A stretch of 64,000 bases of DNA from Arthrobacter sp. C2 (GTDB lineage: Bacteria > Actinomycetota > Actinomycetes > Actinomycetales > Micrococcaceae): positions 2,108,001-2,172,000 of the forward strand of contig CP042428.1 in the NCBI GenBank assembly GCA_024207135.1. Reading direction: 5' to 3'. The translations under genes and the position numbers were made by a program. Shown piece after piece: positions 1 to 64,000 of this stretch. Position 1 is the first letter of the stretch. Each line of letters begins with the position of its first letter. The notes beneath the pieces are model-generated. The model saw only the letters and a program-made list of their open reading frames with translations, did no database searches and was not told where the DNA came from.

Positions 1-475
1 AAGTGGTACTCGCCTGCCGCCGCAGTTTCAGCGCGACGGTGCTCTTGCCGAGGTCCCCGCGCTTGATGGCCTTGGAGGTATTCTTGGGCACCGCACGCAA
101 ATAGGCACTCGAGGCCCAACCCGTTTTCCCGGCGTAACGGACCTGGCTCCATCCCGGCTTCGTCGAACCCACGGTCAGCTTGGTGCCCTTGGGAATGAGC
201 GCCAGCTTCTTGCCCGAGGTGGAGGGATTCGAACGCAGGTTCAGGTTTGCCGTCGCTTGGACGCTCTTCACGGCGGCCGCACCGATCTTGCCCGTGTGCT
301 GCGAAACAAGGTGGGCCGCGGCAGCCTGCGCGACCGAACCCTGCACGGATGCCGACGGAGCCTGCTGTGCCTGGGCCGGGCTCAGGGTGGCCAGCACAAG
401 CGCTGCTCCCATGAACAATGCCGTATAAACCCTGTTGGAAGGCCATCGGCCATCCCGTTTGTCTTTGCCCTGCAT
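1..475 (-). CDS. Secreted SH3-repeat protein, C-terminus cut by window edge
   Basis: The 5' part of a gene reads leftwards out of the window, so only about 158 residues are visible. My translation begins MQGKDKRDGRW, followed by a hydrophobic stretch ending SPAQA, a classical signal peptide. A bacterial SH3 (SH3b) domain follows, recognisable by LNLRSNPSTSGK and TGWASSAYLR. The start ATG at 475 has a GGGGAG ribosome site just upstream. The nearby genes at 2036-4213 and 4368-5399 carry the same domain, so the region is a small family of wall-associated SH3 proteins. SH3b domains usually bind peptidoglycan peptides. Whether a catalytic domain lies beyond the edge cannot be seen. Confidence 0.8.
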   Translation of the reverse strand, partial: MQGKDKRDGRWPSNRVYTALFMGAALVLATLSPAQAQQAPSASVQGSVAQAAAAHLVSQHTGKIGAAAVKSVQATANLNLRSNPSTSGKKLALIPKGTKLTVGSTKPGWSQVRYAGKTGWASSAYLRAVPKNTSKAIKRGDLGKSTVALKLRRQASTT

Positions 476-638
476 AGCTCCCCCACCATCCACTTTCACG
501 CGACATACCAAACAAGGGGCAGTCGAAGCCCACTAGTGCATTATTAGACTAACCTTTTTGCTAAGAGGTTTTTCCGGCGCTTGCTCAGCACGTTCCGTGT
601 CTGGAGTATAGCCGTTGCCAATTGCGAGGAGTCACTGG

Positions 639-1937
639 ATGTCAGCGAAACTACGTTTCAAGAGAAAGCCGCGCCCGATCCCGCCCGAGGAAGCCCCCAT
701 TGCGGCGGCCGTCGTGGCTCCACCCGCCCACAGCGTGTCCGGGATGTGGATCGATCCCTTGGGGCGCGTGGCCACGCGGTCGGTCCAGTTGCTGGTGGTA
801 CTGGTGTTGGCCTCGGCCGTGGTCTTCAGTCTCCTGCGCCTGAGCGTGATCGCGCTGCCGATCCTGATCGCCTTGATCCTTTCCTGCGCGTTGTGGCCGC
901 TGGTGCGCCTGCTGCGCAAGGTCATGTCGGCCATGCTGGCGGCATGGTCGGTGTTCCTGGGTTCGTTGCTGGTGCTCGGCGGCATCGGGACCGCGCTGGT
1001 CTATTCGGTGCTTGCCGAATGGTCCACGCTGGTGGACAAGGGTGTGGAGGGCTTCAACAAGCTCCAGGAAATGCTGAACCAGCTGCCCTGGAGCATATCC
1101 AACGAGCAAATCGACCAGGCAGTCAGCCAGGTCACCGGTTTCCTGACCAGCTCCCAATTTGGTGCCGGGGCACTGAACGGGCTTTCCGCCGCGGGCAACT
1201 TCTTCACCGGCTTGGCCTTGCTGCTGGTGATCCTGTTTTTCTTCTTGAAGGACGGCGACAAGATCTGGGCTTTCTTCCTCTCCTGGATGCCGGACCACCA
1301 GATGCACCGCTGGCTTTCCACTGGTGGACGCACCGTTGAAACACTCGGCGGTTACATGCGCGGCACCGCCACCGTGGCGGCGGTGGATGCGATTGGCATC
1401 ACCGTGGTCTTGCTCGTGTTGCGGGTCCCGCTGGCCATCCCGCTGGGCGTCGTGGTGTTCATGAGCTCCTTCATCCCATTGGTGGGTGCCACCTTTGCCG
1501 GGATCCTGGCGACCTTGATTGCCCTGGTGACCAATGGCCCGGTGGTTGCCCTGATTGTCCTGGGTGCGGTGATCGTGGTGAACCAGCTGGAAGGAAACTT
1601 CCTGCAGCCCGTGGTCATGGCCCACGCCCTGAACCTGCACGCGCTGGTGATCTTGCTGTCGCTGGCCGCCGGCACGGTGCTCGGTGGATTGGTGGGTGCG
1701 GTGTTGGCCGTTCCGCTCACGGCCGTTGCCTGGGCAATCGTGAAGATCTGGTCCGGCCGTGATCTTCCGGGATTGGATCCCGGTGCCGATTCCAAGAAGG
1801 ACGAAGCCGCGCAGGAGCCCACCGAGGAGCAGGTCCTGGCCCATGCCGAGGTCGGTGCGGCCGAGCGGGCCCAGGATGTCGATGCCGAACGCGAGACCGG
1901 ATCCCCGTCCCCGGATCTGCGCCCCAAGCGTTCCTGA
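639..1937 (+). CDS. AI-2E family membrane permease
   Basis: About 432 residues with many hydrophobic helices and the AI-2E/PerM (UPF0118) pattern: two N-terminal membrane segments, a soluble middle part, then a membrane block with VNQLEGNFLQPVVMA, the family signature. Members export autoinducer-2 or act as ion/H+ antiporters, and the name alone does not fix the substrate. The C-terminal 60 residues are charged and probably cytoplasmic. I chose ATG 639 because GAGGAG sits 7 nt upstream; an in-frame TTG at 615 would add eight residues but lacks such a site. The gene diverges from the SH3 gene at 475 and ends at a strong hairpin. Confidence 0.85.
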   Translation: MSAKLRFKRKPRPIPPEEAPIAAAVVAPPAHSVSGMWIDPLGRVATRSVQLLVVLVLASAVVFSLLRLSVIALPILIALILSCALWPLVRLLRKVMSAMLAAWSVFLGSLLVLGGIGTALVYSVLAEWSTLVDKGVEGFNKLQEMLNQLPWSISNEQIDQAVSQVTGFLTSSQFGAGALNGLSAAGNFFTGLALLLVILFFFLKDGDKIWAFFLSWMPDHQMHRWLSTGGRTVETLGGYMRGTATVAAVDAIGITVVLLVLRVPLAIPLGVVVFMSSFIPLVGATFAGILATLIALVTNGPVVALIVLGAVIVVNQLEGNFLQPVVMAHALNLHALVILLSLAAGTVLGGLVGAVLAVPLTAVAWAIVKIWSGRDLPGLDPGADSKKDEAAQEPTEEQVLAHAEVGAAERAQDVDAERETGSPSPDLRPKRS

Positions 1938-1958
1938 CCGCGAGCTTCCCAAGATATT

Positions 1959-2000
1959 ACGGGCCGTGGAACCAACCTTTTGGTTGGTTCCACGGCCCGT
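1959..2000. terminator. Bidirectional hairpin terminator
   Basis: A perfect 19-bp inverted repeat beginning ACGGGCCGTGGAACC with a TTTT loop lies between the convergent genes ending at 1937 and 2036. It has no long U tract on either side, but position and stem strength fit a shared terminator. Confidence 0.8.
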
Positions 2001-2035
2001 TTCACGTCGGGGCGCCGCCCCGAAATGCAATGTAG

Positions 2036-4213
2036 TTAGCGCAGGTACTTCGAGCTGACCCAGCCGGTCTTCCCCGCATAGCTGGTTTGCGTCCAGCTGC
2101 TGCGCGTGGCCTTGACCGTGACCTTCTTGCCCTTGGGAATCACGAGCAAGGATCGTGTCGACGTGCTCGTTCCGGTGCGCAGGTTAAGCCGGGCGGTGGT
2201 CGTCTTCACCTTGGCCGGAGCCTTGTACACGGCAAGTTGCTTCGCCGGAACCCACCCGGTCTTCCCCGCGTAGCGCACGCGCAACCACGACCCGCTTTTG
2301 GCATCCACGACAACCTTCTTCTTCGCGGCAATGCCCACCACCGATGCCGACTTCGCATCCGCCGACTTGCGGGCCACGACCTTCGACTTGGTTTGGTACG
2401 TGGTCTTCTTTACCGACTGTATTGCCGGGGGCTTCGGCTTGGCTGGGGCCTTGTAGAGGGCGAGCTGGTTCGCCGGAACCCAGCCGGTCTTCGCCGCGTA
2501 GCGCACGCGCAACCACGACCCGCTCTTGGCATCCACGACAACCTGTTTCTTCGCCGCAATGCCCACCACCGAAGCCGACTTCGCATCCGCCGACTTGCGC
2601 ACCACGACCTTCGATTTGGTGACGTAGGTGGTCTTCTTCACCGACTGGATTACCGGGGGCTTCGGCTTCGCCGACGGCTTGGGTTTGGCCGGGGCCGCAC
2701 CGGCCTTGACCACTCGCAGGTAGCGGTTGCTGACCCAGCCGGTGGAGCTCCCGGCCTTGACTTGGCTCCAGGTGCCTTGGCGCGTGAGTTCGATGACGTC
2801 TGTGCCGTCGCGCAAGACCTTGACGATCCTGGTGTTGGTGCCGGGTCCGCTGCGCATGTTCAGGTTGGCGGTGGCCTCATGGGTCGGCTTGGTCGGCGTG
2901 GGCTTGGCGACCGGCGGCTTCGACGCCTGGGGCGTGATGGAACCGATCTTCTTCAGGTCCGCCGAGCTGATCCAGCCCGAGTTCTTCCCGGCCTGGACGT
3001 GGGACCAGGTGCCCCGTACCTGCCGCAGGGCAACCTTGGAGCCGCGGCCCAGTGCCTGGGTTTCCTTGTAGGTCGTTCCGGCTCCGGAACGCAACTTCAG
3101 GTTGCGCAGGATCTCGTGCGTCGCGGGCAGCGCCGCTTGGTTGACGGTGGCGACCTTGCGCGTCAGGCCCGCCGAGACCCAGCCCTCGGTTCCCTTGTAC
3201 TTCACCCGCAACCAGCCGGCGGAGCTCTCATAGGCCTCGAAGGTGGCGCCGGCCGGAATCATCAGGAGCTTCGCATACCAGGTGGCGGCCCCGGAACGCA
3301 TGTTCAGGCCGCTGGGGTTGGTGTACTTGGCGAAGGGCACCCGGACGCCGTTGGTGACGGTGCCGGTGGGAGTCAGTCCCCACTCGGGCGCCGCGGCCAT
3401 CGGGTTGGGCGTGACGGCAAAACGGTTCATCCAGCCGGTCGTGGAGCCGTACTTGACCTTGATGTAAGACCCGTTGAGCAACCCGTTGATGGCTCCGGGC
3501 TGGCTGGTGACCTTGGCGCTGCGTGACGGCCTGGCCAGGACCTTCGAGGTGTCGGAGGCCGAGGCAAAAAGATCCGCCTTGCCGCGCGCGAAATACGTGC
3601 AGGTCTTCTGCGACTCGGAGTAGCTGGCGGTGGCGTGGGAACCGAGGTCTAGCCCGCGGGCTTTGAGGAACGCCGCAGGATTGCGCACGTTTCCGTCCTT
3701 GGAGTAGAAGCGGTCTTTCCAGATCTCCAGGTGAAGGTGCGGGCCCGTCGAGGGACCCGAGGAGCCCACCAGCGCGATCTTCTGCCCGGACTTGACGTTT
3801 TGGCCCTCCCGGACCAGGACGTCGTTGGGCCACATGTGCATGTAGGCCGACTCGTAGGTCGTCCCGTCGAACCGGTGGGTGACAATCACCTGGCCCGAGG
3901 TCGACCCGGTGCCCCGGACGATCTTGCGAACGGTGCCGTCGGCCACCGCATAGATCGGGGAGTTGTCCTTGGTGCCCATGTCCTGGCCCAGGTGGTGGGT
4001 CGATCCGCCCACCACCGGCATGCATCTCGGCCCCATGGGCGAGGTCATTCGGTAAGTTTCCGGGACGAGCGGAAGGGAGAATCCCCCGGCGCGCACAGGA
4101 CTGGTCTTTGGAACCTCGGTGCGCATCTGCGAGGTGGCGGGCAGAGCCGTAAACACCAGTCCCGCCGCCAACACCCCCGAGAAAAGCGCGCGAAGGGATT
4201 TCGGTAGGGCCAT
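2036..4213 (-). CDS. M23 peptidase with multiple SH3 repeats
   Basis: A 725-residue exported protein. Residues 1-29 are a signal peptide (RALFSGVLAAGLVFTALPA). Residues about 45-170 form a LytM/M23 zinc metallopeptidase with HHLGQD and HLHLE, the two zinc and catalytic motifs, so it should be an active endopeptidase on peptidoglycan cross-bridges. Six or seven SH3b domains follow up to the C-terminus, each ending in a TGWV motif and separated by Lys/Pro-rich linkers (AKPKPP). Two consecutive SH3 units are near copies. The start has AGAGGAAG about 10 nt upstream. Likely role: cell-wall remodelling or lysis. Confidence 0.9.
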   Translation of the reverse strand: MALPKSLRALFSGVLAAGLVFTALPATSQMRTEVPKTSPVRAGGFSLPLVPETYRMTSPMGPRCMPVVGGSTHHLGQDMGTKDNSPIYAVADGTVRKIVRGTGSTSGQVIVTHRFDGTTYESAYMHMWPNDVLVREGQNVKSGQKIALVGSSGPSTGPHLHLEIWKDRFYSKDGNVRNPAAFLKARGLDLGSHATASYSESQKTCTYFARGKADLFASASDTSKVLARPSRSAKVTSQPGAINGLLNGSYIKVKYGSTTGWMNRFAVTPNPMAAAPEWGLTPTGTVTNGVRVPFAKYTNPSGLNMRSGAATWYAKLLMIPAGATFEAYESSAGWLRVKYKGTEGWVSAGLTRKVATVNQAALPATHEILRNLKLRSGAGTTYKETQALGRGSKVALRQVRGTWSHVQAGKNSGWISSADLKKIGSITPQASKPPVAKPTPTKPTHEATANLNMRSGPGTNTRIVKVLRDGTDVIELTRQGTWSQVKAGSSTGWVSNRYLRVVKAGAAPAKPKPSAKPKPPVIQSVKKTTYVTKSKVVVRKSADAKSASVVGIAAKKQVVVDAKSGSWLRVRYAAKTGWVPANQLALYKAPAKPKPPAIQSVKKTTYQTKSKVVARKSADAKSASVVGIAAKKKVVVDAKSGSWLRVRYAGKTGWVPAKQLAVYKAPAKVKTTTARLNLRTGTSTSTRSLLVIPKGKKVTVKATRSSWTQTSYAGKTGWVSSKYLR
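2216..2671 (-). repeat. Tandem 228-bp SH3-unit duplication
   Basis: Two adjacent blocks of 228 bp (76 codons) inside the M23/SH3 gene are nearly identical; for example AACCACGACCCGC recurs at 2283 and 2511. Each encodes one linker plus one SH3 domain, indicating a recent internal duplication. Confidence 0.8.
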
Positions 4214-4367
4214 TGTCAGTGGTCTTCCTCTAAGGGGCGTGTCGCCCCTCAGGGGAGCAACGAGATGTGCGAGTGGTCGGGAGCATCACCCAAGCATCGC
4301 CCCCAAGCCACTACCTTATGCAAAATCCGTCCCCCATGGGGGAAAACGGCAATCATGATTTCGCGTG

Positions 4368-5399
4368 TCAGTCCAGGTGGGTGCTGTGGACCCAGCCTTC
4401 AAGCCGTCCGGCACGGATCTTGGTCCACTGTCCCCGGCTGGCCAGGAGCTCGACCTGTTGGCCTGCCCCGAGCTGCGCCACGGCGCGGTAGTTGGCAGAT
4501 GCTCCCTGGTACAGGGTGGTCTCCGCGATCGTGACGGGTGTCGTGGAGGCCAGGTAGCGCAATTGCAGTTGGCTGGCCGGCACCCACCCGGCGTCCTGGT
4601 CCAGCATGATCCTGCACCACGGACCCAACTTCCCGTTGACCCGCACCAGGGTCCCGGCCTGCATGATGCGCATGACCGGGAAATGATCCCCGGCGTCCTT
4701 GCGGACATTCAGGCGTACCGTGGTGGTGTACTCGGTCGGTGCCATGGGCTGGATGCCCGTGGCCGGGCGACGCACATTGATGCGGGCAAGGTAGGCGCTG
4801 GGAACCCAGCCGATGTCCTTGCCGGTGGAAACCTTGGCCCATGTGCCCAGCTCCTCCAGCTTGCGGACCTGGAGGTTTGCAGCCAGCACGCGCAGCACCG
4901 GGTAGTTGGTTCCCGAGCCCTTGCGCAGGTTCAGGTCCGCCGTGCTGCGGTGCGTGGGAACGAATTCCTCGTCGGGGACTTCCGGGGCACTGTCGGCCCC
5001 GCCGGCCGTGGCAGCCACCTGGCTGGCGACCGGGCGCACCGGGACCTGCGGGCGTTGCCTGGGTGCCTCGAGTCGCTCGAGGCATTGGGTCGGGAGCCAA
5101 CCGAAGGTCTGGCCGTGCTGCACGCTGGCCCACAGGCCGCTGACGCGCAGCAGGTACACGGGGGTGTTTTCCGCGATCAGGTACTGGGTGGCATAGTGCC
5201 GGCCGGCACCCTTGCGCAGCTTGAGTTCGGCTGTCGTGCGGTGGGTCGGTCCGGGAACCTCCACCGGCACCGGTGCAGGATCCGTGCGTGCAAAGTCGAA
5301 TTTCTTCATTCCGTCATCACCGCGCGACGGTGTTGCGGCACCGGGGACGGCCATGGCGAGGCATGCACGGACACGTGGAACACGTTTGGATGACCTCAC
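4368..5399 (-). CDS. SH3-repeat protein without obvious catalytic domain
   Basis: About 343 residues, essentially four or five SH3b domains (LKLRKGAG, LNLRKGSG and LNVRKDAG openings, GW closings). No enzyme domain is visible. The start is uncertain: GTG at 5399 gives a basic stretch and a short hydrophobic stretch (ACLAMAVPGAA) that could be a poor signal peptide, while ATG at 5309 would give a protein beginning MKKFDFARTD with no export signal. Neither has a convincing ribosome site. It lies just downstream, on its own strand, of the ferritin gene, but a hairpin separates them. Confidence 0.75.
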   Translation of the reverse strand: MRSSKRVPRVRACLAMAVPGAATPSRGDDGMKKFDFARTDPAPVPVEVPGPTHRTTAELKLRKGAGRHYATQYLIAENTPVYLLRVSGLWASVQHGQTFGWLPTQCLERLEAPRQRPQVPVRPVASQVAATAGGADSAPEVPDEEFVPTHRSTADLNLRKGSGTNYPVLRVLAANLQVRKLEELGTWAKVSTGKDIGWVPSAYLARINVRRPATGIQPMAPTEYTTTVRLNVRKDAGDHFPVMRIMQAGTLVRVNGKLGPWCRIMLDQDAGWVPASQLQLRYLASTTPVTIAETTLYQGASANYRAVAQLGAGQQVELLASRGQWTKIRAGRLEGWVHSTHLD

Positions 5400-5542
5400 T
5401 GGGAAAGCGGTTGACCGGAGACTGGCATGCGCGGCGGCAAATCATTGCACGGAGCGATATCCCACCCGGACCGTTGGCAACAACCTCGTGCCGGGATGCG
5501 GGCACTTGGACATGCCTACACCCCATGTTATTGCACAGACGG

Positions 5543-5575
5543 CCAAGGCCCCCAGTCTAGGTCCGGGGGCCTTGG
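5543..5575 (-). terminator. Hairpin terminator downstream of ferritin
   Basis: A perfect 11-bp stem (CCAAGGCCCCC with its complement, loop 11 nt) lies 54 nt after the ferritin stop codon and before the SH3 gene. Confidence 0.65.
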
Positions 5576-5629
5576 TCACAACGAAGCTTCGGGGCACCCG
5601 GCGCCGCGGCGCGAGGGGTCCCGTGGGGG

Positions 5630-6124
5630 TCAAATCTGGCGGGCGGCCAGTTCGCTGTCGAGGCGCAGCAGTCCGTTGCCGTCGTTGTTGATCATCTTCA
5701 CGCGGTCAAGGATCTCGCCAACGGTGGCTTCCTCTTCGACCTGCTCCTCGATGAACCAGTTCAGCAGCGGCACCGAGTCGATGTCGCCCTCGTTGTGCGC
5801 CAGGCGGTAGAGGTCGCGGATGGACTCGGAGACCTTCTTCTCGTGGTCCAGCGAGGCCTGGAAGGCACCGTCCACGGTGGAGACGCTCACGGCGGGTGCC
5901 GAGATGTCGCCGATGGCCGGGTGTGCGCCGCGGTCGGTCATGTGCGTGATGAACTTTTCCGCGTGCACAAGTTCCTCCGCGGCCTGGGCACGGAACCAGC
6001 CGGCAACGCCGGGCAGGCTCAGCACGTCCATTTCAATCGCCAGCTGGCGGTAGACGGTCGAGGCCGCAAGTTCCAGGGTGATTTGGTCGTTGAATGCGTC
6101 TGCAAGCTTTCCGTTAAGTTCCAT
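5630..6124 (-). CDS. Ferritin
   Basis: A 164-residue non-haem ferritin. It has the four-helix iron-storage fold pattern with ferroxidase-site residues visible in LELAAS, EELVHAEKF (Glu and His) and EEQVEEE (Gln and Glu). It oxidises Fe(II) and stores iron in a 24-mer shell. An upstream in-frame start would add 12 residues (MTRHKRIGSVCA), but the family begins MELNGKLADAFNDQ. ATG 6124 is also preceded by TAGCGT seven bases upstream, a leaderless promoter layout. No Shine-Dalgarno sequence is present, which agrees. Confidence 0.92.
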   Translation of the reverse strand: MELNGKLADAFNDQITLELAASTVYRQLAIEMDVLSLPGVAGWFRAQAAEELVHAEKFITHMTDRGAHPAIGDISAPAVSVSTVDGAFQASLDHEKKVSESIRDLYRLAHNEGDIDSVPLLNWFIEEQVEEEATVGEILDRVKMINNDGNGLLRLDSELAARQI

Positions 6125-6131
6125 GGCACAC

Positions 6132-6137
6132 ACGCTA
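6132..6137 (-). promoter_or_regulatory. -10 box for leaderless ferritin mRNA
   Basis: TAGCGT on the minus strand ends 7 nt before the ferritin ATG, matching the TANNNT-N7-ATG layout of leaderless actinobacterial transcripts. Confidence 0.5.
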
Positions 6138-6235
6138 CCGATTCTTTTGTGCCTTGTCACCGAAGTATGGCCGTACTTACCTCACGGTAAATATGGCATG
6201 CCTCGGGCCAACGAAAGGGGTTACCAAGGTGATGC

Positions 6236-6646
6236 TCACCTTGGTCTGCGGGTCCTGGACGGTGAACCTGCCGGGTGCAATTCGCGCGCCGCGGCATTGG
6301 CCGCCTTCAGCGCGACGAAGACCGCGGCCATGGCCCAAGCCCATCCGGCAATCACCGCGATCCAGGCCGGTGCCGGACCGATCACCGATTCCAGCAATGC
6401 TGCGGGCAGCGCAGCGAGGCCAAGCAAGACCACGGGAAGCCGCATCCTGCGCAGCGGGGCCCCCGCGGCACGGTGGCCCGCGTCCCAGCATTCCTCGCAG
6501 TGCATGGTGGCGCTGGTGCGGATGCCCAAGGTCGGGTTGATGCCGCGTTTCCCGCCCTCGACCGTGCCGTTGATGGCGCGCACGGCCCAGGCGAAGGCCA
6601 CCGCCAGTGCAGCACAGAGCAGGACCGCAATCTGGTTTTCGCTCAC
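6236..6646 (-). CDS. SdpI-like membrane protein, second copy
   Basis: 136 residues starting at a GTG that overlaps the stop of the upstream gene by four bases (GTGA). It has three or four hydrophobic helices and the segment TLGIRTSATMHCEECW, matching the upstream copy's VGIRTPALMHCEECW. The G-R/K-R-T core after the first helix is typical of SdpI/YhfL family proteins (SdpI itself gives immunity to the SdpC toxin in Bacillus). The actual role here is unknown; no toxin gene is adjacent. The two proteins may form a heteromer. Confidence 0.75.
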   Translation of the reverse strand: MSENQIAVLLCAALAVAFAWAVRAINGTVEGGKRGINPTLGIRTSATMHCEECWDAGHRAAGAPLRRMRLPVVLLGLAALPAALLESVIGPAPAWIAVIAGWAWAMAAVFVALKAANAAARELHPAGSPSRTRRPR

Positions 6647-7023
6647 GGGCGGGCAGCCCGATCGCCGCCGTGCATCTTGGCGAGCATGGTGTTCGCATCG
6701 CGCAGGCCCAGCAGCAGGCCGCCGACCATCACGAGCACCCCGATCATCAGTGAAGCGGGCTGGAGGTAGTCCGCGCCCGGGGCCAGCAGCGCGGCGACGC
6801 CGCCGACCGCCATGACCGCTGCGGCAAGCCAGCAGCCGATGATGCCCTTCTGGGCGGCGGCGTGGTGTCCCAGCAGCCAGCATTCCTCGCAGTGCATCAG
6901 GGCGGGGGTGCGGATTCCCACCCATGCGTTGCGCTTGATCTGCCCCGTGGCAGCGGCCCTCATCATCCAGGCCAGTGCCGCCATGAGCAGCACCATGAAC
7001 ACCGTCATGATCAAATCGGTCAT
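6643..7023 (-). CDS. SdpI-like membrane protein, first copy
   Basis: 126 residues, a paralogue of the gene it overlaps. The first helix (MTDLIMTVFMVLLMAALAW) is followed by IKRNAWVGIRTPALMHCEECWLLGH, then two more helices. The start ATG at 7023 is preceded by GGGGAGA; longer in-frame starts would add a polar extension that the family lacks. It is probably co-transcribed with the following gene, and both lie downstream of nothing else on this strand except Tex, 167 nt away. Confidence 0.78.
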   Translation of the reverse strand: MTDLIMTVFMVLLMAALAWMMRAAATGQIKRNAWVGIRTPALMHCEECWLLGHHAAAQKGIIGCWLAAAVMAVGGVAALLAPGADYLQPASLMIGVLVMVGGLLLGLRDANTMLAKMHGGDRAARP

Positions 7024-7190
7024 TCTCTCCCCGTCCATGGGTGTGGCTCGCTCCCTGTGCCTCGCCGACTTTTGCACTCAACGCTACGCCATGTGGGCGA
7101 AACCCGGTGTCCTTGGACCGTCGAGAGGCAGTCGCCGGCGGTCCGCTATATGGAGGGCATCCAGCGCGGGGCTGGTGCGGTTGGCGGTCC

Positions 7191-9587
7191 CTAGCCGCTC
7201 AGCCCGGCGCGGCGCAGGGCCTCGGCCATGGCCGTGTTGCCTCCCGCAGGCTTGGCCTCGCGGGAAGCCGCCGGCTTGTTTCCGCGCGGAGCACCCTGGG
7301 CCCCGTGCGGGGTACGGGATTCGGCGCTGCGCGGACCGCGGGGCCCGCGCTCGGGCTTCTCAGCCTTGGCACCGGGCTCGTCGTCCAGGCGCAGGGTCAG
7401 GGAGATGCGCTTGCGCGCCGGATCCACCTCGAGTACCTTGACCTTCACGACCTGCCCGGAGGTGACGACCTCGCGCGGATCGGAAATGAACTTGTTGCTC
7501 ATGGCCGAGACGTGCACCAGCCCGTCTTGGTGGACGCCCACGTCGACGAAGGCGCCGAAGGCGGCCACGTTGGAAACGGTGCCTTCCAGGATCATGCCGA
7601 CCTGCAGGTCTCCGATCTTTTCCACCCCCTCCTTGAGGTTCGCGGTCTTGAAGTCGGGGCGCGGGTCCCGGGCCGGGCGCACCAGTTCGGAAATGACGTC
7701 CTTGACGGTGGGCAAGCCGAATTGCTCGGTGACAAATTCCCTGGCATCCAACGAGTCCACCGACTGGTTCTTGGCGGTGGCCGCGGCCAGCAGTGTCTCG
7801 GCCAGGCCGTAGGCCTCGGGGTGAACGGCCGAGGCATCCAGCGGCTGCTTGCCGCCGGTGATGCGCAGGAATCCGGCGCACTGTTCGAACGCCTTGGCGC
7901 CCAGGCGCGGGACCTTCAGCAGGGACTTGCGGGTGGCGAAGGGGCCGTTGGCGTTGCGGTGCTCGACGATGTTGCGACTCAGCAGGGAGCCGACGCCGGC
8001 GACCCGGGCCAGCAGCGCCGGGGATGCGGTGTTCACGTCCACGCCCACCGCGTTCACGCAGTCCTCGACCACCGCATCCAGTGAGCGGTCGAGCTTCGCC
8101 GGGGTCAAATCGTGCTGGTACTGGCCCACGCCGATGGACTTGGGTTCGATCTTCACCAGTTCGGCCAGCGGATCCTGCAGGCGTCGGGCAATCGAGACCG
8201 CCCCGCGGATTGACACGTCCAGCTCCGGCAGTTCCGCACTGGCCAGCGCGGAGGCCGAATACACCGAGGCGCCCGCCTCGGAGACGATGACCTTGGCGGG
8301 CTTGTTGGTCAGCTTGGCGATGACCTCGCCGGCCAGCTTGTCGGTTTCCCGGCTGGCGGTGCCGTTGCCCACGGCGATGAGCTCGGTGCCGTGCTTGGCG
8401 GCCAGGGCCACCAGCGTGTCAACGGCTTGGTTCCACTTGTTCGCCGGGGCATGCGGATAGATCGTGGCGATGTCCACGACCTTCCCGGTGGCATCCACGA
8501 CGGCGACCTTCACCCCGGTGCGCAGCCCCGGGTCCAGGCCCAGCACCGAGCGGTTTCCGGCCGGGGCCGCGAGCAGCACGTCGCGCAGGTTCGCGGCGAA
8601 GACCTTCACGGATGCTTCCTCCGCGGCCTCGAAAAGCCGGGTGCGCAGGTCGGATTCGAGTCGGGCCAGCAGCCGGCCGCGCCAGGCCAGCCGCACGGTT
8701 TGGGCCAGCCATTTTCCGGCCGGTGCATCGGCTGCCGCGGTGATGCCCAGGGACTTGGCGACCGCAGCCTCGTAGGAAGCGCGCGCCTCGGCCAGCGCCG
8801 CGTCGTCGCGCGGGTCCGCCTCGGCAAGTTCCAGGTCCAGCACGCCCTCGCGTTCCCCGCGCAGCAGCGCCAGGATCCGGTGCGAGGGCTGGGTGGCCAC
8901 GGGCTGGACGAAATCCTCGTAGTCGGAGAACTTGGCCGCGTCCGCAGCCGGGGCACCTGCCGCGGTCTTCGAGGCGATCTTGCCCCGGGACCACAAGCGC
9001 TCCCGCAGGTCGGAGACCAGCACCGCATCCTGGGAGGCCCGCTCGGTGAGGATGGCGCGGGCACCGGCGAGCGCCTCGGTGGCGGCGTTGATCTCGTGCT
9101 CCGGGTTCAGGAACGTTGCCCCCAGCGTCTCCGGATCCTGGGACGGATCCTTGATGAGCGAATCGGCTAGCGGTTCAAGGCCGGCCTCGCGGGCGATCTG
9201 GGCCTTGGTGCGCCGCTTGGACTTGTAGGGCAGGTAGAGGTCTTCGAGTTCCGCCTTGGTCGTTGCGGCCCCGATCGCGGATTCCAGCTCCTCGGTGAGC
9301 TTGCCGGCTTCCGCGATGGCCTTGAGGATTGCGGCCCGCCGTTCCTCGAGTTCGCGCAGGTAACGCAGTCGTTCCTCCAGCATGCGCAATTGCGCATCAT
9401 CAAGGGTCCCGGTGGCTTCCTTGCGGTACCTGGCAATGAAGGGAACGGTGGATCCGCCATCGAGGAGCTCGATGGCGGCCCTGACTTGCCATGGGGAAAC
9501 GGGTGCCCCGGCTGTGGAAAGTTCTGCGGCAATGGTCTGGATTATTCGGCTCTGGCTCACCCTTCCAGTTTGCCGCATGGGCACCAC
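7191..9587 (-). CDS. tex: Tex family RNA-binding transcription accessory protein
   Basis: Full-length Tex, about 790 residues. The N-terminal helical part has the family motif VPFIARYRKEATGTLDD; a YqgF/RuvX-like fold follows (VLGLDPGLRTGVKVAVVD), then helix-hairpin-helix motifs and an S1 RNA-binding domain around residues 640-710 (GAFVDVGVHQDGLVHVSAMS). The C-terminus is a basic, disordered Pro/Arg/Lys-rich tail. Tex proteins associate with RNA polymerase and nucleic acids and affect transcription or mRNA turnover. The start is ambiguous: GTG 9587, ATG 9578 and GTG 9560 are in frame, and none has a well-spaced ribosome site. Confidence 0.93.
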   Translation of the reverse strand: MVPMRQTGRVSQSRIIQTIAAELSTAGAPVSPWQVRAAIELLDGGSTVPFIARYRKEATGTLDDAQLRMLEERLRYLRELEERRAAILKAIAEAGKLTEELESAIGAATTKAELEDLYLPYKSKRRTKAQIAREAGLEPLADSLIKDPSQDPETLGATFLNPEHEINAATEALAGARAILTERASQDAVLVSDLRERLWSRGKIASKTAAGAPAADAAKFSDYEDFVQPVATQPSHRILALLRGEREGVLDLELAEADPRDDAALAEARASYEAAVAKSLGITAAADAPAGKWLAQTVRLAWRGRLLARLESDLRTRLFEAAEEASVKVFAANLRDVLLAAPAGNRSVLGLDPGLRTGVKVAVVDATGKVVDIATIYPHAPANKWNQAVDTLVALAAKHGTELIAVGNGTASRETDKLAGEVIAKLTNKPAKVIVSEAGASVYSASALASAELPELDVSIRGAVSIARRLQDPLAELVKIEPKSIGVGQYQHDLTPAKLDRSLDAVVEDCVNAVGVDVNTASPALLARVAGVGSLLSRNIVEHRNANGPFATRKSLLKVPRLGAKAFEQCAGFLRITGGKQPLDASAVHPEAYGLAETLLAAATAKNQSVDSLDAREFVTEQFGLPTVKDVISELVRPARDPRPDFKTANLKEGVEKIGDLQVGMILEGTVSNVAAFGAFVDVGVHQDGLVHVSAMSNKFISDPREVVTSGQVVKVKVLEVDPARKRISLTLRLDDEPGAKAEKPERGPRGPRSAESRTPHGAQGAPRGNKPAASREAKPAGGNTAMAEALRRAGLSG

Positions 9588-9689
9588 GGCTCACAGTCAC
9601 CGGGTCCACGAGAGCCGTGTGTCGCACAGGTGCCGTTCACATGGTTGGGGATCGGGATCCACCGGTGCTAGGTTGGGCCAAGGACTCGA

Positions 9690-9760
9690 CACGGGGTGCC
9701 GCCTGGCGGCTGAGAGATAGACCCGTTGAACCTGATCTCGATAATCCGAGCGAAGGGATG
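9690..9760 (+). promoter_or_regulatory. TPP (THI-box) riboswitch
   Basis: The conserved segments appear in order: CGGGGTGCC, GGCTGAGA, ACCCGTTGAACCTGATC, GATAATCC and GCGAAGGGAT. This is the thiamine pyrophosphate aptamer, on the plus strand, 93 nt before the SDR start. A short GCCGGTCCGGC inverted repeat right after it could be part of the expression platform. In bacteria such elements normally switch genes off when thiamine is plentiful, so the two genes behind it should belong to thiamine metabolism or uptake. Confidence 0.93.
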
Positions 9761-9852
9761 CCGGTCCGGCATGACGCATGGTGGCGCCCCGCTTTTGGGT
9801 ACCTCGTGGCGGTTCCATGGCATCCTTTCGCTCCAACGAAAGGTGCAAGAGA

Positions 9853-10617
9853 ATGCTCATCAAGGACCAAATCGTACTTGTCACCGGTGCCGGCCGCGGC
9901 CTGGGCACCGACCTGGCCCGCGCCTTCGCCCGTGAGGGAGCACGGCTCGTGCTGAACTACCGCTCCAGTGAGGCCGGGGCCCAGGAACTGGCCGCAGAGT
10001 TCGGGGAGGATCGCGCGATTGCGATACGAGCCGACGTCTCGGAACCCGAACAGGTCGCCGAGCTGGTCGCCACTGCGCAGGAACACTTTGGCGCCCCTAT
10101 CACCACGGTGATCAACAATGCCCTGCCGGACTTTTCCTTCAACGGCGATGCCCGCTCCAAGGCGGACGGGATCGGGTACACGGAATTCGGGGCGCAATTC
10201 ACCGGCATCATCGGCGGAGCATTGAACACCATCCAGGCGACCTTGCCGGGCATGAAATCCGCAGGCTTCGGCAACATCGTCAACATCGGAACGAACCTCT
10301 TCCAGAACCCCGTGGTCCCGTACCACGACTACACCGCGGCCAAGGCGGCACTGCTGTCGCTGACCCGCACGTTCGCGTCGGACCTGGGCCCCGAGAACAT
10401 CCGCGTCAACATGATCTCCGGGGGCCTGCTGCGCACCACCGATGCCTCGGCGGCCACCCCGGAGGAGGTCTTTGACCTGATTGCCGGTTCCACTCCCCTG
10501 CGCCGGGTCACCTCCCCGGCGGAGTTCGCCGATGCCGCCCTGCTCTTTGCCTCGCCCTGGTCGCGGGCGGTGACCGGGCAGAACCTGGTGGTCGACGGCG
10601 GCCTGGTGATGAATTAG
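9853..10617 (+). CDS. SDR family oxidoreductase under a TPP riboswitch
   Basis: 254 residues, classical short-chain dehydrogenase: NAD(P)-binding TGAGRGLG near the N-terminus, NNALP, and the catalytic YTAAK. The position normally holding the catalytic Ser, 13 residues before the Tyr, reads Thr (NIGTN), which is unusual. The C-terminus ends GQNLVVDGG like FabG-type enzymes. The start ATG 9853 has GAAAGG upstream; the open frame extends further up into the riboswitch region but is not needed. It is followed after 15 nt by the monooxygenase gene, so they form one operon. Substrate unknown; the riboswitch suggests a thiamine-related compound. Confidence 0.85.
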   Translation: MLIKDQIVLVTGAGRGLGTDLARAFAREGARLVLNYRSSEAGAQELAAEFGEDRAIAIRADVSEPEQVAELVATAQEHFGAPITTVINNALPDFSFNGDARSKADGIGYTEFGAQFTGIIGGALNTIQATLPGMKSAGFGNIVNIGTNLFQNPVVPYHDYTAAKAALLSLTRTFASDLGPENIRVNMISGGLLRTTDASAATPEEVFDLIAGSTPLRRVTSPAEFADAALLFASPWSRAVTGQNLVVDGGLVMN

Positions 10618-10632
10618 GAGGAGGGCAAAACC

Positions 10633-11967
10633 ATGGATTCGACACGCCAACTGCACCTGAACGCCTTCATCTACGGTGCCGGCCACCACACCATGGGGTG
10701 GCGCCACCCCGACTCCAGCGCCGACCGCGTCGGCGACATCGCCTACTACGAGGAACTGGCCCGGCTGGCCGAACGTGGTTGCCTGGATGCGGTGTTCTTT
10801 GCCGACGGGCAAAGCGTCAACCACGAGTACGCGGCGGGAATCCCCTGGTTCCTCGAACCGGTGACCGCGCTGAGCGCCATGGCGCGGGCCACCGAGCATA
10901 TTGGTCTGGTCACCACGATCTCTGCGAGCTTCTACACCCCGTTCCATGCCGCCCGGCTGCTGGCGTCCCTCGACCACATCAGTGCGGGCCGCTCGGGCAT
11001 CAACGTGGTGACCTCCATGTTCGACGCCGAGGCCCGCAACCACGGGATGGATGCCTTGCCGGGGCACGCACAACGCTACGAACGTGCCGAGGAGTTCATG
11101 GACGCGGTGCAGAGACTGTGGGATTCGTGGTCGGATTCGGCACTGGTGGTCGACCGTGAGGCCGGCCAATACCTCGATCCCTCCCAGATCCGCCCGATCA
11201 ACCACCGCGGCAACCATTTCACGGTTGCCGGCCCGCTGACCGTCCCGCGGTGCCCGCAGGGGCGTCCGGTGCTTTTCCAGGCCGGATCCTCGGAGGCCGG
11301 GCGTTCCTTTGCCGCCCGGTACGCCGAAGCGATCTACTCGGTTTCCTGGGACCGGGAATCGGCCCTGGAATATGCCGCGGACATGCGGAGGCGGTTGGAA
11401 CTTGTGGGGCGGGCCGGGAATTCGGTGCCTATCCTTCCCGGGCTGGTCACCTACATCGGGGCGAGCCGGGAGGAAGCCCGGGAAAAGAAGGCCGCTTTGG
11501 ATTCCTACCTGGATCTCGACTCGGCCATCACCCAACTGAACATGTTCACGGGCCAGGACTACACCTCGCATCCTTTGGATGGGCCGGTGCCTGGGCTGCC
11601 GCCGGCCGAAGGGTTCTCCGGACCGCAGGGCCGCTACCTCACGGTGCAACGCATCATCGAAACGAAGCAGCCCACGCTTCGCGAGTTGCTGGGATTCCTG
11701 GCGGCCGGCGGCGGCCATGCCACCATGATCGGCACGCCCACCGAGGTCGCCGACGAAATCGAGGAGTGGTTCACCACAGGTGCCTGCGACGGCTTCAATC
11801 TCATGTGCCCCAGCTTCCCGGCGGGGCTAGATGACTTCGTGGCACTCGTGGTGCCGATCTTGCAGGCACGTGGCCTTTTCCGCACGTCATACCCGGGCAG
11901 GACCCTGCGCGAAACCCTGGGCCTGTCCAGGCCTGCACGTCTGGAGAACGTACCGGTTTCGGGCTGA
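10633..11967 (+). CDS. LLM-class flavin monooxygenase, NtaA/SnaA/DszA type
   Basis: 444 residues, a typical length. It has the bacterial luciferase-like barrel with FFADGQS, the family block ISASFYTPFHAARLLASLDH, then GRSGINVVTS and a C-terminal TRP-like TYIG region. Relatives (NtaA, SnaA, DszA, EmoA) are FMNH2-dependent oxygenases of chelators, antibiotic precursors or sulfur heterocycles and need a separate flavin reductase, which is not in this window. GGAGGAGG sits 8 nt before ATG. The gene shares the TPP riboswitch with the SDR, so oxidation of a thiazole, pyrimidine or thiamine analogue is an attractive but unproven substrate. Confidence 0.88.
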   Translation: MDSTRQLHLNAFIYGAGHHTMGWRHPDSSADRVGDIAYYEELARLAERGCLDAVFFADGQSVNHEYAAGIPWFLEPVTALSAMARATEHIGLVTTISASFYTPFHAARLLASLDHISAGRSGINVVTSMFDAEARNHGMDALPGHAQRYERAEEFMDAVQRLWDSWSDSALVVDREAGQYLDPSQIRPINHRGNHFTVAGPLTVPRCPQGRPVLFQAGSSEAGRSFAARYAEAIYSVSWDRESALEYAADMRRRLELVGRAGNSVPILPGLVTYIGASREEAREKKAALDSYLDLDSAITQLNMFTGQDYTSHPLDGPVPGLPPAEGFSGPQGRYLTVQRIIETKQPTLRELLGFLAAGGGHATMIGTPTEVADEIEEWFTTGACDGFNLMCPSFPAGLDDFVALVVPILQARGLFRTSYPGRTLRETLGLSRPARLENVPVSG

Positions 11968-11981
11968 TCGCCCGTGCCCGC

Positions 11982-12019
11982 AGGTGGGAGGCCTCGGAGT
12001 TCCCGGCGTTCTCCCACCT
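11982..12019 (+). terminator. Hairpin terminator after monooxygenase
   Basis: AGGTGGGAG pairs with CTCCCACCT across a 20-nt loop just downstream of the operon. Confidence 0.6.
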
Positions 12020-12028
12020 TCGAGCCAC

Positions 12029-12034
12029 TACGAT
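12029..12034 (+). promoter_or_regulatory. -10 box for leaderless lipoprotein mRNA
   Basis: TACGAT lies 7 nt before ATG 12042, the leaderless TANNNT-N7-ATG arrangement. Confidence 0.5.
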
Positions 12035-12041
12035 GGAACGC

Positions 12042-12398
12042 ATGAGATTTTCACGTTCCAAAAATGCCTTGCTCCTTTCCGCTGCCGTCCTGCTGCTCTC
12101 CGTGAGCGGTTGCGCGACCATCGCCGACACCGCTTCCTCCGCGGCGTCCTCGGCAGCAACCCAGCTGGCCGATGGGGCAAAGAAGGAGCTCATCAAGAAG
12201 GTGTGTGCACCGATCAAGGACGGCAGCATCAACGCCTCCGACCTCAAGGTCGTCTCGTCCATGGTGGACGCGGTCCGCGAGGGTGGCCTGCCCCAGGAAA
12301 TCGTCAGTGCACTCGATGATGTGGCGGCCTCAGGCGACAAGGTTCCCGCCGATGTCCAGGCCAGGCTCGTCACCGCCTGCGACAACGCACTTGCCTGA
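12042..12398 (+). CDS. Small predicted lipoprotein
   Basis: 118 residues. The N-terminus MRFSRSKNALLLSAAV leads to the lipobox LSVSGC, so it is lipidated and membrane-anchored after signal peptidase II cleavage. The mature part is short and helical (ATIADTASSAASSAATQLADG), with two further cysteines that may form a disulfide. I do not recognise a family. ATG 12042 is preferred over ATG 12033 because of the -10 box 7 nt upstream and the better signal peptide. Confidence 0.75.
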   Translation: MRFSRSKNALLLSAAVLLLSVSGCATIADTASSAASSAATQLADGAKKELIKKVCAPIKDGSINASDLKVVSSMVDAVREGGLPQEIVSALDDVAASGDKVPADVQARLVTACDNALA

Positions 12399-12446
12399 GC
12401 CGGCACAGGTGTGTTGCAACAACCGCGGCGAAGTCCCCGCGCTGAC

Positions 12447-12452
12447 TAGACT
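12447..12452 (+). promoter_or_regulatory. -10 box for leaderless S4-protein mRNA
   Basis: TAGACT ends 6 nt before ATG 12459, with no Shine-Dalgarno sequence. Confidence 0.5.
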
Positions 12453-12458
12453 GGCGGC

Positions 12459-12836
12459 ATGAAGCAGGAAACAAAGGCTGTCAGAATCGACGCCTGGCTA
12501 TGGTCGATCCGGATCTACAAGACCCGTTCCGCGGCAACCACCGCGTGCCGTGCCGGTCATGTGCGGTTGAACGACAAGCCCGCCAAGGCCGCCCAGATCG
12601 TTGTACCCGGTGACACCATCAGGGTCAGGCAATCGGGATTCGACCGCACCCTGGAAGTGACCGCTGTGATCGCCAAAAGGGTGGGAGCGGACATCGCTAC
12701 CCGTTGCTACATCGACCACACGCCTGTCCGACCCAAGGAAGTCATCCCCCAGGTTCCCGTGAGGGACAGGGGCGCAGGCCGGCCCACGAAGAAAGATCGG
12801 CGTGAGATGGAAAGACTCCGGGACCAGTTCCATTAG
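12459..12836 (+). CDS. S4-domain RNA-binding protein, Hsp15-like
   Basis: 125 residues. The N-terminal S4 RNA-binding domain (RIDAWLWSIRIYKTRSAATTACRAGHVRLN) is followed by a basic tail rich in Arg and Lys. This is the architecture of Hsp15, which in E. coli recycles stalled 50S subunits carrying nascent chains. It stands alone with its own leaderless-type promoter. Confidence 0.88.
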   Translation: MKQETKAVRIDAWLWSIRIYKTRSAATTACRAGHVRLNDKPAKAAQIVVPGDTIRVRQSGFDRTLEVTAVIAKRVGADIATRCYIDHTPVRPKEVIPQVPVRDRGAGRPTKKDRREMERLRDQFH

Positions 12837-12915
12837 ACGGCGACTACGATGGGAATGGATAGCCAATAACGCGGTAGTGAAGCTGTCACAGCCGTTGTCG
12901 CAACAGAGGAGAACC

Positions 12916-13143
12916 ATGAGCCGGAACAAGTCCTGGAACGAACTTTCTGTCGTATCACGCTGGCGCGTCGCCATCCTGGGCATCACGCAGTTGGCACTCC
13001 AGTTCGTTGCCTTGCGCGATCTCGTCAAACGTCCGGCGGCCGAGGTCCGTGGGGCAAAGGGCGCGTGGGCCGCGGCCTCGTTCATCAATTTCCTCGGGCC
13101 CATCGCGTATCTGGCATTCGGACGGACGCGTCGGGTCAAGTAG
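12916..13143 (+). CDS. Small membrane protein, phospholipase D N-terminal-like
   Basis: 75 residues. A polar start (MSRNKSWNELSVVSRWR) is followed by a helix, a charged loop (RDLVKRPAAEVRGAKGAW) and a second helix ending GPIAYLAFGRTRR. This two-helix layout with a final GPIAYLxFGR resembles the short cardiolipin-synthase N-terminal domain often found alone in actinobacteria. AGAGGAGA precedes the ATG at 12916. Function unknown. Confidence 0.75.
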   Translation: MSRNKSWNELSVVSRWRVAILGITQLALQFVALRDLVKRPAAEVRGAKGAWAAASFINFLGPIAYLAFGRTRRVK

Positions 13144-13416
13144 CCACAATTCCGACGCGGGCGGGATCTGGGGATCGCCAAGGCCCGGCCAGGCTTGAAA
13201 ATCGAATTCGGTCCTAGCACGGCAATGTCCAGCAGACGATACTTTTCGCCGGGACACGCCTCCCAACGGAGAACCGGTGGCAGGGAAGTTCCAGGATCAT
13301 TGCTCCAACCGGGCCCAATATTGCTCAATGAAGTCGGGCATCAATCTTTACCGATTGCCAACACCGGTCGAATTCCCCACGAATCTGCAGAACCACGGGC
13401 GATGAATTCCCTGGGT

Positions 13417-14547
13417 TCACTCGGAAGCCGTGCTGCTGCTGCCCGCGTTGGCGAACTGTTCCGGCCTGGGCGGAATGCTCCTTGGCACAGGGGGCAGGCC
13501 AATCTCGGACCGGAGAATCTGTTTGGCCTTGGTGTTGGTGCGACGGACCCAATTTCCGGCCTTTTCCCAGGAACTGTCGCGCACAAAGAGCATGTCCAGG
13601 GCGATCATCGCCAAGGAGAACGACCAAAGCCCCATGAAGAATCCGATCCCGACGTGCATGCCCAGGAGCAGGACGAGGGAAAGATAGCGGGTGTACTTCC
13701 ACAGCAGCAGCACCGGGAAGAGCAGCTGGAAGTAGATGGATACCCACGTTGCCACCAACACGGCCGGCGTGATCTGCCAGGCAAGCTCGCTCAGAAGCGG
13801 AACAACCTGGAAGGCATCCAGGTTCAGGGAGTAGTACAAGGCACTGCCCTCGAGCCATTCCTTGCCCATCAGCTTGAAGATGCCCGAGTTCACATAGACC
13901 AGCATGATTTGGTAGCAGCACAGCATCAAGGCGGTGTTGTGGAGGCCCGCCCCCAGCCACAGGGGAACCGGGAAGTGCTTCTGTGTATAGGACTTTCGGT
14001 GGCCACGCCGCTTCTGCAGCCAGGCATCGACCGACCAATGCTTGCTCAGATTCGCAAAAATCAAGAATGAAAGGGTGATGCGGAAAATGGTGTCGCCACC
14101 GTTGGTCACCAGCATGCTGTTCGACTGCAAACCAATCCAGAACAGCAGCATCACCGGGGTGACGAACCGTGTCTTGTACCCTACAAGAAACAACAGGACC
14201 AGAACGATCAGGCTCCAGTAGGACAGGTCAAAGACGAAAGTATTGTCTTTGGGGAACATTTTTTCAATAAAGAATGGGTAGCCCCGGCGCTTGATTTCCG
14301 GTTCGAGCCACGTCGAGGCAAAGCCCCAGAGGTAGGCGCGGTCCCCATAGCTGGGAATGAGAAACAGCAACATGCCGACGGCGTAGATGATTCTCAGCAG
14401 GGAGAAGCTGCGGGTGGCACGGTAAGCCCCGGTAGCCCATGCTACAAATCGATCGATCTGCCGTGACGCCCACGACGAATCCGATGACGTCGACGATCCT
14501 TGTGCGGCGGAGTTGATGCTCGTGGCCAAGTACTTCTTCACGGTCAT
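13417..14547 (-). CDS. HTTM-domain membrane protein
   Basis: 376 residues with about eight hydrophobic helices and the HTTM pattern: RSFSLLRIIYAVGMLLFLIP, SIYFQLLFPVLLLW near the middle and GMHVGIGFFMGLWSFSLAMIALD near the end. HTTM proteins are related to the vitamin K-dependent gamma-glutamyl carboxylase membrane domain; their bacterial function is mostly unknown. The ATG overlaps the stop of the DUF5819 gene by four bases, so the two are translationally coupled. Base composition is lower in GC than in flanking genes. Confidence 0.85.
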   Translation of the reverse strand: MTVKKYLATSINSAAQGSSTSSDSSWASRQIDRFVAWATGAYRATRSFSLLRIIYAVGMLLFLIPSYGDRAYLWGFASTWLEPEIKRRGYPFFIEKMFPKDNTFVFDLSYWSLIVLVLLFLVGYKTRFVTPVMLLFWIGLQSNSMLVTNGGDTIFRITLSFLIFANLSKHWSVDAWLQKRRGHRKSYTQKHFPVPLWLGAGLHNTALMLCCYQIMLVYVNSGIFKLMGKEWLEGSALYYSLNLDAFQVVPLLSELAWQITPAVLVATWVSIYFQLLFPVLLLWKYTRYLSLVLLLGMHVGIGFFMGLWSFSLAMIALDMLFVRDSSWEKAGNWVRRTNTKAKQILRSEIGLPPVPRSIPPRPEQFANAGSSSTASE

Positions 14548-15296
14548 TGCTTTCCGCCATTCCGCTCGATGACCCCTGCGTATTCGTTGACGACCGCACC
14601 ATCGATCGTGACGTTCGATTGACGCCATCCGAACACCAGATCTGAAAGTTTGAATTGCTGTTCAGCATCAAACCGGTGCTCAAAGTCGTTCGCGCGCGTG
14701 CGCTCCGCCTTCCACCGGACCCGTTCGATGTCTTCACCGAAGTAAGCGGTGGCGAAGATCGTGGCGTAGCGCATCATCATGTAGTCGTAGCGCAGGAAAC
14801 TGATGACGGAGCTGCGGTTATTGCCGGCGTCGACCAGTTTTTGAATCAACTCGGAGTTCCCGATCGGCTGAAAGCCGTTTCCTGATCGTTCAATGAAGGT
14901 ATCCCGGGCGATCTTCTTCTGAGCCGCGGTCAGCTTGTTGTATCTACCTTGATAGGCACCCATGGCGTTCAACGACTGTTTATGGATCCTGGATGTAGCC
15001 CAATTGCCCAGGGAGTTGCCTTGCTCGATATCGGTGATGTTGACCCATTCCGATTTGACCAGCGATCCGTTGGCATCCCGCCACTGAGCTTGGAAGGAGA
15101 AATCCGTATTGACTTTCATGATGCTGGGAGCAAAGACGTTCCACTTCTGCGTGTAATACGGTGAAGCGACCGAGAATACCGCAGCGCGCACAGGCGTATT
15201 GGGCGAGACCACCACGAGGCTCACAAATACATAGGTGACCACGGCCAGGGCCGACAGCATCCCCATGATCCGGGGTTTGTTCAGAGGACGTTTCAT
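14544..15296 (-). CDS. DUF5819 family protein
   Basis: 250 residues. One N-terminal membrane helix (GMLSALAVVTYVFVSLVVV) is followed by a soluble domain with SPYYTQKWNVFAPSI, the signature of DUF5819. The gene starts at ATG 15296 with CGGAGA upstream. DUF5819 and HTTM genes commonly occur as neighbours, suggesting a membrane complex: here they overlap and sit directly downstream of a surface protein gene. The biochemical role is not known. One sampled 60-nt line (14641-14700) contains 30 G+C, low for this window. Confidence 0.85.
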   Translation of the reverse strand: MKRPLNKPRIMGMLSALAVVTYVFVSLVVVSPNTPVRAAVFSVASPYYTQKWNVFAPSIMKVNTDFSFQAQWRDANGSLVKSEWVNITDIEQGNSLGNWATSRIHKQSLNAMGAYQGRYNKLTAAQKKIARDTFIERSGNGFQPIGNSELIQKLVDAGNNRSSVISFLRYDYMMMRYATIFATAYFGEDIERVRWKAERTRANDFEHRFDAEQQFKLSDLVFGWRQSNVTIDGAVVNEYAGVIERNGGKQ

Positions 15297-15406
15297 CAAA
15301 TCTCCGTAAAGGCAACGGCCGCGATCGATTTTCAAACCACAAGCCTGGGCTCAGCTGGCCGTTGGAACTCCAACAACCGGTTGCCCTGGATCGGGCGAAA
15401 GGGCAA

Positions 15407-15428
15407 GCCGGGACCAAAAGGTCCCGGC
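15407..15428 (-). terminator. Hairpin terminator after surface protein gene
   Basis: GCCGGGACC and GGTCCCGGC form a perfect 9-bp stem with a four-base loop, 27 nt beyond the stop of the surface protein gene. Confidence 0.7.
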
Positions 15429-15454
15429 CAGCCCATTCACCGTAAATTCAAGCG

Positions 15455-18400
15455 TTAGCGCATGGAGCGCTTACGCGAGAACAGGAAGGCACCGGCACCA
15501 GCCAGCAGCAGCAGCAATGCTGAGCCACCCAGGATCAGTGCACTCGAGCCCGTGTTGGCCAGGTCGCCATTCGGGGTCTTGCCCGAATCAGACTTGGATC
15601 CATCGGCGTCGGCAGCAGAGCCGGCGTCTGCATCAGCAGCAGAATCGGTTGCGGCGTCTGCATCAGCAGCACTGGCTTCCGTCACGGTCAGGTCAGCTTG
15701 ACCGATCTGTGTGCTGTTAGTTGCTTCTACAACGTAACCGCCGGCAGGAGTGTTGGCGCCCACCGGGAGCTCAACTGTGAACTTACCTTCGGCATTTGGA
15801 GTCACCGTTACCGGATCACCCACGTTGTTGCCTTCAGCATCCTTGAGCTGAACCGTAACTTCTTCGTTCGGAGTCCAGTTCTCACCGGTCACCGTCGTCG
15901 AGTTTCCGGCCTCAACCGATTTCGGATCGACAGTCACAGTCGATTCCTGGCCGTCGCCGTCTTCGTCTCCAGCGTCGGGAGCAGCGTCAGCATCGGTCGC
16001 AGCGTCCGTCGCGGCGTCCGTCGCAGCGTCCGTCGCAGCGTCCGTCGCGGCGTCCGTCGCGGCGTCCGTCGCAGCATCCGCATCGGTCGCAGCATCCGCA
16101 GCAGCATCGGTAGCAGCGTCAGCATCCGCAGCAGTATCCGTCGCAGCGTCAGCATCCGTAGCAGCATCCGTCGCAGCGTCCGTCGCGGCGTCCGTCGCAG
16201 CGTCCGTCGCGGCGTCCGTCGCAGCATCCGCATCGGTCGCAGCATCCGCAGCAGCATCGGTAGCAGCGTCAGCATCCGTCGCAGCGTCAGCATCCGTAGC
16301 AGCATCCGTCGCAGCGTCAGCATCCGTAGCAGCATCCGTCGCAGCGTCAGCATCCGTAGCAGCATCCGTCGCAGTGTCAGCATCCGTAGCAGCATCCGTC
16401 GCAGTGTCAGCATCCGTAGCAGCATCCGTCGCAGTGTCAGCATCCGTAGCAGCATCCGTAGCAGCATCGGTAGCAGCGTCAGCATCCGTAGCAGCGTCCG
16501 TCGCGGCGTCAGCATCCGTAGCAGCATCCGTAGCAGCATCGGTAGCAGCGTCAGCATCCGTAGCAGCGTCCGTCGCGGCGTCAGCATCGGTCGCAGCGTC
16601 CGCATCCGTAGCAGCGTCCGTCGCGGCGTCCGCATCGATAGCAGCTTCGGTATCAGCCTCAGATGCAGCAGCTTCGGTCACCGTCAGCGCGGTCTCGGCA
16701 GACTGGGTCCCGTTCGACGCCTTCACCGTGTAACCGGCAGCAGGAGTCCCGGCACCCACCGGCAGCTCAACAGTCAACAAACCGTCAGCGCCAGGAGTCG
16801 CCGTCACCGGATCGCCCACGTTGGCGCCCTCGGCGTCAACAAGCTGAACAGTAACTACCTCGCCCGGGGTCCAGTTCTCACCGGTCACCTCGGTCGAGTT
16901 ACCGGCCTCGACGGAGGTCGGATTCACCACAACCGTCGCAGCCGGAGCAACCACCGGAGCGGTCACCGTCAGCGCGGTCTCGGCAGACTGGGTCCCGTTC
17001 GACGCCTTCACCGTGTAACCGGCAGCAGGAGTCCCGGCACCCACCGGCAGCTCAACAGTCAACAAACCGTCAGCGCCAGGAGTCGCCGTCACCGGATCGC
17101 CCACGTTGGCGCCCTCGGCGTCAACAAGCTGAACAGTAACTACCTCGCCCGGGGTCCAGTTCTCACCGGTCACCTCGGTCGAGTTACCGGCCTCGACGGA
17201 GGTCGGATTCACCACAACCGTCGCAGCCGGAGCAACCACCGGAGCGGTCACCGTCAGCGCGGTCTCGGCAGACTGGGTCCCGTTCGACGCCTTCACCGTG
17301 TAACCGGCAGCAGGAGTCCCGGCACCCACCGGCAGCTCAACAGTCAACAAACCGTCAGCGCCAGGAGTCGCCGTCACCGGATCGCCCACGTTGGCGCCCT
17401 CGGCGTCAACAAGCTGAACAGTAACTACCTCGCCCGGGGTCCAGTTCTCACCGGTCACCTCGGTCGAGTTACCGGCCTCGACGGAGGTCGGATTCACCAC
17501 AACCGTCGCAGCCGGAGCAACCACCGGAGCGGTCACCGTCAGCGCGGTCTCGGCAGACTGGGTCCCGTTCGACGCCTTCACCGTGTAACCGGCAGCAGGA
17601 GTCCCGGCACCCACCGGCAGCTCAACAGTCAACAAACCGTCAGCGCCAGGAGTCGCCGTCACCGGATCGCCCACGTTGGCGCCCTCGGCGTCAACAAGCT
17701 GAACAGTAACTACCTCGCCCGGGGTCCAGTTCTCACCGGTCACCTCGGTCGAGTTACCGGCCTCGACGGAGGTCGGATTCACCACAACCGTCGCAGGGAC
17801 CACATTGGCACGTACTGTGGCTGAAGCCAGGTTAACCTCAGCCAATGGGGTAGACAGAACCGGCAAAAGCGAAATTGCTACTGCCCGTTCCGTAAACGAA
17901 CCCACGTTCTCCGCACCGACCGTGGTGAACGATCCGTCGCGTTCTTGGACGTTCACTGTGATGGAAACGATCTTCGCCACAGTCTCCATTAGCGGAGAAA
18001 GCGCCGTGGTGGCCACGTTAAGAACTGGCTCGAACACGGTCGAAGTGATTCCTACCCCGGTGATTGCAGTCTGCAGTGGCACGCCTATCGCTGGGATCAG
18101 AGTGCCTGTGACGACGCTGAGAATCGGGTTCAAGAGCGTCCCAATCTGGATGGCCCCGAGTGCTCTCGTTCCCGAGGTATCGATGTTAAGCGCCGAAGTG
18201 TCTCCATCGAGGAAAGCACCAACAGTTCCATTTATCTTGACGTCAATGTCCACAAGGTCCACCCGTGGAACCAATGGCAGCTGGAGGCCTGCAGCCGCGG
18301 TGAGATCGATATTTAGCTCGGTGGAATTCAGAGTGTCTGTCACAACAGTCACCAGCGTGGCCGGCAGCGTATCGAGCAAGTCGGTGACTCCGGCAATAGC

Positions 18401-19438
18401 TGCGTCCAACACCGGCTTTGATAGAAGGACGGTGTTTGGATCCAAGTCATTCAAGGAGCCATCCGGGCTCTTGCCTTGCTCTTCCTTCACGAGCCTAGCG
18501 ATATCAATAACGATTTCGCCGGTGCTCAGATCAATGACGACGGACTCTTCGGCATTGGTCAATGGCTCTTCCAAAACGGCGGAAAGCGCCGTCTTCAAAT
18601 CGGCATCAATCGTAGCAGCAAGCTTCACGTTGCTGACGTCAACGAGTCCTCCAGATACCGCACCTAGTCCGCTAGTCAGGGGACCCACTAGGTCATTCGC
18701 GACGCCTCCGAGCAAGTTGTTCAAAGCGCCATTAGCGCCCGTAATTGCATTGACGTCGTCGCTGAGTGTGTCGAGAGTTGTCGTCAACGTCGTTGAAAGT
18801 CCCCCAACCACTGGGCTCGTTAGGAGCAGATTGCCATCGGCGACTTGGTATTCGCCTTCGGCTTCGGTTACGCCGGCTTTGGATGCTGTCGCCGATATTG
18901 CACCAAGCTCGACGCGAAGCGCGGAAATAAGACCGTCCGTAATGCCGCCGAGTCCCGCATTGTTAAGCAGTGCGGTTGCGTCGACGTAGGCGTTGTCTTG
19001 CTGCCCGTTGCCGCCCACTGAAATTGCACCGGTGTCGGTTACTGCGCCGGATGCCGCATATGCGTTTCCGGCGGTGGACTCGGCGAACTGGCCGAGAGCA
19101 CCAACACCAACGACACCATTGGGACCGAAGAGCTGTATGCCACCACCCAAATCAATACCAAGTGCGCTGAGAACCGAAAGGTCCAGCGTGCTGTTCTTAG
19201 CTCCAGGTACCGAGGGATCCGCACTATATGCCGGGGCTAGGGCCGCAATCCCATTGAGGTTGATTGCCCCACCGCCACTAAGAACACGGCCTTCGGCTTC
19301 CGAGGAATCCGTGGGCGCGGCAAATGCCGACGTCGTCGGAACGATAAAGAGGCTGGACGCTACAGCGCCAGCCAAAAGTCTGCGAGCAATTGGGAAGCGT
19401 CGCTTCCCATTCCCCGGTGGTGAAATATCCCTTGTCAA
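15455..19438 (-). CDS. Choice-of-anchor G surface protein, LANTG-anchored
   Basis: About 1327 residues. A signal peptide (RRLLAGAVASSLFIVPTTSAFA) precedes a choice-of-anchor G domain of some 500 residues (GRVLSGGGAINLNGIAALAP onward). Next come four identical 95-residue beta-sandwich-like repeats (VNPTSVEAGNSTEVTGENW), a long Ala-Thr-Asp low-complexity stalk, a fifth diverged repeat, and a sorting signal: LANTG, a hydrophobic helix and RKRSMR. It should be covalently attached to the wall by a sortase. I chose TTG 19438, which has GGAGG five bases upstream; ATG 19450 and ATG 19528 are alternatives. Likely an adhesin or stalk. Confidence 0.88.
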   Translation of the reverse strand: MTRDISPPGNGKRRFPIARRLLAGAVASSLFIVPTTSAFAAPTDSSEAEGRVLSGGGAINLNGIAALAPAYSADPSVPGAKNSTLDLSVLSALGIDLGGGIQLFGPNGVVGVGALGQFAESTAGNAYAASGAVTDTGAISVGGNGQQDNAYVDATALLNNAGLGGITDGLISALRVELGAISATASKAGVTEAEGEYQVADGNLLLTSPVVGGLSTTLTTTLDTLSDDVNAITGANGALNNLLGGVANDLVGPLTSGLGAVSGGLVDVSNVKLAATIDADLKTALSAVLEEPLTNAEESVVIDLSTGEIVIDIARLVKEEQGKSPDGSLNDLDPNTVLLSKPVLDAAIAGVTDLLDTLPATLVTVVTDTLNSTELNIDLTAAAGLQLPLVPRVDLVDIDVKINGTVGAFLDGDTSALNIDTSGTRALGAIQIGTLLNPILSVVTGTLIPAIGVPLQTAITGVGITSTVFEPVLNVATTALSPLMETVAKIVSITVNVQERDGSFTTVGAENVGSFTERAVAISLLPVLSTPLAEVNLASATVRANVVPATVVVNPTSVEAGNSTEVTGENWTPGEVVTVQLVDAEGANVGDPVTATPGADGLLTVELPVGAGTPAAGYTVKASNGTQSAETALTVTAPVVAPAATVVVNPTSVEAGNSTEVTGENWTPGEVVTVQLVDAEGANVGDPVTATPGADGLLTVELPVGAGTPAAGYTVKASNGTQSAETALTVTAPVVAPAATVVVNPTSVEAGNSTEVTGENWTPGEVVTVQLVDAEGANVGDPVTATPGADGLLTVELPVGAGTPAAGYTVKASNGTQSAETALTVTAPVVAPAATVVVNPTSVEAGNSTEVTGENWTPGEVVTVQLVDAEGANVGDPVTATPGADGLLTVELPVGAGTPAAGYTVKASNGTQSAETALTVTEAAASEADTEAAIDADAATDAATDADAATDADAATDAATDADAATDAATDAATDADAATDAATDADAATDAATDAATDADTATDAATDADTATDAATDADTATDAATDADAATDAATDADAATDAATDADAATDADAATDAAADAATDADAATDAATDAATDAATDAATDAATDADAATDTAADADAATDAAADAATDADAATDAATDAATDAATDAATDAATDAATDADAAPDAGDEDGDGQESTVTVDPKSVEAGNSTTVTGENWTPNEEVTVQLKDAEGNNVGDPVTVTPNAEGKFTVELPVGANTPAGGYVVEATNSTQIGQADLTVTEASAADADAATDSAADADAGSAADADGSKSDSGKTPNGDLANTGSSALILGGSALLLLLAGAGAFLFSRKRSMR
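15975..16640 (-). repeat. Low-complexity Ala-Thr-Asp coding repeat
   Basis: Short tandem units such as GCATCCGTAGCAGC on the plus strand, read on the minus strand as runs of Asp-Ala-Ala-Thr-Asp. They encode an acidic stalk and should be prone to slippage in length. Confidence 0.85.
16675..17796 (-). repeat. Four tandem identical 285-bp repeats
   Basis: The unit recurs with an exact period of 285 bp (the mark CCGTCAGCGCGG is at 16681, 16966, 17251 and 17536). By eye the copies show no differences until the last one ends at 17796. Each encodes 95 residues of the surface protein. Confidence 0.92.
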
Positions 19439-19814
19439 TGCATCCTCCATGGCGAAAGTGGAATGATCATGGGCCAAAAAATAAACGTGACCCGAGATTG
19501 ACCTTAGGAAAGCGATCGGATGCTTCATTGCCCTTTACGGACAGATTCCGCCGAACCTACGGCTATCGAGCAGGAGGCTTAAGTCCAACGGGTGGCGCTG
19601 CTTCACCATGACGAAGTGGCCGCTTGGCTACAGTTCGGCACCTCATACCGTAATGTGCACGCTTTCGGACCTCGGGATCGCCAATCGGCTATTTACATTG
19701 GCTACGATGAGATCTAATTACATCGAGAAATAGAGTTTTGGGGCTTTGATCGTTGTTGCTGTGCATGAATTATTGCGCTTTCACGAGCATTCGCAGAAGT
19801 TAAAGGAGCCCCCG
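19439..19814. other. Divergent intergenic region of surface locus
   Basis: 376 nt, AT-richer than average, separating the surface protein start from the response-regulator start. It must hold both promoters. Apart from one sigma-70-like pair reading towards the regulator I see no gene or structured RNA. Confidence 0.6.
19692..19720 (+). promoter_or_regulatory. Candidate promoter of response regulator
   Basis: TTTACA and TAATTA are separated by 17 nt, 94 nt before the regulator ATG. Match by eye only. Confidence 0.4.
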
Positions 19815-20525
19815 ATGCAGCCCCAAATTCGAGTCCATCTTGCTGATGGCGATTACTTTCTTCGGCTTGGTCTGGAGAGCCTCTTGGCCTCAAGCCCGGA
19901 TGTCCAACTTGAACAAGTTACCGGCACCGGCAACGACGCCGTTGACGCGGCACTCGAGAAGAGGCCTGACTTGGTGCTCATGGAAACCAGTCTCAGCAAC
20001 ATATGCAGCATGGAAGCCACCCGGCGAATCGTGTCGGCGGCCCCGGAGACGAAGGTAGTGATGCTTTCGGCGACCCACGATATCGAGACCATGGCCAGGG
20101 CCCATTCGGCGGGTGCCTGTAGCTACCTGGCCAAGAATTCGATTTCAACCGACCTGGGTGCCGCACTTCGGATGATCCACTCGGGAAACATGATCTTCTC
20201 CAAGCCCGCGGATGCGGACCAGTTCCCGCCCCACTCCGCGAGCAAGTATGACTTGAAATCGCAACTGTTGCGTCAGGCCGGACCTCGCGATCGACGCATA
20301 CTGCAAGCACTGTCAGAAGGCCTTACCAACGTCCAAATCGCCTCATTGCTGCATGTCAGTGAAGGCACGGTCAAGGCGCAACTGGCAAAAATCATGGAAC
20401 CGCTGGGCGTCAGCAACCGTGTCCAGCTCGCGGTCTTGGCCGTTCAAGCCGGGCTCCTGGAAGAGTCGCGCACGACTGTGCCGCTGGGTGTCGGTCGCAT
20501 GCGCCATGCAACACCCCGTGCCTGA
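19815..20525 (+). CDS. LuxR-type response regulator with Asp-to-Glu receiver
   Basis: 236 residues. The receiver domain spans residues 5-120 and a LuxR/GerE helix-turn-helix about 155-215 (LSEGLTNVQIASLLHVSEGTVKAQLAKIM). The phospho-acceptor in DLVLMD is Glu57 (DLVLMETSLS), and the usual acidic pair near the N-terminus is Asp11-Gly12, while the conserved Lys (SYLAKNS) remains. It therefore probably works without phosphorylation. AAAGGAG lies upstream of ATG 19815. No sensor kinase is nearby. The gene diverges from the surface protein gene and may control it. Confidence 0.85.
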   Translation: MQPQIRVHLADGDYFLRLGLESLLASSPDVQLEQVTGTGNDAVDAALEKRPDLVLMETSLSNICSMEATRRIVSAAPETKVVMLSATHDIETMARAHSAGACSYLAKNSISTDLGAALRMIHSGNMIFSKPADADQFPPHSASKYDLKSQLLRQAGPRDRRILQALSEGLTNVQIASLLHVSEGTVKAQLAKIMEPLGVSNRVQLAVLAVQAGLLEESRTTVPLGVGRMRHATPRA

Positions 20526-20540
20526 ATTTTTTGGTCTGAA

Positions 20541-21557
20541 CTAATACCCCAGGAACGGGTCATAGGCATTGATCAGCGCTTCGCCGTCCAAGTAGCGGCG
20601 CAGGTTTTTCGTGAAGAGTTCCACCAAACGTGAATTCTCCGCGTCCACGTTTGCGGCGGTATGAGGGGAGAGAATCAGGTTCGGGGCGTCCCACAAGGGG
20701 TGCCCGTCGGGTAGCGGCTCCGGATTTGCCACATCAAGGACGGCCCCGCCGAGGTTCCCGCCTACAAGTGCATCGATAAGTGCCTTCTGGTCAATGACCG
20801 GGCCGCGCGCCAGATTTACGAGAAATGCCCCCTGCTTCATTTCGGACAGTCGCCGCTCGTCCATGAGCCCCGCGGTTTCATCTGTCAGCGGGCAGGCAAG
20901 AACCACGATGTCGTACTCCCCCAGCCGACATTCCTGCAGGCTGACGGATCGTTCAAATGGACTGTCCAGCAGTCTGCCCGCTCGGGTGGTCCCGTCGCAG
21001 CTGACTCCCATGAAGCTCAAGGTCCTGGCAACTTCGCTCCCGATGCTGCCCGCCCCGATGATCAATGTGCGCAGTCCGTACAGGGTCTTCGATGCACCGT
21101 TTGTCCAACGGTGTGCCTTTCTCTGGGATTCGAGGCGTGGGATTTCGCGGATGAAATGCAGCAGCCCGGCCAGGGCGAATTCCGCCAGTGGCTTGGCGTG
21201 CACGCCGGCAGCGGTGGTGATGCGAACCTTGTTATCAATGTGCCCCATCGCCTCGGCCCGCGCGCCCACCCCGGCCTGCGAGGCCTGGATCCATTCAAGC
21301 CGTGGGCTGTGTTCCCGCCAATCGCGCGGCTGCCACCAGTCGAAATCAAACATGATGGTCGCATTGCCCAGATGCCACTGCCACTCCGCCAGTTGTCCCC
21401 CGGTGAGCTCACGGGGCTTGCCCCAATGGTCCGCCCCGAACTGTGGGACGGGCAGCAACTCGGGCCGGTAGATGACATCGACCTCGGGAGTGGCATCGAT
21501 CAGCCGGCCAACCAGCTCCTCCTGGAGATACGAGCAAATCAAAACCTGTGGGCGCAT
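20541..21557 (-). CDS. D-2-hydroxyacid dehydrogenase family protein
   Basis: 338 residues. NAD-binding IIGAGSIGSEVA around residue 165, then the catalytic triad in LVNLARGPVID (Arg), VLDVANPEPL (Glu) and LSPHTAAN (His). Such enzymes reduce 2-oxoacids to D-2-hydroxyacids with NAD(P)H. The gene is divergent from the PaaX-family regulator, which suggests co-regulation with the aromatic cluster. Substrate unknown; an aryl-2-oxoacid such as isatinate would be chemically reasonable but is speculation. Confidence 0.88.
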   Translation of the reverse strand: MRPQVLICSYLQEELVGRLIDATPEVDVIYRPELLPVPQFGADHWGKPRELTGGQLAEWQWHLGNATIMFDFDWWQPRDWREHSPRLEWIQASQAGVGARAEAMGHIDNKVRITTAAGVHAKPLAEFALAGLLHFIREIPRLESQRKAHRWTNGASKTLYGLRTLIIGAGSIGSEVARTLSFMGVSCDGTTRAGRLLDSPFERSVSLQECRLGEYDIVVLACPLTDETAGLMDERRLSEMKQGAFLVNLARGPVIDQKALIDALVGGNLGGAVLDVANPEPLPDGHPLWDAPNLILSPHTAANVDAENSRLVELFTKNLRRYLDGEALINAYDPFLGY

Positions 21558-21701
21558 GGAACTGAGGAACCTCTATCGTTGGGTGGCGGGACGAATGGAC
21601 GCGGCTCATCTGTAGTTTTTCCCAGCGTCACGAGAACGACACGACGAAAAAACCGGGCCCCTTCGGACAGGCTACCTTGAGTGGTTCGATAAGGTGAGCG
21701 C

Positions 21702-22583
21702 ATGACCACACTCGTAGGCGACAACAAGGGCCCCAGAGAGACCCCGGTCCCGCGGCACCACCAGCTCATCGTCTCGCTGTTCGGTCTGTATGCACGCCAG
21801 CACGGCGGCGCCCTGGCCGTGGCCACCATCATCGACTTGATGCGTGACATCGGGGTCGAGTCCACTGGAACCAGGTCCTCGATCTCACGCCTGAAAAAAC
21901 GCGGCGTCATCGACAGCGTGCAGGTCAACGGCCGCAACGGGTACGCATTGGCACCCTCGGTCATCGAAACTTTCATCGAGGGCGACGAACGCATCTTCCA
22001 CCCCCGGCGGGCCAAGATCGGCGAGCAGTGGCTCCTGGCAACCTTCACCGTTCCCGAGTCGCAGCGCAACATCCGGCACAAGATCCGTTCTTCGCTGGTG
22101 CGCATGGGCTTCGGTTCGGTGACCCCGGGGCTGTGGATCGCCCCGGGCCATCTGCGCGACGCGGTGTTGGCCTATTTCGACACCCGCGGACTGAACGAAT
22201 ACCTCGAGTTCTTCATGGCCGACCACGTTGGCGGCGCCGACCTGCACAAGAACATCGGTGCTTGGTGGGACCTGCCGGCGCTTGATGCACTGTACTCGGA
22301 CTTCCTCGAGCAAAACCGGGGGCTGCTGGAGTCATGGGACCAGCGCGACGGGTTCACCGCAGATCCAGACTCCGACGCCCGGGCCTTTGCCGACTACCTG
22401 GTCCTGGTCACCCAGTGGCGACGCCTGCCCTACCTCGACCCTGGGCTGCCCACCGAGTTCCTGCCCCGGAACTGGAACGCACTGGAGGCCGAGCACCTAT
22501 TCCAGCAGCTCCACACCTTGCTGGCCCCGCGCGCACAGCGCCATGCCGACCGCGCCATCGACGACCACGCCGTCACCGGATAG
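21702..22583 (+). CDS. PaaX-family transcriptional regulator
   Basis: 293 residues, the usual length. The N-terminal winged helix (TIIDLMRDIGVESTGTRSSISRLKKRGVID) is followed by the PaaX central and C-terminal domains (FTVPESQRNIRHKIRSSLVRMGFGSVTPGLWIAP). PaaX represses phenylacetate genes in E. coli and is released by phenylacetyl-CoA; relatives respond to other aryl-CoA esters. Here the neighbouring genes make an anthraniloyl-CoA-type ester, so that is the likely ligand. AAGGTGA precedes the ATG. It ends at a hairpin. Confidence 0.9.
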   Translation: MTTLVGDNKGPRETPVPRHHQLIVSLFGLYARQHGGALAVATIIDLMRDIGVESTGTRSSISRLKKRGVIDSVQVNGRNGYALAPSVIETFIEGDERIFHPRRAKIGEQWLLATFTVPESQRNIRHKIRSSLVRMGFGSVTPGLWIAPGHLRDAVLAYFDTRGLNEYLEFFMADHVGGADLHKNIGAWWDLPALDALYSDFLEQNRGLLESWDQRDGFTADPDSDARAFADYLVLVTQWRRLPYLDPGLPTEFLPRNWNALEAEHLFQQLHTLLAPRAQRHADRAIDDHAVTG

Positions 22584-22602
22584 CCGCTCCCCCACATCAA
22601 CA

Positions 22603-22663
22603 GGAAGCCGTGCCGTGCAACCGCCCTCCCTTGCGGGGTATGCGGTAGCACGACACGGCTTCC
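22603..22663. terminator. Bidirectional hairpin terminator
   Basis: GGAAGCCGTGCCGTGC pairs with GCACGACACGGCTTCC with one mismatch, between the convergent PaaX-family and RidA genes. Confidence 0.75.
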
Positions 22664-22696
22664 TTGGTTTCTTGCCCTTCTTGCCGGCTCGGATAA

Positions 22697-23119
22697 CTAG
22701 GCGCGGTCCTGGATCACCGCAATGCCCTGGATCTCGATGAGCGCCTCGGGCTGCCACAAGCGGCTGACCCCGATGCCGGCGAGCGCCGGGTACTTGCTGC
22801 CTGCCATTTCGCGCCAGAGCCGGCCGATCTCGCGGCCGTTGGCCAGGTAGTCGTCAACGTCTGTGAGGTAGATGGTCACCGACACCAGATCCTCGGGCTG
22901 TCCGCCGGCCTCGACGAGTGTTGCCAGGACGTTGGAGAACGCCTGCTTGAACTGGTCCACGATGTTGCCCGGAACGATCTTCATGTCCTTGTCCAGGGCG
23001 GTCTGCCCGCCCAGGTACACGGTCGTTCCCGCGAGCACGCCGTGGGCGAACCCGGAGGGCTTGCCCAGTGAATCGGGGTTGATGGTGAGGTTCTGGATGA
23101 GGGTGGTTTCGGTCATCAT
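22697..23119 (-). CDS. RidA family enamine/imine deaminase
   Basis: 140 residues, a RidA/YjgF/UK114 fold. The substrate Arg lies in GVSRLWQPEALIEIQ, equivalent to the Arg of RidA, and the N-terminal GQTALD loop is present. RidA speeds hydrolysis of reactive enamines and imines. The gene is divergent from the FAH-cupin-thioesterase-ligase-hydroxylase operon and probably shares its control region. Reduced aminobenzoyl-CoA intermediates are enamines, which gives a natural job here. GGAG lies just before ATGATG. Confidence 0.88.
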   Translation of the reverse strand: MMTETTLIQNLTINPDSLGKPSGFAHGVLAGTTVYLGGQTALDKDMKIVPGNIVDQFKQAFSNVLATLVEAGGQPEDLVSVTIYLTDVDDYLANGREIGRLWREMAGSKYPALAGIGVSRLWQPEALIEIQGIAVIQDRA

Positions 23120-23174
23120 GCTCTCCTGTGGGTTCTTGTGGCGGTTGCGGGTCTTCCGCTCTGGCGCCGGGCTA

Positions 23175-23188
23175 GTGATGCGTGTTAC
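23175..23188. promoter_or_regulatory. Candidate PaaX-family operator
   Basis: GTGATGCGTGTTAC lies between divergent ridA and the FAH operon. Its core TGATGCGTGTT resembles the known PaaX site TGATTCG-rich core. Its reverse complement (GTAACACGCATCAC) matches GTTACGCACGTCAC at 32904 in 10 of 14 places. Confidence 0.4.
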
Positions 23189-23258
23189 ATTGAGGATACG
23201 TGACGGCGGTCAAAAAGTCGACACAGTTGATTTGATGGATGGCAAAGGAGCCAACGGA

Positions 23259-24110
23259 ATGAAACTCGCAACGGTTCGACACGGTGGGCGCACCACCGCC
23301 GCCCTTGTGGTGGCAGGCGGCTACCAGCCGCTGCCGGCACGCAATCTCAGCGAGCTGCTGGCCCTTCCCGAGTGGAAGGCGATCCTCAAGGATGCCGCTT
23401 CCGGCCATTGCGGTCCGGATGTCCTGCCCGCAGCCGAGGTCGAAGTGTTGAACCCGGTGCCGAGCCCGGCGAAGGTCATTTGCTGCGGCCTGAACTACTC
23501 CGAGCACATCCTGGAAATGGGACGCGAGCTTCCCGCATTCCCCACGCTCTTCGCCAAGTTCGCCGACACCCTCACCGACCCCGAAGCACCGATCGTCGCC
23601 GACGAATCGGTGGACCTGGACTGGGAAGCCGAGCTGGCCGTGGTGGTCGGCTCCACACTGAAGGACGCCTCCGAGGACGAGGCGGCAGGCGCCATCGCCG
23701 GCTACACCGTGGCCAACGACATTTCCATGCGCGACTGGCAGCGCCGCACCCTGCAGTGGTTCCAGGGCAAGGCCTTTGACCGCACCACGCCGCTGGGACC
23801 CGTGCTGGTCACCGCCGATGCGCTGGATCCGGAGGCCGGCCTCGAGGTCATCTGCACACTCAATGGCGAAGAGGTCCAGCGCGGGAACACCAAAACGCTG
23901 GTCTTCTCCGCCGCCAAGCTCCTTTCCTACATCTCCACCTTCACCGTGTTGCGCCCTGGCGACGTCGTCCTCACCGGAACCCCCGGCGGGGTCGGCATGG
24001 GCATGGTCCCGCCGCGCTTCCTGAAGGACGGGGACGAGCTGGTCACCGAGATCCCCGGAATCGGAACCCTGTCCAACCGCATCAACCTGCGAATCAACGC
24101 TTCCCTCTAA
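23259..24110 (+). CDS. Fumarylacetoacetate hydrolase family protein
   Basis: 283 residues. FAH domain with VICCGLNYSEHILEM, the metal-ligand Glu pair in LDWEAELAVVVG and Asp in ANDISMRDWQ, then the TPGGVGMG block. Family members hydrolyse C-C bonds of ring-cleavage products (fumarylpyruvate, acylpyruvates) or decarboxylate them, using Mg/Mn. It is the first gene of a five-gene operon, so it points to a ring-cleaved intermediate. ATG 23259 has AAAGGAG upstream; the longer open frame running through the ridA region is not real. Confidence 0.88.
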   Translation: MKLATVRHGGRTTAALVVAGGYQPLPARNLSELLALPEWKAILKDAASGHCGPDVLPAAEVEVLNPVPSPAKVICCGLNYSEHILEMGRELPAFPTLFAKFADTLTDPEAPIVADESVDLDWEAELAVVVGSTLKDASEDEAAGAIAGYTVANDISMRDWQRRTLQWFQGKAFDRTTPLGPVLVTADALDPEAGLEVICTLNGEEVQRGNTKTLVFSAAKLLSYISTFTVLRPGDVVLTGTPGGVGMGMVPPRFLKDGDELVTEIPGIGTLSNRINLRINASL

Positions 24111-24154
24111 CCACCCCATCCACGCATCCAGCCACAGACCAAGGAGCCAAGCCC

Positions 24155-24640
24155 ATGAACAACCCGACCCCCACCATCTACCGCACCGAGGGTGAGAACA
24201 CCGTCTACGCCAACTCCGACGGAGTCGTCGTCCCCGTGGTCACCCGCAAGGGCGCCGAAGACACCAACACCGCGCAATCCGGCGACTGCATCCGCGTCTC
24301 CGGGGTCAGCATCCAGCACACCCCGGCCACCAAGCTCTGGTTCGGGCAGGTCTCCAACACCCCCGGATACCGGTCCCTCCCCCACCACCACGGCGAGGCC
24401 GAAACCGGCGGCTACGTGCTGCGCGGCCACGGACGGATCTACTTCGGCGAGAACTACGAGCAGTTCCTGGACATGACCGCCGGCGACTGGGTCTTTGTCC
24501 CGCCGTTCATGCCGCATGTCGAGGCCAACATGTCGATCACCGAGGACCTCGTCTGGCTCACCGCCCGCACCCCGGAAAACATCGTGGTGAACCTCGAAGA
24601 AGTCGCCGACGAAACCCTGGAAGGATACCGCCGGGCATGA
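24155..24640 (+). CDS. Single-domain cupin protein
   Basis: 161 residues, one cupin barrel. The two metal motifs are visible: LPHHHGEAETGGYVLRGHG (His, His, Glu) and VPPFMPHVEAN (His). That set could hold Fe or Mn. Small cupins include the ring-cleaving 3-hydroxyanthranilate dioxygenase as well as isomerases and sensors, so an oxygenase role on an aminophenol is possible but unproven. AAGGAG precedes the ATG and the next gene overlaps by four bases (ATGA). Confidence 0.85.
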   Translation: MNNPTPTIYRTEGENTVYANSDGVVVPVVTRKGAEDTNTAQSGDCIRVSGVSIQHTPATKLWFGQVSNTPGYRSLPHHHGEAETGGYVLRGHGRIYFGENYEQFLDMTAGDWVFVPPFMPHVEANMSITEDLVWLTARTPENIVVNLEEVADETLEGYRRA

Positions 24641-25506
24641 GCTCACAAATCTTCCTTGACGCCATCGATTTGACCGCCTGCGAGGCCGAGGTCTTTGACA
24701 CGGCTTTCACCGCCATCCCCCAATATGTTCCGTGGCCCAAGGCCTACGGCGGGGACATGGTGGCCCAGGGCGCCTCGGCCATGATGCGCTCGGTGGACGG
24801 GGACAGGGAACTGCACTCGATGCATTCATACTTCCTGCGCCCCGTGGACATGCACGTTCCGGTCCGCTACGAGGTCGAGCTGATGCGCGATGGCCGCGGC
24901 TACTCCACCCGCCAGGTCCGAGGCTTCCAAAACGGCAAGGCCGTCTACACCGCCCTGGGATCCTTCCACGTGCCGGAGTCCGGTCCCGAACAGTCCTCCG
25001 CGGCACCGGCCGAATTCCTGGACCTGGATCCCGAAACCCTGGCCAGCGCGGCCAGCGTCCTGGCCTCTGCCGAGGGCCCTGCCGCCGAGTACTGGTCCAC
25101 CGGCCGGTCTTTCGACATGCGCCACGTTCCCGGGGCCCTGTACCTCGAGGTCGACGGCAAGCCCTCGGCCCACCAGGCGGTCTGGGTCAAGGCGTTCACC
25201 GAACTTCCCGATGACCAGATCACCCAGCGCGCGGCCCTGGCCTATGTGTGCGACTACACCATCCTGGAACCGCTGTTGCGGACCCAGAACCTGTCCTGGA
25301 GCACCGAAGGACTCGTCACCGCGAGCCTTGACCACTCCATGTGGTTCCATCGCAGCGGTCGCGTGGATGATTGGGTGCTCTACGTCCAGGAAGCCATCTC
25401 CAGCCAAAACAACCGCGGCTTGGCATTGGGCCGCTTCTACACCCGCGGGGGCCAGCTGCTGGCCACCGTCGCCCAGGAGGGCATGATCCGCGGACCGCGC
25501 GGCTAA
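24637..25506 (+). CDS. TesB-type acyl-CoA thioesterase
   Basis: 289 residues, a double hot-dog fold of the TesB/acyl-CoA thioesterase II family. The N-terminal half has PWPKAYGGDMVAQGASAMMR and HSYFLRPVD; the C-terminal half has LAYVCDYTILEPLL and TASLDHSMWFHR, where the Asp, Gln and Thr/Ser catalytic residues sit. It releases a free acid from a CoA ester, which is odd beside a CoA ligase unless the ester is modified in between. It is translationally coupled to the cupin. Confidence 0.87.
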   Translation: MSSQIFLDAIDLTACEAEVFDTAFTAIPQYVPWPKAYGGDMVAQGASAMMRSVDGDRELHSMHSYFLRPVDMHVPVRYEVELMRDGRGYSTRQVRGFQNGKAVYTALGSFHVPESGPEQSSAAPAEFLDLDPETLASAASVLASAEGPAAEYWSTGRSFDMRHVPGALYLEVDGKPSAHQAVWVKAFTELPDDQITQRAALAYVCDYTILEPLLRTQNLSWSTEGLVTASLDHSMWFHRSGRVDDWVLYVQEAISSQNNRGLALGRFYTRGGQLLATVAQEGMIRGPRG

Positions 25507-25565
25507 GGCACCACAAGCACCATTGCAATCTTGAAAATCGACTCCTGGAAAGAGACGGCAAGTTC

Positions 25566-27197
25566 ATGGAATTATCGCTTTCGGCCCATCAAGACACCTT
25601 CACGCGCGACCACCTGCCGCCGCACGAGTTGTGGCCAACCCTGGAATTCACGCTGCCCGAGCTGCAGTACCCGGAACGACTCAACGCCGCGACGGTGCTG
25701 ATCGACGACGCCGTGGCAAAGTTCGGGGCCGGTTCCCCGGCCCTGCTGGCCCCCGACGGAACGGTGCAAAGCTACGGGGAGCTGCTCACCCGCTCCAACC
25801 AGGTCGCCCAGGTGCTGGTCGAGGACTTCGGGATCGTCCCCGGAAACCGGGTCATGCTCCGGGCCCCCAACAACGCCTGGCTCGTGGCCTGCTGGCTCGG
25901 GGTTCTGAAGGCCGGCGCCGTCGTGGTCACCACCATGCCGGCCCTGCGCGCCCCGGAAATCGCCAAGCTGGCCCAGCTGACCAAGCCCGCCCTGATGCTG
26001 TGCGACCACCGCTTCCTGGATGACGCCCGCGACGCTGCTGGTTCCTCCTACCCGGTCGTGGCAGTCGGATCCCAGGACCCGGCGGATCTGGTGGCGCTCG
26101 CTGGCGCCAGGTCCGGCGAGTTCACCAACGTCGACACCGCGGCCGACGACGTGGCCCTGCTCGGCCCAACCTCCGGGACCACCGGGGTCCCGAAGATCAC
26201 CATGCACTTCCACCGCGACATCCTGGCCAACGCGGACACCTTCGCCCGGCACATCCTGCGGCCGACCGCCTCCGATGTCTTCGCCGGCTCCCCTCCGCTG
26301 GCCTTCACCTTTGGCCTGGGCGGACTGGTCGTCTTCCCGCTGCGCTTTGGCGCCAGCACCCTGCTCACCGAGCGCACCACCCCGGTGGAGCTTGCGCAGT
26401 TCTCCCATGACGCCGGTGCCACGATCCTCTTCACGGCACCCACCGCCTACCGCGCCATCCTCAAGGAAGGCAAAGCGGACCTGCTTCGCCCGCTGCGCAT
26501 TGCCGTCTCGGCCGGCGAGCACCTCCCGGCGGCCACCTGGGAAGCCGTCAAGGACGCCACCGGCCTGGAATTGATCGACGGAATCGGCTCGACCGAGCTG
26601 CTGCACGTGTTCATCTCGGCCGCCGGGGCGGACATCCGCCCCGGCACCACCGGAACTGCGGTTCCCGGCTACCGCGCAACGATTCTTGACCTTGACGGCA
26701 ACGAGCTTGGGCCCGACGAGGTCGGCCGGCTCGCGGTCATCGGCCCCACGGGCTGCCGGTACCTCGATGACGAGCGCCAGCATGCCTACGTCTCCAATGG
26801 CTGGAACGTCACCGGTGACACCTTCGTGCGCGACGCCGACGGCTACTTCACCTACCAGGCACGCAGCGACAACATGATCATTTCCTCCGGCTACAACATC
26901 GGCGGGCCCGAGGTCGAGGAGGCCATCATCCAGCACCCCGACGTTCTGGAAACCGCCGTCGTCGCACGCCCCGACGAACACCGCGGCTCGGTGGTCTGTG
27001 CCTTCGTGGTGCTCGTGGACGGGGTCACCGCTTCGGCCGAGAAGGCCAAGGAGCTCCAGGACTTCGTCAAGACCGTCATCGCACCCTACAAGTACCCGCG
27101 CGAGGTCCGCTTCGTCGACGAACTGCCCCGGAACCCCAGTGGCAAGCTCCAGCACTTCAAGCTGCGCGAGGCATTGGCCCAATCCCCGGCCCACTAG
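25566..27197 (+). CDS. 2-aminobenzoate/benzoate-CoA ligase family protein
   Basis: 543 residues, an adenylate-forming CoA ligase. The P-loop-like motif is LLGPTSGTTGVPK around residue 205; GIGSTELLHVF, the adenylate-binding GYNIGGPEVEEAI region and the C-terminal catalytic Lys in NPSGKLQH are present. Overall it looks like benzoate-CoA or 2-aminobenzoate-CoA ligases (LRAPEIAKLAQLTKP). It would convert anthranilate, ATP and CoA to anthraniloyl-CoA. The next gene encodes the matching CoA-ester hydroxylase, which supports the substrate assignment. ATG 25566 gives the family N-terminus; the upstream open frame overlaps the thioesterase. Confidence 0.88.
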   Translation: MELSLSAHQDTFTRDHLPPHELWPTLEFTLPELQYPERLNAATVLIDDAVAKFGAGSPALLAPDGTVQSYGELLTRSNQVAQVLVEDFGIVPGNRVMLRAPNNAWLVACWLGVLKAGAVVVTTMPALRAPEIAKLAQLTKPALMLCDHRFLDDARDAAGSSYPVVAVGSQDPADLVALAGARSGEFTNVDTAADDVALLGPTSGTTGVPKITMHFHRDILANADTFARHILRPTASDVFAGSPPLAFTFGLGGLVVFPLRFGASTLLTERTTPVELAQFSHDAGATILFTAPTAYRAILKEGKADLLRPLRIAVSAGEHLPAATWEAVKDATGLELIDGIGSTELLHVFISAAGADIRPGTTGTAVPGYRATILDLDGNELGPDEVGRLAVIGPTGCRYLDDERQHAYVSNGWNVTGDTFVRDADGYFTYQARSDNMIISSGYNIGGPEVEEAIIQHPDVLETAVVARPDEHRGSVVCAFVVLVDGVTASAEKAKELQDFVKTVIAPYKYPREVRFVDELPRNPSGKLQHFKLREALAQSPAH

Positions 27198-27293
27198 CCA
27201 CACTTCCCATAGTTTTCCCCCCGTCGGCACCGCACGGAACCGGAATCAGTCCCGGTCGCCGCAGCCCTGCCGACCCCAGATAAGGACCCAGAC

Positions 27294-29690
27294 ATGAAAA
27301 TTGCAGTTGTTGGCGGCGGCCCCGGCGGCCTGTACTTCGCGGCCCTGATGAAGCAGCTCGACCCGGCCCACGTGGTCACCGTCTGGGAGCGCAATGCCGC
27401 CTCGGACACCTTTGGCTTCGGCGTGGTCTTCTCGGACGAGACCCTCGGCGGGATCGGCAACGCCGACACCGTCATCGCCGATTACATGTCCCGGCGCTTC
27501 GCCCGCTGGAGCGACATCGACATCCACTTCCGCGGGCAGATGCACACCGTGGGCGGCCAGGGCTTTGCCGCCATGAGCCGCAAGGAACTGCTGCAGCTGC
27601 TGCAGCGCCGCGCCATCGAACTCGGCGTCGACGTGCGCTTCTCCACCATCGCCCCGGACGTGGAAGAGCTGTCGGCAAACTACGACCTGGTGCTGGCCGC
27701 GGATGGATTGAATTCCGCGATCCGCACCCGCTTCGCCGAGTCCTTCAAGCCGTCCCTGGATGCGCGCACTTCCAAGTACATGTGGCTGGGCACCGACCAG
27801 GTCTTTGAGGCCTTCAAGTTCTTCGTCAAGGAGACCGACGCCGGCACCATGCAGATCCACGGCTACCCGTACTCGGACGAGGGATCGACCTTCATCGTGG
27901 AAATGCACGAGGACGTCTGGCGCGCCGCTGGCTTCGACGAGACGCAGGACGAGGTCTTCTCCCCCGGGGTGAGCGACGAGAAGGCCGTTGCCAAGGTGAA
28001 GGAGATCTTCGCCGAGGAACTGGCCGGATACAACGTACTGACCAACAACTCGAAGTGGATCAACTTCACCACCGTGCGCAACGAGAACTGGCGCCACGAG
28101 AACATCGTGCTGCTGGGCGATGCCGCGCACACCGCGCACTTCTCCATCGGCTCGGGCACCAAGCTGGCCATGGAGGACTCCCTGGCCCTGGCCGCCTGCC
28201 TGCACGAACACCCCTCCGTCGATGCGGCTTTGGAAGCCTACGAGACCGAGCGCCGCCCGGTGGTGGCCTCGACCCAGCGTGCCGCCCAGGCCTCGCTGGA
28301 ATGGTTCGAGAACATCGGGCAGTACAAGGACCAGGACCCGGTGCAGTTCTGCTTCAACCTGCTCACCCGCTCCCGCCGCATCACCTATGAAAACCTGAAG
28401 CTGCGCGACACCGAGTTCGCGGCCAAGGTCGACGCCGACTTCGCCCGACTGTCCGGCTCCGCGGAATCCGCCCCGGCCATGTTCCAGCCCTACAAGATCG
28501 GCGAGCTGGAATTGGTGAACCGCGTGGTGGTCTCCCCCATGGACATGTACTCCGCGGTCGACGGCGTTCCCGGGGACTTCCACCTGGTCCACCTGGGGTC
28601 CAAGGCCATGGGCGGGGCCGGACTGGTGATGACCGAGATGGTCTGCGTCTCTCAGATCGGCCGGATCACTCCCGGTTGCACCGGCCTGTACAACGACGAA
28701 CAGGCAATCGCCTGGAAGCGCATCACCGACTACGTTCATGGGAACTCGAAGGCCAAGATCGGCGCGCAGATCGGGCATTCAGGGCGCAAGGGCTCCACCA
28801 GGCTCATGTGGGAGGGCATCGACGAACCGCTGGAAACCGGCAACTGGGAGGTGCTGGCCGCCAGCGCGATCCCCTACGGCGAGGGCTGCCACGTGCCGGT
28901 GGAAATGGACCGCGCCGCGATGGATACGGTCCGCGACGAGTTTGTCGCCGCGGCCCGCCGCGCCGATGCGGCGGGCTTCGACCTGCTGGAACTGCACGCC
29001 GCGCACGGCTACCTGCTCTCCTCCTTCCTCTCCCCGCTGTCCAACCAGCGCAGCGACGAGTACGGCGGATCCCTGGAAAACCGCCTGCGCTACCCGCTGG
29101 AGGTGCTCGATGCGGTGCGCGCGGCGTGGCCGGCGCACAAGCCGATCGGCGTGCGCATCTCCGCCACCGACTGGACCGAGGGCGGGAACACCGAGGACGA
29201 TGCGTTGGCCATCGCCGCCTCGTTCATCGACCACGGGGTCAAGTCCATCGACGTGTCCTCCGGGCAGATCGTGCGCAACGAGTCCCCGGCGTTCGGGCGC
29301 AGCTACCAGACGCCGTTCGCGGACAAGATCCGCAACCAGGTCGCCGCAGCTGCCGGCGTCGCGGTCATCGCGGTGGGCGCGATCTCCTCCTACGACGACG
29401 TGAACTCGATCCTGTTGGCCGGACGTGCCGACCTGGTCGCACTGGGCCGCACGCACCTGTACAACCCCGCCTGGACGCTGCAGGCAGCAGCGGAGCAGGA
29501 ATACCTCGGGGACGGCGCCACTTGGCCGCTGCCGTTCAAGGCCGGGCGCCGCAAGCCGCCCAGCGCCCGCACCGACGCGGTCCGCCCGCGCCTGTCCCTG
29601 CTGAAGGAAGACGAGCTCGACGAGCAGGTCCACCTGCGCTGGACCCCGGCCAAGGCCACCGCAGCCAAGAACCTGGTGCCTAGCGCCTAG
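27294..29690 (+). CDS. 2-aminobenzoyl-CoA monooxygenase/reductase or salicylyl-CoA 5-hydroxylase
   Basis: 798 residues, two fused flavoenzymes. Residues 1 to about 390 are an FAD aromatic hydroxylase (VVGGGPGGLYFA, AADGLNSAIRTRF, LLGDAAHTAHFSIGSG). Residues about 400-770 are an FMN old-yellow-enzyme domain (HAAHGYLLSSFLSPLSNQR, DEYGGSLENR). This architecture is known from anthraniloyl-CoA monooxygenase/reductase of aerobic anthranilate degraders, which hydroxylates C5 and reduces the ring, and from proteins annotated as salicylyl-CoA 5-hydroxylase. The preceding ligase makes the substrate. It closes the operon before two terminators. Confidence 0.92.
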   Translation: MKIAVVGGGPGGLYFAALMKQLDPAHVVTVWERNAASDTFGFGVVFSDETLGGIGNADTVIADYMSRRFARWSDIDIHFRGQMHTVGGQGFAAMSRKELLQLLQRRAIELGVDVRFSTIAPDVEELSANYDLVLAADGLNSAIRTRFAESFKPSLDARTSKYMWLGTDQVFEAFKFFVKETDAGTMQIHGYPYSDEGSTFIVEMHEDVWRAAGFDETQDEVFSPGVSDEKAVAKVKEIFAEELAGYNVLTNNSKWINFTTVRNENWRHENIVLLGDAAHTAHFSIGSGTKLAMEDSLALAACLHEHPSVDAALEAYETERRPVVASTQRAAQASLEWFENIGQYKDQDPVQFCFNLLTRSRRITYENLKLRDTEFAAKVDADFARLSGSAESAPAMFQPYKIGELELVNRVVVSPMDMYSAVDGVPGDFHLVHLGSKAMGGAGLVMTEMVCVSQIGRITPGCTGLYNDEQAIAWKRITDYVHGNSKAKIGAQIGHSGRKGSTRLMWEGIDEPLETGNWEVLAASAIPYGEGCHVPVEMDRAAMDTVRDEFVAAARRADAAGFDLLELHAAHGYLLSSFLSPLSNQRSDEYGGSLENRLRYPLEVLDAVRAAWPAHKPIGVRISATDWTEGGNTEDDALAIAASFIDHGVKSIDVSSGQIVRNESPAFGRSYQTPFADKIRNQVAAAAGVAVIAVGAISSYDDVNSILLAGRADLVALGRTHLYNPAWTLQAAAEQEYLGDGATWPLPFKAGRRKPPSARTDAVRPRLSLLKEDELDEQVHLRWTPAKATAAKNLVPSA

Positions 29691-29704
29691 CATCGGAAGC
29701 AGGG

Positions 29705-29747
29705 AGGGAGTGGCTCGATTCGCGTGAAGCGGGCCGAGCCGCTCCCT
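29705..29747 (+). terminator. Hairpin terminator of the catabolic operon
   Basis: AGGGAGTGGCTCG pairs with CGAGCCGCTCCCT (one mismatch), 15 nt after the stop codon. Confidence 0.75.
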
Positions 29748-29799
29748 CTGTGCATTCCCGCCAAGATCCGGAGCGGCGCCACGCAGAAGACGCAGAAAT

Positions 29800-29844
29800 G
29801 CGCGGAGTGCCGGCGGGGAACGTTTCCCACCTGGCACTCCGCGC
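29800..29844 (-). terminator. Hairpin terminator of the ThDP operon
   Basis: GCGCGGAGTGCC and GGCACTCCGCGC form a perfect 12-bp stem just past the ThDP enzyme stop on the minus strand. Confidence 0.75.
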
Positions 29845-29865
29845 CGGTGATTCCGGGCGATTGCC

Positions 29866-31524
29866 TCAGTGCCCCTTGAAGGCCTCCGCGAGCCACCAGG
29901 CACCCGAGTCCGAGGCGATCTTCGCGTCGATGACCAGCGGCCTGCCCGGGCTTGAATCCAGCCAGGTCTGCACCGCGTCCAGGTCCGCGAGCGTGCGAAC
30001 GGTGATCCCGTCGGCGCCGAAGCCGCGGCCGATGGCGGCGAAGTCGGTGTCCGGGAATTGCACGATGCCCATGTCCGCTTCCGGGTTCCCGGTCCCAAAG
30101 TGGTGCACCTCGGCGCCGTAGGCCGCGTCGTTGTACACGATGCAGACCAGCGGCATGCCCAGCCGCACCGCGGTGTCCAACTCGGCGATGGCCATGTGGA
30201 AGCCGCCGTCGCCGGTGCCCAGCACCGGCATGCGTCCCGGTTGCGCCAGGCCCGCACCGATGGCCGTGTACAGGCCCAGCCCGATGGACTGGAACGCCTG
30301 GGTGAAGCAGAAGCCGAATTCGTCGGGCACCGAGAGGTACTGGCTGGGGTAGCCCATGAAGTTCCCGGAATCCACGCTGACGATGCGTTCGGCCGGCAGC
30401 AGCTCGTCGAGCCGCTTGGTCAGCGCGCGCGGGTCGATCAGCCGAGCATCCGAGAGGTCATCGAAGTCGACCTGGTTCCAGTCGATGGATTCCTTGATGC
30501 GCGCGGCGACCGCGGCGATGCGGTAGCCCTCGCGGGCTTCGGCGCTTCGGCCAAGAAGTTCTTCGAGCACGTCGGCGGCGCACTGCGCCGAGTCCCCCAC
30601 GATGCCCAGGTCGATGGGCCGGTTGGCACCCAGCGCCTGTTCCTCCACATCGACCTGGACGACCCTGGTGCCGGTGCCGATCAGGTGCCCGTGGCGCATG
30701 GTCCACATGTTCAGCGCGCAGCCGAAGCCGATGATGAGGTCCGCGTCGGTGATCAGCTCGGCCGCCAGCGGCGAGGAGAACCCGCCGGAGATGCCGAGGT
30801 TGAATTCGTCCTCGTTGAACAGGCCCTTGGCCACCGCGGAGGTCGCCACCAAGGCACCCGTGTGCCGGGCCAGGTCCAGGATCTCGTCCCTGGCGCCGCG
30901 CCCTCCGCGGCCGGCGACGAACACCGGGCGCGTGGCCTTGCCGATCAGCTCCGCGAGGGCCTCCACCGAGGCGCGCGAAGGCCGGATTGGTTCTGCCGGG
31001 GCCACGGTAGCTGTCGCTTGGGTCTGCTCGGCCGGGGCTTCTTGCGCCTGGACGTTCAGCGGCAGGTTCAACACGACGGTGCGACGGTCGTTCACCGCTC
31101 GCCGGTAGGCACGCACCGTGTCCGCCACCGCGCTGGCTGCGCTGTGGACCCGTTCCGGGATGGCGTAGACCGAGGCGGCGAAGCCGTCCTGGTCCATGGC
31201 GAAGTTCGAGTAGACCGCCGACGGCGCCGCCTCGGCGGCCAGCACGATCATCGGGGTGCGGGACTTGGCCGCCTCCCCGATCCCGGTTGCCGCGTTGGTT
31301 AGCCCGCAGCCCTGGTGCACCGACAGCAGGGCCACCTTCCCGCTGGTGCGCGCGTAGGCATCGGACATGGTGGCGGCCCCGCCCTCGTGCCGGGCGGCGG
31401 TGAAGGGAACCCCGTGTTCGACCAGGGTGTTGGTGATGGTGAAGTTGCCCGAGCCCACCACTCCGAAGCAGTGGCCGACGCCGAGTTCGGCCAGGGTCTT
31501 GCCGACGAGTTGTGCAACGTTCAT
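29866..31524 (-). CDS. ThDP enzyme, benzoylformate-decarboxylase-like
   Basis: 552 residues with the three ThDP-enzyme domains. The cofactor Glu is in ARHEGGAATMSDAYAR (about residue 47), and the GDG-N motif is GTGDGGFHMAIAELD with Asn in IVYNDAAYG. Ser in GSGNFT and His in LSVHQGCGLTN match the positions of the catalytic Ser and His70 of benzoylformate decarboxylase, whereas acetolactate synthase lacks the His. The ATG overlaps the stop of the cyclase gene (ATGA). If the cyclase makes isatinate (2-aminobenzoylformate), this enzyme would decarboxylate it. Confidence 0.87.
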   Translation of the reverse strand: MNVAQLVGKTLAELGVGHCFGVVGSGNFTITNTLVEHGVPFTAARHEGGAATMSDAYARTSGKVALLSVHQGCGLTNAATGIGEAAKSRTPMIVLAAEAAPSAVYSNFAMDQDGFAASVYAIPERVHSAASAVADTVRAYRRAVNDRRTVVLNLPLNVQAQEAPAEQTQATATVAPAEPIRPSRASVEALAELIGKATRPVFVAGRGGRGARDEILDLARHTGALVATSAVAKGLFNEDEFNLGISGGFSSPLAAELITDADLIIGFGCALNMWTMRHGHLIGTGTRVVQVDVEEQALGANRPIDLGIVGDSAQCAADVLEELLGRSAEAREGYRIAAVAARIKESIDWNQVDFDDLSDARLIDPRALTKRLDELLPAERIVSVDSGNFMGYPSQYLSVPDEFGFCFTQAFQSIGLGLYTAIGAGLAQPGRMPVLGTGDGGFHMAIAELDTAVRLGMPLVCIVYNDAAYGAEVHHFGTGNPEADMGIVQFPDTDFAAIGRGFGADGITVRTLADLDAVQTWLDSSPGRPLVIDAKIASDSGAWWLAEAFKGH

Positions 31525-32303
31525 GGTCGGTTCCTTCCGACCATGGCCAGCACGCGCGTCGGGGCGCCGGTGCCGCCGACGATCGGCAGCGGGGCCACCA
31601 CGACCATGGCCCCGTGGGTGGGCAGCTTGTCAAGGTTTTTCAGCGACGTGATGCCGTATTTGTCGGCGCCCAGCAGGAAGTGGTGCATCGGGAACGGCGG
31701 GTTCAGCGCCCCGGCGTTCCCGGCATCGATGCCCACGGTTTCCACACCGACGCCGGAGATGTCCAGCTCCTCGGCGATCCACTTGGCACACTCCGCGGTG
31801 AAGCCCGGGGTGTGGGAGCCGTGCTCATCCAGGTTCAGGAATGCCTGCTTGTCATGGTCAAAACGATCCCAGCCGGTGCGGAAGAGCAACCACGAATTGG
31901 CCGGGAAGGGCCCGTGTTCCTCCTGCCAGGCAACCAGGTGCTCGACGTCGATCAGGAAGTCGGGGTCCGCGGCTGATTGTTCGCTGAAATCCAGGACCAC
32001 CGCGGGGCCGACGAGGCGTTCGGGATCGAGCTGGGAGACATCCTTGCCCTCGCGCCCGGAGACCCAGTGGATCGGCGCGTCGATGTGGGTGCCGATGTGT
32101 TCGCCGGTGTGGATGTTGTGGTGCTTCCAGAACGGGCCGGGCTCGTTGTACCCGGAGACCTCCTCGATGCTGAAATCGATCAGGTTGGCGAACGGCTCGG
32201 GCAGCACCAACGTGGGCGTCTGCGCCGAAAGCGGCGCGGTCAGGTCGAAGAGCTCGACCGTGCCGGCCGCAAGAGAGGAAAGGAAGCTGTGGACGGGGCT
32301 CAT
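31521..32303 (-). CDS. Cyclase-family hydrolase, isatin hydrolase or kynurenine formamidase type
   Basis: 260 residues with the metal-binding HTGEHIGTHIDAPIHW motif (His-x3-His-x-Asp type), GIDAGN and a C-terminal catalytic region. The family opens cyclic amides or cleaves formamides with Mn or Zn: isatin hydrolase and KynB are the known aromatic members. No tryptophan dioxygenase or kynureninase gene is in the window, while a benzoylformate-decarboxylase-like gene overlaps it downstream, so isatin hydrolase fits better. Its start lies 82 nt after the thioesterase gene on the same strand. Confidence 0.85.
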   Translation of the reverse strand: MSPVHSFLSSLAAGTVELFDLTAPLSAQTPTLVLPEPFANLIDFSIEEVSGYNEPGPFWKHHNIHTGEHIGTHIDAPIHWVSGREGKDVSQLDPERLVGPAVVLDFSEQSAADPDFLIDVEHLVAWQEEHGPFPANSWLLFRTGWDRFDHDKQAFLNLDEHGSHTPGFTAECAKWIAEELDISGVGVETVGIDAGNAGALNPPFPMHHFLLGADKYGITSLKNLDKLPTHGAMVVVAPLPIVGGTGAPTRVLAMVGRNRP

Positions 32304-32385
32304 AATGGGTCTCCAATGTTGTTGGTGGCCAGATTGCAGATTCCGGTCAGGCTAGCAGCGAACCGTGGTCGCTTGCATGCCCTTC

Positions 32386-32898
32386 TCAGATGGTGGATCG
32401 TTGTTTCAGCGCGGCAAGCACCGTCTCCGGCCAGGGTGACGATTTTTCGGCGCCTTCCGGCACGCAAACCGTTACAAAGCGGCCTTCGGCCGCGAGCACG
32501 GAATCGCGTCCTTCGTGTGGATGTCCCCAGACCTTGAAGGCAAAGGACATGGAGGAGGATCCGACATGTTCAATAACCACTGCGGTGGTCACCCGTTGCC
32601 CGAAGTAGAGTTTTGCGCGGTAGTCGATTTCATGTCGTACCCGAGGTGCATTTCCGAAGTAGGAAACGACGCCGAGCTCCCGAAAGAGCCTGGCTTCGGC
32701 GGCCTCGACAAACCGCATGACCACGGAGTTGTGTTGGTGTCCTGCCGCATCGGTGTCGATCCATTCGATGTGGCGCTCCAACACGCTGCCGGCTACTCCC
32801 GACGCGAGAAATTCCCCTGCCGCATCCGCAACGGCAGCGGCTTTCACTCCACCATTGTCACTCGATTTTCCGATCATCGTAAAGTTTTCTCCATCCAT
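32386..32898 (-). CDS. 4HBT-type acyl-CoA thioesterase
   Basis: 170 residues, single hot-dog fold. The catalytic Asp lies in IEWIDTDAAGHQHNS, the motif of 4-hydroxybenzoyl-CoA thioesterases. It hydrolyses aryl- or acyl-CoA esters. It is the first gene of the minus-strand operon with the cyclase and ThDP enzyme. The start may be ATG 32898, or ATG 32877 which has GGAGA about 11 nt upstream. It is the second thioesterase in this cluster. Confidence 0.85.
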   Translation of the reverse strand: MDGENFTMIGKSSDNGGVKAAAVADAAGEFLASGVAGSVLERHIEWIDTDAAGHQHNSVVMRFVEAAEARLFRELGVVSYFGNAPRVRHEIDYRAKLYFGQRVTTAVVIEHVGSSSMSFAFKVWGHPHEGRDSVLAAEGRFVTVCVPEGAEKSSPWPETVLAALKQRSTI

Positions 32899-32901
32899 CC
32901 A

Positions 32902-32931
32902 TTGTTACGCACGTCACTTTAACGACATAAT
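32902..32931 (+). promoter_or_regulatory. Candidate promoter of the AAHS transporter
   Basis: TTGTTA and CATAAT with an 18-nt spacer, reading towards the MFS gene. It overlaps the candidate operator at 32904. Confidence 0.4.
32904..32917. promoter_or_regulatory. Second candidate PaaX-family operator
   Basis: GTTACGCACGTCAC lies in the only divergent control region of the transporter and the thioesterase-cyclase-ThDP operon. It resembles the reverse of the site at 23175 and overlaps the candidate promoter, as a repressor site would. Confidence 0.35.
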
Positions 32932-32992
32932 ACAAGCATTCGCTGTTCCACCTCCATCAAGACTTGACCCCTTCATACGAGGAGCCCTAAGC

Positions 32993-34336
32993 ATGGCGGC
33001 AACACAAACCAGCACCGACTGGAAAATCCCCAAACGCACCACCTCGGTGGTCCTCTTCGCCTGTTGGCTGGCGATCCTGGCGGAGGGCTACGACGTTGGG
33101 GTCCTTGGCGCCGTCCTGCCGGCGTTGGCCGAGTACCAGGAATGGTCGCTGACCCCGTTGCAGCTTGGCGGACTGGGCGCCTATGCGCTGGTCGGCATGC
33201 TCTTCGGGGCCCTCTTCATCGGAACCCTCAGCGACATCATCGGCCGGCGCAGGATGCTCCTGCTATCGATGGCAATCTTCACCATCACCCAGGCCGGGGC
33301 TGCCCTGGCCCCGACCCCTGAGATCTTTGGCTTGTTCCGCTTCCTGGGCGGCCTGGGCATGGGCGGGATCATCCCGGTCGCCGCGGCACTGACGATCGAA
33401 TACTCGGCACCCAGGAAGCGGTCGCTGAACTACGGAATCATGTACTCGGGTTATTCGCTGGGCATCGTCGCCGCGGCCATGGTGGCCATGGCATTGCTGC
33501 CAACGCTAGGTTGGCGTTGGGTGATTGCCGTGGGCACGCTTCCGATCCTGATCCTTCCGGTGGTCGCCTGGCTCGTTCCGGAATCACTCGAATACCTGGT
33601 GGCCAAGGGCAGGATCGCCGAGGCCAAGGCCCTGGCCAAGAAGCTGAACGTGCGCGACTACCGGCCGGTGGCCCCGGCGAACCCGGGCCGGAGGATCCCT
33701 TGGCGCGAGGTCATGGCCGCCATGTTCTCGGGCAAGTACCTGCGCTCCACGGTGTTCTTCTGGATCTCGTTGTTCTGCGGGATGGTGCTGGTCTATGGCC
33801 TGAACACGTGGCTGCCGCAGATCATGCGCAAGGCGGGCTACGATCTGGGCTCTTCCCTGGCCTTCCTGCTCGTGTTCTCGCTGGCCTCCGCCATTGGCGG
33901 CCTGGTTCTGGGCTTCCTCGCAGACAAATACGGGCAGAAGACCATCCTGGTGCTCTTCTACCTGCTAGGTGCCGGCGGCATCCTGTTGCTGATGTTCCCC
34001 AACACCATGTTCGTGAACCTGTGCTTCGTGGCATTCGCCGGCATCGGGTCCATCTCGACCTCACTGGTCCTGACCGGATACATCGCCGACTACTACCCCG
34101 CGGCACAGCGCGGCACCGCCACAGGCTGGGCGCTGTCCTTTGCCCGCATCGGCGCCATCTCCGGGCCGATCATCGGTGGGTGGATTGCCTCGACCGGGCT
34201 GAGCTTTGAATTCAACTTTGTTTTCTTTGCCATTGTCGGCGTGGTGGCAGCCATCGCGGTGTCATTGATCCCGAAGCGGGTCGTCGAGCCACCCGCCGAA
34301 ACGCCAGCCGTCGAAAGCGAGGCGGTGCTGGACTAG
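32993..34336 (+). CDS. AAHS-type aromatic acid/H+ symporter (MFS)
   Basis: 447 residues, 12 predicted helices. Helix 1 has CWLAILAEGYDVGVLGAVLP with the Asp typical of aromatic acid symporters such as PcaK and BenK, and the loop motif GTLSDIIGRRRM follows. GAGGAG lies 8 nt before ATG 32993. Placement inside the cluster suggests it imports the pathway's aromatic acid (for instance anthranilate or isatinate) with protons. Confidence 0.9.
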   Translation: MAATQTSTDWKIPKRTTSVVLFACWLAILAEGYDVGVLGAVLPALAEYQEWSLTPLQLGGLGAYALVGMLFGALFIGTLSDIIGRRRMLLLSMAIFTITQAGAALAPTPEIFGLFRFLGGLGMGGIIPVAAALTIEYSAPRKRSLNYGIMYSGYSLGIVAAAMVAMALLPTLGWRWVIAVGTLPILILPVVAWLVPESLEYLVAKGRIAEAKALAKKLNVRDYRPVAPANPGRRIPWREVMAAMFSGKYLRSTVFFWISLFCGMVLVYGLNTWLPQIMRKAGYDLGSSLAFLLVFSLASAIGGLVLGFLADKYGQKTILVLFYLLGAGGILLLMFPNTMFVNLCFVAFAGIGSISTSLVLTGYIADYYPAAQRGTATGWALSFARIGAISGPIIGGWIASTGLSFEFNFVFFAIVGVVAAIAVSLIPKRVVEPPAETPAVESEAVLD

Positions 34337-34366
34337 ATCCCCTGGGCCGGTTCGAAAGGAGTGGTT

Positions 34367-34417
34367 CCCATGCCCGCGCAGCTGCCGCTTGACGTCGGGC
34401 AGCCACCCGGGCATGGG
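34367..34417. terminator. Bidirectional hairpin between convergent genes
   Basis: CCCATGCCCG pairs with CGGGCATGGG, with further pairing inside (GCTGCC/GGCAGC), between the MFS and VanZ-RDD genes. Confidence 0.6.
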
Positions 34418-34443
34418 GATCGGCGCGGAGCCGCAACGTGGTT

Positions 34444-35526
34444 TCAGGTGCGGGCTGCGGCCCGCACCCCGTGCCGCACGCGGGCATCCTCCAGTTCCAT
34501 GCCCGCCACCATGGCCGCGAATCCGCGATGGTTTCGGCTTGTCCACACCGTTACCAGGCTCAGCAGAACGAAGACCGCCAGCAGGAGCCCGCTGAACGGG
34601 AAGCTGAGGGCCGCCAGGATTCCGTACCCGCCGATGCCTGCAACAAAACGCAGCGGACGGGCCAGCACGGCGGGCATCCGGGTCGGGTGTCCGCGCAGCA
34701 GTGTCGCACTTTCGCCGATGCTCTGCCCACTGGCCAGGATCCACGCCAATTGCACCGCCAGCGGCACCCACGCCGCGAGCAGGCTCTGCACGTCTTGGTC
34801 GAGCAGCTCAAAGGGAATGTGCTCGACATACATCTGCCAGGCCCGCCAACCGATGGCGAGCATTCCGCCCAGGAGCGCCAGGAAGAGCACGTCGCAGAGC
34901 ATTCCCAGCAGTCGCCGCCCGGCCGTCACCGCCCGCGGCTGCGACGGATCGATGCTGGATCCGCGGCGGCGTACGAAGAGCACCGCCACCACGGAACCGG
35001 CGATTGCCCCGAGGGTGTTGGCCATCAGGTCATCGACGTCGAACAGGCGGTAGGCACACGGAAACAAGCCCCACACGCCGGTGCGCTGGGTGGCCTCGAT
35101 GAACAACGAGATGCCGGCCCCGGCCAATGCGGCGACAACCAGCCCGCGCCGGAACATGGTCCGCAGCAGGAAACCCAGGGGCATGAAAAGCATGATGTTG
35201 AACGCGACCTGCTGGACCGAGGGGTTGCGCAGAATCTGGCCGGGTGTGGAATGCGGGAAGGCGCGCGCATCGGCCACCGAGGCGAACGGCGTCAGCTGGA
35301 TCCCGACGCAGCGGTAGCCGTCCTGCGGCAGCGGCATCAGGGTATAGGTCCACAGGGACATGGCGTAAACGGCCAGGGCGATCCACCCCAGCAGCCACAT
35401 CGCGCTGATGTGCCCGCGCCGACGATAGCTGATGGCAATGAACGGAATGAGGAGGGCCACCGCCGCGACGACGCCAATCACGATGGCGACGGCTCCGAGC
35501 ATGATTCTGTCTGACACTCGATCCAT
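34444..35526 (-). CDS. VanZ-RDD fusion membrane protein
   Basis: About 360 residues. The N-terminal half is a VanZ-like domain (MSLWTYTLMPLP, NIMLFMPLGFLLRTMF, SLFIEATQRTGVW, FDVDDLMANTLGAIAG). The C-terminal half is an RDD-type membrane domain (RRLLGMLCDVLFLALLGGMLAIGW). VanZ homologues give low teicoplanin resistance in enterococci or are of unknown function; RDD domains are possible transporters. The start is uncertain (ATG 35526 preferred; ATG 35559 possible). Confidence 0.8.
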   Translation of the reverse strand: MDRVSDRIMLGAVAIVIGVVAAVALLIPFIAISYRRRGHISAMWLLGWIALAVYAMSLWTYTLMPLPQDGYRCVGIQLTPFASVADARAFPHSTPGQILRNPSVQQVAFNIMLFMPLGFLLRTMFRRGLVVAALAGAGISLFIEATQRTGVWGLFPCAYRLFDVDDLMANTLGAIAGSVVAVLFVRRRGSSIDPSQPRAVTAGRRLLGMLCDVLFLALLGGMLAIGWRAWQMYVEHIPFELLDQDVQSLLAAWVPLAVQLAWILASGQSIGESATLLRGHPTRMPAVLARPLRFVAGIGGYGILAALSFPFSGLLLAVFVLLSLVTVWTSRNHRGFAAMVAGMELEDARVRHGVRAAART

Positions 35527-35583
35527 CCTATGGGAGGGCCTGTACCCCGCGCGCTCCATCCCGACGCGCACAAACCATGGTGA

Positions 35584-35613
35584 AAAGTACTTGCTAATAT
35601 GGAAAGTACTTGC
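35584..35613 (+). promoter_or_regulatory. Direct repeats AAAGTACTTGC, candidate operator
   Basis: Two copies of AAAGTACTTGC start at 35584 and 35603, a 19-bp spacing. Each contains the palindrome AAGTACTT. They lie 52 nt before a membrane protein whose operon also encodes a small winged-helix regulator, so autoregulation is likely. Confidence 0.55.
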
Positions 35614-35664
35614 GTACGATGGGTTAAACGCCAGATCCCCGGCAACATCCGCAAGGAGACCGAC

Positions 35665-36102
35665 ATGGACAACAACAAGCTTTCACCGTCAGCGGCACAG
35701 GACCTGCTCAACGAGGCGGGCCGGCTCGGTGCCGCCTCGCGCTCCGGTGCCGGCTGGCCGCACATCACGATGCTGCTGGGCATGGGCGCCATCTCTTCGC
35801 TGTCGCTGCTCGCGTTTTGGCTCGTCGGCCAGGTCGACGAGTCCCTCATCTGGATCCCCATGGTCGGGATGCTCGCCTGGTTGGGCATCTTCATGGCCGT
35901 GATGCTGTACTTCGGCAGGTCCACGAAGCAGGGCTTCACCGCCCGCTGGGGCATCTGCATCGGAATCTGGGCCGTGCTGTGGGGCATCGGGTGCGTCGTC
36001 GGGCTCAACTTCTTCGCCGGCGAGCTGTGGTTCTTCGCCGCCACCGCGGCCGCCATCACGATCGCCACCGTGGCCGGCGCCTGGACCGAGGCTTCTAAAT
36101 GA
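35665..36102 (+). CDS. Four-helix membrane protein with regulator partner
   Basis: 145 residues. A polar N-terminus (MDNNKLSPSAAQDLLNEAGRLG) is followed by four hydrophobic helices. AAGGAG precedes the ATG. The stop overlaps the start of a winged-helix gene by four bases. I do not recognise a functional family; membrane protein and winged-helix pairs of this kind are usually self-regulated. Confidence 0.8.
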   Translation: MDNNKLSPSAAQDLLNEAGRLGAASRSGAGWPHITMLLGMGAISSLSLLAFWLVGQVDESLIWIPMVGMLAWLGIFMAVMLYFGRSTKQGFTARWGICIGIWAVLWGIGCVVGLNFFAGELWFFAATAAAITIATVAGAWTEASK

Positions 36103-36413
36103 GCGCGCCGGAGACCCCCTCGCACCCCCGCCACCGGCTGGCCGAGGACCTCGCGCACCCGGTGCGCTTCTCGATGGCCGCGGCGCTGGCGGCCACCGAC
36201 GAGACGGAGTTCGCGGTGCTCCGCGACCACCTGCAGGTCAGCGACTCGGTGCTCAGCCGCCAGGCCTCCGCCCTGGAGGCCGCCGGCATCGTGCGCATCC
36301 GCAAGGGCTACATCGGCAAGCGTCCGCGCACCTGGCTCTCGCTGACCAAGGCCGGCCGGGAGACCTGGGCCCGGCATCTGGCCGCGCTGCAGGCCATCGC
36401 CTCCGGCGGCTGA
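36099..36413 (+). CDS. Small winged-helix transcriptional regulator
   Basis: 104 residues, one winged helix-turn-helix: LAHPVRFSMAAALAA, LRDHLQVSDSVLSRQASALEAAGIVRIRKGYIGKRPRTW. It matches the one-domain ArsR/MarR-like group (HTH_34). It is coupled to the membrane protein and probably binds the AAAGTACTTGC repeats upstream. Confidence 0.87.
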   Translation: MSAPETPSHPRHRLAEDLAHPVRFSMAAALAATDETEFAVLRDHLQVSDSVLSRQASALEAAGIVRIRKGYIGKRPRTWLSLTKAGRETWARHLAALQAIASGG

Positions 36414-36419
36414 GTCCGG

Positions 36420-37808
36420 CTACCGCCCGGAGACCAGGTCGGCGAACCGCGCGATCGGGGCGGTGGCGGCCCGGCCGCCCCGCTCCTGGGCATCGGCCCG
36501 GTGGTACATGGCATACATGCCCTGCACCGCGAGCCAGCGCACCGGCTCGGGTTCCCAGCGGCGCACCGTGCGGTTGACCCACGGCATGGCGGTGGCCTTG
36601 GTGTCCCGCCCCAGCACCAGGTCCGTGAGCGTCCGGCCGGCCAGGTTGGTCGCGGTGACCCCGGTGCCGACGTATCCCCCGGCAAAGCCCAGGCCCGTGG
36701 CCGGGTCGTAGTTCACGCTCGCCCGCCAGTCGCGCGGCACACCCAGGACCCCGGACCAGGCATGCTCGATCCGGGCCCCCGCCGCTGCCGGGAACATCTC
36801 GTGCAGGATCCCGGTCAACGACTTGACGGTCTTGGGCCCGGTGGCCCCGTCCATGTCGGTGCGCGAGCCGTAGCGGTAGGGCACCCCGCGACCGCCGATG
36901 GCGATGCGGCCGTCCCGCGTGCGCTGCAGGTACACATACGCGTGGGCGAAATCCTCCAGGGTCTCGCACCCCTCCCAGCCGATGTCCTCCCAGGCGCCGG
37001 CATCCAACGGCTCGGTCACGATCATCGAGGAATTCATCGGCAGCCAGTCGCGGTGCGCCTGCGGAAGGTTGGCGGTGAACCCCTCGGTGGCCCGCAGGAT
37101 GTGCGCGGCGCGCACGGTTCCGCGTTCGGTCACCGCGTGTGCAGGTGCCCCGTGGGCCCCGGCGTTGATCTCGGTGACAAGGGTGTTCTCGTAGATGGTG
37201 ACGCTGCGGCGTTCGACCGCCGCGGCCAGCCCGCGCACCAGTTTCGCCGGGTGGATGCGGGCGCAGTGCGGGATGTGCATCGAACCCAGGGCACCGGCCA
37301 CGTTGATCCGCTCGCGTGTCGCGGCGGCCGAGAGCCGCACCGCATCGTCCTCCGGCCACTTCAGCTGCTCCGCGGCCATGGCCTCGAGCCGGCCAAGTTG
37401 CGCCCGGTTGCGGGCCACCAGCAGTTCCCCGCCCTTGTGCACGTGCGCGTCGATGCCCTCGGCCGCGGCCACGGAGATGACCTCGTCGACGGTCTCGTTG
37501 AGCATCCGTTGGAAGTCGCCCACCAAGGCCCGGCCGTGGCTTTTGACGTACCCGTCGCGTCCGCCGGTGATGGTGTTGGCCAGCCAGCCGCCGTTGCGGC
37601 CCGAGGCGCCGAACCCGGCGAAGCGGGACTCGAGCACCGCGATGCGCAGCGACGGGTCGGCCCGGGCCAGGTAGTAGGCGCTCCACAACCCGGTGTACCC
37701 GGCACCGACGATCGCGACATCGACCTCCAGGTCCCCGGCGAGCGCCGGGCGCGGGGCCGGCAGCCCGTCTTCGGCATACCAAAACGACACGTTCCCGTTG
37801 GTGGTCAT
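36420..37808 (-). CDS. FAD-dependent amine/amino-acid oxidoreductase, DadA/PuuB type
   Basis: 462 residues. The FAD motif is VAIVGAGYTGLWSAYYLAR near residue 32, followed by GFGASGRNGGW, the DAO family signature. The C-terminal part has GYVGTGVTATNLAGR. Homologues include gamma-glutamylputrescine oxidase and other D-amino-acid oxidase-like enzymes. It lies 54 nt after the S9 peptidase on the same strand, so the pair may form a peptide or polyamine catabolic unit. Substrate not determinable from sequence. Confidence 0.87.
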   Translation of the reverse strand: MTTNGNVSFWYAEDGLPAPRPALAGDLEVDVAIVGAGYTGLWSAYYLARADPSLRIAVLESRFAGFGASGRNGGWLANTITGGRDGYVKSHGRALVGDFQRMLNETVDEVISVAAAEGIDAHVHKGGELLVARNRAQLGRLEAMAAEQLKWPEDDAVRLSAAATRERINVAGALGSMHIPHCARIHPAKLVRGLAAAVERRSVTIYENTLVTEINAGAHGAPAHAVTERGTVRAAHILRATEGFTANLPQAHRDWLPMNSSMIVTEPLDAGAWEDIGWEGCETLEDFAHAYVYLQRTRDGRIAIGGRGVPYRYGSRTDMDGATGPKTVKSLTGILHEMFPAAAGARIEHAWSGVLGVPRDWRASVNYDPATGLGFAGGYVGTGVTATNLAGRTLTDLVLGRDTKATAMPWVNRTVRRWEPEPVRWLAVQGMYAMYHRADAQERGGRAATAPIARFADLVSGR

Positions 37809-37862
37809 TCTACGGATTGTCCTTGCGTTGGTCGGGTGTGCGGGCGGAAGGCTGCGTGGCGG

Positions 37863-39821
37863 CTAGCTGAGCTTGAGCACCGGGACATCGGATTCGAAGC
37901 CGAACACCGCGGCATAGAAGCCGAGGGAGGTTTCCAGCGCGTTGACGATGGTCTCGGCGCGGCGGAAGCCGTGCTGCTCGCCCTCGTAGAGCACATAGGC
38001 GTGCGGGATCCCGTTGGCGGCCAGCGCATCGGCGACCACCTGGGACTGGGCCGGGGGCACCACCTTGTCCTGGTCCCCCTGCAGCAACAGCACCGGGCAG
38101 CTGATGTCCGCCACGTGGTTGATCGGCGCACGCTGCGCGTAGAGCTCGGCGGCCTCGGGGTAGGGGCCGACCAGCGAATCCATGTAGCGGGATTCGAAGT
38201 CGTGGGTGTCGCGCACCAGGCCGACCAGGTCCGAGACCCCGTAGCGGGAAATGCCCGCGGAGAAGGTCTTGGTGGTGGTCAGCGCAGACAGCACGGTCCA
38301 GCCGCCGGCGGACCCGCCCTCGATGGCCAGGCGCTTGGGGTCGGCCATGCCGGCGGCCGCCAGGCCCTCGAGCACCGCGACGGTGTCCTGGACATCGACC
38401 ACTCCCCATTGCCCGTTCAGCCGCTGGCGGTAGGCCCGGCCGAAACCGGTGGATCCCCCGTAGTTCACGTCCACCACCCCGATGCCGCGCGAGGTGTAGT
38501 AGGCGATGGACAAGGAGAGCTGGGCAAAGGCCTGGGACGTGGGCCCGCCGTGCACGAAGGCCACGTAGGGCGGCAGCTCGTCCGCGGCCCCGGTGAGCAT
38601 TCCGAGCTTCGGCTCGTACACGTGGGCGTAGACGCGCGAGCCGTCGGCCGTGGTGAATTCCATGGCCTCGGCACCGGGCAGCGCCTCGGGGTCGGGCAGG
38701 TCCTTCAGGGCCAGGGAGATGTTCCGTACCGCCAGCGTGTCCAGGTCGATCAGCCGCAGCCCGTCGCCCTGAACCAGCGAGGTGGCGGTGGCCAGCAGCA
38801 GGCTTCCGCGCAGCCCGGTGGGCGAGATGCGGGTGAAGGGCAGCACGAGTTGCTGCAGCTTGCCGCTGGCAACATCCAGCGTGGCCAGCGAGCTCCCGTG
38901 GGTGCCGTGCGTCACCAGCAGGGTGTTGGCGTCGATGACCTTGTACCAGGTTTGGCCCACGGTCCACAGCGGTCCGGCGAACTCCTCCTCCCTTTCGCAC
39001 AGCGGGCGCTGGGTCGAGGAGGGCACATCGTGCAGGTAGGGGTTCCACCAGCCGCTGCGGTCGGAGATGAACACGAGCCGGTCATCGTCGAGCCATTCGG
39101 GCTGCAGCACCGATTCGCTGGTGGAACCGGCCAGCACCGTGTCGTTCGCGGCCGCCAGGTCCCCCAGGTCGGCCACGTGGAGTTCGGTCCCGTCCCAGGG
39201 CATCTGCGGGTGTTCCCAGGAAATCCAGCTGATCCGGGTGCCCGAGGGATTCAGCCGCGGGGCCGCGACAAAGCGCGAGGACGCCGTGACCTCGAGAAGC
39301 GCGCCGGGGTCCTGTGCGGCGGAGCCATCAAGCGGGATCGCGGCGATGTAGCGGCGCAGATCGGTGCGGTGGTCTTCGCAGATGGCCAGCACGTGCCCGG
39401 CGGGGCCCTGGATGATCTCGGCGAAGCGCAGTGCCGGATCCCCGTCGGCGCCGGAGGACTCCGGGGTCAGGGGAACCGGGGTGCCGCCGTGGGCATCGAC
39501 GAGGTAGAGGCGCTGGTCGCGGAAGTTCGCGAACACCAGCTTCTGCCCGTCCCCGGAACCGATGGCGGCCCAGGACGCGCCGCCGTATTCATTGACCCGG
39601 CTGCGGACATTGAAGGGGGCGGCCACGAGTTCGCGCGTCGGAGCGTCGGATGCGGCGGCCCGGGCCAGGACGGTCAGCCGCCCGCCCTCGGCCGGGCGGC
39701 CCTCGAGCCACCACAATTCCTCCCCGACAAAACCGCCGCCGCCCACCGGCGTGGTGCCGGCGGCCACCTGCGCGGCGGAAATGGGCGAGGGCCAGGAGCC
39801 GTAGGGCAAACGCGTAGTCAT
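37863..39821 (-). CDS. S9 family prolyl-oligopeptidase-like peptidase
   Basis: 652 residues. The N-terminal 370 or so residues form a beta-propeller; the C-terminal alpha/beta-hydrolase has the nucleophile in IEGGSAGGWTV, the acid near LLLQGDQDKVVPP, and His in GEQHGFRRAE. It resembles acylaminoacyl- or dipeptidyl-peptidases. No signal peptide, so cytoplasmic. TAGGAT lies 6 nt before the ATG, consistent with a leaderless mRNA. Confidence 0.92.
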   Translation of the reverse strand: MTTRLPYGSWPSPISAAQVAAGTTPVGGGGFVGEELWWLEGRPAEGGRLTVLARAAASDAPTRELVAAPFNVRSRVNEYGGASWAAIGSGDGQKLVFANFRDQRLYLVDAHGGTPVPLTPESSGADGDPALRFAEIIQGPAGHVLAICEDHRTDLRRYIAAIPLDGSAAQDPGALLEVTASSRFVAAPRLNPSGTRISWISWEHPQMPWDGTELHVADLGDLAAANDTVLAGSTSESVLQPEWLDDDRLVFISDRSGWWNPYLHDVPSSTQRPLCEREEEFAGPLWTVGQTWYKVIDANTLLVTHGTHGSSLATLDVASGKLQQLVLPFTRISPTGLRGSLLLATATSLVQGDGLRLIDLDTLAVRNISLALKDLPDPEALPGAEAMEFTTADGSRVYAHVYEPKLGMLTGAADELPPYVAFVHGGPTSQAFAQLSLSIAYYTSRGIGVVDVNYGGSTGFGRAYRQRLNGQWGVVDVQDTVAVLEGLAAAGMADPKRLAIEGGSAGGWTVLSALTTTKTFSAGISRYGVSDLVGLVRDTHDFESRYMDSLVGPYPEAAELYAQRAPINHVADISCPVLLLQGDQDKVVPPAQSQVVADALAANGIPHAYVLYEGEQHGFRRAETIVNALETSLGFYAAVFGFESDVPVLKLS

Positions 39822-40210
39822 GCTGCGATCCTAGCCTTCCCGCACGCTCGGCTGAACCCTTCCGCGGTGCGGCTGCGAGGCAGCCCGGTGGCGGAAACGC
39901 CAAAACGGCTCACCGGCCGGTTCCCTAAGAAAGTGTTAGGAATGGGCGGACAAGCACCGGTGTGCGGGCGATCACCTATACGTTTGTCTGTGACAAGACT
40001 CTCGCACGGGACTTGGCCCACATGGAACCGCAGCGTTGCGCTCCGGCATCGGGCCGGCCCCCTGCGCCGCCGGCGGACGACTTCCGCCGCAGGACGTCCG
40101 ACGGGTAGCATGCCGGCCCACAGGACGCGAAGTATCGTGCCGGATGTGCCGCCCCGCGGGAGACATCCCAGGCACATACGGCAACCACAAGGATCAGGAA
40201 GCACAGGCCC
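39822..40210. other. 389-nt divergent intergenic region
   Basis: It separates the S9 peptidase and the Nramp-like gene. At its left edge is the TAGGAT -10 box of the peptidase (39828-39833). Elsewhere I see a short inverted repeat (GGCGGA/TCCGCC) but no recognisable riboswitch, small gene or operator. Confidence 0.5.
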
Positions 40211-41518
40211 ATGCCAACAGAAGAACACCTCCCGACGGTCAAGGCGTTGCACGCCGACCGCATCGACGACGACGGCGGCAAGGCCGCCAAATGGAAGATC
40301 GTCGGCCCCGGCCTGGTAGTAGCGGCCACCGGCGTCGGCGCCGCCGACATGGTCGCCACCCTGGTGGCAGGATCCCGCTACGGCTACGCCCTTCTCTGGG
40401 CCGTGATCGTCGGTGTCGCACTGAAGATCATCCTCGTCGAGGGCGCCGGGCGCTTCACCCTGGCCACCGGCAAGACCATCTTCGAGGGCTGGAAGTCCCT
40501 GGGCAAGTGGACCACCTGGTACTTCGGCCCCTACATCATGATCTGGGGCTTCGTCTACGGGGCCACCGCGATGTCCTCGGCCGCGATGCCGCTGGCAGCC
40601 ATGTTCCCGGCCGTCGACCTGAAGGTCTTCGCCGTGGCCATGGGCCTGGCCGGCTTCGCCATGGTCTGGTTCGGCCGCTACTCCTTCTTCGAGAAGATCA
40701 CCGCGGTGCTGGTGGGCATCATGTTCGTCACCGTCGTGGGCCTGGCAGTGATTGCCGCACCGAACATCCCCGAGATGTTCAAGGGCCTGATCCCGATGAT
40801 CCCCTCCGGCGGCGTGGTCTACACCCTGGCGCTCGCCGGCGGCGTGGGCGGCACCATCACACTGGCCGCCTACGGCTACTGGCTGCGCGAGAAGGGCTGG
40901 TACACGCCCAAGTGGATGAAGGTCATGCGGATCGACAACTCCATGGCCTACGTTCTCACCGGCATCTTCGTGATCGCCATGCTGATCGTCGGCGCCGAGG
41001 TCGTGCGCGCCGCAGGCGTCTCGCTGAGCGCCGGCGATGCCGGCCTGCTGGACCTGACCACGGTGCTGAACGAGAAGTACGGCAACGTGGTCGGCACCGG
41101 GTTCCTGGTGGGTTTCTGGGCCGCGTCCTTCTCCTCGATCATCGGGGTGTGGAACGGCGTCTCGCTGATGTTCGCCGACTTCTGGGGCAACATCCGCGGC
41201 AAGGAATCCGGGCACCCGGACACCCGCGTGGGCGGCAAGTACTTCAAGTTCTACGTCCTGTGGCTGACCTTCCCGCCGATGGTGCTGTTCCTGCTGGACA
41301 AGCCGATCGCCCTGATCCTTGCCTACGGCGTGCTTGGCTCGCTGTTCATGCCGTTCCTCGCCGTGACCCTGCTGGGCCTGCTCAACGGCAAGCGGATCCC
41401 CAAGGTCTGGGCGAACAAGGTCCACACCAACGTCCTGCTGGCCATCACCGCAGCCCTGTTCATTTCCCTGGGTGTCCAACAGCTGTACAAAGCCGTCTCG
41501 CCGCTCTGGGAGGGCTAG
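40211..41518 (+). CDS. Nramp-like transporter lacking DPGN and MPH motifs
   Basis: 435 residues, about 11 helices, clearly Nramp-like: GPGLVVAATGVGAADMV in helix 1 aligns with the Nramp GPGF...DPGN segment. However the metal-binding DPGN is G43-A-A-D46, and the helix-6 MPH motif is missing (GGTITLAAYGYW). The metal ligands of canonical Mn/Fe transporters are therefore absent; it may carry a different substrate such as Mg or an organic cation. The ATG has only a weak AGGA upstream. The gene ends at a strong hairpin. Confidence 0.85.
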   Translation: MPTEEHLPTVKALHADRIDDDGGKAAKWKIVGPGLVVAATGVGAADMVATLVAGSRYGYALLWAVIVGVALKIILVEGAGRFTLATGKTIFEGWKSLGKWTTWYFGPYIMIWGFVYGATAMSSAAMPLAAMFPAVDLKVFAVAMGLAGFAMVWFGRYSFFEKITAVLVGIMFVTVVGLAVIAAPNIPEMFKGLIPMIPSGGVVYTLALAGGVGGTITLAAYGYWLREKGWYTPKWMKVMRIDNSMAYVLTGIFVIAMLIVGAEVVRAAGVSLSAGDAGLLDLTTVLNEKYGNVVGTGFLVGFWAASFSSIIGVWNGVSLMFADFWGNIRGKESGHPDTRVGGKYFKFYVLWLTFPPMVLFLLDKPIALILAYGVLGSLFMPFLAVTLLGLLNGKRIPKVWANKVHTNVLLAITAALFISLGVQQLYKAVSPLWEG

Positions 41519-41550
41519 CACTTCCCTTTCGGTGCAACGCACCAAACCCC

Positions 41551-41586
41551 ACGGGGCCGTATCCGCTTTTCGCGGGTGCGGCCCCG
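41551..41586 (+). terminator. Hairpin terminator after Nramp-like gene
   Basis: ACGGGGCCG and CGGCCCCGT form the base of a stem continued by TCCGC/GCGGG around a TTTT loop. Confidence 0.8.
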
Positions 41587-41643
41587 TTCGTACATCCGGG
41601 TGGCAATGGACAACCCCGGCGCGCTCGGCGCAGACTTGGCCCC

Positions 41644-42195
41644 ATGAACTTCTATGCTGTCTTCCTGCGCGGGGTCAATGTCGGCGGGGTCAAGATCCTG
41701 ATGAAGGACCTCGCCACGTTGCTGCAGGAGTCCGGCTTCGCCCCGGTGAAGACCCTGCTGGCCAGCGGCAACGTGGTGGTCGGAGCCGCCGAAGCCACCC
41801 CCTCGCGCGTGAAGGACGCCGTCGAGCAAGCCCTGCGGGACCGCTACGGCCGGGACATCGGGGTGATCGTCCAGGATGGGGACCAGCTGGAGTCGATCAC
41901 GGAGCACTACCCCTTCGATTCTCCCGAGGACGGTGTGCAACGGCACCGCTACCTGGTGCTCACGCCCGGCGAGAAAGAGGCCGCCGCCATCCTGGGCAGC
42001 GCCCCGGACCTCGGGGATTCCGAGCGCGTGGCGCAGCTGGGCGCGTGCATCTGCTGGGAGGTTCCACGCGGGGATTCCCTGGGCTCGCCCCTGGCCAAGC
42101 ACTTCGCCAAGGCCGCTTCCTCCACGCTGGTGACCACCCGGAACATGAACACCATCGACAAGGTCCTGGTTGCGCTTCGCGCCCTGGGGCGGTGA
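41644..42195 (+). CDS. DUF1697 family protein
   Basis: 183 residues with the DUF1697 signature FLRGVNVGGVKILMKDLATLL and KTLLASGNVVV, ending in TTRNMNTIDKVLVAL. The family is widespread, cytoplasmic and of unknown function. A near-consensus CAGACT box 7 nt before the ATG may support a leaderless transcript, though its first base differs. Confidence 0.9.
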   Translation: MNFYAVFLRGVNVGGVKILMKDLATLLQESGFAPVKTLLASGNVVVGAAEATPSRVKDAVEQALRDRYGRDIGVIVQDGDQLESITEHYPFDSPEDGVQRHRYLVLTPGEKEAAAILGSAPDLGDSERVAQLGACICWEVPRGDSLGSPLAKHFAKAASSTLVTTRNMNTIDKVLVALRALGR

Positions 42196-42274
42196 AACCG
42201 CCGCACCGCCCATGTTGTAATGGAACTTCCAGTGCCGCACCGCCCGCGAACATGAGACCCGAGGACACGACCCG

Positions 42275-42907
42275 TTGACCATGCCCCTGCTCTTCGACCT
42301 CCTGGGCGTCTTCTTCTTTGGCGTCTCCGGGTCGCTGCTGGCCGCACGGCGCGGTTTCGACATCATCGGATCCCTGCTGCTGGCCGGGCTGACCGGGATC
42401 GGCGGCGGCATCGTGCGCGACCTGGTCCTGGGCGTGGTGCCCACCGCGTTCCAGAACCCGTACTACTTCATTCCGCCGACCCTGGCGGCGTTGCTGGTGT
42501 ACTTCGTGGCCCCGGGCGTGCAACGGCTCATGCGCCCGCTGCTGGTCTTTGATGCCGCCGGCCTGGCCCTGTTCTGCACCTCCGGCACGATCAAGGCGCT
42601 GGAGGCGGGAATGAATCCCTTTGCCGCCACGCTGCTGGGCGTCACCACCGCGGTGGGCGGCGGGTTGCTGCGCGACGTGGTTGCCAACAAGACCCCCTCG
42701 ATCTTCGACCCGCGAGACATCTATGCGGTCCCGGCCATGCTGGGTGCCGGACTCATGGCCGGGCTGTGGGTCATGGGCGTGAGGGGCTGGGTGTGGGAGC
42801 TGGCCGTCGCGGCCGTCGTCTTCCTCCTGCGCCTGCTCTCGCTGAAGTTCCGCTGGCACGTGCCCAAGGCCGTCGGGCACTGGCACCGCGACATCGAACT
42901 GCAATAG
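42275..42907 (+). CDS. UPF0126/TRIC-type membrane protein
   Basis: 210 residues, seven helices with the two internal repeats typical of this family: GFDIIGSLLLAGLTGIGGGIVRDLVLG and NPFAATLLGVTTAVGGGLLRDVVANK. Bacterial members form trimeric cation (K+/Na+) channels related to eukaryotic TRIC. The TTG at 42275 is well placed behind GAGGA; ATG 42281 is an alternative. Confidence 0.87.
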   Translation: MTMPLLFDLLGVFFFGVSGSLLAARRGFDIIGSLLLAGLTGIGGGIVRDLVLGVVPTAFQNPYYFIPPTLAALLVYFVAPGVQRLMRPLLVFDAAGLALFCTSGTIKALEAGMNPFAATLLGVTTAVGGGLLRDVVANKTPSIFDPRDIYAVPAMLGAGLMAGLWVMGVRGWVWELAVAAVVFLLRLLSLKFRWHVPKAVGHWHRDIELQ

Positions 42908-42920
42908 CGGAACGGGCTGG

Positions 42921-44180
42921 TCAGGTGACGCGCTCGAGCTCGGCGTAGTGCTCCGGCTCGTCCTTGGCGTCCTCGATCTTGCGCGGGCCGTTGATCATCA
43001 CCGCACCGGTGAGCATCACGATCAGGCAGACCCCGAGCATCGCGAACGAGGCGCTCCAGCCGCCGGTGGCGTCCTTGACGATGCCAAAGAGCAGCGGGGC
43101 GATCGCCGCACCGGCATATCCCAGCCCCTGGCTGAAGCCGGCCAGCACGCCGGAGCCGTAGGTGCTGCGCGAGCGCAGGTTCATCATCAGCAGGGCAATG
43201 GCGAAGGTGCCCTGTCCCAGCCCGGCGGAGACGACCCACAGCACGGTGTGCTCGGTCGGCGAGAGATACAGGCCCAGGTGGCCGGTGATCCAGAAGGCCG
43301 TGAAGACCAGCACCGCAAGGATTGGGTGGCGCAGGCGCGGCACCCACAAGGGCACCAGCAGGCTCACCGGAAGGCCCAGGATCGCGAACAGGGCCAGCAT
43401 CGAACCGGCGGCCATGGTGTCCAGCCCCTGCTCGGAGAGGTAGGGCGGCATCCAGGTGAAGTAGACGTAGGTCTGGGCCGAGTTTCCGGCCAGGAAGATC
43501 GCCAGCCCCCAGGCGACCGGGGACTTCCACGGGTTGATCCGTGCCGGGGGCGCTGCCACCAACCCGTTGACCAGCGGGGTGTCCGGGCGCGGGGTCTTGC
43601 GGTCCCGGAAGATCTGGATGCCCCAGGGCACCAGGACCACGGCCGAAAGCAGCGCCCAGGCGGCGATGGAGGTGCGCCAGTTGCCGGTGGCGTTGGACAG
43701 CGGTACGGAGAATTGCGGGGCCATCCAGGTGCCCACCGCCAGCATCGTGACATAGCCCGAGGTGACGATCGCCAGGCGGTCCGGGAAATACTTCTTCACC
43801 AGCGGCGGCAGCACCACGTTGCCCATGCCGTACCCGGCCAGTGTGATGGTCGAGAGCAGCAGGAAGCTTGCCACGTCCCCCACCGCGGCGCGCAGCAGCT
43901 GCCCGGCCACGGCCAGCAGGACCGCGCCCACCAGCACCTTCTCCAACCCCCACCAGCGGATCAGGCGCGGGGTCAGCAGCCCGAACCCGGCAAAGACAAC
44001 GGGGGCCAGCATGGCCAGCAGGCCGGTGGAAAAGGAGTCGAATCCCAGCTCCGGACCGATGCTTCCCAGCAGCGGGGGCACCGAGACCACGGCCGCACGC
44101 AGGGACAGGGCCATCAGGATGATGCCCAGCAACGCACCGATCCGGCCGGCCAGCTTTTGTCGGGGTGGGGTCAGTGCCAT
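42921..44180 (-). CDS. MFS transporter, CynX/NimT family
   Basis: 419 residues, 12 helices. The N-terminus LRAAVVSVPPLLGSIGPELGFDSFSTGLL is characteristic of CynX/NimT proteins (cyanate or 2-nitroimidazole transport). It starts 6 nt after the stop of the TetR gene and is probably co-transcribed, so it should respond to the same inducer as the divergent exporter. Confidence 0.87.
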   Translation of the reverse strand: MALTPPRQKLAGRIGALLGIILMALSLRAAVVSVPPLLGSIGPELGFDSFSTGLLAMLAPVVFAGFGLLTPRLIRWWGLEKVLVGAVLLAVAGQLLRAAVGDVASFLLLSTITLAGYGMGNVVLPPLVKKYFPDRLAIVTSGYVTMLAVGTWMAPQFSVPLSNATGNWRTSIAAWALLSAVVLVPWGIQIFRDRKTPRPDTPLVNGLVAAPPARINPWKSPVAWGLAIFLAGNSAQTYVYFTWMPPYLSEQGLDTMAAGSMLALFAILGLPVSLLVPLWVPRLRHPILAVLVFTAFWITGHLGLYLSPTEHTVLWVVSAGLGQGTFAIALLMMNLRSRSTYGSGVLAGFSQGLGYAGAAIAPLLFGIVKDATGGWSASFAMLGVCLIVMLTGAVMINGPRKIEDAKDEPEHYAELERVT

Positions 44181-44185
44181 GGGGC

Positions 44186-44728
44186 TTAGTTACCGTTCTT
44201 GAGTCGTTCCACCTGGATCAGCAGGTGCTCCAGGTCCTTGGCGAAGGTTCCCTTGGACCAGGGCCCGGGCATGGAGGTCTGGTAGTACAGCCCCTCGCCG
44301 ATGAGCATGATGGTCTCGGCCACGTACTTGTCCTTCACCTCGACGTGGATCAGGTCGAGCCATCCGGCGTGCACCTGTTCCAGCGCCTCGATGGAGGGCT
44401 CGTGCCCGGACTGGGCCAGGCGCAGCACGGCCAGGAAGTACCTGTCCAGGTCGCTGCCGATGACGGTGGAGGTGCGCACGAAGTAGCGCGAAGCGCCCTC
44501 CGGGGATGCGGACATGCGCTCCAGGTCATCGGCGTGTGCCTGGAGCAGCCCCTCGATGACGGCCTGTGCCAGGGCCTCCTTGGAGGCAAAGTGGTACAGC
44601 AACCCGCCCTTGGAGACGCCGGCGCGTGCGGCGGTGGCCTCGATGGTCGCCGCGCGTTCGCCCTCGTCGCAGAGCATCGAGGCGTAGGCGTCGACGATCT
44701 TTTCCTTGGCTAATGGCGGTCGAGACAT
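44186..44728 (-). CDS. TetR/AcrR-family repressor
   Basis: 180 residues. N-terminal helix-turn-helix (EATAARAGVSKGGLLYHFASKEAL) and a ligand-binding domain. A 28-bp near-perfect palindrome lies between this gene and the divergent MFS exporter, so it should repress both itself (with the CynX-type gene) and the exporter. Its ATG follows a TAGGGT box by 7 nt, so its mRNA is probably leaderless. Confidence 0.92.
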   Translation of the reverse strand: MSRPPLAKEKIVDAYASMLCDEGERAATIEATAARAGVSKGGLLYHFASKEALAQAVIEGLLQAHADDLERMSASPEGASRYFVRTSTVIGSDLDRYFLAVLRLAQSGHEPSIEALEQVHAGWLDLIHVEVKDKYVAETIMLIGEGLYYQTSMPGPWSKGTFAKDLEHLLIQVERLKNGN

Positions 44729-44735
44729 GTAGTGA

Positions 44736-44741
44736 ACCCTA
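44736..44741 (-). promoter_or_regulatory. -10 box for leaderless tetR mRNA
   Basis: TAGGGT on the minus strand ends 7 nt before ATG 44728. Confidence 0.5.
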
Positions 44742-44769
44742 TCCCTTTCACGTAGGCATCGTCACATTG

Positions 44770-44797
44770 TAACTGTACCGTCTGGACGGTACAGTTA
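44770..44797. promoter_or_regulatory. TetR operator palindrome
   Basis: TAACTGTACCGTC, two central bases TG, then GACGGTACAGTTA: 13-bp arms with perfect complementarity. It lies between divergent tetR and the DHA2 exporter, as expected for a TetR-type operator. Confidence 0.88.
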
Positions 44798-44839
44798 CTG
44801 TTGTCAGCACGCACATACCCATTCAGGAAACAGATCCCC

Positions 44840-46387
44840 ATGAGCACTCCCCGCCTGAGCCGCCAAACCCCGCAGACGAACACCGGTTCCATGCACCGCC
44901 GACGCTGGGCGGCCCTTGCCGTGCTCATGTTCCCGGTCCTGCTGATCTCGGTGGACAACACGGTGCTCAGCTTCGCCGTTCCCGCACTCTCGGAGGCGCT
45001 GGCCCCCAGCGGAAACCAGTTGCTGTGGATCATCGACATCTACCCGTTGGTGCTCGCCGGACTGTTGGTTCCCATGGGGTCACTCGGCGACCGCTTCGGC
45101 CGCCGCAGGCTGCTGCTGGTCGGCTCCAGCGGATTCGCCGCCGTTTCCGCGGCCGCCGCCTTTGCCACCAGCGCCGAGCAGCTCATTGCCGCCCGCGCGC
45201 TGCTGGGCATCTTCGGGGCCATGCTGATGCCCGCCACGCTCTCGCTGATCCGCAACATCTTCACCGACCCGCTCGAGCGCCGCAAGGCCATCGCCGTCTG
45301 GGCCGCCGGGTTCTCCGGCGGCGCCGCCCTGGGCCCGATTGTCGGCGGCTTCCTGCTCGAGCATTACTGGTGGGGGTCGGTCTTCCTGCTGGCCGTGCCG
45401 ATGTTGTTGCCGCTGCTGGTGCTGGCCCCGGCCCTGGTCCCCGAATCCCGCGACCCGAACCCCGGTGCCATCGACCCGATCTCGATCGGGCTGGCCATCA
45501 TGACCCTGCTGCCGATCGTCTACGGCATCAAGGAACTGACCGCCGCCGGATCCCCGGTGCTCCCGTGCCTGGCCATTGCCGTGGGCATCGCCGCCGGGGT
45601 GACCTTCACCCGGCGCCAGCTGGGGCGCGCCAACCCGATGCTGGATGTGCGCCTGTTTGCCAACCCGTCCTTCTCCGCGGCCCTGGTGGTGAACCTGCTG
45701 AGCATCTTTGCGCTGGTCGGCTTCATCTACTTCATCTCCCAGCACCTGCAGCTGGTCGCCGGCTACACCCCGATGATGGCCGGGGTGCTGATGCTGCCGG
45801 GCCTGGCGCTGACGGTTGGCTTCGGCCTGCTGGCCGTGCGACTGACCAGCCGCTTCGCCGTGAAGCACGTGATGGTGTGGGGTCTGGGCCTGAACGCGCT
45901 GGCCTACGGCATCGTGATGCTCACCGGCCAGTCCGGCTCGGTGCTGATGCTCATGGTGGCCTTCGGCGTGCTCGGGGCGGGCGTGGGCATGAGCGAGACC
46001 CTGTCCAACGACATGGCGCTTTCCGCGGTGCCCCCGGCCCAGGCCGGTGCGGCCTCGGCGATCTCCGAAACCGCCTACGAGGTCGGGTCGGTGCTCGGCA
46101 CGGCCGTGCTGGGCTCGATCCTCAATGCCGCGTACCGCAACAACGTCCAGGTCCCCGGGCGGCTGGGCGAGGACGCGGCCGAGACGGCCCGGCAGACCCT
46201 CGGCGGCGCGCACGAGGTGGCGAGGTCCCTGGGCGAGCCTGCGGCCGGCAGGCTGCTGGAATCCGCCGCGCACGCCTTCGACAAGGGCGTGGTCTACACC
46301 TCGGCAATCGCCATGGTGCTGGCCCTGGCCTCCGCGGTGATCGTGGCGATCGCGCTGCGTTCGGTCAAGGAGCAGCCGGAGGCCTAG
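44840..46387 (+). CDS. MFS exporter, DHA2 (14-helix) family
   Basis: 515 residues with about 14 helices. Motif A is GSLGDRFGRRRLL and motif C lies in FSGGAALGPIVGGFLLEHYWWG, typical of drug:H+ antiporters such as QacA/SmvA types. Its start ATG 44840 has AGGAAA upstream. It is controlled by the adjacent TetR via the operator at 44770. Probable role: efflux of a toxic cation or drug. Confidence 0.92.
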   Translation: MSTPRLSRQTPQTNTGSMHRRRWAALAVLMFPVLLISVDNTVLSFAVPALSEALAPSGNQLLWIIDIYPLVLAGLLVPMGSLGDRFGRRRLLLVGSSGFAAVSAAAAFATSAEQLIAARALLGIFGAMLMPATLSLIRNIFTDPLERRKAIAVWAAGFSGGAALGPIVGGFLLEHYWWGSVFLLAVPMLLPLLVLAPALVPESRDPNPGAIDPISIGLAIMTLLPIVYGIKELTAAGSPVLPCLAIAVGIAAGVTFTRRQLGRANPMLDVRLFANPSFSAALVVNLLSIFALVGFIYFISQHLQLVAGYTPMMAGVLMLPGLALTVGFGLLAVRLTSRFAVKHVMVWGLGLNALAYGIVMLTGQSGSVLMLMVAFGVLGAGVGMSETLSNDMALSAVPPAQAGAASAISETAYEVGSVLGTAVLGSILNAAYRNNVQVPGRLGEDAAETARQTLGGAHEVARSLGEPAAGRLLESAAHAFDKGVVYTSAIAMVLALASAVIVAIALRSVKEQPEA

Positions 46388-46423
46388 ACGCACGGTGCGC
46401 GCCCTTGGGCCCGATGCTTCCCT

Positions 46424-46452
46424 TGCGGCGGCCTGCCCCGGAGGCCGCCGCA
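46424..46452 (+). terminator. Hairpin terminator after exporter
   Basis: TGCGGCGGCCT and AGGCCGCCGCA form a perfect 11-bp stem 37 nt after the stop. Confidence 0.8.
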
Positions 46453-46483
46453 GGCGGGCTGGGTTCCCGGGGAAGCGGTGATC

Positions 46484-46819
46484 ATGGCCTGCGCCGGAAC
46501 CTCGGATCCGGTGGGGGTCAACGACCGCCGCACCATGGCGCTGCTGCCTGCGGGCCGTTTGCAGGTGCAGGTGGCTGTTGCCTGCGTCTCAGCGGAGGAT
46601 CCCCTCCTGGACGATGCGCTCGCCTATGCCCGATCACACAGTCCGGGGCGGCGCACGGTGGTGGCCATCTGCCGGCTGGCACCGGGATGCTTCGCCCGAT
46701 TGGCGGCCAAATGCGCCACCGACGTGCCGAGCGGTCCCCCTTTGAATTCCACACAACGCCCTCCGAAAGAGCTGGTGGATATCGTTGTCACCCGGTATCA
46801 CCAGTCCTCCGCAAGGTAA
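46484..46819 (+). CDS. Hypothetical protein, doubtful
   Basis: 111 residues if ATG 46484 is used (GGGGAAG about 8 nt upstream). Codons over the whole length favour G or C in third position, as in real genes here, but I recognise no domain. Three short Cys-containing segments are present (ACVSAEDP, AICRLAPGC, AAKCATD). Could be non-coding. Confidence 0.4.
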   Translation: MACAGTSDPVGVNDRRTMALLPAGRLQVQVAVACVSAEDPLLDDALAYARSHSPGRRTVVAICRLAPGCFARLAAKCATDVPSGPPLNSTQRPPKELVDIVVTRYHQSSAR

Positions 46820-47064
46820 ACAAACGGGGTATTTCGGGCTAACTTTGCCTCGAAAGTACCCCGATGGTAGTAACTGGGCGCCAAGTAGCGTACCGTTGAG
46901 CTTGTAGTTCTAGTTTTTCTCGCAGTAAAGCAGTGCAAATACCCCGTTGCCGGGGCGAGTACCTTTCTGAACCGCGTTGAATCACGTAGCTGCAAGTGAA
47001 TTCCATAGTGGATTTCACTCCCCTACGTCCCATTTCAGGACAGTCTCGAAAGGACACACCCATC
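46820..47064 (+). other. Long upstream region of cold-shock gene
   Basis: 245 nt without a gene, AT-richer than its surroundings. Cold-shock mRNAs usually have long structured leaders, and this spacing fits that. I cannot place the promoter. Confidence 0.45.
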
Positions 47065-47268
47065 ATGGCAACAGGTACCGTTAAGTGGTTCAACGCCGAA
47101 AAGGGCTTCGGCTTCATCGCTCCGGACGACAACTCGGATGATGTCTTTGCACACTACTCCGCCATTCAGTCGAACGGCTTCCGCTCGCTCGAAGAGGGCC
47201 AGCGCGTAGAGTTCGAAGTTACCCAGGGCCAGAAGGGCCTGCAGGCCACCGATATCCGCGCTGTCTAA
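47065..47268 (+). CDS. Cold-shock protein
   Basis: 67 residues, one OB-fold cold-shock domain with RNP1 KGFGFI and RNP2 VFAHY. It binds single-stranded RNA and DNA and acts as an RNA chaperone. AAAGGA precedes the ATG. The protein begins [17 protein letters not shown] like CspA of actinobacteria. A clear hairpin follows. Confidence 0.95.
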
Positions 47269-47307
47269 GCTTCGGATCATCACCTGCGGCTTTTAGCTGA
47301 CTAGGCG

Positions 47308-47338
47308 AGGGCGTCACTCCTTATGGGAGTGGCGCCCT
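47308..47338 (+). terminator. Hairpin terminator after cold-shock gene
   Basis: AGGGCGTCACTCC pairs with GGAGTGGCGCCCT with one weak pair, loop TTATG. Confidence 0.8.
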
Positions 47339-47359
47339 TGCTGTTTAACGATTTGCGCC

Positions 47360-48022
47360 TCACCAGCTGAACGATCCGTGCGGGCTCGCCTTTATCTCCA
47401 GATGAAACACGAGGTTCCGCGAGTCCGGCGGCCCCACGATGACGAACCATTCCTCCACGCCTGCCGGCTGGATTGATCCGCTCTCGAACCGGCGCACGAC
47501 AAGATTCAAGAACGTCCCGGACTCCGACTGCGACGATTGCTGGATCAGCGCCAATTCCCGCTTGGCATCCGTGCCCCGGCCCTCCGCCCGGGCCGTTTTC
47601 AGGTTCGCCAGGTTCTCCTGCACGATCCCGGCCCGAAAACCCGCCAGCGTCTCATCCGCGTTTCCGGCAAACAGCACCGGTGCGTAGATCCGCCCCAGCG
47701 ACTCGGCCAGGTCCGCCAGGCAATGCCCGGGCACCCCGGGGCCGATCCAGGCCGGTTCGTTGACAACCATGGCGGATCCGGCATTGCTCCATTGGCCCAC
47801 CGCTGCCAGCAGGTCCGCGGCTATCTGGGCATCGGTCCCTGGTTCGATCCCCTTCGCCGGTTCGACGGCGTCGGCCTGCGGGCAATCACCCGGCAGCTGA
47901 AGCTGCTGGGTGTTCGCTTCGGTGGAGGGTTCCGGTTCGGGAGGATCGGGCACAAGGGTGGTACAGGCACCCAGGAGGCAGGCCAGCAGTCCGGGCGCCA
48001 GCATCAACGGAATCCGCCTCAT
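47360..48022 (-). CDS. Predicted lipoprotein of unknown function
   Basis: 220 residues. The signal sequence ends in the lipobox LLGAC, followed by an acidic Pro/Glu linker ([13 protein letters not shown]) and a globular domain with no family I know. It is likely anchored to the outer face of the membrane. TAGGCT lies 7 nt before the ATG, again a leaderless arrangement. It converges on the cold-shock gene. Confidence 0.82.
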
Positions 48023-48029
48023 GCCCCAC

Positions 48030-48035
48030 AGCCTA
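48030..48035 (-). promoter_or_regulatory. -10 box for leaderless lipoprotein mRNA
   Basis: TAGGCT on the minus strand ends 7 nt before ATG 48022. Confidence 0.5.
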
Positions 48036-48121
48036 CGCCCGGATCCGGTGGCGGTGTGGTGTGCACGATGCCGGGGAATGAATGCGGGCGGGCGCTGGTT
48101 GCCGCCTATGTGAGCATTCCT

Positions 48122-49105
48122 ATGTCAATCCTTGATCTTGCCCCCATCCGCCGTGGCGGTTCAGCCGCCGAGACCTTCGCGCAGAGCGTCGAATTGGCGC
48201 AGACCGCCGAGGCTACCGGCTACAAACGCGTTTGGTACGCCGAACACCACAACATGAGCTCGATCGCCTCTTCGGCAACCTCGGTGCTTATTGGCCACGT
48301 CGCCCACCACACCAACACCATCCGGCTGGGTGCCGGCGGCGTCATGCTGCCCAACCACTCCCCTCTGGTGATCGCCGAACAGTTCGGCACCCTGGAAACG
48401 CTCTTCCCGGGCCGCATCGACCTGGGATTGGGCCGCGCGCCGGGCACCGACCAGGCCACGTTCCGGGCGATGCGCCGGGATCCTTCCGCCTCCGACGCGT
48501 TTCCGCACGACGTGCTGGAGCTGCAGGCGTACCTCGGGCAGGAATCACGCATCGAGGGCATCAATGCCTACCCCGGCCACGGCACCAACGTCCCGCTCTA
48601 CATCCTGGGCTCCAGCATGTTCGGCGCCAAGCTGGCCGCCCAACTGGGCCTGCCATACTCCTTCGCCTCGCACTTTGCCCCCGACGCGCTCATCCAGGCA
48701 ACCACCGCGTACCGCAACGAATTCAGGCCCTCCGAATTCCTCGCCGAGCCCTGGGTCATCGCCGGCGTCGGCGTGGTGGCCGCCGAGACCAACACGGAGG
48801 CCCATGCCATCTTCGAGCAGGTCCGCCGCGACCGCATCCGGATGATGCTGGGCCGCAACCGCCCCGTCGAGTTCACCGACGACGAGGTGGAGATGCTGCT
48901 GGATTCCCCGCACGGGGACTCGATCATGAACATGCTCAAGTACACCGCGGTCGGCGACGGCCCGGCCGTGGCCCAGTACCTTGAGGAGTTCGCGCGCACC
49001 GCGCAGGCCGACGAGCTGATCACCGTGCACAGTGCCAGCGACCACGGCCAGCGCTTGGCCTCGGTGAAGATCACCGCCAAGGCCATGGCACCGGCAGGCG
49101 TCTAG
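48122..49105 (+). CDS. LLM-class flavin-dependent oxidoreductase
   Basis: 327 residues, a luciferase-like monooxygenase of the MsnO8 type. Visible blocks: [40 protein letters not shown] and [14 protein letters not shown]. It needs reduced FMN. Different subfamily from the gene at 10633. No substrate can be assigned. The start has no clear ribosome site; ATG 48122 is chosen because family members begin near MSILDLAPI. Confidence 0.88.
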
Positions 49106-49120
49106 CGCCGCAACCAAACA

Positions 49121-49182
49121 GGCCGCGTCGCGCGAAGGCCCCGGAACACCCGTGTGTTCCCCGGCTTCTGCGCGGCGCGGCC
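49121..49182 (+). terminator. Hairpin terminator after LLM gene
   Basis: GGCCGCGTCGCGCG and CGCGGCGCGGCC form an imperfect GC-rich stem between the convergent genes ending at 49105 and 49207. Confidence 0.6.
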
Positions 49183-49206
49183 TTCTTGTGCCCTGCTGCC
49201 CCCGGC

Positions 49207-49701
49207 TCAGCGTCCCGGGAGCACCCAGCGGCGCACGCCCATCACCAGCAGGGTGATAAGCAGGATCGTCAGCAGCCCGTCGGCGGCGATGTAGAAGTAG
49301 TGCCAGCTCGATCCGCCGGCCTCGACGCCTGCCAGCACCGCCTCCGTGCGCTTGGCCAGGAACGGGCGGATCAGCCCGATCTTCGCCAGCAGCACCAGGC
49401 CGGTCGACGCGACCACCCACAGGAATGCCCTGTCCAGGCCGCGCTTGATGCAGGAGGCCGCGAGCACAAGGAAGAATACGACCTCCACGATGTTCATGGC
49501 GGTGAAGACCAGCTGCCCGATCCCCAGTCCCAGCCCCAGGGTCATGCCCGGGGCCAGGAACTTCAATGGCGTCTCGATGAATGAAATCCCGATCAGCAAT
49601 CCCAGCCACAAGGCAGGTGCCAGGATCCTTCCGGCGGCGGCAAGCAATGCCGTGCGGCTGATGGCCGGGGTGAAGAACCTGGGTGTGGTGTCGCTGTCCA
49701 T
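49207..49701 (-). CDS. Four-helix membrane protein, unknown
   Basis: 164 residues with four hydrophobic helices. A conserved-looking ETPLKFLAPG follows the first helix and SSWHYFYIAADG precedes the last. I do not recognise the family with confidence. TATGGT lies 6 nt before ATG 49701, suggesting a leaderless mRNA. Confidence 0.75.
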   Translation of the reverse strand: MDSDTTPRFFTPAISRTALLAAAGRILAPALWLGLLIGISFIETPLKFLAPGMTLGLGLGIGQLVFTAMNIVEVVFFLVLAASCIKRGLDRAFLWVVASTGLVLLAKIGLIRPFLAKRTEAVLAGVEAGGSSWHYFYIAADGLLTILLITLLVMGVRRWVLPGR

Positions 49702-49707
49702 ATATCG

Positions 49708-49713
49708 ACCATA
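49708..49713 (-). promoter_or_regulatory. -10 box for leaderless membrane-protein mRNA
   Basis: TATGGT on the minus strand ends 6 nt before ATG 49701. Confidence 0.45.
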
Positions 49714-49834
49714 CCGCGCGCCGGCACCCTGGTCCGCACGCGAAAAGTGCCCATTCCCATACGGGTCGAGTCAACATAGGCTGTAATCAATCGGGGTTCA
49801 GCCGCAAATCCCGCCCGATCGAGGAAAGAGGGAC

Positions 49835-50092
49835 ATGATGGGCAACAGCTTTGACGACACCGTCTTTGACGAGCCGATTGACGACGACATGTACGAGCCG
49901 GACGACGGCCGTGACGGCCAGCCCTACGAGGGTTCCTCCGACAGCCCGGAGACCATGACCGCCCTGGATCCGCTGCGCAAACACCTGTACCTGCTCGATG
50001 ACGACCTCGCCGCCCAGGACCAGGACGACGACGAGGAAACCGTCGAAGAGGAATGGACGGAAGAGGAAGTCCTCGCCGAGGAAACCGAATAG
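49835..50092 (+). CDS. Small highly acidic protein
   Basis: 85 residues, very rich in Asp and Glu (DDDLAAQDQDDDEETVEEEW and an acidic end), with a short less charged middle (LDPLRKHLYLL). GAGGAAAGAGGG precedes the ATG. No known domain; such proteins are often intrinsically disordered and may mimic nucleic acid or bind cations. It lies upstream of a LysR gene on the same strand, 85 nt apart. Confidence 0.7.
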   Translation: MMGNSFDDTVFDEPIDDDMYEPDDGRDGQPYEGSSDSPETMTALDPLRKHLYLLDDDLAAQDQDDDEETVEEEWTEEEVLAEETE

Positions 50093-50177
50093 CTCCCGTG
50101 CCCGCCTAGGATTGAGGAGAGTGCGAGCCCCACCGGCTCGCGCCCTCAACCCGTCCCCAGGCACAGGAGTTCCCCAC

Positions 50178-51113
50178 GTGGTCAATCCGGTACATCTGCG
50201 CACCCTGCTGGAAGTGGTGTCTCACAAGTCCTTCGCCGCCGCCGCCCTGGCCCTGGGCTACACGCCCTCGGCGGTCTCCCAGCAGATGTCCGCCCTGGAA
50301 CGCGACACCTCAACCACGCTCTTTGCCCGCAGCGCCAAGAGCATCGAGCCGACACCGGCCGCGCTGACCATGGTGCGCCACGCCAAGCGCGTGCTCACCG
50401 ACATCGATGCGCTCATGGCAGCGACCTCCACCCCCGACCTTGACCCCAGCGGCAAGCCGTTGCAGGAACTGCGCATCGGGATCTTCCCGTCCCTGGCCAC
50501 CTTTGCCCTGCCCCGGCTGCTCGGCTCCAAGGATTGGGACCGGTTGGGCATCGCGCTGCGCGTGAACGTGGGAGAGCCGCACCAGACCATCACCGGGTTG
50601 CGCCGGGACGGGGAACTGGACCTGGCCCTGATCTTCCAGGTCGGGCAGGCCGGGCTGGCCTGGCCGGCGCAGCTCGAGCGCCAGTGGCTGGGCGACGACC
50701 CGTTCCGCGTCGTCGTCCCCGCTTCCTGGAAGCTCGATGGCTCATCGGTCTTTTCCGCCTCCCAGCTGGCCGACATGCCCTGGATCATGCACCACCCCGG
50801 CACGTCCGACGCGACGGTGATCTCCCGGCTCTTTGCCGCGTTCAACATCCACCCGCGCGTGGTCGCCCACTCCGATGACTTCAACGCCTCGCTGCACATG
50901 GCAGCCGCCGGGCTGGGCGCCGCCCTGGTCCCCGAGCTGGCCATGCAGCGTGCCCCCGAAGGCATCCAGGTCATCGACGCCCCGGAAATCCGCCTGGCCC
51001 GCAGCATCTTCGCGCTGCGGCCCGAAGGCCGGGACAACCCCAAGACCGGGGTGTTCATGGACCGGCTGACCAAGGCGCTGGCTGAGACAAGCATCGGTCC
51101 CAAGCGACGCTAG
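50178..51113 (+). CDS. LysR-family transcriptional regulator
   Basis: 311 residues. N-terminal winged helix (LRTLLEVVSHKSFAAAALALGYTPSAVSQQMSALE) and a periplasmic-binding-type effector domain. GTG 50178 is preferred, with CAGGAG upstream. The target cannot be assigned: the next genes are on the opposite strand. Confidence 0.92.
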   Translation: MVNPVHLRTLLEVVSHKSFAAAALALGYTPSAVSQQMSALERDTSTTLFARSAKSIEPTPAALTMVRHAKRVLTDIDALMAATSTPDLDPSGKPLQELRIGIFPSLATFALPRLLGSKDWDRLGIALRVNVGEPHQTITGLRRDGELDLALIFQVGQAGLAWPAQLERQWLGDDPFRVVVPASWKLDGSSVFSASQLADMPWIMHHPGTSDATVISRLFAAFNIHPRVVAHSDDFNASLHMAAAGLGAALVPELAMQRAPEGIQVIDAPEIRLARSIFALRPEGRDNPKTGVFMDRLTKALAETSIGPKRR

Positions 51114-51128
51114 GCAGTGGAGGCTTGC

Positions 51129-51614
51129 TCAGCGGACGAACGTCGGCTTCAGCCACATCGAGGTGATGCCGTTGTCGTCGGTTCCAATCACCGTGTCGGT
51201 CGCAATCCTCGTCAGGCGCCCATCGGCGCCGCCACGGGTGATCCGGCACCAGCCGCTTTCCGGGTCGAATTGCGTCCACCACACCTCTGCGGGATCACTG
51301 CGGTCGCGGCGAATGGAGACACTTCCGCTCGGACCCAAGGCCGGCTCGTCGACCATCACCACCCCGTCAATAGCACCCTCGGGCCTACCCGGGACACTGA
51401 ACCACGATGACCGCGGCGAGTATCCCCAAACGTAAAGGAGGATGCCGTTGGGCATACCTACCTCGATAAGCACGGTGTCCAGTGCCAGCGAGGCAGGCGA
51501 ACCCCTGCGCGCCGCCACTTCCCCGGGATCGGTGGGGACGAAGTCAAAGGCCTGGTCCGCCAGGCTGTAGACCGCCCGGCCGGAAACAGGTTGGGTCAGG
51601 GGAACTAGATTCAT
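51129..51614 (-). CDS. Hypothetical protein, unknown
   Basis: 161 residues, no signal peptide or membrane helix. Several Trp-containing segments (LLYVWGYSPRSSWFSVPG, VWWTQFDPESGWCRITRGG) suggest a beta-rich globular fold. Its start has AGGAGGA immediately upstream, so it is very probably translated. No family recognised. Confidence 0.7.
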   Translation of the reverse strand: MNLVPLTQPVSGRAVYSLADQAFDFVPTDPGEVAARRGSPASLALDTVLIEVGMPNGILLYVWGYSPRSSWFSVPGRPEGAIDGVVMVDEPALGPSGSVSIRRDRSDPAEVWWTQFDPESGWCRITRGGADGRLTRIATDTVIGTDDNGITSMWLKPTFVR

Positions 51615-51711
51615 CGATCCTCCTCGGAATCGTCGGGTGGTTCAGGGGCCGGCGCGACACCGTCCTCGCCTCGGGGGCACCCGGCAACACCGGCACTGGC
51701 AGGCCGCGCGC

Positions 51712-54339
51712 CTATTTGTTTCCGCGCACCGTGCTTGAAACGACGGAGACCTTGGCGCCCTTCTTGGCGCGCACCCCGCGGGTCCCCGCTCCCCTGTTGT
51801 CCAGGATCCGGGAGGCCGATACCTTCACCGTGGCCTTGTTGGAGGCGGCGATGCCGCCGGTGAACGTCGCGGGCCGGAATCCCGCCCACCCGTTCTTGCT
51901 GATTTCGGTTCCCCGCACCACGGTGTTCTTCCCGCCCGAGGCACTGATGCCCGCCTGGCCGTTGCGCCGGACGAAGGAGTCCAGGACCGCCGTGGCCTGG
52001 CCGTTGGATTGCACGCCGATGCCGTGGTTCCAGGTGACGGTCGAGCCGCTCAGCGTGGAGTGGGCGCCGCGCAGCCACACAGCCCCGGTGTTGCCCGGGT
52101 TGGCATAGCCGGACACAGTCACATTGCCCATCCGCGCCCGTGTGCCCAGCGTTGCCGCGCGCGCCGTGGTGGCCAGGGTGTACTTGTACTTCTTGCTGCT
52201 GGCCTTGGACGTGAAGATGGACCGGTTCCTGTGGTCGATCCAGTACGTTCCGCCCTTGACCTTGGACTTGGAGGACACCGCGGTCAGCTGGGCCCCGTTG
52301 GCGAAGAGCACCTGGGCGGAGTTGCATGGGCTCGACGTGTTGCAGGAAAGCTTCGTGGGGGCCTTGGAAGGTATCCGCGCCGTGCCGATCCGGTGCAGCT
52401 TGCCCGACTTCTTCGTCGTGACCGCGATGGTCCCGTCGAGCCGGGTGTTGGACCGGGTGTGCCCGATGAGGGTTTGCCGCGGCTTGAGCACCACGTTGCC
52501 GGCCTTGTGCGTTCCGGCCTTCAGGCAAATGACCGCCCCGTCGCGGGCCTTGGAGGCGGCCTTGGCAAGGTTCGACCCGGGTTTCACCGTGGTGCTGCAG
52601 AAGTTCCGGGGGTTGATGGCCGTGGCCTTGGGGACGGTGGTGCTGGCCTTGATGCCGGTGATCCAGGCCGAGTGCGCGCCGATGCCGGAGGCCCAGGAGC
52701 GGAAGGCGTTCCCGGTCAGGGTCTTGGCCGTCCCGGAGGAGGTTGTGGCGGTAGCCGAGCTGATGGTCAGGTCCTTGGCGCGGATGAACTTCACGCCCAC
52801 CACATCGCCCAGGCCGAAGACCTTGGCCATCTCCCGCTGGGACGTGCGCTGGGTCCAGGACCGGTAGGGGTTGTTGGCGCTGGCCTTCAACGACCAGGGG
52901 TCGGTGCGCGAGCGCAGGTAGGGCTGGCCCGCGCCGCCCCAGACGTCCTCGCTGTTGCGGGTGGCCCCGCCGGTCGAGGAGGAGTACACGGTCTCGGCCA
53001 GCCGCCCGGCGTAGGTGACGACCTTGCCGGAAGTGGGCACGCCCGCGGCGTTGCGCGAGACGGTGGCGTTGACGGCAGCCTTCCATTTGGCCCCGTAGCC
53101 GGGCTGTTCGTTTTCCTTTGCCCAGCCGGTGAACTTCTGGTCCTGGACCTCGTCGGTGACGTTGCAGTCGCAGGATTCCTTGAGCCTGCCGACCTTGCGC
53201 ATGGCGTAGGTGCGCCCGGCGATGGCCTGGGCCTGCAGCACCGCCGAGGGCCAAGAGGAGGGGACCTCGGCCAGGCCGTAGAGGTATTCGTCGTTCAACC
53301 GCAGCGAGGTCACCAGGTTCACCTGGTCCTTGAGCAGGCCCGCTTCCAGGTATCCGTGGCGGTAGATCCCCGGTGCCGAGGACTCGGCGTTGGCCTTGGG
53401 GATGGAAATGGTGGCGCGCTTGGACGAGGCCCAGGCGCGCGTGCCCTCCCAGGTGATACGCAGCTTGCTGCTCGTCTTGTTTTCCTGTGCCTTGGGGTTC
53501 TTGTCGCTGGCCCCGTCCTTGTTCGCATCGCGCGGCACCACGTCGTATCCGGCGGCGTTCTTCAGCACGTAGGACAGCTGGGAGCCGCTGCGTTTCAGGG
53601 TGAGCGTTGAGCCGGCCGGAGCGGTGTAGGTCTTCTTGGCCGCCGGGTCGGTCACGCGCATGCGCCCGCCGGCAACGGCCAGGGAGCTGCTGCCGGACTT
53701 GAGCACCTGCACCCGGATGTCTCCGGCCGGAGCACTCTTGCCGGCGGTGACCTTGGCGGGGTTGTAGTAGTACTGCAGGATGCCCGTGGCGCTCTTGCCC
53801 TCGGCGGCCATGGCCCGGGCCCCGTATTGGCTCATGCCCACGCCGTGTCCCCAGCCGGCCCCGGTGACGGTGAAGTCGGGAAGCTTCGGGGCCTTGGGCA
53901 GCCAGTATGAGGTTCCGTTGGGGCGCACGCCGATGACGCCGCCGCCGAAGTTTTGCCGGGTGTCGGCCCCCGATTTGTATTGCTCGCCCGTTGGGTAGCC
54001 GAAGCGGCCGTTTTCCCAGCCGGTGTCCGCCCACGCCCGGGCCATCGCGTTGCGCACCGTCAGCGCGCGGCGCTTGTTCGAATACACCACGATGCCGTCG
54101 CGGTGCGAACGCCACAGCGTCCCGTCCTTGAGCTTGCCCGTAGCCGCGTCGGCCCCGCCGAGGGTTTTGGCGGCCTTGGCCAGGTAGGCCTTGTTGGTGT
54201 CGTTGATGCTCGCGGGGGCCACGGCGGCGCCGGCGGGGGCCACGGCGGCGCCGGCGGGGGCCACGGCCAGCGCCGGAACACCGGGAACCAGCAGTGCGGC
54301 AATCAGCACGGCCGATACGGCCAGGGCGGTTTTTCTCAT
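51712..54339 (-). CDS. SpoIID/LytB protein fused to beta-helix
   Basis: 875 residues. A signal peptide (MRKTALAVSAVLIAALLVPGVPALA) is followed by an LGFP-like segment (TGWENGRFGYPTGEQY) and a SpoIID/LytB domain with GAGWGHGVGMSQYGARAMA, NDEYLYGLAEVPSSWP and VYSSSTGGAT, which are SpoIID motifs. The C-terminal 300 residues look like a right-handed beta-helix with Asn-rich turns. SpoIID is a lytic transglycosylase on denuded glycan in spore formers; actinobacterial homologues act in the cell wall. A longer frame in another register was rejected. Confidence 0.9.
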   Translation of the reverse strand: MRKTALAVSAVLIAALLVPGVPALAVAPAGAAVAPAGAAVAPASINDTNKAYLAKAAKTLGGADAATGKLKDGTLWRSHRDGIVVYSNKRRALTVRNAMARAWADTGWENGRFGYPTGEQYKSGADTRQNFGGGVIGVRPNGTSYWLPKAPKLPDFTVTGAGWGHGVGMSQYGARAMAAEGKSATGILQYYYNPAKVTAGKSAPAGDIRVQVLKSGSSSLAVAGGRMRVTDPAAKKTYTAPAGSTLTLKRSGSQLSYVLKNAAGYDVVPRDANKDGASDKNPKAQENKTSSKLRITWEGTRAWASSKRATISIPKANAESSAPGIYRHGYLEAGLLKDQVNLVTSLRLNDEYLYGLAEVPSSWPSAVLQAQAIAGRTYAMRKVGRLKESCDCNVTDEVQDQKFTGWAKENEQPGYGAKWKAAVNATVSRNAAGVPTSGKVVTYAGRLAETVYSSSTGGATRNSEDVWGGAGQPYLRSRTDPWSLKASANNPYRSWTQRTSQREMAKVFGLGDVVGVKFIRAKDLTISSATATTSSGTAKTLTGNAFRSWASGIGAHSAWITGIKASTTVPKATAINPRNFCSTTVKPGSNLAKAASKARDGAVICLKAGTHKAGNVVLKPRQTLIGHTRSNTRLDGTIAVTTKKSGKLHRIGTARIPSKAPTKLSCNTSSPCNSAQVLFANGAQLTAVSSKSKVKGGTYWIDHRNRSIFTSKASSKKYKYTLATTARAATLGTRARMGNVTVSGYANPGNTGAVWLRGAHSTLSGSTVTWNHGIGVQSNGQATAVLDSFVRRNGQAGISASGGKNTVVRGTEISKNGWAGFRPATFTGGIAASNKATVKVSASRILDNRGAGTRGVRAKKGAKVSVVSSTVRGNK
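54212..54274 (-). repeat. Three tandem 21-bp units
   Basis: GCGGGGGCCACGGCGGCGCC recurs three times (last copy diverged) just after the signal peptide codons, encoding Ala-Pro-Ala-Gly-Ala-Ala-Val-type repeats. Confidence 0.8.
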
Positions 54340-54458
54340 GTTGATCCTTGGACCTCGGTGCGGCGGGAAACCGGGCGTTTTCCCGGCGGAACATCAACTA
54401 CCGATCATATGCCACCGTTTATCGGCCGGTACCCGCCATGGCCTGCCAATTTCAACCG

Positions 54459-54794
54459 CTACGGGCCCAGCACCACCAGGATGCCGATCACTCCCAGGCC
54501 CAGCACCAGGGCGCTGACGGACAGCACCGCAACCACGTCGGCGTGCAAGAGCTCGGAGCGGATCCCCCGGGAGGAACGTGCGTAGCGGTGGCGCTGGGTG
54601 GCGTAGATGCCCCCGGCGGCCGCCATCGCCAGCACGACCATGGCCAGGATCCCGACCCCGTAATGCGGCAGCCAGCGCAGGAACACCAGGGCCGCGACGC
54701 ACAGCGACAGCGTGGTCCGGCCCCAGGACATCACGGTGCGTTCGGGCTGCAGCCCGGGATCCTGGTGGATGGGTTCCCGCGGGCCGGCGCTCAA
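54459..54794 (-). CDS. DUF202 family membrane protein
   Basis: 111 residues with three helices. PERTVMSWGRTTLSLCVAALVF is the DUF202 signature (RTxLSWxRTxL). The start overlaps the upstream DUF202 gene by four bases. Function unknown; the pair likely forms a small membrane complex. Confidence 0.85.
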   Translation of the reverse strand: MSAGPREPIHQDPGLQPERTVMSWGRTTLSLCVAALVFLRWLPHYGVGILAMVVLAMAAAGGIYATQRHRYARSSRGIRSELLHADVVAVLSVSALVLGLGVIGILVVLGP

Positions 54795-55180
54795 CGGTCC
54801 AGGGCGATCAGCACGGCCACCACCGCGGCGGCGACGGCAGCGCCCAGGCCCAGGATGGGAACGATCAGCGGCAAGGGCAGGGGCCGCGAATGGCGCATCG
54901 ACATCTCGATCCCGCGCCAGCGCAGGGCCGCACCGGCGCTGACCAGCATGCCGATCACGATCAACAGCACCGAGATCCCGGTGCGCAGCGGGCCCGGGAA
55001 CGCGTCGGCGGCGAATGCCTCCAGCGCGATGCCTCCGGCCAGGAAGGCCAGGGCGGTGCGGATCCAGGCCAGGAACGTGCGCTCGTTGGCCAGCGTGAAG
55101 CGCGGATCGGGTTCCTTGCCGCCGGGCAGCACGCGACGGGCGATGGACCCGCGTTCGTCGTTTTCGTCGGTCGATCCCAT
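54791..55180 (-). CDS. YidH/DUF202 family membrane protein
   Basis: 129 residues, three helices, with DPRFTLANERTFLAWIRTALAF, the YidH family signature. First gene of a two-gene DUF202 operon. Confidence 0.88.
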   Translation of the reverse strand: MGSTDENDERGSIARRVLPGGKEPDPRFTLANERTFLAWIRTALAFLAGGIALEAFAADAFPGPLRTGISVLLIVIGMLVSAGAALRWRGIEMSMRHSRPLPLPLIVPILGLGAAVAAAVVAVLIALDR

Positions 55181-55300
55181 GGCCCCGGAGTGCTCCCTTG
55201 CGCTGTGTTTCCCTGGGGTGCGGCGGCGCGCCGCACCGGTGTGGTGAATTCCTGTTCAGGATACCGGCGAAGCCGCGCTGTCCCGCTGTTCAAGTCGGCG

Positions 55301-56422
55301 ATGTTGCCGAGCGGGCGGTTTCGCATCCGGGGTGCATCGGCGATATCTTGGCAGCAGCACCGCAGCCGCAACGACAGGACCAGACCGATCAAGACCTTCA
55401 TCCATTCCGCCCGCAACGGTTCGCTGGGATTCATCGAGCTGCGCCGGCCCGCGGCCATCAACGCGCTGACCCGTGGAATGCTGGCCGAGCTCACCGAGGT
55501 GTTCACCGCCTGGGCGCAGGACCCCGCGATCTCGATGGTCGTGCTGCGCGGAGCGGGGGAACGCGGCTTCTGCGCCGGAGGTGACATCAAGGACTTCCAC
55601 GCCGCGGTCACCGAATCGGAACACGCCCGCTTCCTGGAGTTGCTGTCCCTGGAGTTCGACCTCAACGAGACGATCTCTTCCTACCCCAAGCCGGTGGTCA
55701 CGCTGGTCCACGGTTTGTGCATGGGCGGCGGGATCGGGCTGGCCTCGCACGCCTCGATCCGCATCACCACCCCCGAGGCGCGCTTCGCGATGCCAGAGAC
55801 CCGCATCGGCTACAGCCCCGATGTGGGTGGCACGCACCTGATGGGCCGCGCCCCGGGGCACCTGGGCGAATACCTTGTGCTGACCGCCTCCACCTTCAGC
55901 GGTGCCGATGCCGTGGAGCTGGGCTTTGCGGACATGCTGGTGGATTCCGGCCGCTTCGAGGAGCTCGTCGACGCGCTGGCGGACTTCGAGGCGATGCCCG
56001 CACCCGAGATCGCCGCCGGGCTCGAGGTACTTTTCGGGTCCTTCGCCGCGTCCGGGCTGGCCGCGGCACAACCGTGGATCGATGCTGCGTTTTCCGCACC
56101 TTCCCTGGCCGGGATCCTGGAGCGCCTCGATGCAATGGGCCACAGCGCCGCTGCCGAGGCCGCTGCGGCGATCCGGGCCAATTCACCCACGTCGCTTGAA
56201 TGCGCGCTGGCCGCGGTGCGTGCCGCGCGCGCCGAGGACCACCTGCGCTCGGCGCTGGACCGCGAGCTGCGGGTCGCCGACTACCTGATGCACCGCCCCG
56301 ACCTCGCCGAGGGCATCCGCGCCCAGGTCATCGACAAGGACCGGAACCCCGCGTGGAAGCCGGCCCGGCTGGAAGAGGTGGACACCGCCGCGGTGGCTGC
56401 GGTCATTGCCGAGGCCCCGTAG
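55301..56422 (+). CDS. 3-hydroxyisobutyryl-CoA hydrolase-like enoyl-CoA hydratase family protein
   Basis: Crotonase fold with GERGFCAGGDIKDFH, LCMGGGIGLASHASIRI and FAMPETRIGYSPDVGGTHLM, the features of 3-hydroxyisobutyryl-CoA hydrolase in valine breakdown; length also fits. Family homology begins near the Ile-Lys at 55388 (TFIHSARNGSLGFIELRRP). The nearest in-frame standard start is ATG 55301, which would add an unusual 29-residue stretch. The true start may be a rare ATC, so the left boundary is uncertain. Confidence 0.82.
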   Translation: MLPSGRFRIRGASAISWQQHRSRNDRTRPIKTFIHSARNGSLGFIELRRPAAINALTRGMLAELTEVFTAWAQDPAISMVVLRGAGERGFCAGGDIKDFHAAVTESEHARFLELLSLEFDLNETISSYPKPVVTLVHGLCMGGGIGLASHASIRITTPEARFAMPETRIGYSPDVGGTHLMGRAPGHLGEYLVLTASTFSGADAVELGFADMLVDSGRFEELVDALADFEAMPAPEIAAGLEVLFGSFAASGLAAAQPWIDAAFSAPSLAGILERLDAMGHSAAAEAAAAIRANSPTSLECALAAVRAARAEDHLRSALDRELRVADYLMHRPDLAEGIRAQVIDKDRNPAWKPARLEEVDTAAVAAVIAEAP

Positions 56423-56427
56423 CGGAC

Positions 56428-57621
56428 TTATTTCCCCATGGGGCGCAGCGGCGCGATCGACCCGAGCGTCGCCGCTCCCAGGCCCAAGCCCAGAACCAGG
56501 AACACTCCCCCGGCGCCCAGGGTGGTGGCAAAGACGCCCACGCCCACCGGGATCACCGCCTGGCCCAGCCGGTTGCCCAGCAGCCGGATCGACATCCAGG
56601 TCCCGCGGGTGCCCTCGGTCGCCGCGGTGGACACCACCGTCATGCTCAGCGGCTGCCCCAGGCCCAGGCCCAGCCCGGCCGCCGCCAGCACCGCCGCCAT
56701 CGCGGGCACCGGCAAATCCAGCACCAGCAACCCGACCAGAAGCGCCGAGGCACCCGTGGACACCAGCAGCACCCGTGCCCTGCCCACCGCGCGGACCAAC
56801 CGGTCCATGCCCAGCCGGGAAAGCACCGTGGCTGCGGCCCGCAGCGCCAGCAGGGCGCCGATGGTTTGGGTGGGGATCCCGCGTTCGACGCCCAGCGCCG
56901 GCAGGTAGACCTGCAGCAGGTCGATGCTGCACAGCACCATCATGCTCAGCCCGATCGAGGCGATGAGCGTGTTCCGGGCGGCGGGTTCGACCCTCAGCGC
57001 GGTGCCCAGCTTCACCGGGGCCTTGGAGCCGCCGGCCGCCACCGGGACCGAGTGGCGCACCATGAACAAGGTCGCCAGCAACATCGCGGAGGCGGCCAGC
57101 AGGTAGGCACGCAGCAGCACCGCGGTGTCCGGGTTCACCGCCGCCCCGCCCAGGAACCCCAGCAGCAGCGGGGCCGCGGCCTGCGCCACCGCTGTGACCA
57201 TGGTGTAGAAGCCGAAGACCCGATCCATGTTCCGGGCATTGGCCGACGCCAGCCGGCTTTGCTCCCCGATGATGCTCATCAGGTGGCCCACGCCCAGGAC
57301 CGCGTTCCAGCCCAGCAGCGCAGGGAGTGAGGGGGCGGCAAAAAGCAGCCCGGCGCCCGAGACCAGCATCAGCCCCGCGCCACCGAGCAGCACCTGCTTT
57401 TCGCGTCCCCTGTCGGTGGCACGCCCGATCGCAATGGCCAGGAAGACCGGCAGGATCGAGAAGCTGGCCACCACCAGCCCCAGCAGCCCGGGGTCCACCC
57501 CCAGCTCGAGCGCCTTGTAGGAGGTTGCCGGGCGCACCAGGTATACGGCGCCCTGCAGGAAGAACGCGTGGGCAAGCACCGAGGGGAATCCGATTTTCGG
57601 TGCCGTTCCGGGTGCGTCCAT
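56428..57621 (-). CDS. MFS transporter
   Basis: About 397 residues and 12 helices; loop motif IGRATDRGREKQ after helix 2. No specificity motif I can assign. It converges on the 3-hydroxyisobutyryl-CoA hydrolase-like gene, with 5 nt between the two stops. Confidence 0.87.
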   Translation of the reverse strand: MDAPGTAPKIGFPSVLAHAFFLQGAVYLVRPATSYKALELGVDPGLLGLVVASFSILPVFLAIAIGRATDRGREKQVLLGGAGLMLVSGAGLLFAAPSLPALLGWNAVLGVGHLMSIIGEQSRLASANARNMDRVFGFYTMVTAVAQAAAPLLLGFLGGAAVNPDTAVLLRAYLLAASAMLLATLFMVRHSVPVAAGGSKAPVKLGTALRVEPAARNTLIASIGLSMMVLCSIDLLQVYLPALGVERGIPTQTIGALLALRAAATVLSRLGMDRLVRAVGRARVLLVSTGASALLVGLLVLDLPVPAMAAVLAAAGLGLGLGQPLSMTVVSTAATEGTRGTWMSIRLLGNRLGQAVIPVGVGVFATTLGAGGVFLVLGLGLGAATLGSIAPLRPMGK

Positions 57622-57671
57622 GGCGACGATTATTCCGCGCCCCTGCCCGGGCCTACGCATTCATGACGAAG

Positions 57672-59432
57672 TCAGCCTGACTTGGGCGTGGCCTTGGGTG
57701 CCGGGCGCCCCTCGGGCCGTTCGGCATTCGGGTGCACCGGGGCAACAATGTGGTGCGTGGAATCCTTGGGCTCCACGCGCTGGGGCGGCACCGTCCCGGC
57801 CACGGCCGCCGGAGCGGGTTCGCGGTCGTTGGACCACAGCAGGGGCACGTGCTCGCCGAAGGTGCCGGAGTCCGCTTCCTCCCAGTCCATCGCCCAGCCG
57901 CGCTGCGGGTTCTCCAGCAGTTCCCCCGGCGCCAGCCAGTTGTGCAGCCCCGCGTAGCTGCGCGTGGTGAACTGGTCGATGCGCCTGCGCAGCATCCGCA
58001 GGTTCAACTGGCCCGGAGCCCCCACGCCCATCGAGGCCATCAGCTGGGCCGCTTCCTGGACGGTGAGCTTGTGGTAGTTGTAGACCCGGTTGCCCTTGTC
58101 CGTGACGTCAAGTGCCCGCATCAGCCGGGGGTCCTGGGTGGCCACGCCGACGGGGCAGCGGTTGGTGTGGCACTTCTGCGCCTGGATGCAGCCGGTGGCC
58201 ATCATCATGGCGCGCGCGCTGAAGGTGAAGTCGGCGCCCTGGATCAGTCGCTTGACCACGTCGGAGCCGGTGGCGATCTTTCCGGCCGCCCCCAGCCGGA
58301 TCCTGCCGCGCAGCCCGGCGCCGACCAGGGCGTTGTGCACCAGCATCAGGCCCTCCGTCAGCGGGGTGCCCACATGGTCTTCGTATTCCAGCGGTGCGGC
58401 ACCGGTGCCTCCCTCGGAACCGTCAATGGTGATGAAGTCGGGGGTGATCCCTGTTTCGATCATGGCCTTGCACATGGCGAGCACGTCGGTGCGCGAACCC
58501 ACACAAAATTTGTAGCCGATCGGCTTGCCGCCGGAAAGTTCCCGTAGTTGCGCGACGAACTCCATGAGTTCGCGCGGGGTGCCGAAGGCCGAGTGCGATG
58601 CAGGGGAAATGCAGTCGACGCCCATCGGAACCCCGCGGGTCGCGGCGATTTCCGGGGTGATCTTGGCCGCCGGAAGCACCCCGCCCAGGCCCGGCTTGGC
58701 CCCCTGGGAGAGCTTGATGGTGATGCCCTTGACGTGTTCGTTGGCCGCCTTTTGGGCAAAGACGACGGGGTCGAAGTTTCCATCCGCATTCCGGCAGCCG
58801 AAGTAGCCCGAGCCGATCTCCCAGAACAGGTCGGCTCCGTATTCCAGGTGGTACGGGGCCAGACCGCCCTCTCCGGTTTCCTGGACGAACCCGCCCATGG
58901 CGGCGCCCTTGTTCATGGCCAGCACGGCGTTCTTGGACAGCGCCCCGAAGCTCATGGAGGAGACGTTCATCAGCGACATGTCGTAGGGCTGGGTGCAGTC
59001 CGGTCCGCCGATCCGCACCCGGTGCTGCTCTCCGCTGACCGGCACCGGGGCGGTGGAATGCAGCAGGAACTCGTAGCCGACCTCGTTGACGTCGCGTTCG
59101 GTGCCGAAGGCCTTGTGGCTGTCGGCGCCCTTGGCACGTGCGTAGATGAGCGAGCGGGTGTCGCGGTCAAAGGGCCGTCCGTCGGTGTTCCGCTCGATGA
59201 AGTACTGCTGGATCTCGGGGCGGATGGACTCGAACAAGAAGCGCATGCGTCCGAGCACCGGGAAGTTTCGCAGGATCGCATGCTTGGTCTGGATCACGTC
59301 GTGGATGCCCAACCCCAGCAGCAGCAAGGCCAGCGCAGCAATCGCCCACCATCCATCGCGGCCGAAGGACGCGGCGACAATCGTGAGGAAGCCGAGCAAC
59401 GACAACAACGCGATAATCAGGAATCTCACCAT
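57672..59432 (-). CDS. FMN-binding glutamate-synthase-like protein
   Basis: About 586 residues. Two N-terminal helices (VRFLIIALLSLLGFLTIVAA and WAIAALALLLLGLGIHDV) are followed by a glutamate-synthase central/FMN barrel: NVSSMSFGALSKNAVLAMNKGA, ITIDGSEGGTGAAPLEYEDHVG and the Fe-S motif CIQAQKCHTNRCPVG. It lacks the amidotransferase domain and is membrane-anchored, as in GltB-like orphan proteins, so it is not a normal GOGAT. TAGGCT lies 7 nt before ATG 59432. Function unproven. Confidence 0.88.
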   Translation of the reverse strand: MVRFLIIALLSLLGFLTIVAASFGRDGWWAIAALALLLLGLGIHDVIQTKHAILRNFPVLGRMRFLFESIRPEIQQYFIERNTDGRPFDRDTRSLIYARAKGADSHKAFGTERDVNEVGYEFLLHSTAPVPVSGEQHRVRIGGPDCTQPYDMSLMNVSSMSFGALSKNAVLAMNKGAAMGGFVQETGEGGLAPYHLEYGADLFWEIGSGYFGCRNADGNFDPVVFAQKAANEHVKGITIKLSQGAKPGLGGVLPAAKITPEIAATRGVPMGVDCISPASHSAFGTPRELMEFVAQLRELSGGKPIGYKFCVGSRTDVLAMCKAMIETGITPDFITIDGSEGGTGAAPLEYEDHVGTPLTEGLMLVHNALVGAGLRGRIRLGAAGKIATGSDVVKRLIQGADFTFSARAMMMATGCIQAQKCHTNRCPVGVATQDPRLMRALDVTDKGNRVYNYHKLTVQEAAQLMASMGVGAPGQLNLRMLRRRIDQFTTRSYAGLHNWLAPGELLENPQRGWAMDWEEADSGTFGEHVPLLWSNDREPAPAAVAGTVPPQRVEPKDSTHHIVAPVHPNAERPEGRPAPKATPKSG

Positions 59433-59439
59433 GTCTGCG

Positions 59440-59445
59440 AGCCTA
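59440..59445 (-). promoter_or_regulatory. -10 box for leaderless GltB-like mRNA
   Basis: TAGGCT on the minus strand ends 7 nt before ATG 59432. Confidence 0.5.
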
Positions 59446-59548
59446 CAACCTTCGCGCGCCATGTGGGCCGATTCAGGAACCCGGCTCCACTCGGCACCGG
59501 TTGAAGGGCATTTGGGTCGACCGCGGAGAATGCCGCCGAAACCGTCAC

Positions 59549-59568
59549 AACCTACTGTCGGGTAAGTT
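59549..59568. promoter_or_regulatory. TetR-type operator candidate 1
   Basis: AACCTACTGTCGGGTAAGTT: near-palindromic, with outer ACCTAC/GTAAGT. Matches the second site 40 bp away. Confidence 0.6.
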
Positions 59569-59588
59569 TTTTCGCCAAAACCCTTGCA

Positions 59589-59608
59589 AACCTACCGACG
59601 AGTAAGTT
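59589..59608. promoter_or_regulatory. TetR-type operator candidate 2
   Basis: AACCTACCGACGAGTAAGTT: same layout as site 1 (17 of 20 bases the same). Both lie in the divergent control region of the heptad-repeat gene. No TetR gene is adjacent. Confidence 0.6.
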
Positions 59609-59782
59609 CAATGGGTCTAGCCCTCTTTGTTACTCCCATCACAGTTCGACCTCGGGCCATCCGGCCTCCGGCCGCAGGCCCTCCCCTCTCCACCGTGCCG
59701 CAGTGCACGGCGTACTTCGGTGCGCCCAAAAACGCTGCGTCAAGCCACTGCACCGTCCAACGCTTTTCCCCAAGGAGTCCAG

Positions 59783-62191
59783 TTGAATGCACATATTGCC
59801 GCCAAGCGGCACACGTTGCTGCATGCCGTCATCACGGTTTTGCTCGGCCTGTTCCTGATCGCCTTCGTGGCGTTCTACGCGATGTTCTCCTCGCAGGTCG
59901 CCACCGGTGCCTCCGAATTGAACAACGGCATGGGCAAGGCCAACGACGGGGTTGCCAAGCTGGCCGACGGCTCCGGCGCGGCAGCCGCCGGGGCCACGGA
60001 GCTGGCCAACGGCACCGGTGCCCTGTCCGCCGGCGCACAGAAGCTGGCCGACGGAGCCCAGGACGCCGCCGCGGGCGCCGGCAAGCTCGGTGACGGCGCG
60101 GACTCGCTGCACGCCGGCACCTCAAAGCTCTCCCTCGGAGCCCAAGATGCCGCGGCCGGCGCCTCCAAGCTGGGCAACGGGGCCAGCAACCTGGCAACAG
60201 GTGTGGACAAGTTAGCCGCGGGAACCGCTTCACTCGATGCCGCGGCGGGCAAGCTCGATGCCGGTGCAGGCAAGCTGGCCACCGGTGCACGGGATGCCCA
60301 CACAGGTGCAGGTGCACTGAGTGCGGGCTCGACCAAGCTCGCCACCGGCACCGAATCGCTGGCCACGGGCACCGCGACCCTGGACTCCGGGGCGCAGTCG
60401 CTCAAGACCGGATCCCTGGAACTGTCCGCGGGAATGGCGAAGCTGGGCCTGGGAACGGGCCAGGCCAACGCCGGAGCCCAGGACCTGTCCGCCGGCGCGC
60501 AGCAGGTCGCCGCCGGCGCCGATGCCACCCGGGACGGTGCGCAGAAACTCGCCGCAGGAACCCAAGCGGCAAACGCGGGTGCCCAAAAACTCGCTGAAGG
60601 AACCTCGAGCGCCGCGGCCGGATCCGGGGCACTGGCCGCCGGAAGCGGCAAGCTGCTTGGCGGCGTCGAAGAACTCGCCGCCAAGGCTCCCGCCCTGCTC
60701 GAAGGCGTGGCGGGCCTGAAGGACGGCTCAGGCCAGCTTGCCTCCGGCAGCACCAAGCTGGCCGCAGGCACCAAGGCGCTGGCCGCCGCCGCACCGCAAT
60801 TGCGCGGCGGGATCGTCGCGGCGCAACAAGGCTCCTCCGGCGTCGAGGACGGTGCCAAGAACCTGTCCGACGGGCTGGCCACGGCCGATGCAAAGACCGC
60901 AGAACTGGCAGCCGGAACCGAGCGTCTCTCCGGCGGTCTCGCGGATCTGGCGGCATTCATGAAGGAAAACCCGGCGGTGCCGGCGGGCCTGTTGCTGGAT
61001 AAGGTCAACGCCCTGAGCTCGGGTTCCCAGGACCTCAACGGCGGGCTGAAGAAGCTGCACTCCGGCACCACCAGCCTGTCCGCCGGTGCCCGGGAACTTG
61101 CCGCCGGAAGCAAGCAACTTGCGCAGGGCATGCACGCCCTGAAAGCGGGAACCAAGGAACTTCCCCAGCAGACCGACGCGCTGGATGACGGTGCACAGGC
61201 ACTGAAGTCCGGTGCCGCGCGGCTCGATGGAGGACTGGGAAAACTCAGTGACGGTTCCAAGGCCCTGGGCGAAGGCATCGGCGCGCTGAAGGTCGGGGCC
61301 ACCGATCTGGATGCCGGCGCCAAGAACCTCAACGCGGGACTCGGACAACTCGACGCCGGGTTCAACGATTCTTCCAAGGGCCTGCTGGCGGGCCTTGGCT
61401 CGCTGGGCAACGGAGCCTCGCAGCTAGCCGAGGGCACCGACTCCTTGGCCGCCGGAACCACCAAGCTCAGCACCGGGGCCGGTTCCCTGGCGCGGGGAAC
61501 GGCATCATTGGAAGAAGGGGCTGGCAAGCTCGGCACCGGCGCCGGTGCCCTGGCACAGGGCGGAACCAAGCTCGCGGCCGGAACCTCGGCCCTGGATTCC
61601 GGGGCAGCCAAGCTCAACACCGGGGCCAAGGACCTGGCAGCTGGAGGCAAGAAGCTGGCAGCCGGAACGGACAAGCTGGCAGCCGGAACAGGCGAGCTCA
61701 AGGCCGGAACCTCCAAACTGGCGGCCAACACCCCCACCCTGGCCCAGGGCGCCGACTCGGCTGCAGCAGGTGCAGCCAAGGTCAAGAACGGTGCCGGAAA
61801 CCTGGCTGCAGGCAACACGAAACTCGCCCGCGGCGCCGAAGACCTCGACGCCGGTGCGGCGAAGCTCGCGGGCGGCACCGAAACACTGGCGTTGGGCCTC
61901 GAGGCCCTGCGCAAGGGCTCCTCGGACTTGTCCACCGGAGCCACCAAGCTCGACGCCGGTGCGGCGAAGCTGGCCGATGGCAACTCCCAGCTCGCCACCG
62001 GCCTGTCCACCCTCTCGGAAGGTTCCACACAACTGGCCAGCGGAACCTCGCGGTTGGAGGCCAGCACTCAGGCGGTCTCGGCAGCCAAGATCAGCAGCGG
62101 TCCCAGCGCGCTGCTGCTGCTCATCCCGCTGGCGTTGTTGCTGATCCCGGTGCTGGTCATGGTCCGCAACCGCCGGCACCTGCGCGGCTAG
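59783..62191 (+). CDS. Pip/YhgE-like heptad-repeat protein, two membrane anchors
   Basis: 802 residues. One helix near the N-terminus (HAVITVLLGLFLIAFVAFYAM) and one at the C-terminus (LLLIPLALLLIPVLVMV), with about 720 residues between made almost entirely of seven-residue units of the type L-x-x-G-x-x-x (for example ATGTESLATGTATL). This is the X-heptad region of Pip/YhgE phage-infection proteins, but their multi-helix ABC-2-like C-terminus is missing. The long loop is probably extracellular. Start TTG 59783 has AAGGAG five bases upstream. Likely a surface stalk or spacer; function unknown. Confidence 0.82.
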   Translation: MNAHIAAKRHTLLHAVITVLLGLFLIAFVAFYAMFSSQVATGASELNNGMGKANDGVAKLADGSGAAAAGATELANGTGALSAGAQKLADGAQDAAAGAGKLGDGADSLHAGTSKLSLGAQDAAAGASKLGNGASNLATGVDKLAAGTASLDAAAGKLDAGAGKLATGARDAHTGAGALSAGSTKLATGTESLATGTATLDSGAQSLKTGSLELSAGMAKLGLGTGQANAGAQDLSAGAQQVAAGADATRDGAQKLAAGTQAANAGAQKLAEGTSSAAAGSGALAAGSGKLLGGVEELAAKAPALLEGVAGLKDGSGQLASGSTKLAAGTKALAAAAPQLRGGIVAAQQGSSGVEDGAKNLSDGLATADAKTAELAAGTERLSGGLADLAAFMKENPAVPAGLLLDKVNALSSGSQDLNGGLKKLHSGTTSLSAGARELAAGSKQLAQGMHALKAGTKELPQQTDALDDGAQALKSGAARLDGGLGKLSDGSKALGEGIGALKVGATDLDAGAKNLNAGLGQLDAGFNDSSKGLLAGLGSLGNGASQLAEGTDSLAAGTTKLSTGAGSLARGTASLEEGAGKLGTGAGALAQGGTKLAAGTSALDSGAAKLNTGAKDLAAGGKKLAAGTDKLAAGTGELKAGTSKLAANTPTLAQGADSAAAGAAKVKNGAGNLAAGNTKLARGAEDLDAGAAKLAGGTETLALGLEALRKGSSDLSTGATKLDAGAAKLADGNSQLATGLSTLSEGSTQLASGTSRLEASTQAVSAAKISSGPSALLLLIPLALLLIPVLVMVRNRRHLRG

Positions 62192-62225
62192 GACGCGGTT
62201 CCCATCGCACCCATGCGATGAAAGC

Positions 62226-62273
62226 AGGAGCGGGTGGCGTGGCCCCGGTTTGGGGCCGCGCCGCCTGCGCTTT
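62226..62273 (+). terminator. GC-rich hairpin terminator
   Basis: GGTGGCGTGGCCCC pairs with GGGGCCGCGCCGCC around a GGTTT loop with minor mismatch, followed by TTTCC. Confidence 0.65.
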
Positions 62274-62372
62274 CCCCGTTGCTGCCATTCGCATCAACCA
62301 CCGCGAACGAGGAAAGCTCGGAAAACGTGCATCGCAGGGAATGCAAGGCACCCCCGTGTTGCTGTAACTGGC

Positions 62373-62855
62373 ATGAACATCCACACCATTCCCATCGCAA
62401 AAATGGATGGAACAATGACAACCCTCGACGACTACGCCGAGCAGGTCGTCCTCCTAGTCAATGTCGCCTCACGCTGCGGGCTCACCCCGCAGTACGCGCA
62501 GCTTGAACAGCTTCAACGCACCTACGGGAACCGCGGTTTCACCGTGCTCGGATTCCCCAGCAACCAGTTCCTACAGGAACTGTCCAGCAATGAGGCGATC
62601 GCGGAATTCTGCTCGAGCACCTACGGCGTCACCTTCCCGGTCTTTGACCGCGTCAGGGTCAACGGCAAGCATGAACACCCGCTGTACACCGAGCTGAAGA
62701 AGACAAAGGATGCTACCGGGAAGGCCGGGCGCATCACGTGGAACTTCGAGAAGTTCCTGCTGATGCCCTCGGGAGAAATCCAGCGGTTCCGCCCGAAGAC
62801 CGTGCCCGACGACCCCGAAATCATTCGCGCGATCGAAGCCAACCTCCCGGGCTAG
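62373..62855 (+). CDS. Glutathione peroxidase family protein
   Basis: 160 residues. The catalytic Cys is in VNVASRCGLTPQYAQLE, Gln in GFPSNQF, and Trp/Asn in ITWNFEKFL, the GPx tetrad. The second Cys of the usual GFPCNQF is Ser here. In actinobacteria such enzymes normally use thioredoxin rather than glutathione. ATG 62373 is chosen because it gives the family length; no strong ribosome site is visible. Confidence 0.92.
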   Translation: MNIHTIPIAKMDGTMTTLDDYAEQVVLLVNVASRCGLTPQYAQLEQLQRTYGNRGFTVLGFPSNQFLQELSSNEAIAEFCSSTYGVTFPVFDRVRVNGKHEHPLYTELKKTKDATGKAGRITWNFEKFLLMPSGEIQRFRPKTVPDDPEIIRAIEANLPG

Positions 62856-62985
62856 CGAACCGGTCCCCCACACAGACCGGGTCGAACCGGGTTCCGTTCG
62901 GGTGCCCGTCACCGTTCTATGCGTTCGGGCCCCGCAGGCACTAGCGTGTGAGGGGTCGCAAGAATAGTTTGAAGTGAGGAATTTC

Positions 62986-63969
62986 GTGGGAGCATCAATC
63001 CGCATTGGCATTGCCGGTTATGGAAATCTGGGACGCGGGGTGCAGGCAGCCATTGCCAAGAACCCCGACATGGAACTGGTCGGCGTCTACACCCGCCGCG
63101 ACCCGGCAACGTTGTCCCTTCCCGGCGGTGCTACGGCCTTCCATATGGACGAGCTGACCAAGCACACCGAAGACATCGACGTGTTGGTCCTGTGCGGCGG
63201 CTCGAAGTCCGACCTGCCCGAACAGGGCCCGGCCTTGGCCGCCATGTTCAACACCGTCGACAGCTTCGACACCCACGCCAAGATCCCCGAGCACTTCGCC
63301 GCCGTCGATGCCCCGGCCACCGCCGCCGGCAAGACCGCGCTGATCTCCGCCGGCTGGGACCCGGGAATGTTCTCCATCAACCGCGTCTACGGCGAGGCGT
63401 TGCTTCCCGACGGAGAAACCTACACCTTCTGGGGCCGCGGTCTGAGCCAGGGCCACTCCGACGCCATCCGCCGGGTGCCGGGCGTTGCAGGCGGCGTCCA
63501 GTACACGATCCCCAGCACCGAGGCCATCGCCAAGGTCCGGGCGGGCGAACGCCCCAGCCTGGAGACCCGTGAGAAGCACGTGCGCGAGTGCTTCGTGGTG
63601 CTCGAGGACGGCGCCGACGCCGCGTCGGTCCGCGAGGCCATCGTGACCATGGAGCACTACTTCGACCAGTACGACACCACGGTGAACTTCATCGATGCCG
63701 CCACCCTGGCTTCCGAGCATTCCTCGATGCCGCACGGCGGTTTCGTCTTCCGCAGCGGCAACACCACCGATGCACACGCCCAGGTCATCGAATACTCGCT
63801 GACCCTGCAGTCGAACCCGGAGTTCACCTCCAGCGTGCTGGTGGCCTACGCCCGCGCGGTCCACAAGATGAACCAGTCCGGCCAGATCGGGGCAAAGACG
63901 GTCTTCGACGTCGCCCCCGGCTTGTTGTCCCCGAAGTCCCCGGAGCAACTGCGCGCCGAGCTGCTGTAG
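62986..63969 (+). CDS. ddh: meso-Diaminopimelate D-dehydrogenase
   Basis: 327 residues. N-terminal Rossmann motif RIGIAGYGNLGRGVQAAI, then YTRRDPATL, the substrate-pocket segments SAGWDPGMFSINRV and FWGRGLSQGHSDAIRRVPGV, and HGGFVFRSGNTTD, all as in Corynebacterium Ddh. It reversibly aminates tetrahydrodipicolinate directly to meso-DAP with NADPH, a one-step route for lysine and peptidoglycan. GTG 62986 has GAGGA five bases upstream; a longer GTG 62974 is less likely. Confidence 0.95.
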   Translation: MGASIRIGIAGYGNLGRGVQAAIAKNPDMELVGVYTRRDPATLSLPGGATAFHMDELTKHTEDIDVLVLCGGSKSDLPEQGPALAAMFNTVDSFDTHAKIPEHFAAVDAPATAAGKTALISAGWDPGMFSINRVYGEALLPDGETYTFWGRGLSQGHSDAIRRVPGVAGGVQYTIPSTEAIAKVRAGERPSLETREKHVRECFVVLEDGADAASVREAIVTMEHYFDQYDTTVNFIDAATLASEHSSMPHGGFVFRSGNTTDAHAQVIEYSLTLQSNPEFTSSVLVAYARAVHKMNQSGQIGAKTVFDVAPGLLSPKSPEQLRAELL

Positions 63970-64000
63970 ACCGCAGCAAGACTCTGCTCTTCGGGTGGGT

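Follow-up and report, generated by a model that had tools for sequence, protein, structure and literature searches.

A candidate isatin-to-anthraniloyl-CoA island in Arthrobacter sp. C2 that may form the lower part of a route for indole degradation in actinobacteria

Indole is an odour and signal molecule, and isatin is one of its breakdown products. Whether isatin belongs to the indole pathway was an open question in the available portion of a 2018 review, because the iif cluster contains no gene that makes or uses isatin (PMC6221969); the accessible text of a second paper likewise describes this cluster as lacking an isatin gene (PMC6165268). According to excerpts of other studies, V. paradoxus CL14 converts IAA to isatin, isatinic acid, and anthranilate (PMC9613470), and StyA1/StyA2B proteins count among the indole monooxygenases (PMC6165268). 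For the later steps, the closest described system is the linear plasmid pAL1 from the quinaldine/anthranilate degrader Arthrobacter sp. Rue61a. In the available text on this strain, anthranilate breakdown is reported to run only via CoA thioesters, and the pAL1 ligase gene ARUE_113p00220 conferred anthranilate-CoA ligase activity on extracts of E. coli (PMC3534580).

We analyzed a 64,000-nucleotide stretch of the Arthrobacter sp. C2 genome (the window). The host is a soil-type bacterium. Profile searches with Pfam and NCBIfam recovered all of the genes named in a preliminary description of the locus, and these are given below together with two candidate operators (positions within the window; identities to pAL1 proteins).

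20541..21557, minus strand: D-2-hydroxyacid dehydrogenase, a neighbor (Pfam 2-hydroxyacid dehydrogenase C-domain, 7.8e-46)
21702..22583, plus strand: PaaX-family regulator (Pfam PaaX, PaaX_M, PaaX_C; 52% and 50% to two pAL1 PaaX-type regulators, BLASTP)
22697..23119, minus strand: RidA-family protein (Pfam 6.9e-22; 78% to pAL1 RidA)
23201..23212, no strand: candidate operator TGACGGCGGTCA in the RidA/FAH divergent promoter region (one mismatch to TGACGNNCGTCA)
23259..24110 (start estimated), plus strand: fumarylacetoacetate-hydrolase-family protein, FAH (Pfam 3e-67; 61% to pAL1 FAH)
24155..24640, plus strand: small cupin protein (Pfam Cupin_2, 6.2e-8; 82% to pAL1 cupin)
24637..25506, plus strand: TesB-type acyl-CoA thioesterase (Pfam 5.4e-35; 71% to pAL1)
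25566..27197, plus strand: probable anthranilate (2-aminobenzoate)-CoA ligase (Pfam AMP-ligase, 1.1e-61; 73% over 537 aa to pAL1 ligase)
27294..29690, plus strand: 2-aminobenzoyl-CoA monooxygenase/reductase-type hydroxylase/OYE fusion (Pfam FAD_binding_3 and OYE; 77% to pAL1)
29866..31524, minus strand: ThDP-dependent enzyme, candidate isatinate (2-aminophenylglyoxylate) decarboxylase (Pfam TPP_enzyme N, M, C)
31521..32303, minus strand: cyclase-family hydrolase, isatin-hydrolase-like (PF04199, 5.5e-41)
32386..32898 (start possibly 32877), minus strand: 4HBT-type thioesterase (Pfam 4HBT_2, 3.6e-11; 48% over 118 aa to pAL1 hotdog protein)
32905..32916, no strand: candidate operator TTACGCACGTCA (reverse TGACGTGCGTAA) in the 4HBT/MFS divergent promoter region
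32993..34336 (start near 32993), plus strand: AAHS-like MFS transporter, candidate aromatic-acid importer (Pfam 6.9e-62)

Because longer open reading frames overrun other genes, the FAH start most likely lies near 23259 and the ligase start at 25566. The 4HBT, cyclase, and ThDP genes form one operon, in which the latter two genes share the sequence ATGA, the stop codon of the cyclase gene overlapping the start codon of the ThDP gene. The dehydrogenase, counted earlier as an island gene, is present in only 2 of 80 related loci and is thus probably no part of the island. The proposed AAHS importer is indeed an MFS gene with TIGR00895 (AAHS) as its top NCBIfam model; however, its 304.5 bits fall under the curated cut-off of 418.6.

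The order RidA-FAH-cupin-TesB-ligase-fusion is that of the pAL1-type cluster. The lower-pathway operon of pAL1 carries the PaaX, RidA, FAH, cupin, TesB, ligase, fusion, and hotdog thioesterase genes in the order of the window, with identities of 50-82% from PaaX through the fusion and 48% for the hotdog thioesterase. On pAL1, unlike in the window, quinaldine genes lie upstream, there are two PaaX genes, of which the first is inverted relative to the window, and the 38-kb stretch examined contains neither a cyclase nor a ThDP gene. Thus, the tail of the island, taken at first to be non-canonical, matches the known pAL1 anthraniloyl-CoA cluster and is not new. By analogy with this homologue, in which others demonstrated the ligase activity and the CoA-thioester route, the tail very likely encodes the anthraniloyl-CoA route. 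The ligase reached 329.6 bits against TIGR02262, under the cut-off of 375. The fusion passed the NCBIfam model NF006101 (1219 bits; cut-off 1078), whose name, bifunctional salicylyl-CoA 5-hydroxylase/oxidoreductase, would instead have the tail degrade salicylate via salicylyl-CoA and gentisate. We consider this highly improbable, as the pAL1 version sits on an anthranilate-producing plasmid, and the available report on Rue61a describes a lack of growth on salicylate or gentisate and a homologous ligase acting on anthranilate (PMC3534580).

The cyclase was most similar to isatin hydrolases, its best PDB matches (E 8e-73 to 2e-65); members of this group hydrolyze isatin in a Mn-dependent reaction. 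It shares with LaIHA, LaIHB, and RsIHA, the closest PDB sequences, the isatin-hydrolase metal motif, given in the accessible text as HxG[T/A]HxDxPxH (PMC6117287) and present in the window as HIGTHIDAPIH. The window cyclase carries the motifs EHIGTHIDAPIHW, WKH, and GITS, and thus differs from the three enzymes in having WKH in place of the aromatic pocket motif WXW/FXW and GITS in place of GLQC/GLAS, the published signature of isatin hydrolase activity. Because these two signatures are missing, activity on isatin is something that we infer; the cyclase probably acts on isatin or a close oxindole. Among 73 cyclases from named loci, the pocket reads W.H in 44 and W.W in 29, and the last two signature positions are TS in 61, TL in 6, and TQ in 6, with QC or AS in none.

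A kynurenine formamidase would offer another way to anthranilate: tryptophan dioxygenase, the cyclase, and kynureninase would act in turn, and the anthraniloyl-CoA tail would end tryptophan catabolism. In its favor, the genome encodes a tryptophan-dioxygenase-family protein and a kynureninase scoring over the cut-off, and the window cyclase is its sole PF04199 gene in a search covering that family alone; in Arthrobacter sp. ERGS1:01, kynU also lies near a pAL1-type cluster. However, the cyclase gained just 34.5 bits against the arylformamidase model TIGR03035 (cut-off 223), and kynurenine formamidases in the PDB matched it at only ~2e-6. The I(L/I)E motif of KynB, which carries the metal-site Glu according to the available text (PMC6117287), is replaced by GITS, and the pairing of the cyclase with the ThDP enzyme and IndA would be left unexplained. 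N-formylkynurenine is therefore disfavored as a substrate by sequence comparison, and we regard the formamidase function as distinctly unlikely.

The ThDP enzyme model showed a generic ThDP-enzyme fold, and BFDC was not among the 50 structural matches listed for it. Against the benzoylformate decarboxylase model NF005485, the protein scored 138.9 bits, missing the cut-off of 493. Ser26, His70, and Glu47 are functionally important residues of BFDC; the window enzyme has Ser25, His70, and Glu47 at these positions, and the equivalents of Ser26 and His70 are kept in 90 of 91 alignment rows and that of Glu47 in all 91. In contrast, BFDC His281 is replaced by Thr275 in the window and by Thr in 91 of 91 rows. 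We regard the chances that the enzyme acts on isatinate as evenly balanced.

The comparison of relatives called for in the preliminary description linked the pair to indole monooxygenases. IndA genes were found in 23 of the 80 related loci, always with the cyclase-ThDP pair, and 9 of these also held anthraniloyl-CoA genes; on the other hand, in 40 loci the ThDP gene had neither IndA nor a CoA cluster within ~10 kb. Twenty of the 23 IndA loci read SDR-IndA1-IndA2B-FAD oxidase-cyclase-ThDP on a single strand, with the pair as the last two genes. Five loci combine the ThDP gene and CoA cluster with the cyclase out of reach, and in locus G218 three open reading frames separate cyclase and ThDP. 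Paeniglutamicibacter antarcticus retains the window order, with AraC-SDR-IndA1-IndA2B-FAD oxidase inserted between 4HBT and cyclase and one further open reading frame after ThDP. IndA1 matched PDB 7z4x, which we take to be VpIndA1, with an E of 1.5e-180.

Across 297 genomes of the order, the ThDP protein occurred in 28 and the fusion in 21; they were found together in 12, as compared to 2.0 expected (P 7e-9, kinship ignored). All five IndA2B genomes in this set hold both, while the fusion was not detected at the threshold used in 16 of the 28 ThDP genomes. These 16 genomes and the 40 loci without either partner indicate that the pair also serves elsewhere. The window shares the cyclase-ThDP pair with the IndA1/IndA2B operons of Paenarthrobacter, Arthrobacter, and relatives but lacks their AraC, SDR, IndA1, IndA2B, and FAD oxidase genes. 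An IndA2B-type monooxygenase was absent from the entire 4.56-Mb genome, which gave flavin-reductase-domain matches alone (28-41%). The earlier observation that the window contains no Rieske or indole oxygenase holds: genome-wide, there were 3 matches to Ring_hydroxyl_A and 13 to Rieske, all located outside it.

The WKH pocket may alternatively mean that the cyclase opens dioxindole or a 3-substituted oxindole instead of isatin, and that the ThDP enzyme takes the 2-oxo acid formed after oxidation. In the iad auxin route, the available text has IadI, a protein with a kynurenine formamidase annotation, working at a point after C8H7NO2, and it lists C8H7NO3 and C7H7NO as preceding anthranilate (PMC12633357). 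In our own reading, the three formulae would fit dioxindole, isatinate, and 2-aminobenzaldehyde. However, cyclases in IndA loci carry both W.H (5 of 23) and W.W (18 of 23), so WKH need not mean another substrate, and the FAD oxidase of these operons could make isatin first. We therefore consider this alternative unlikely, though less so than a formamidase.

In relatives, the palindrome TGACGNNCGTCA precedes ind, cyclase, RidA/FAH, and 4HBT/MFS genes, and on pAL1 such sites lie at RidA/FAH and ahead of the gene for the hotdog protein. Sites with at most one mismatch were found upstream in 24 of 31 RidA and 21 of 30 FAH loci, mostly the same shared sites, and in 13 of 23 4HBT and 14 of 20 MFS loci, partly the same sites; the SDR gene was preceded by the palindrome in 18 of 24 loci. 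The density of exact sites upstream of island-type genes was 40-fold that found elsewhere, as compared to 0 to 2.5-fold for six scrambled palindromes. MeqR2-type PaaX regulons are said, in the MeqR2 paper, to carry a TGACGNNCGTcA operator at catabolic promoters. The window has no exact site, the one found directly before the cyclase in relatives is missing, and one-mismatch copies occupy the RidA/FAH and 4HBT/MFS gaps. Its five one-mismatch sites represent no excess over the 3.0 expected (15 of 100 shuffles reach 5), and three lie outside the two gaps, one of them inside the ligase gene. The palindrome common to the relatives' genes points to a way in which both routes, upper and lower, may be switched together. 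The 40 loci in which the ThDP gene has neither partner nearby could also point to an independent detoxification module that is a chance neighbor of the anthraniloyl-CoA cluster; the co-occurrence of ThDP protein and fusion and the palindrome shared by both gene sets in relatives argue against this, and we find it very unlikely.

On balance, we favor the view that actinobacteria have a route for indole degradation whose lower half is encoded by the island and leads from isatin or isatinate through anthranilate to anthraniloyl-CoA. Isatin, isatinate, or anthranilate would enter by the AAHS-like carrier and/or diffusion, and the cyclase would open the isatin lactam to isatinate. The ThDP enzyme may then decarboxylate isatinate to 2-aminobenzaldehyde, to be oxidized by an aldehyde dehydrogenase encoded elsewhere (the island contains no such gene), or may form anthranilate directly by oxidative decarboxylation. 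The ligase would yield anthraniloyl-CoA, and the fusion would hydroxylate and reduce the ring. RidA might hydrolyze the enamine produced by the fusion and so remove the nitrogen, FAH could be the C-C hydrolase acting on the reduced ring, and FAH and the thioesterases would provide cleavage and product release. A PaaX-type repressor acting on TGACGNNCGTCA-like sites, with anthraniloyl-CoA as the probable effector that lifts repression, would join both modules, and in relatives SDR, IndA1, IndA2B, and FAD oxidase would supply the upper half. The isatin-type opening toward anthraniloyl-CoA, perhaps from indole, that was proposed initially thus agrees with the IndA operons ending in cyclase-ThDP, the P. 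antarcticus locus, and the palindrome, though not with the two absent isatin-hydrolase signatures.

Operons joining an indole monooxygenase, an isatin-hydrolase-like gene, and a ThDP gene provide a direct genetic handle on the isatin question, and the ThDP enzyme is a named candidate for the isatinate-to-anthranilate step. The same block together with indole-attacking genes in close relatives makes the old question of indole degradation testable. More tentatively, and with somewhat less than even confidence, we propose a second gene-defined, actinobacterial indole route with isatin as a true intermediate. In this route, IndA1/IndA2B, SDR, and a carotenoid-desaturase-like FAD oxidase would lead to isatin, followed by a divergent isatin hydrolase, a new ThDP class acting on isatinate, and anthraniloyl-CoA, all under one PaaX-type operator; the window would be a trimmed form living on the isatin of others.

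The iif/ind route of Acinetobacter and Cupriavidus ends in anthranilate, as proposed for the window; however, according to the available descriptions, it employs a cofactor-independent oxygenase on 3-hydroxyindolin-2-one (PMC6221969, PMC6165268), where the window has a hydrolase and a ThDP enzyme. The iad route of Variovorax and Bradyrhizobium, as far as the accessible texts describe it, differs in its opening steps, in which a Rieske-type oxygenase acts on IAA and CoA side-chain removal takes place, and its descriptions there do not mention a ThDP gene, which is present in the window. Like the route proposed here, it involves isatin, isatinic acid, and anthranilate, all of which were detected, and a late-acting gene annotated as kynurenine formamidase.

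Every gene named in the preliminary description is present in the window, whose home genome is a single contig of 4.56 Mb.

Genes of the island and its left neighbour (window coordinates)
20541-21557, D-2-hydroxyacid dehydrogenase
21702-22583, plus strand, PaaX-family regulator
22697-23119, minus strand, RidA
about 23259-24110 (start approximate), plus strand, FAH
24155-24640, plus strand, cupin
24637-25506, plus strand, TesB thioesterase
25566-27197, plus strand, anthranilate-CoA-type ligase
27294-29690, plus strand, hydroxylase/OYE fusion
31524-29866, minus strand, ThDP enzyme, overlapping the cyclase gene by ATGA
32303-31521, minus strand, cyclase (PF04199, isatin-hydrolase-like), overlapping the ThDP gene by ATGA
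32898 or 32877 (two possible starts) to 32386, minus strand, 4HBT thioesterase
32993-34336, plus strand, MFS transporter

The D-2-hydroxyacid dehydrogenase was excluded from the island, as it is seen in just 2 of the best 80 related loci. On the minus strand, long ORFs run antisense to the ligase and the fusion (25572-30257); they were discarded as genes, since the three tested gave no Pfam match. Immediately left of the island, two of the three 2-kb bins of 14001-20000 have a G+C of 0.556-0.564, while most bins of the window exceed 0.64. A large minus-strand ORF (15455-19528), with weak MG2/MucBP matches, also lies on this side.

The related loci were the best 80 from a scan with the ThDP protein, eight of them shorter than 21 kb; the closest, from Paeniglutamicibacter psychrophenolicus, carries a ThDP protein 95% identical to that of the window. 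Within this set the cyclase is present in 73 loci, always within 400 bases of the ThDP gene; in 65 of the 73 the two genes share a strand. Part of the set is linked to indole: genes of the indole monooxygenase type (IndA1/IndA2B) occur in 23 of the best 80 loci, with a cyclase in all 23. Forty hold neither IndA nor fusion or ligase within about 10 kb. The fusion or ligase occurs in 26 of the 80, in nine of them together with IndA. The one-strand order SDR, IndA1, IndA2B, FAD oxidase, cyclase, ThDP was found in 20 of the 23 IndA loci; the exceptions are two rearranged loci (L050 and L055) and a short contig (L056). The rearranged island L055 (Nesterenkonia natronophila) holds IndA1, the FAD oxidase, and the CoA cluster, with an alpha/beta-hydrolase gene (9222-9962) immediately 5' of ThDP. 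IndA1 matched PDB entry 7z4x at 1.5e-180 and the styrene monooxygenase 3ihm at 1e-42, and the FAD oxidase is CrtO/phytoene-desaturase-like. Excerpts of two reports assign StyA1/StyA2B-type enzymes to the indole monooxygenases (PMC6165268; PMC13101518); part of another describes such a pair from Variovorax as a sulfoxidase that makes indigo as well (PMC6017014).

A near-complete arrangement is seen in the locus of Paeniglutamicibacter antarcticus (L038). It runs MFS, 4HBT, AraC, SDR, IndA1, IndA2B, FAD oxidase, cyclase, ThDP, one ORF, fusion, ligase, TesB, cupin, FAH, RidA, PaaX, and 2-hydroxyacid dehydrogenase. The window has the same order minus the block from AraC to the FAD oxidase (the IndA block) and minus the ORF after ThDP, which in L038 gave no Pfam match. 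A genome from another genus of the same family (G218) carries the IndA block at the same place, but three ORFs separate its cyclase from ThDP.

Other neighborhoods differ. Five of the best 80 loci (L053, L061, L066, L080, and L083) combine ThDP with the CoA cluster and have no cyclase in reach; here, isatinate or another 2-oxo acid is perhaps taken up directly. On plasmid pLRE138 of Rhodococcus erythropolis R138 (L118), the cyclase-ThDP pair is followed by an ABC importer, a thiolase, an acyl-CoA ligase, and an aldehyde dehydrogenase; thiolase and ligase genes related to these lie near the pair in L045 and L070. Aldehyde dehydrogenase did not emerge as a regular neighbor of the pair: with the R138 enzyme as sole query, 25-27% matches were found in three further loci. 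Judged by gene content, these three neighborhoods (L118, L045, and L070) possibly resemble an auxin-type setting.

Across the 297 genomes of the order, we found the ThDP protein in 28 (E up to 1e-90), the fusion in 21 (E 1e-180), and IndA2B in five (E 1e-60). ThDP and fusion coincide in 12 genomes versus 2.0 expected (hypergeometric 7e-9, or 4e-8 minus the window's own genome, kinship ignored in both), and all five IndA2B genomes carry both. The fusion is missing from 16 of the 28 genomes with ThDP; thus, the cyclase-ThDP pair is not tied to the anthraniloyl-CoA route.

In the ThDP tree, the window pairs with P. psychrophenolicus (98%) within a four-member set (97%) that includes the IndA-bearing L038 and the IndA-free L041. 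IndA-linked and IndA-free loci are intermixed, with at least six label changes forced by well-supported branches. Given this intermixing, the line leading to the window has likely, though not provably, lost the IndA block, which is also the simpler reading. The structure of the ThDP enzyme, predicted from 26 sequences, has a mean pLDDT of 87.1, with low values at 277-279, 473-477, and 546-552. Structural alignment gave a generic ThDP-enzyme fold; benzoylformate decarboxylase was not among the 50 matches listed, a result that excludes nothing. Among the 91 rows of the ThDP residue alignment are near-duplicates, one of them the window's own copy (L008). A second paralogue of about 52%, with the Ser26/His70 pattern kept, lies elsewhere in the genome (2832799-2834448; L129, 8800-10449), in a run of genes for NMT1-type binding proteins, an ABC transporter, and an AMP-ligase, from which a PF04199 gene is absent.

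IndA2B was not found anywhere in the 4.56-Mb genome; isatin might be supplied by neighbors that oxidize indole. Another oxygenase acting on indole or anthranilate is possible among the three Ring_hydroxyl_A genes of the genome, all outside the window. Conversion of indole to anthranilate and isatin is described for B1, and an excerpt on Variovorax lists isatin, isatinic acid, and anthranilate as formed from auxin (PMC9613470); the early steps of the auxin route were revised by a later isotope study, according to part of that report (PMC12633357). Tryptophan-dioxygenase and kynureninase genes lie elsewhere in the genome, so anthranilate itself may be the chief feed of the anthraniloyl-CoA module. 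The cyclase could possibly be a formamidase acting on N-formylkynurenine, as it is the sole PF04199 gene of the genome, but its sequence speaks against this function. A tryptophan-2,3-dioxygenase-family gene (3875367-3877070; L148, 8368-10071) is followed 9 bases 3' by a further PaaX-family regulator gene, whose product is 38% identical to the window PaaX.

A candidate operator emerged when the junctions between 4HBT and cyclase were compared in the window and six loci: in L038 and L042-L044, the cyclase is preceded by the palindrome TGACGNNCGTCA. It was counted in 91 loci, near-duplicates removed, with island-type zones set at -220 to +20 of gene starts. Left out were the window, L118, L119, other stretches of its own genome, and six loci with common 60-mers: the duplicates L133, L136, L142, and L143, together with L138 and L147, which have few 60-mers in common with other loci. 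Exact palindromes numbered 31 in the 116,681 bases of island-type zones and 12 in the remaining 1.80 Mb, making them 40-fold denser in the zones; those with one mismatch numbered 95 versus 112 (13-fold), while six scrambled controls gave 0 to 2.5-fold; because the discovery loci L038 and L042-L044 were counted and the loci are related, these fold values are no probabilities. Allowing one mismatch, sites lie 5' of SDR in 18/24 loci, RidA in 24/31, FAH in 21/30, MFS in 14/20, 4HBT in 13/23, AraC in 11/25, cyclase in 15/80, and PaaX in 1/26, counts that include discovery loci and related loci and score common sites of divergent genes twice. None was found 5' of the operon-internal genes for the FAD oxidase (0/27) and IndA2B (0/23). 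In the window, two sites fall in intergenic gaps.

Candidate operators in the window
23201-23212, RidA/FAH gap, one mismatch
32905-32916, 4HBT/MFS gap, one mismatch

Three other one-mismatch matches lie at 26768 (within the ligase gene), 38903, and 43763; with five found versus 3.0 expected, the count is uninformative and the positions of the two gap sites are what informs. The dehydrogenase/PaaX gap has no site at one mismatch, and the relatives' site immediately 5' of the cyclase is absent from the window. Outside it, the genome holds three exact palindromes, two inside ORFs as judged from ORF maps (2913 and 166 aa) and one adjoining a solute-binding/AsnC/aminotransferase locus. MeqR2, a PaaX-type repressor of Arthrobacter sp. 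Rue61a, reportedly binds TGACGNNCGTcA and responds to anthraniloyl-CoA; the candidate operator may correspond to the MeqR2 site, with anthraniloyl-CoA as the probable effector. Rue61a carries the linear quinaldine plasmid pAL1 (L117), where exact palindromes stand at 1072 and 1478, both in the region that separates the divergent quinaldine operons, and at 21663 in the PaaX/hotdog gap. Sites with one mismatch stand there at 13953 (RidA/FAH gap), 9656, and 11100.

Taken singly, the components have been described before: isatin hydrolases, with Km values of 10-16 uM (PMC6117287), indole monooxygenases, and the CoA-thioester route. Among the open-licence papers listed, we found no report uniting the three with a ThDP enzyme, and none in which isatin hydrolase is named along with a thiamine pyrophosphate-binding protein or an indole monooxygenase. 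One text remarks in passing that clusters of the E2 type contain genes which probably serve the breakdown of anthranilate and "indolepyruvate" (PMC6165268).

The tail, termed non-canonical in the preliminary description, has an arrangement already established on pAL1, although RidA, FAH, cupin, and the thioesterases have putative roles in it. Excerpts on Rue61a state that anthranilate is broken down solely by the CoA-thioester route, that ARUE_113p00220 confers anthranilate-CoA ligase activity on Escherichia coli, that CoA esters during growth on anthranilate are consistent with hydroxyanthraniloyl-CoA and cyclohexanedione-carboxyl-CoA, and that the chromosome carries StyA2B- and StyA1-like genes (PMC3534580). 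RidA might strip the enamine nitrogen before FAH acts, which would suit the cyclohexanedione-carboxyl-CoA ester. A salicylate/gentisate reading of the tail was rejected on the same excerpts, in which Rue61a fails to grow on salicylate or gentisate and the homologous ligase acts on anthranilate (PMC3534580). Two plasmid records of Arthrobacter sp. ERGS1:01 (NZ_CP012477.1 and NZ_CP012478.1) gave an identical best match to the fusion (78.8%, 1255 bits), possibly a common or duplicated segment.

As annotated, pAL1 carries PaaX, RidA, FAH, cupin, TesB, ligase, fusion, PaaX, and a hotdog protein; in contrast to the window, a small hypothetical gene separates its first PaaX from RidA, and this PaaX lies on the opposite strand. 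Identities between window and pAL1 are 78% for RidA, 61% for FAH, 82% for cupin, 71% for TesB, 73% for the ligase, and 77% for the fusion. The window PaaX is 52 and 50% identical to the two pAL1 PaaX proteins, and its 4HBT protein is 48% identical to the hotdog protein over 118 residues.
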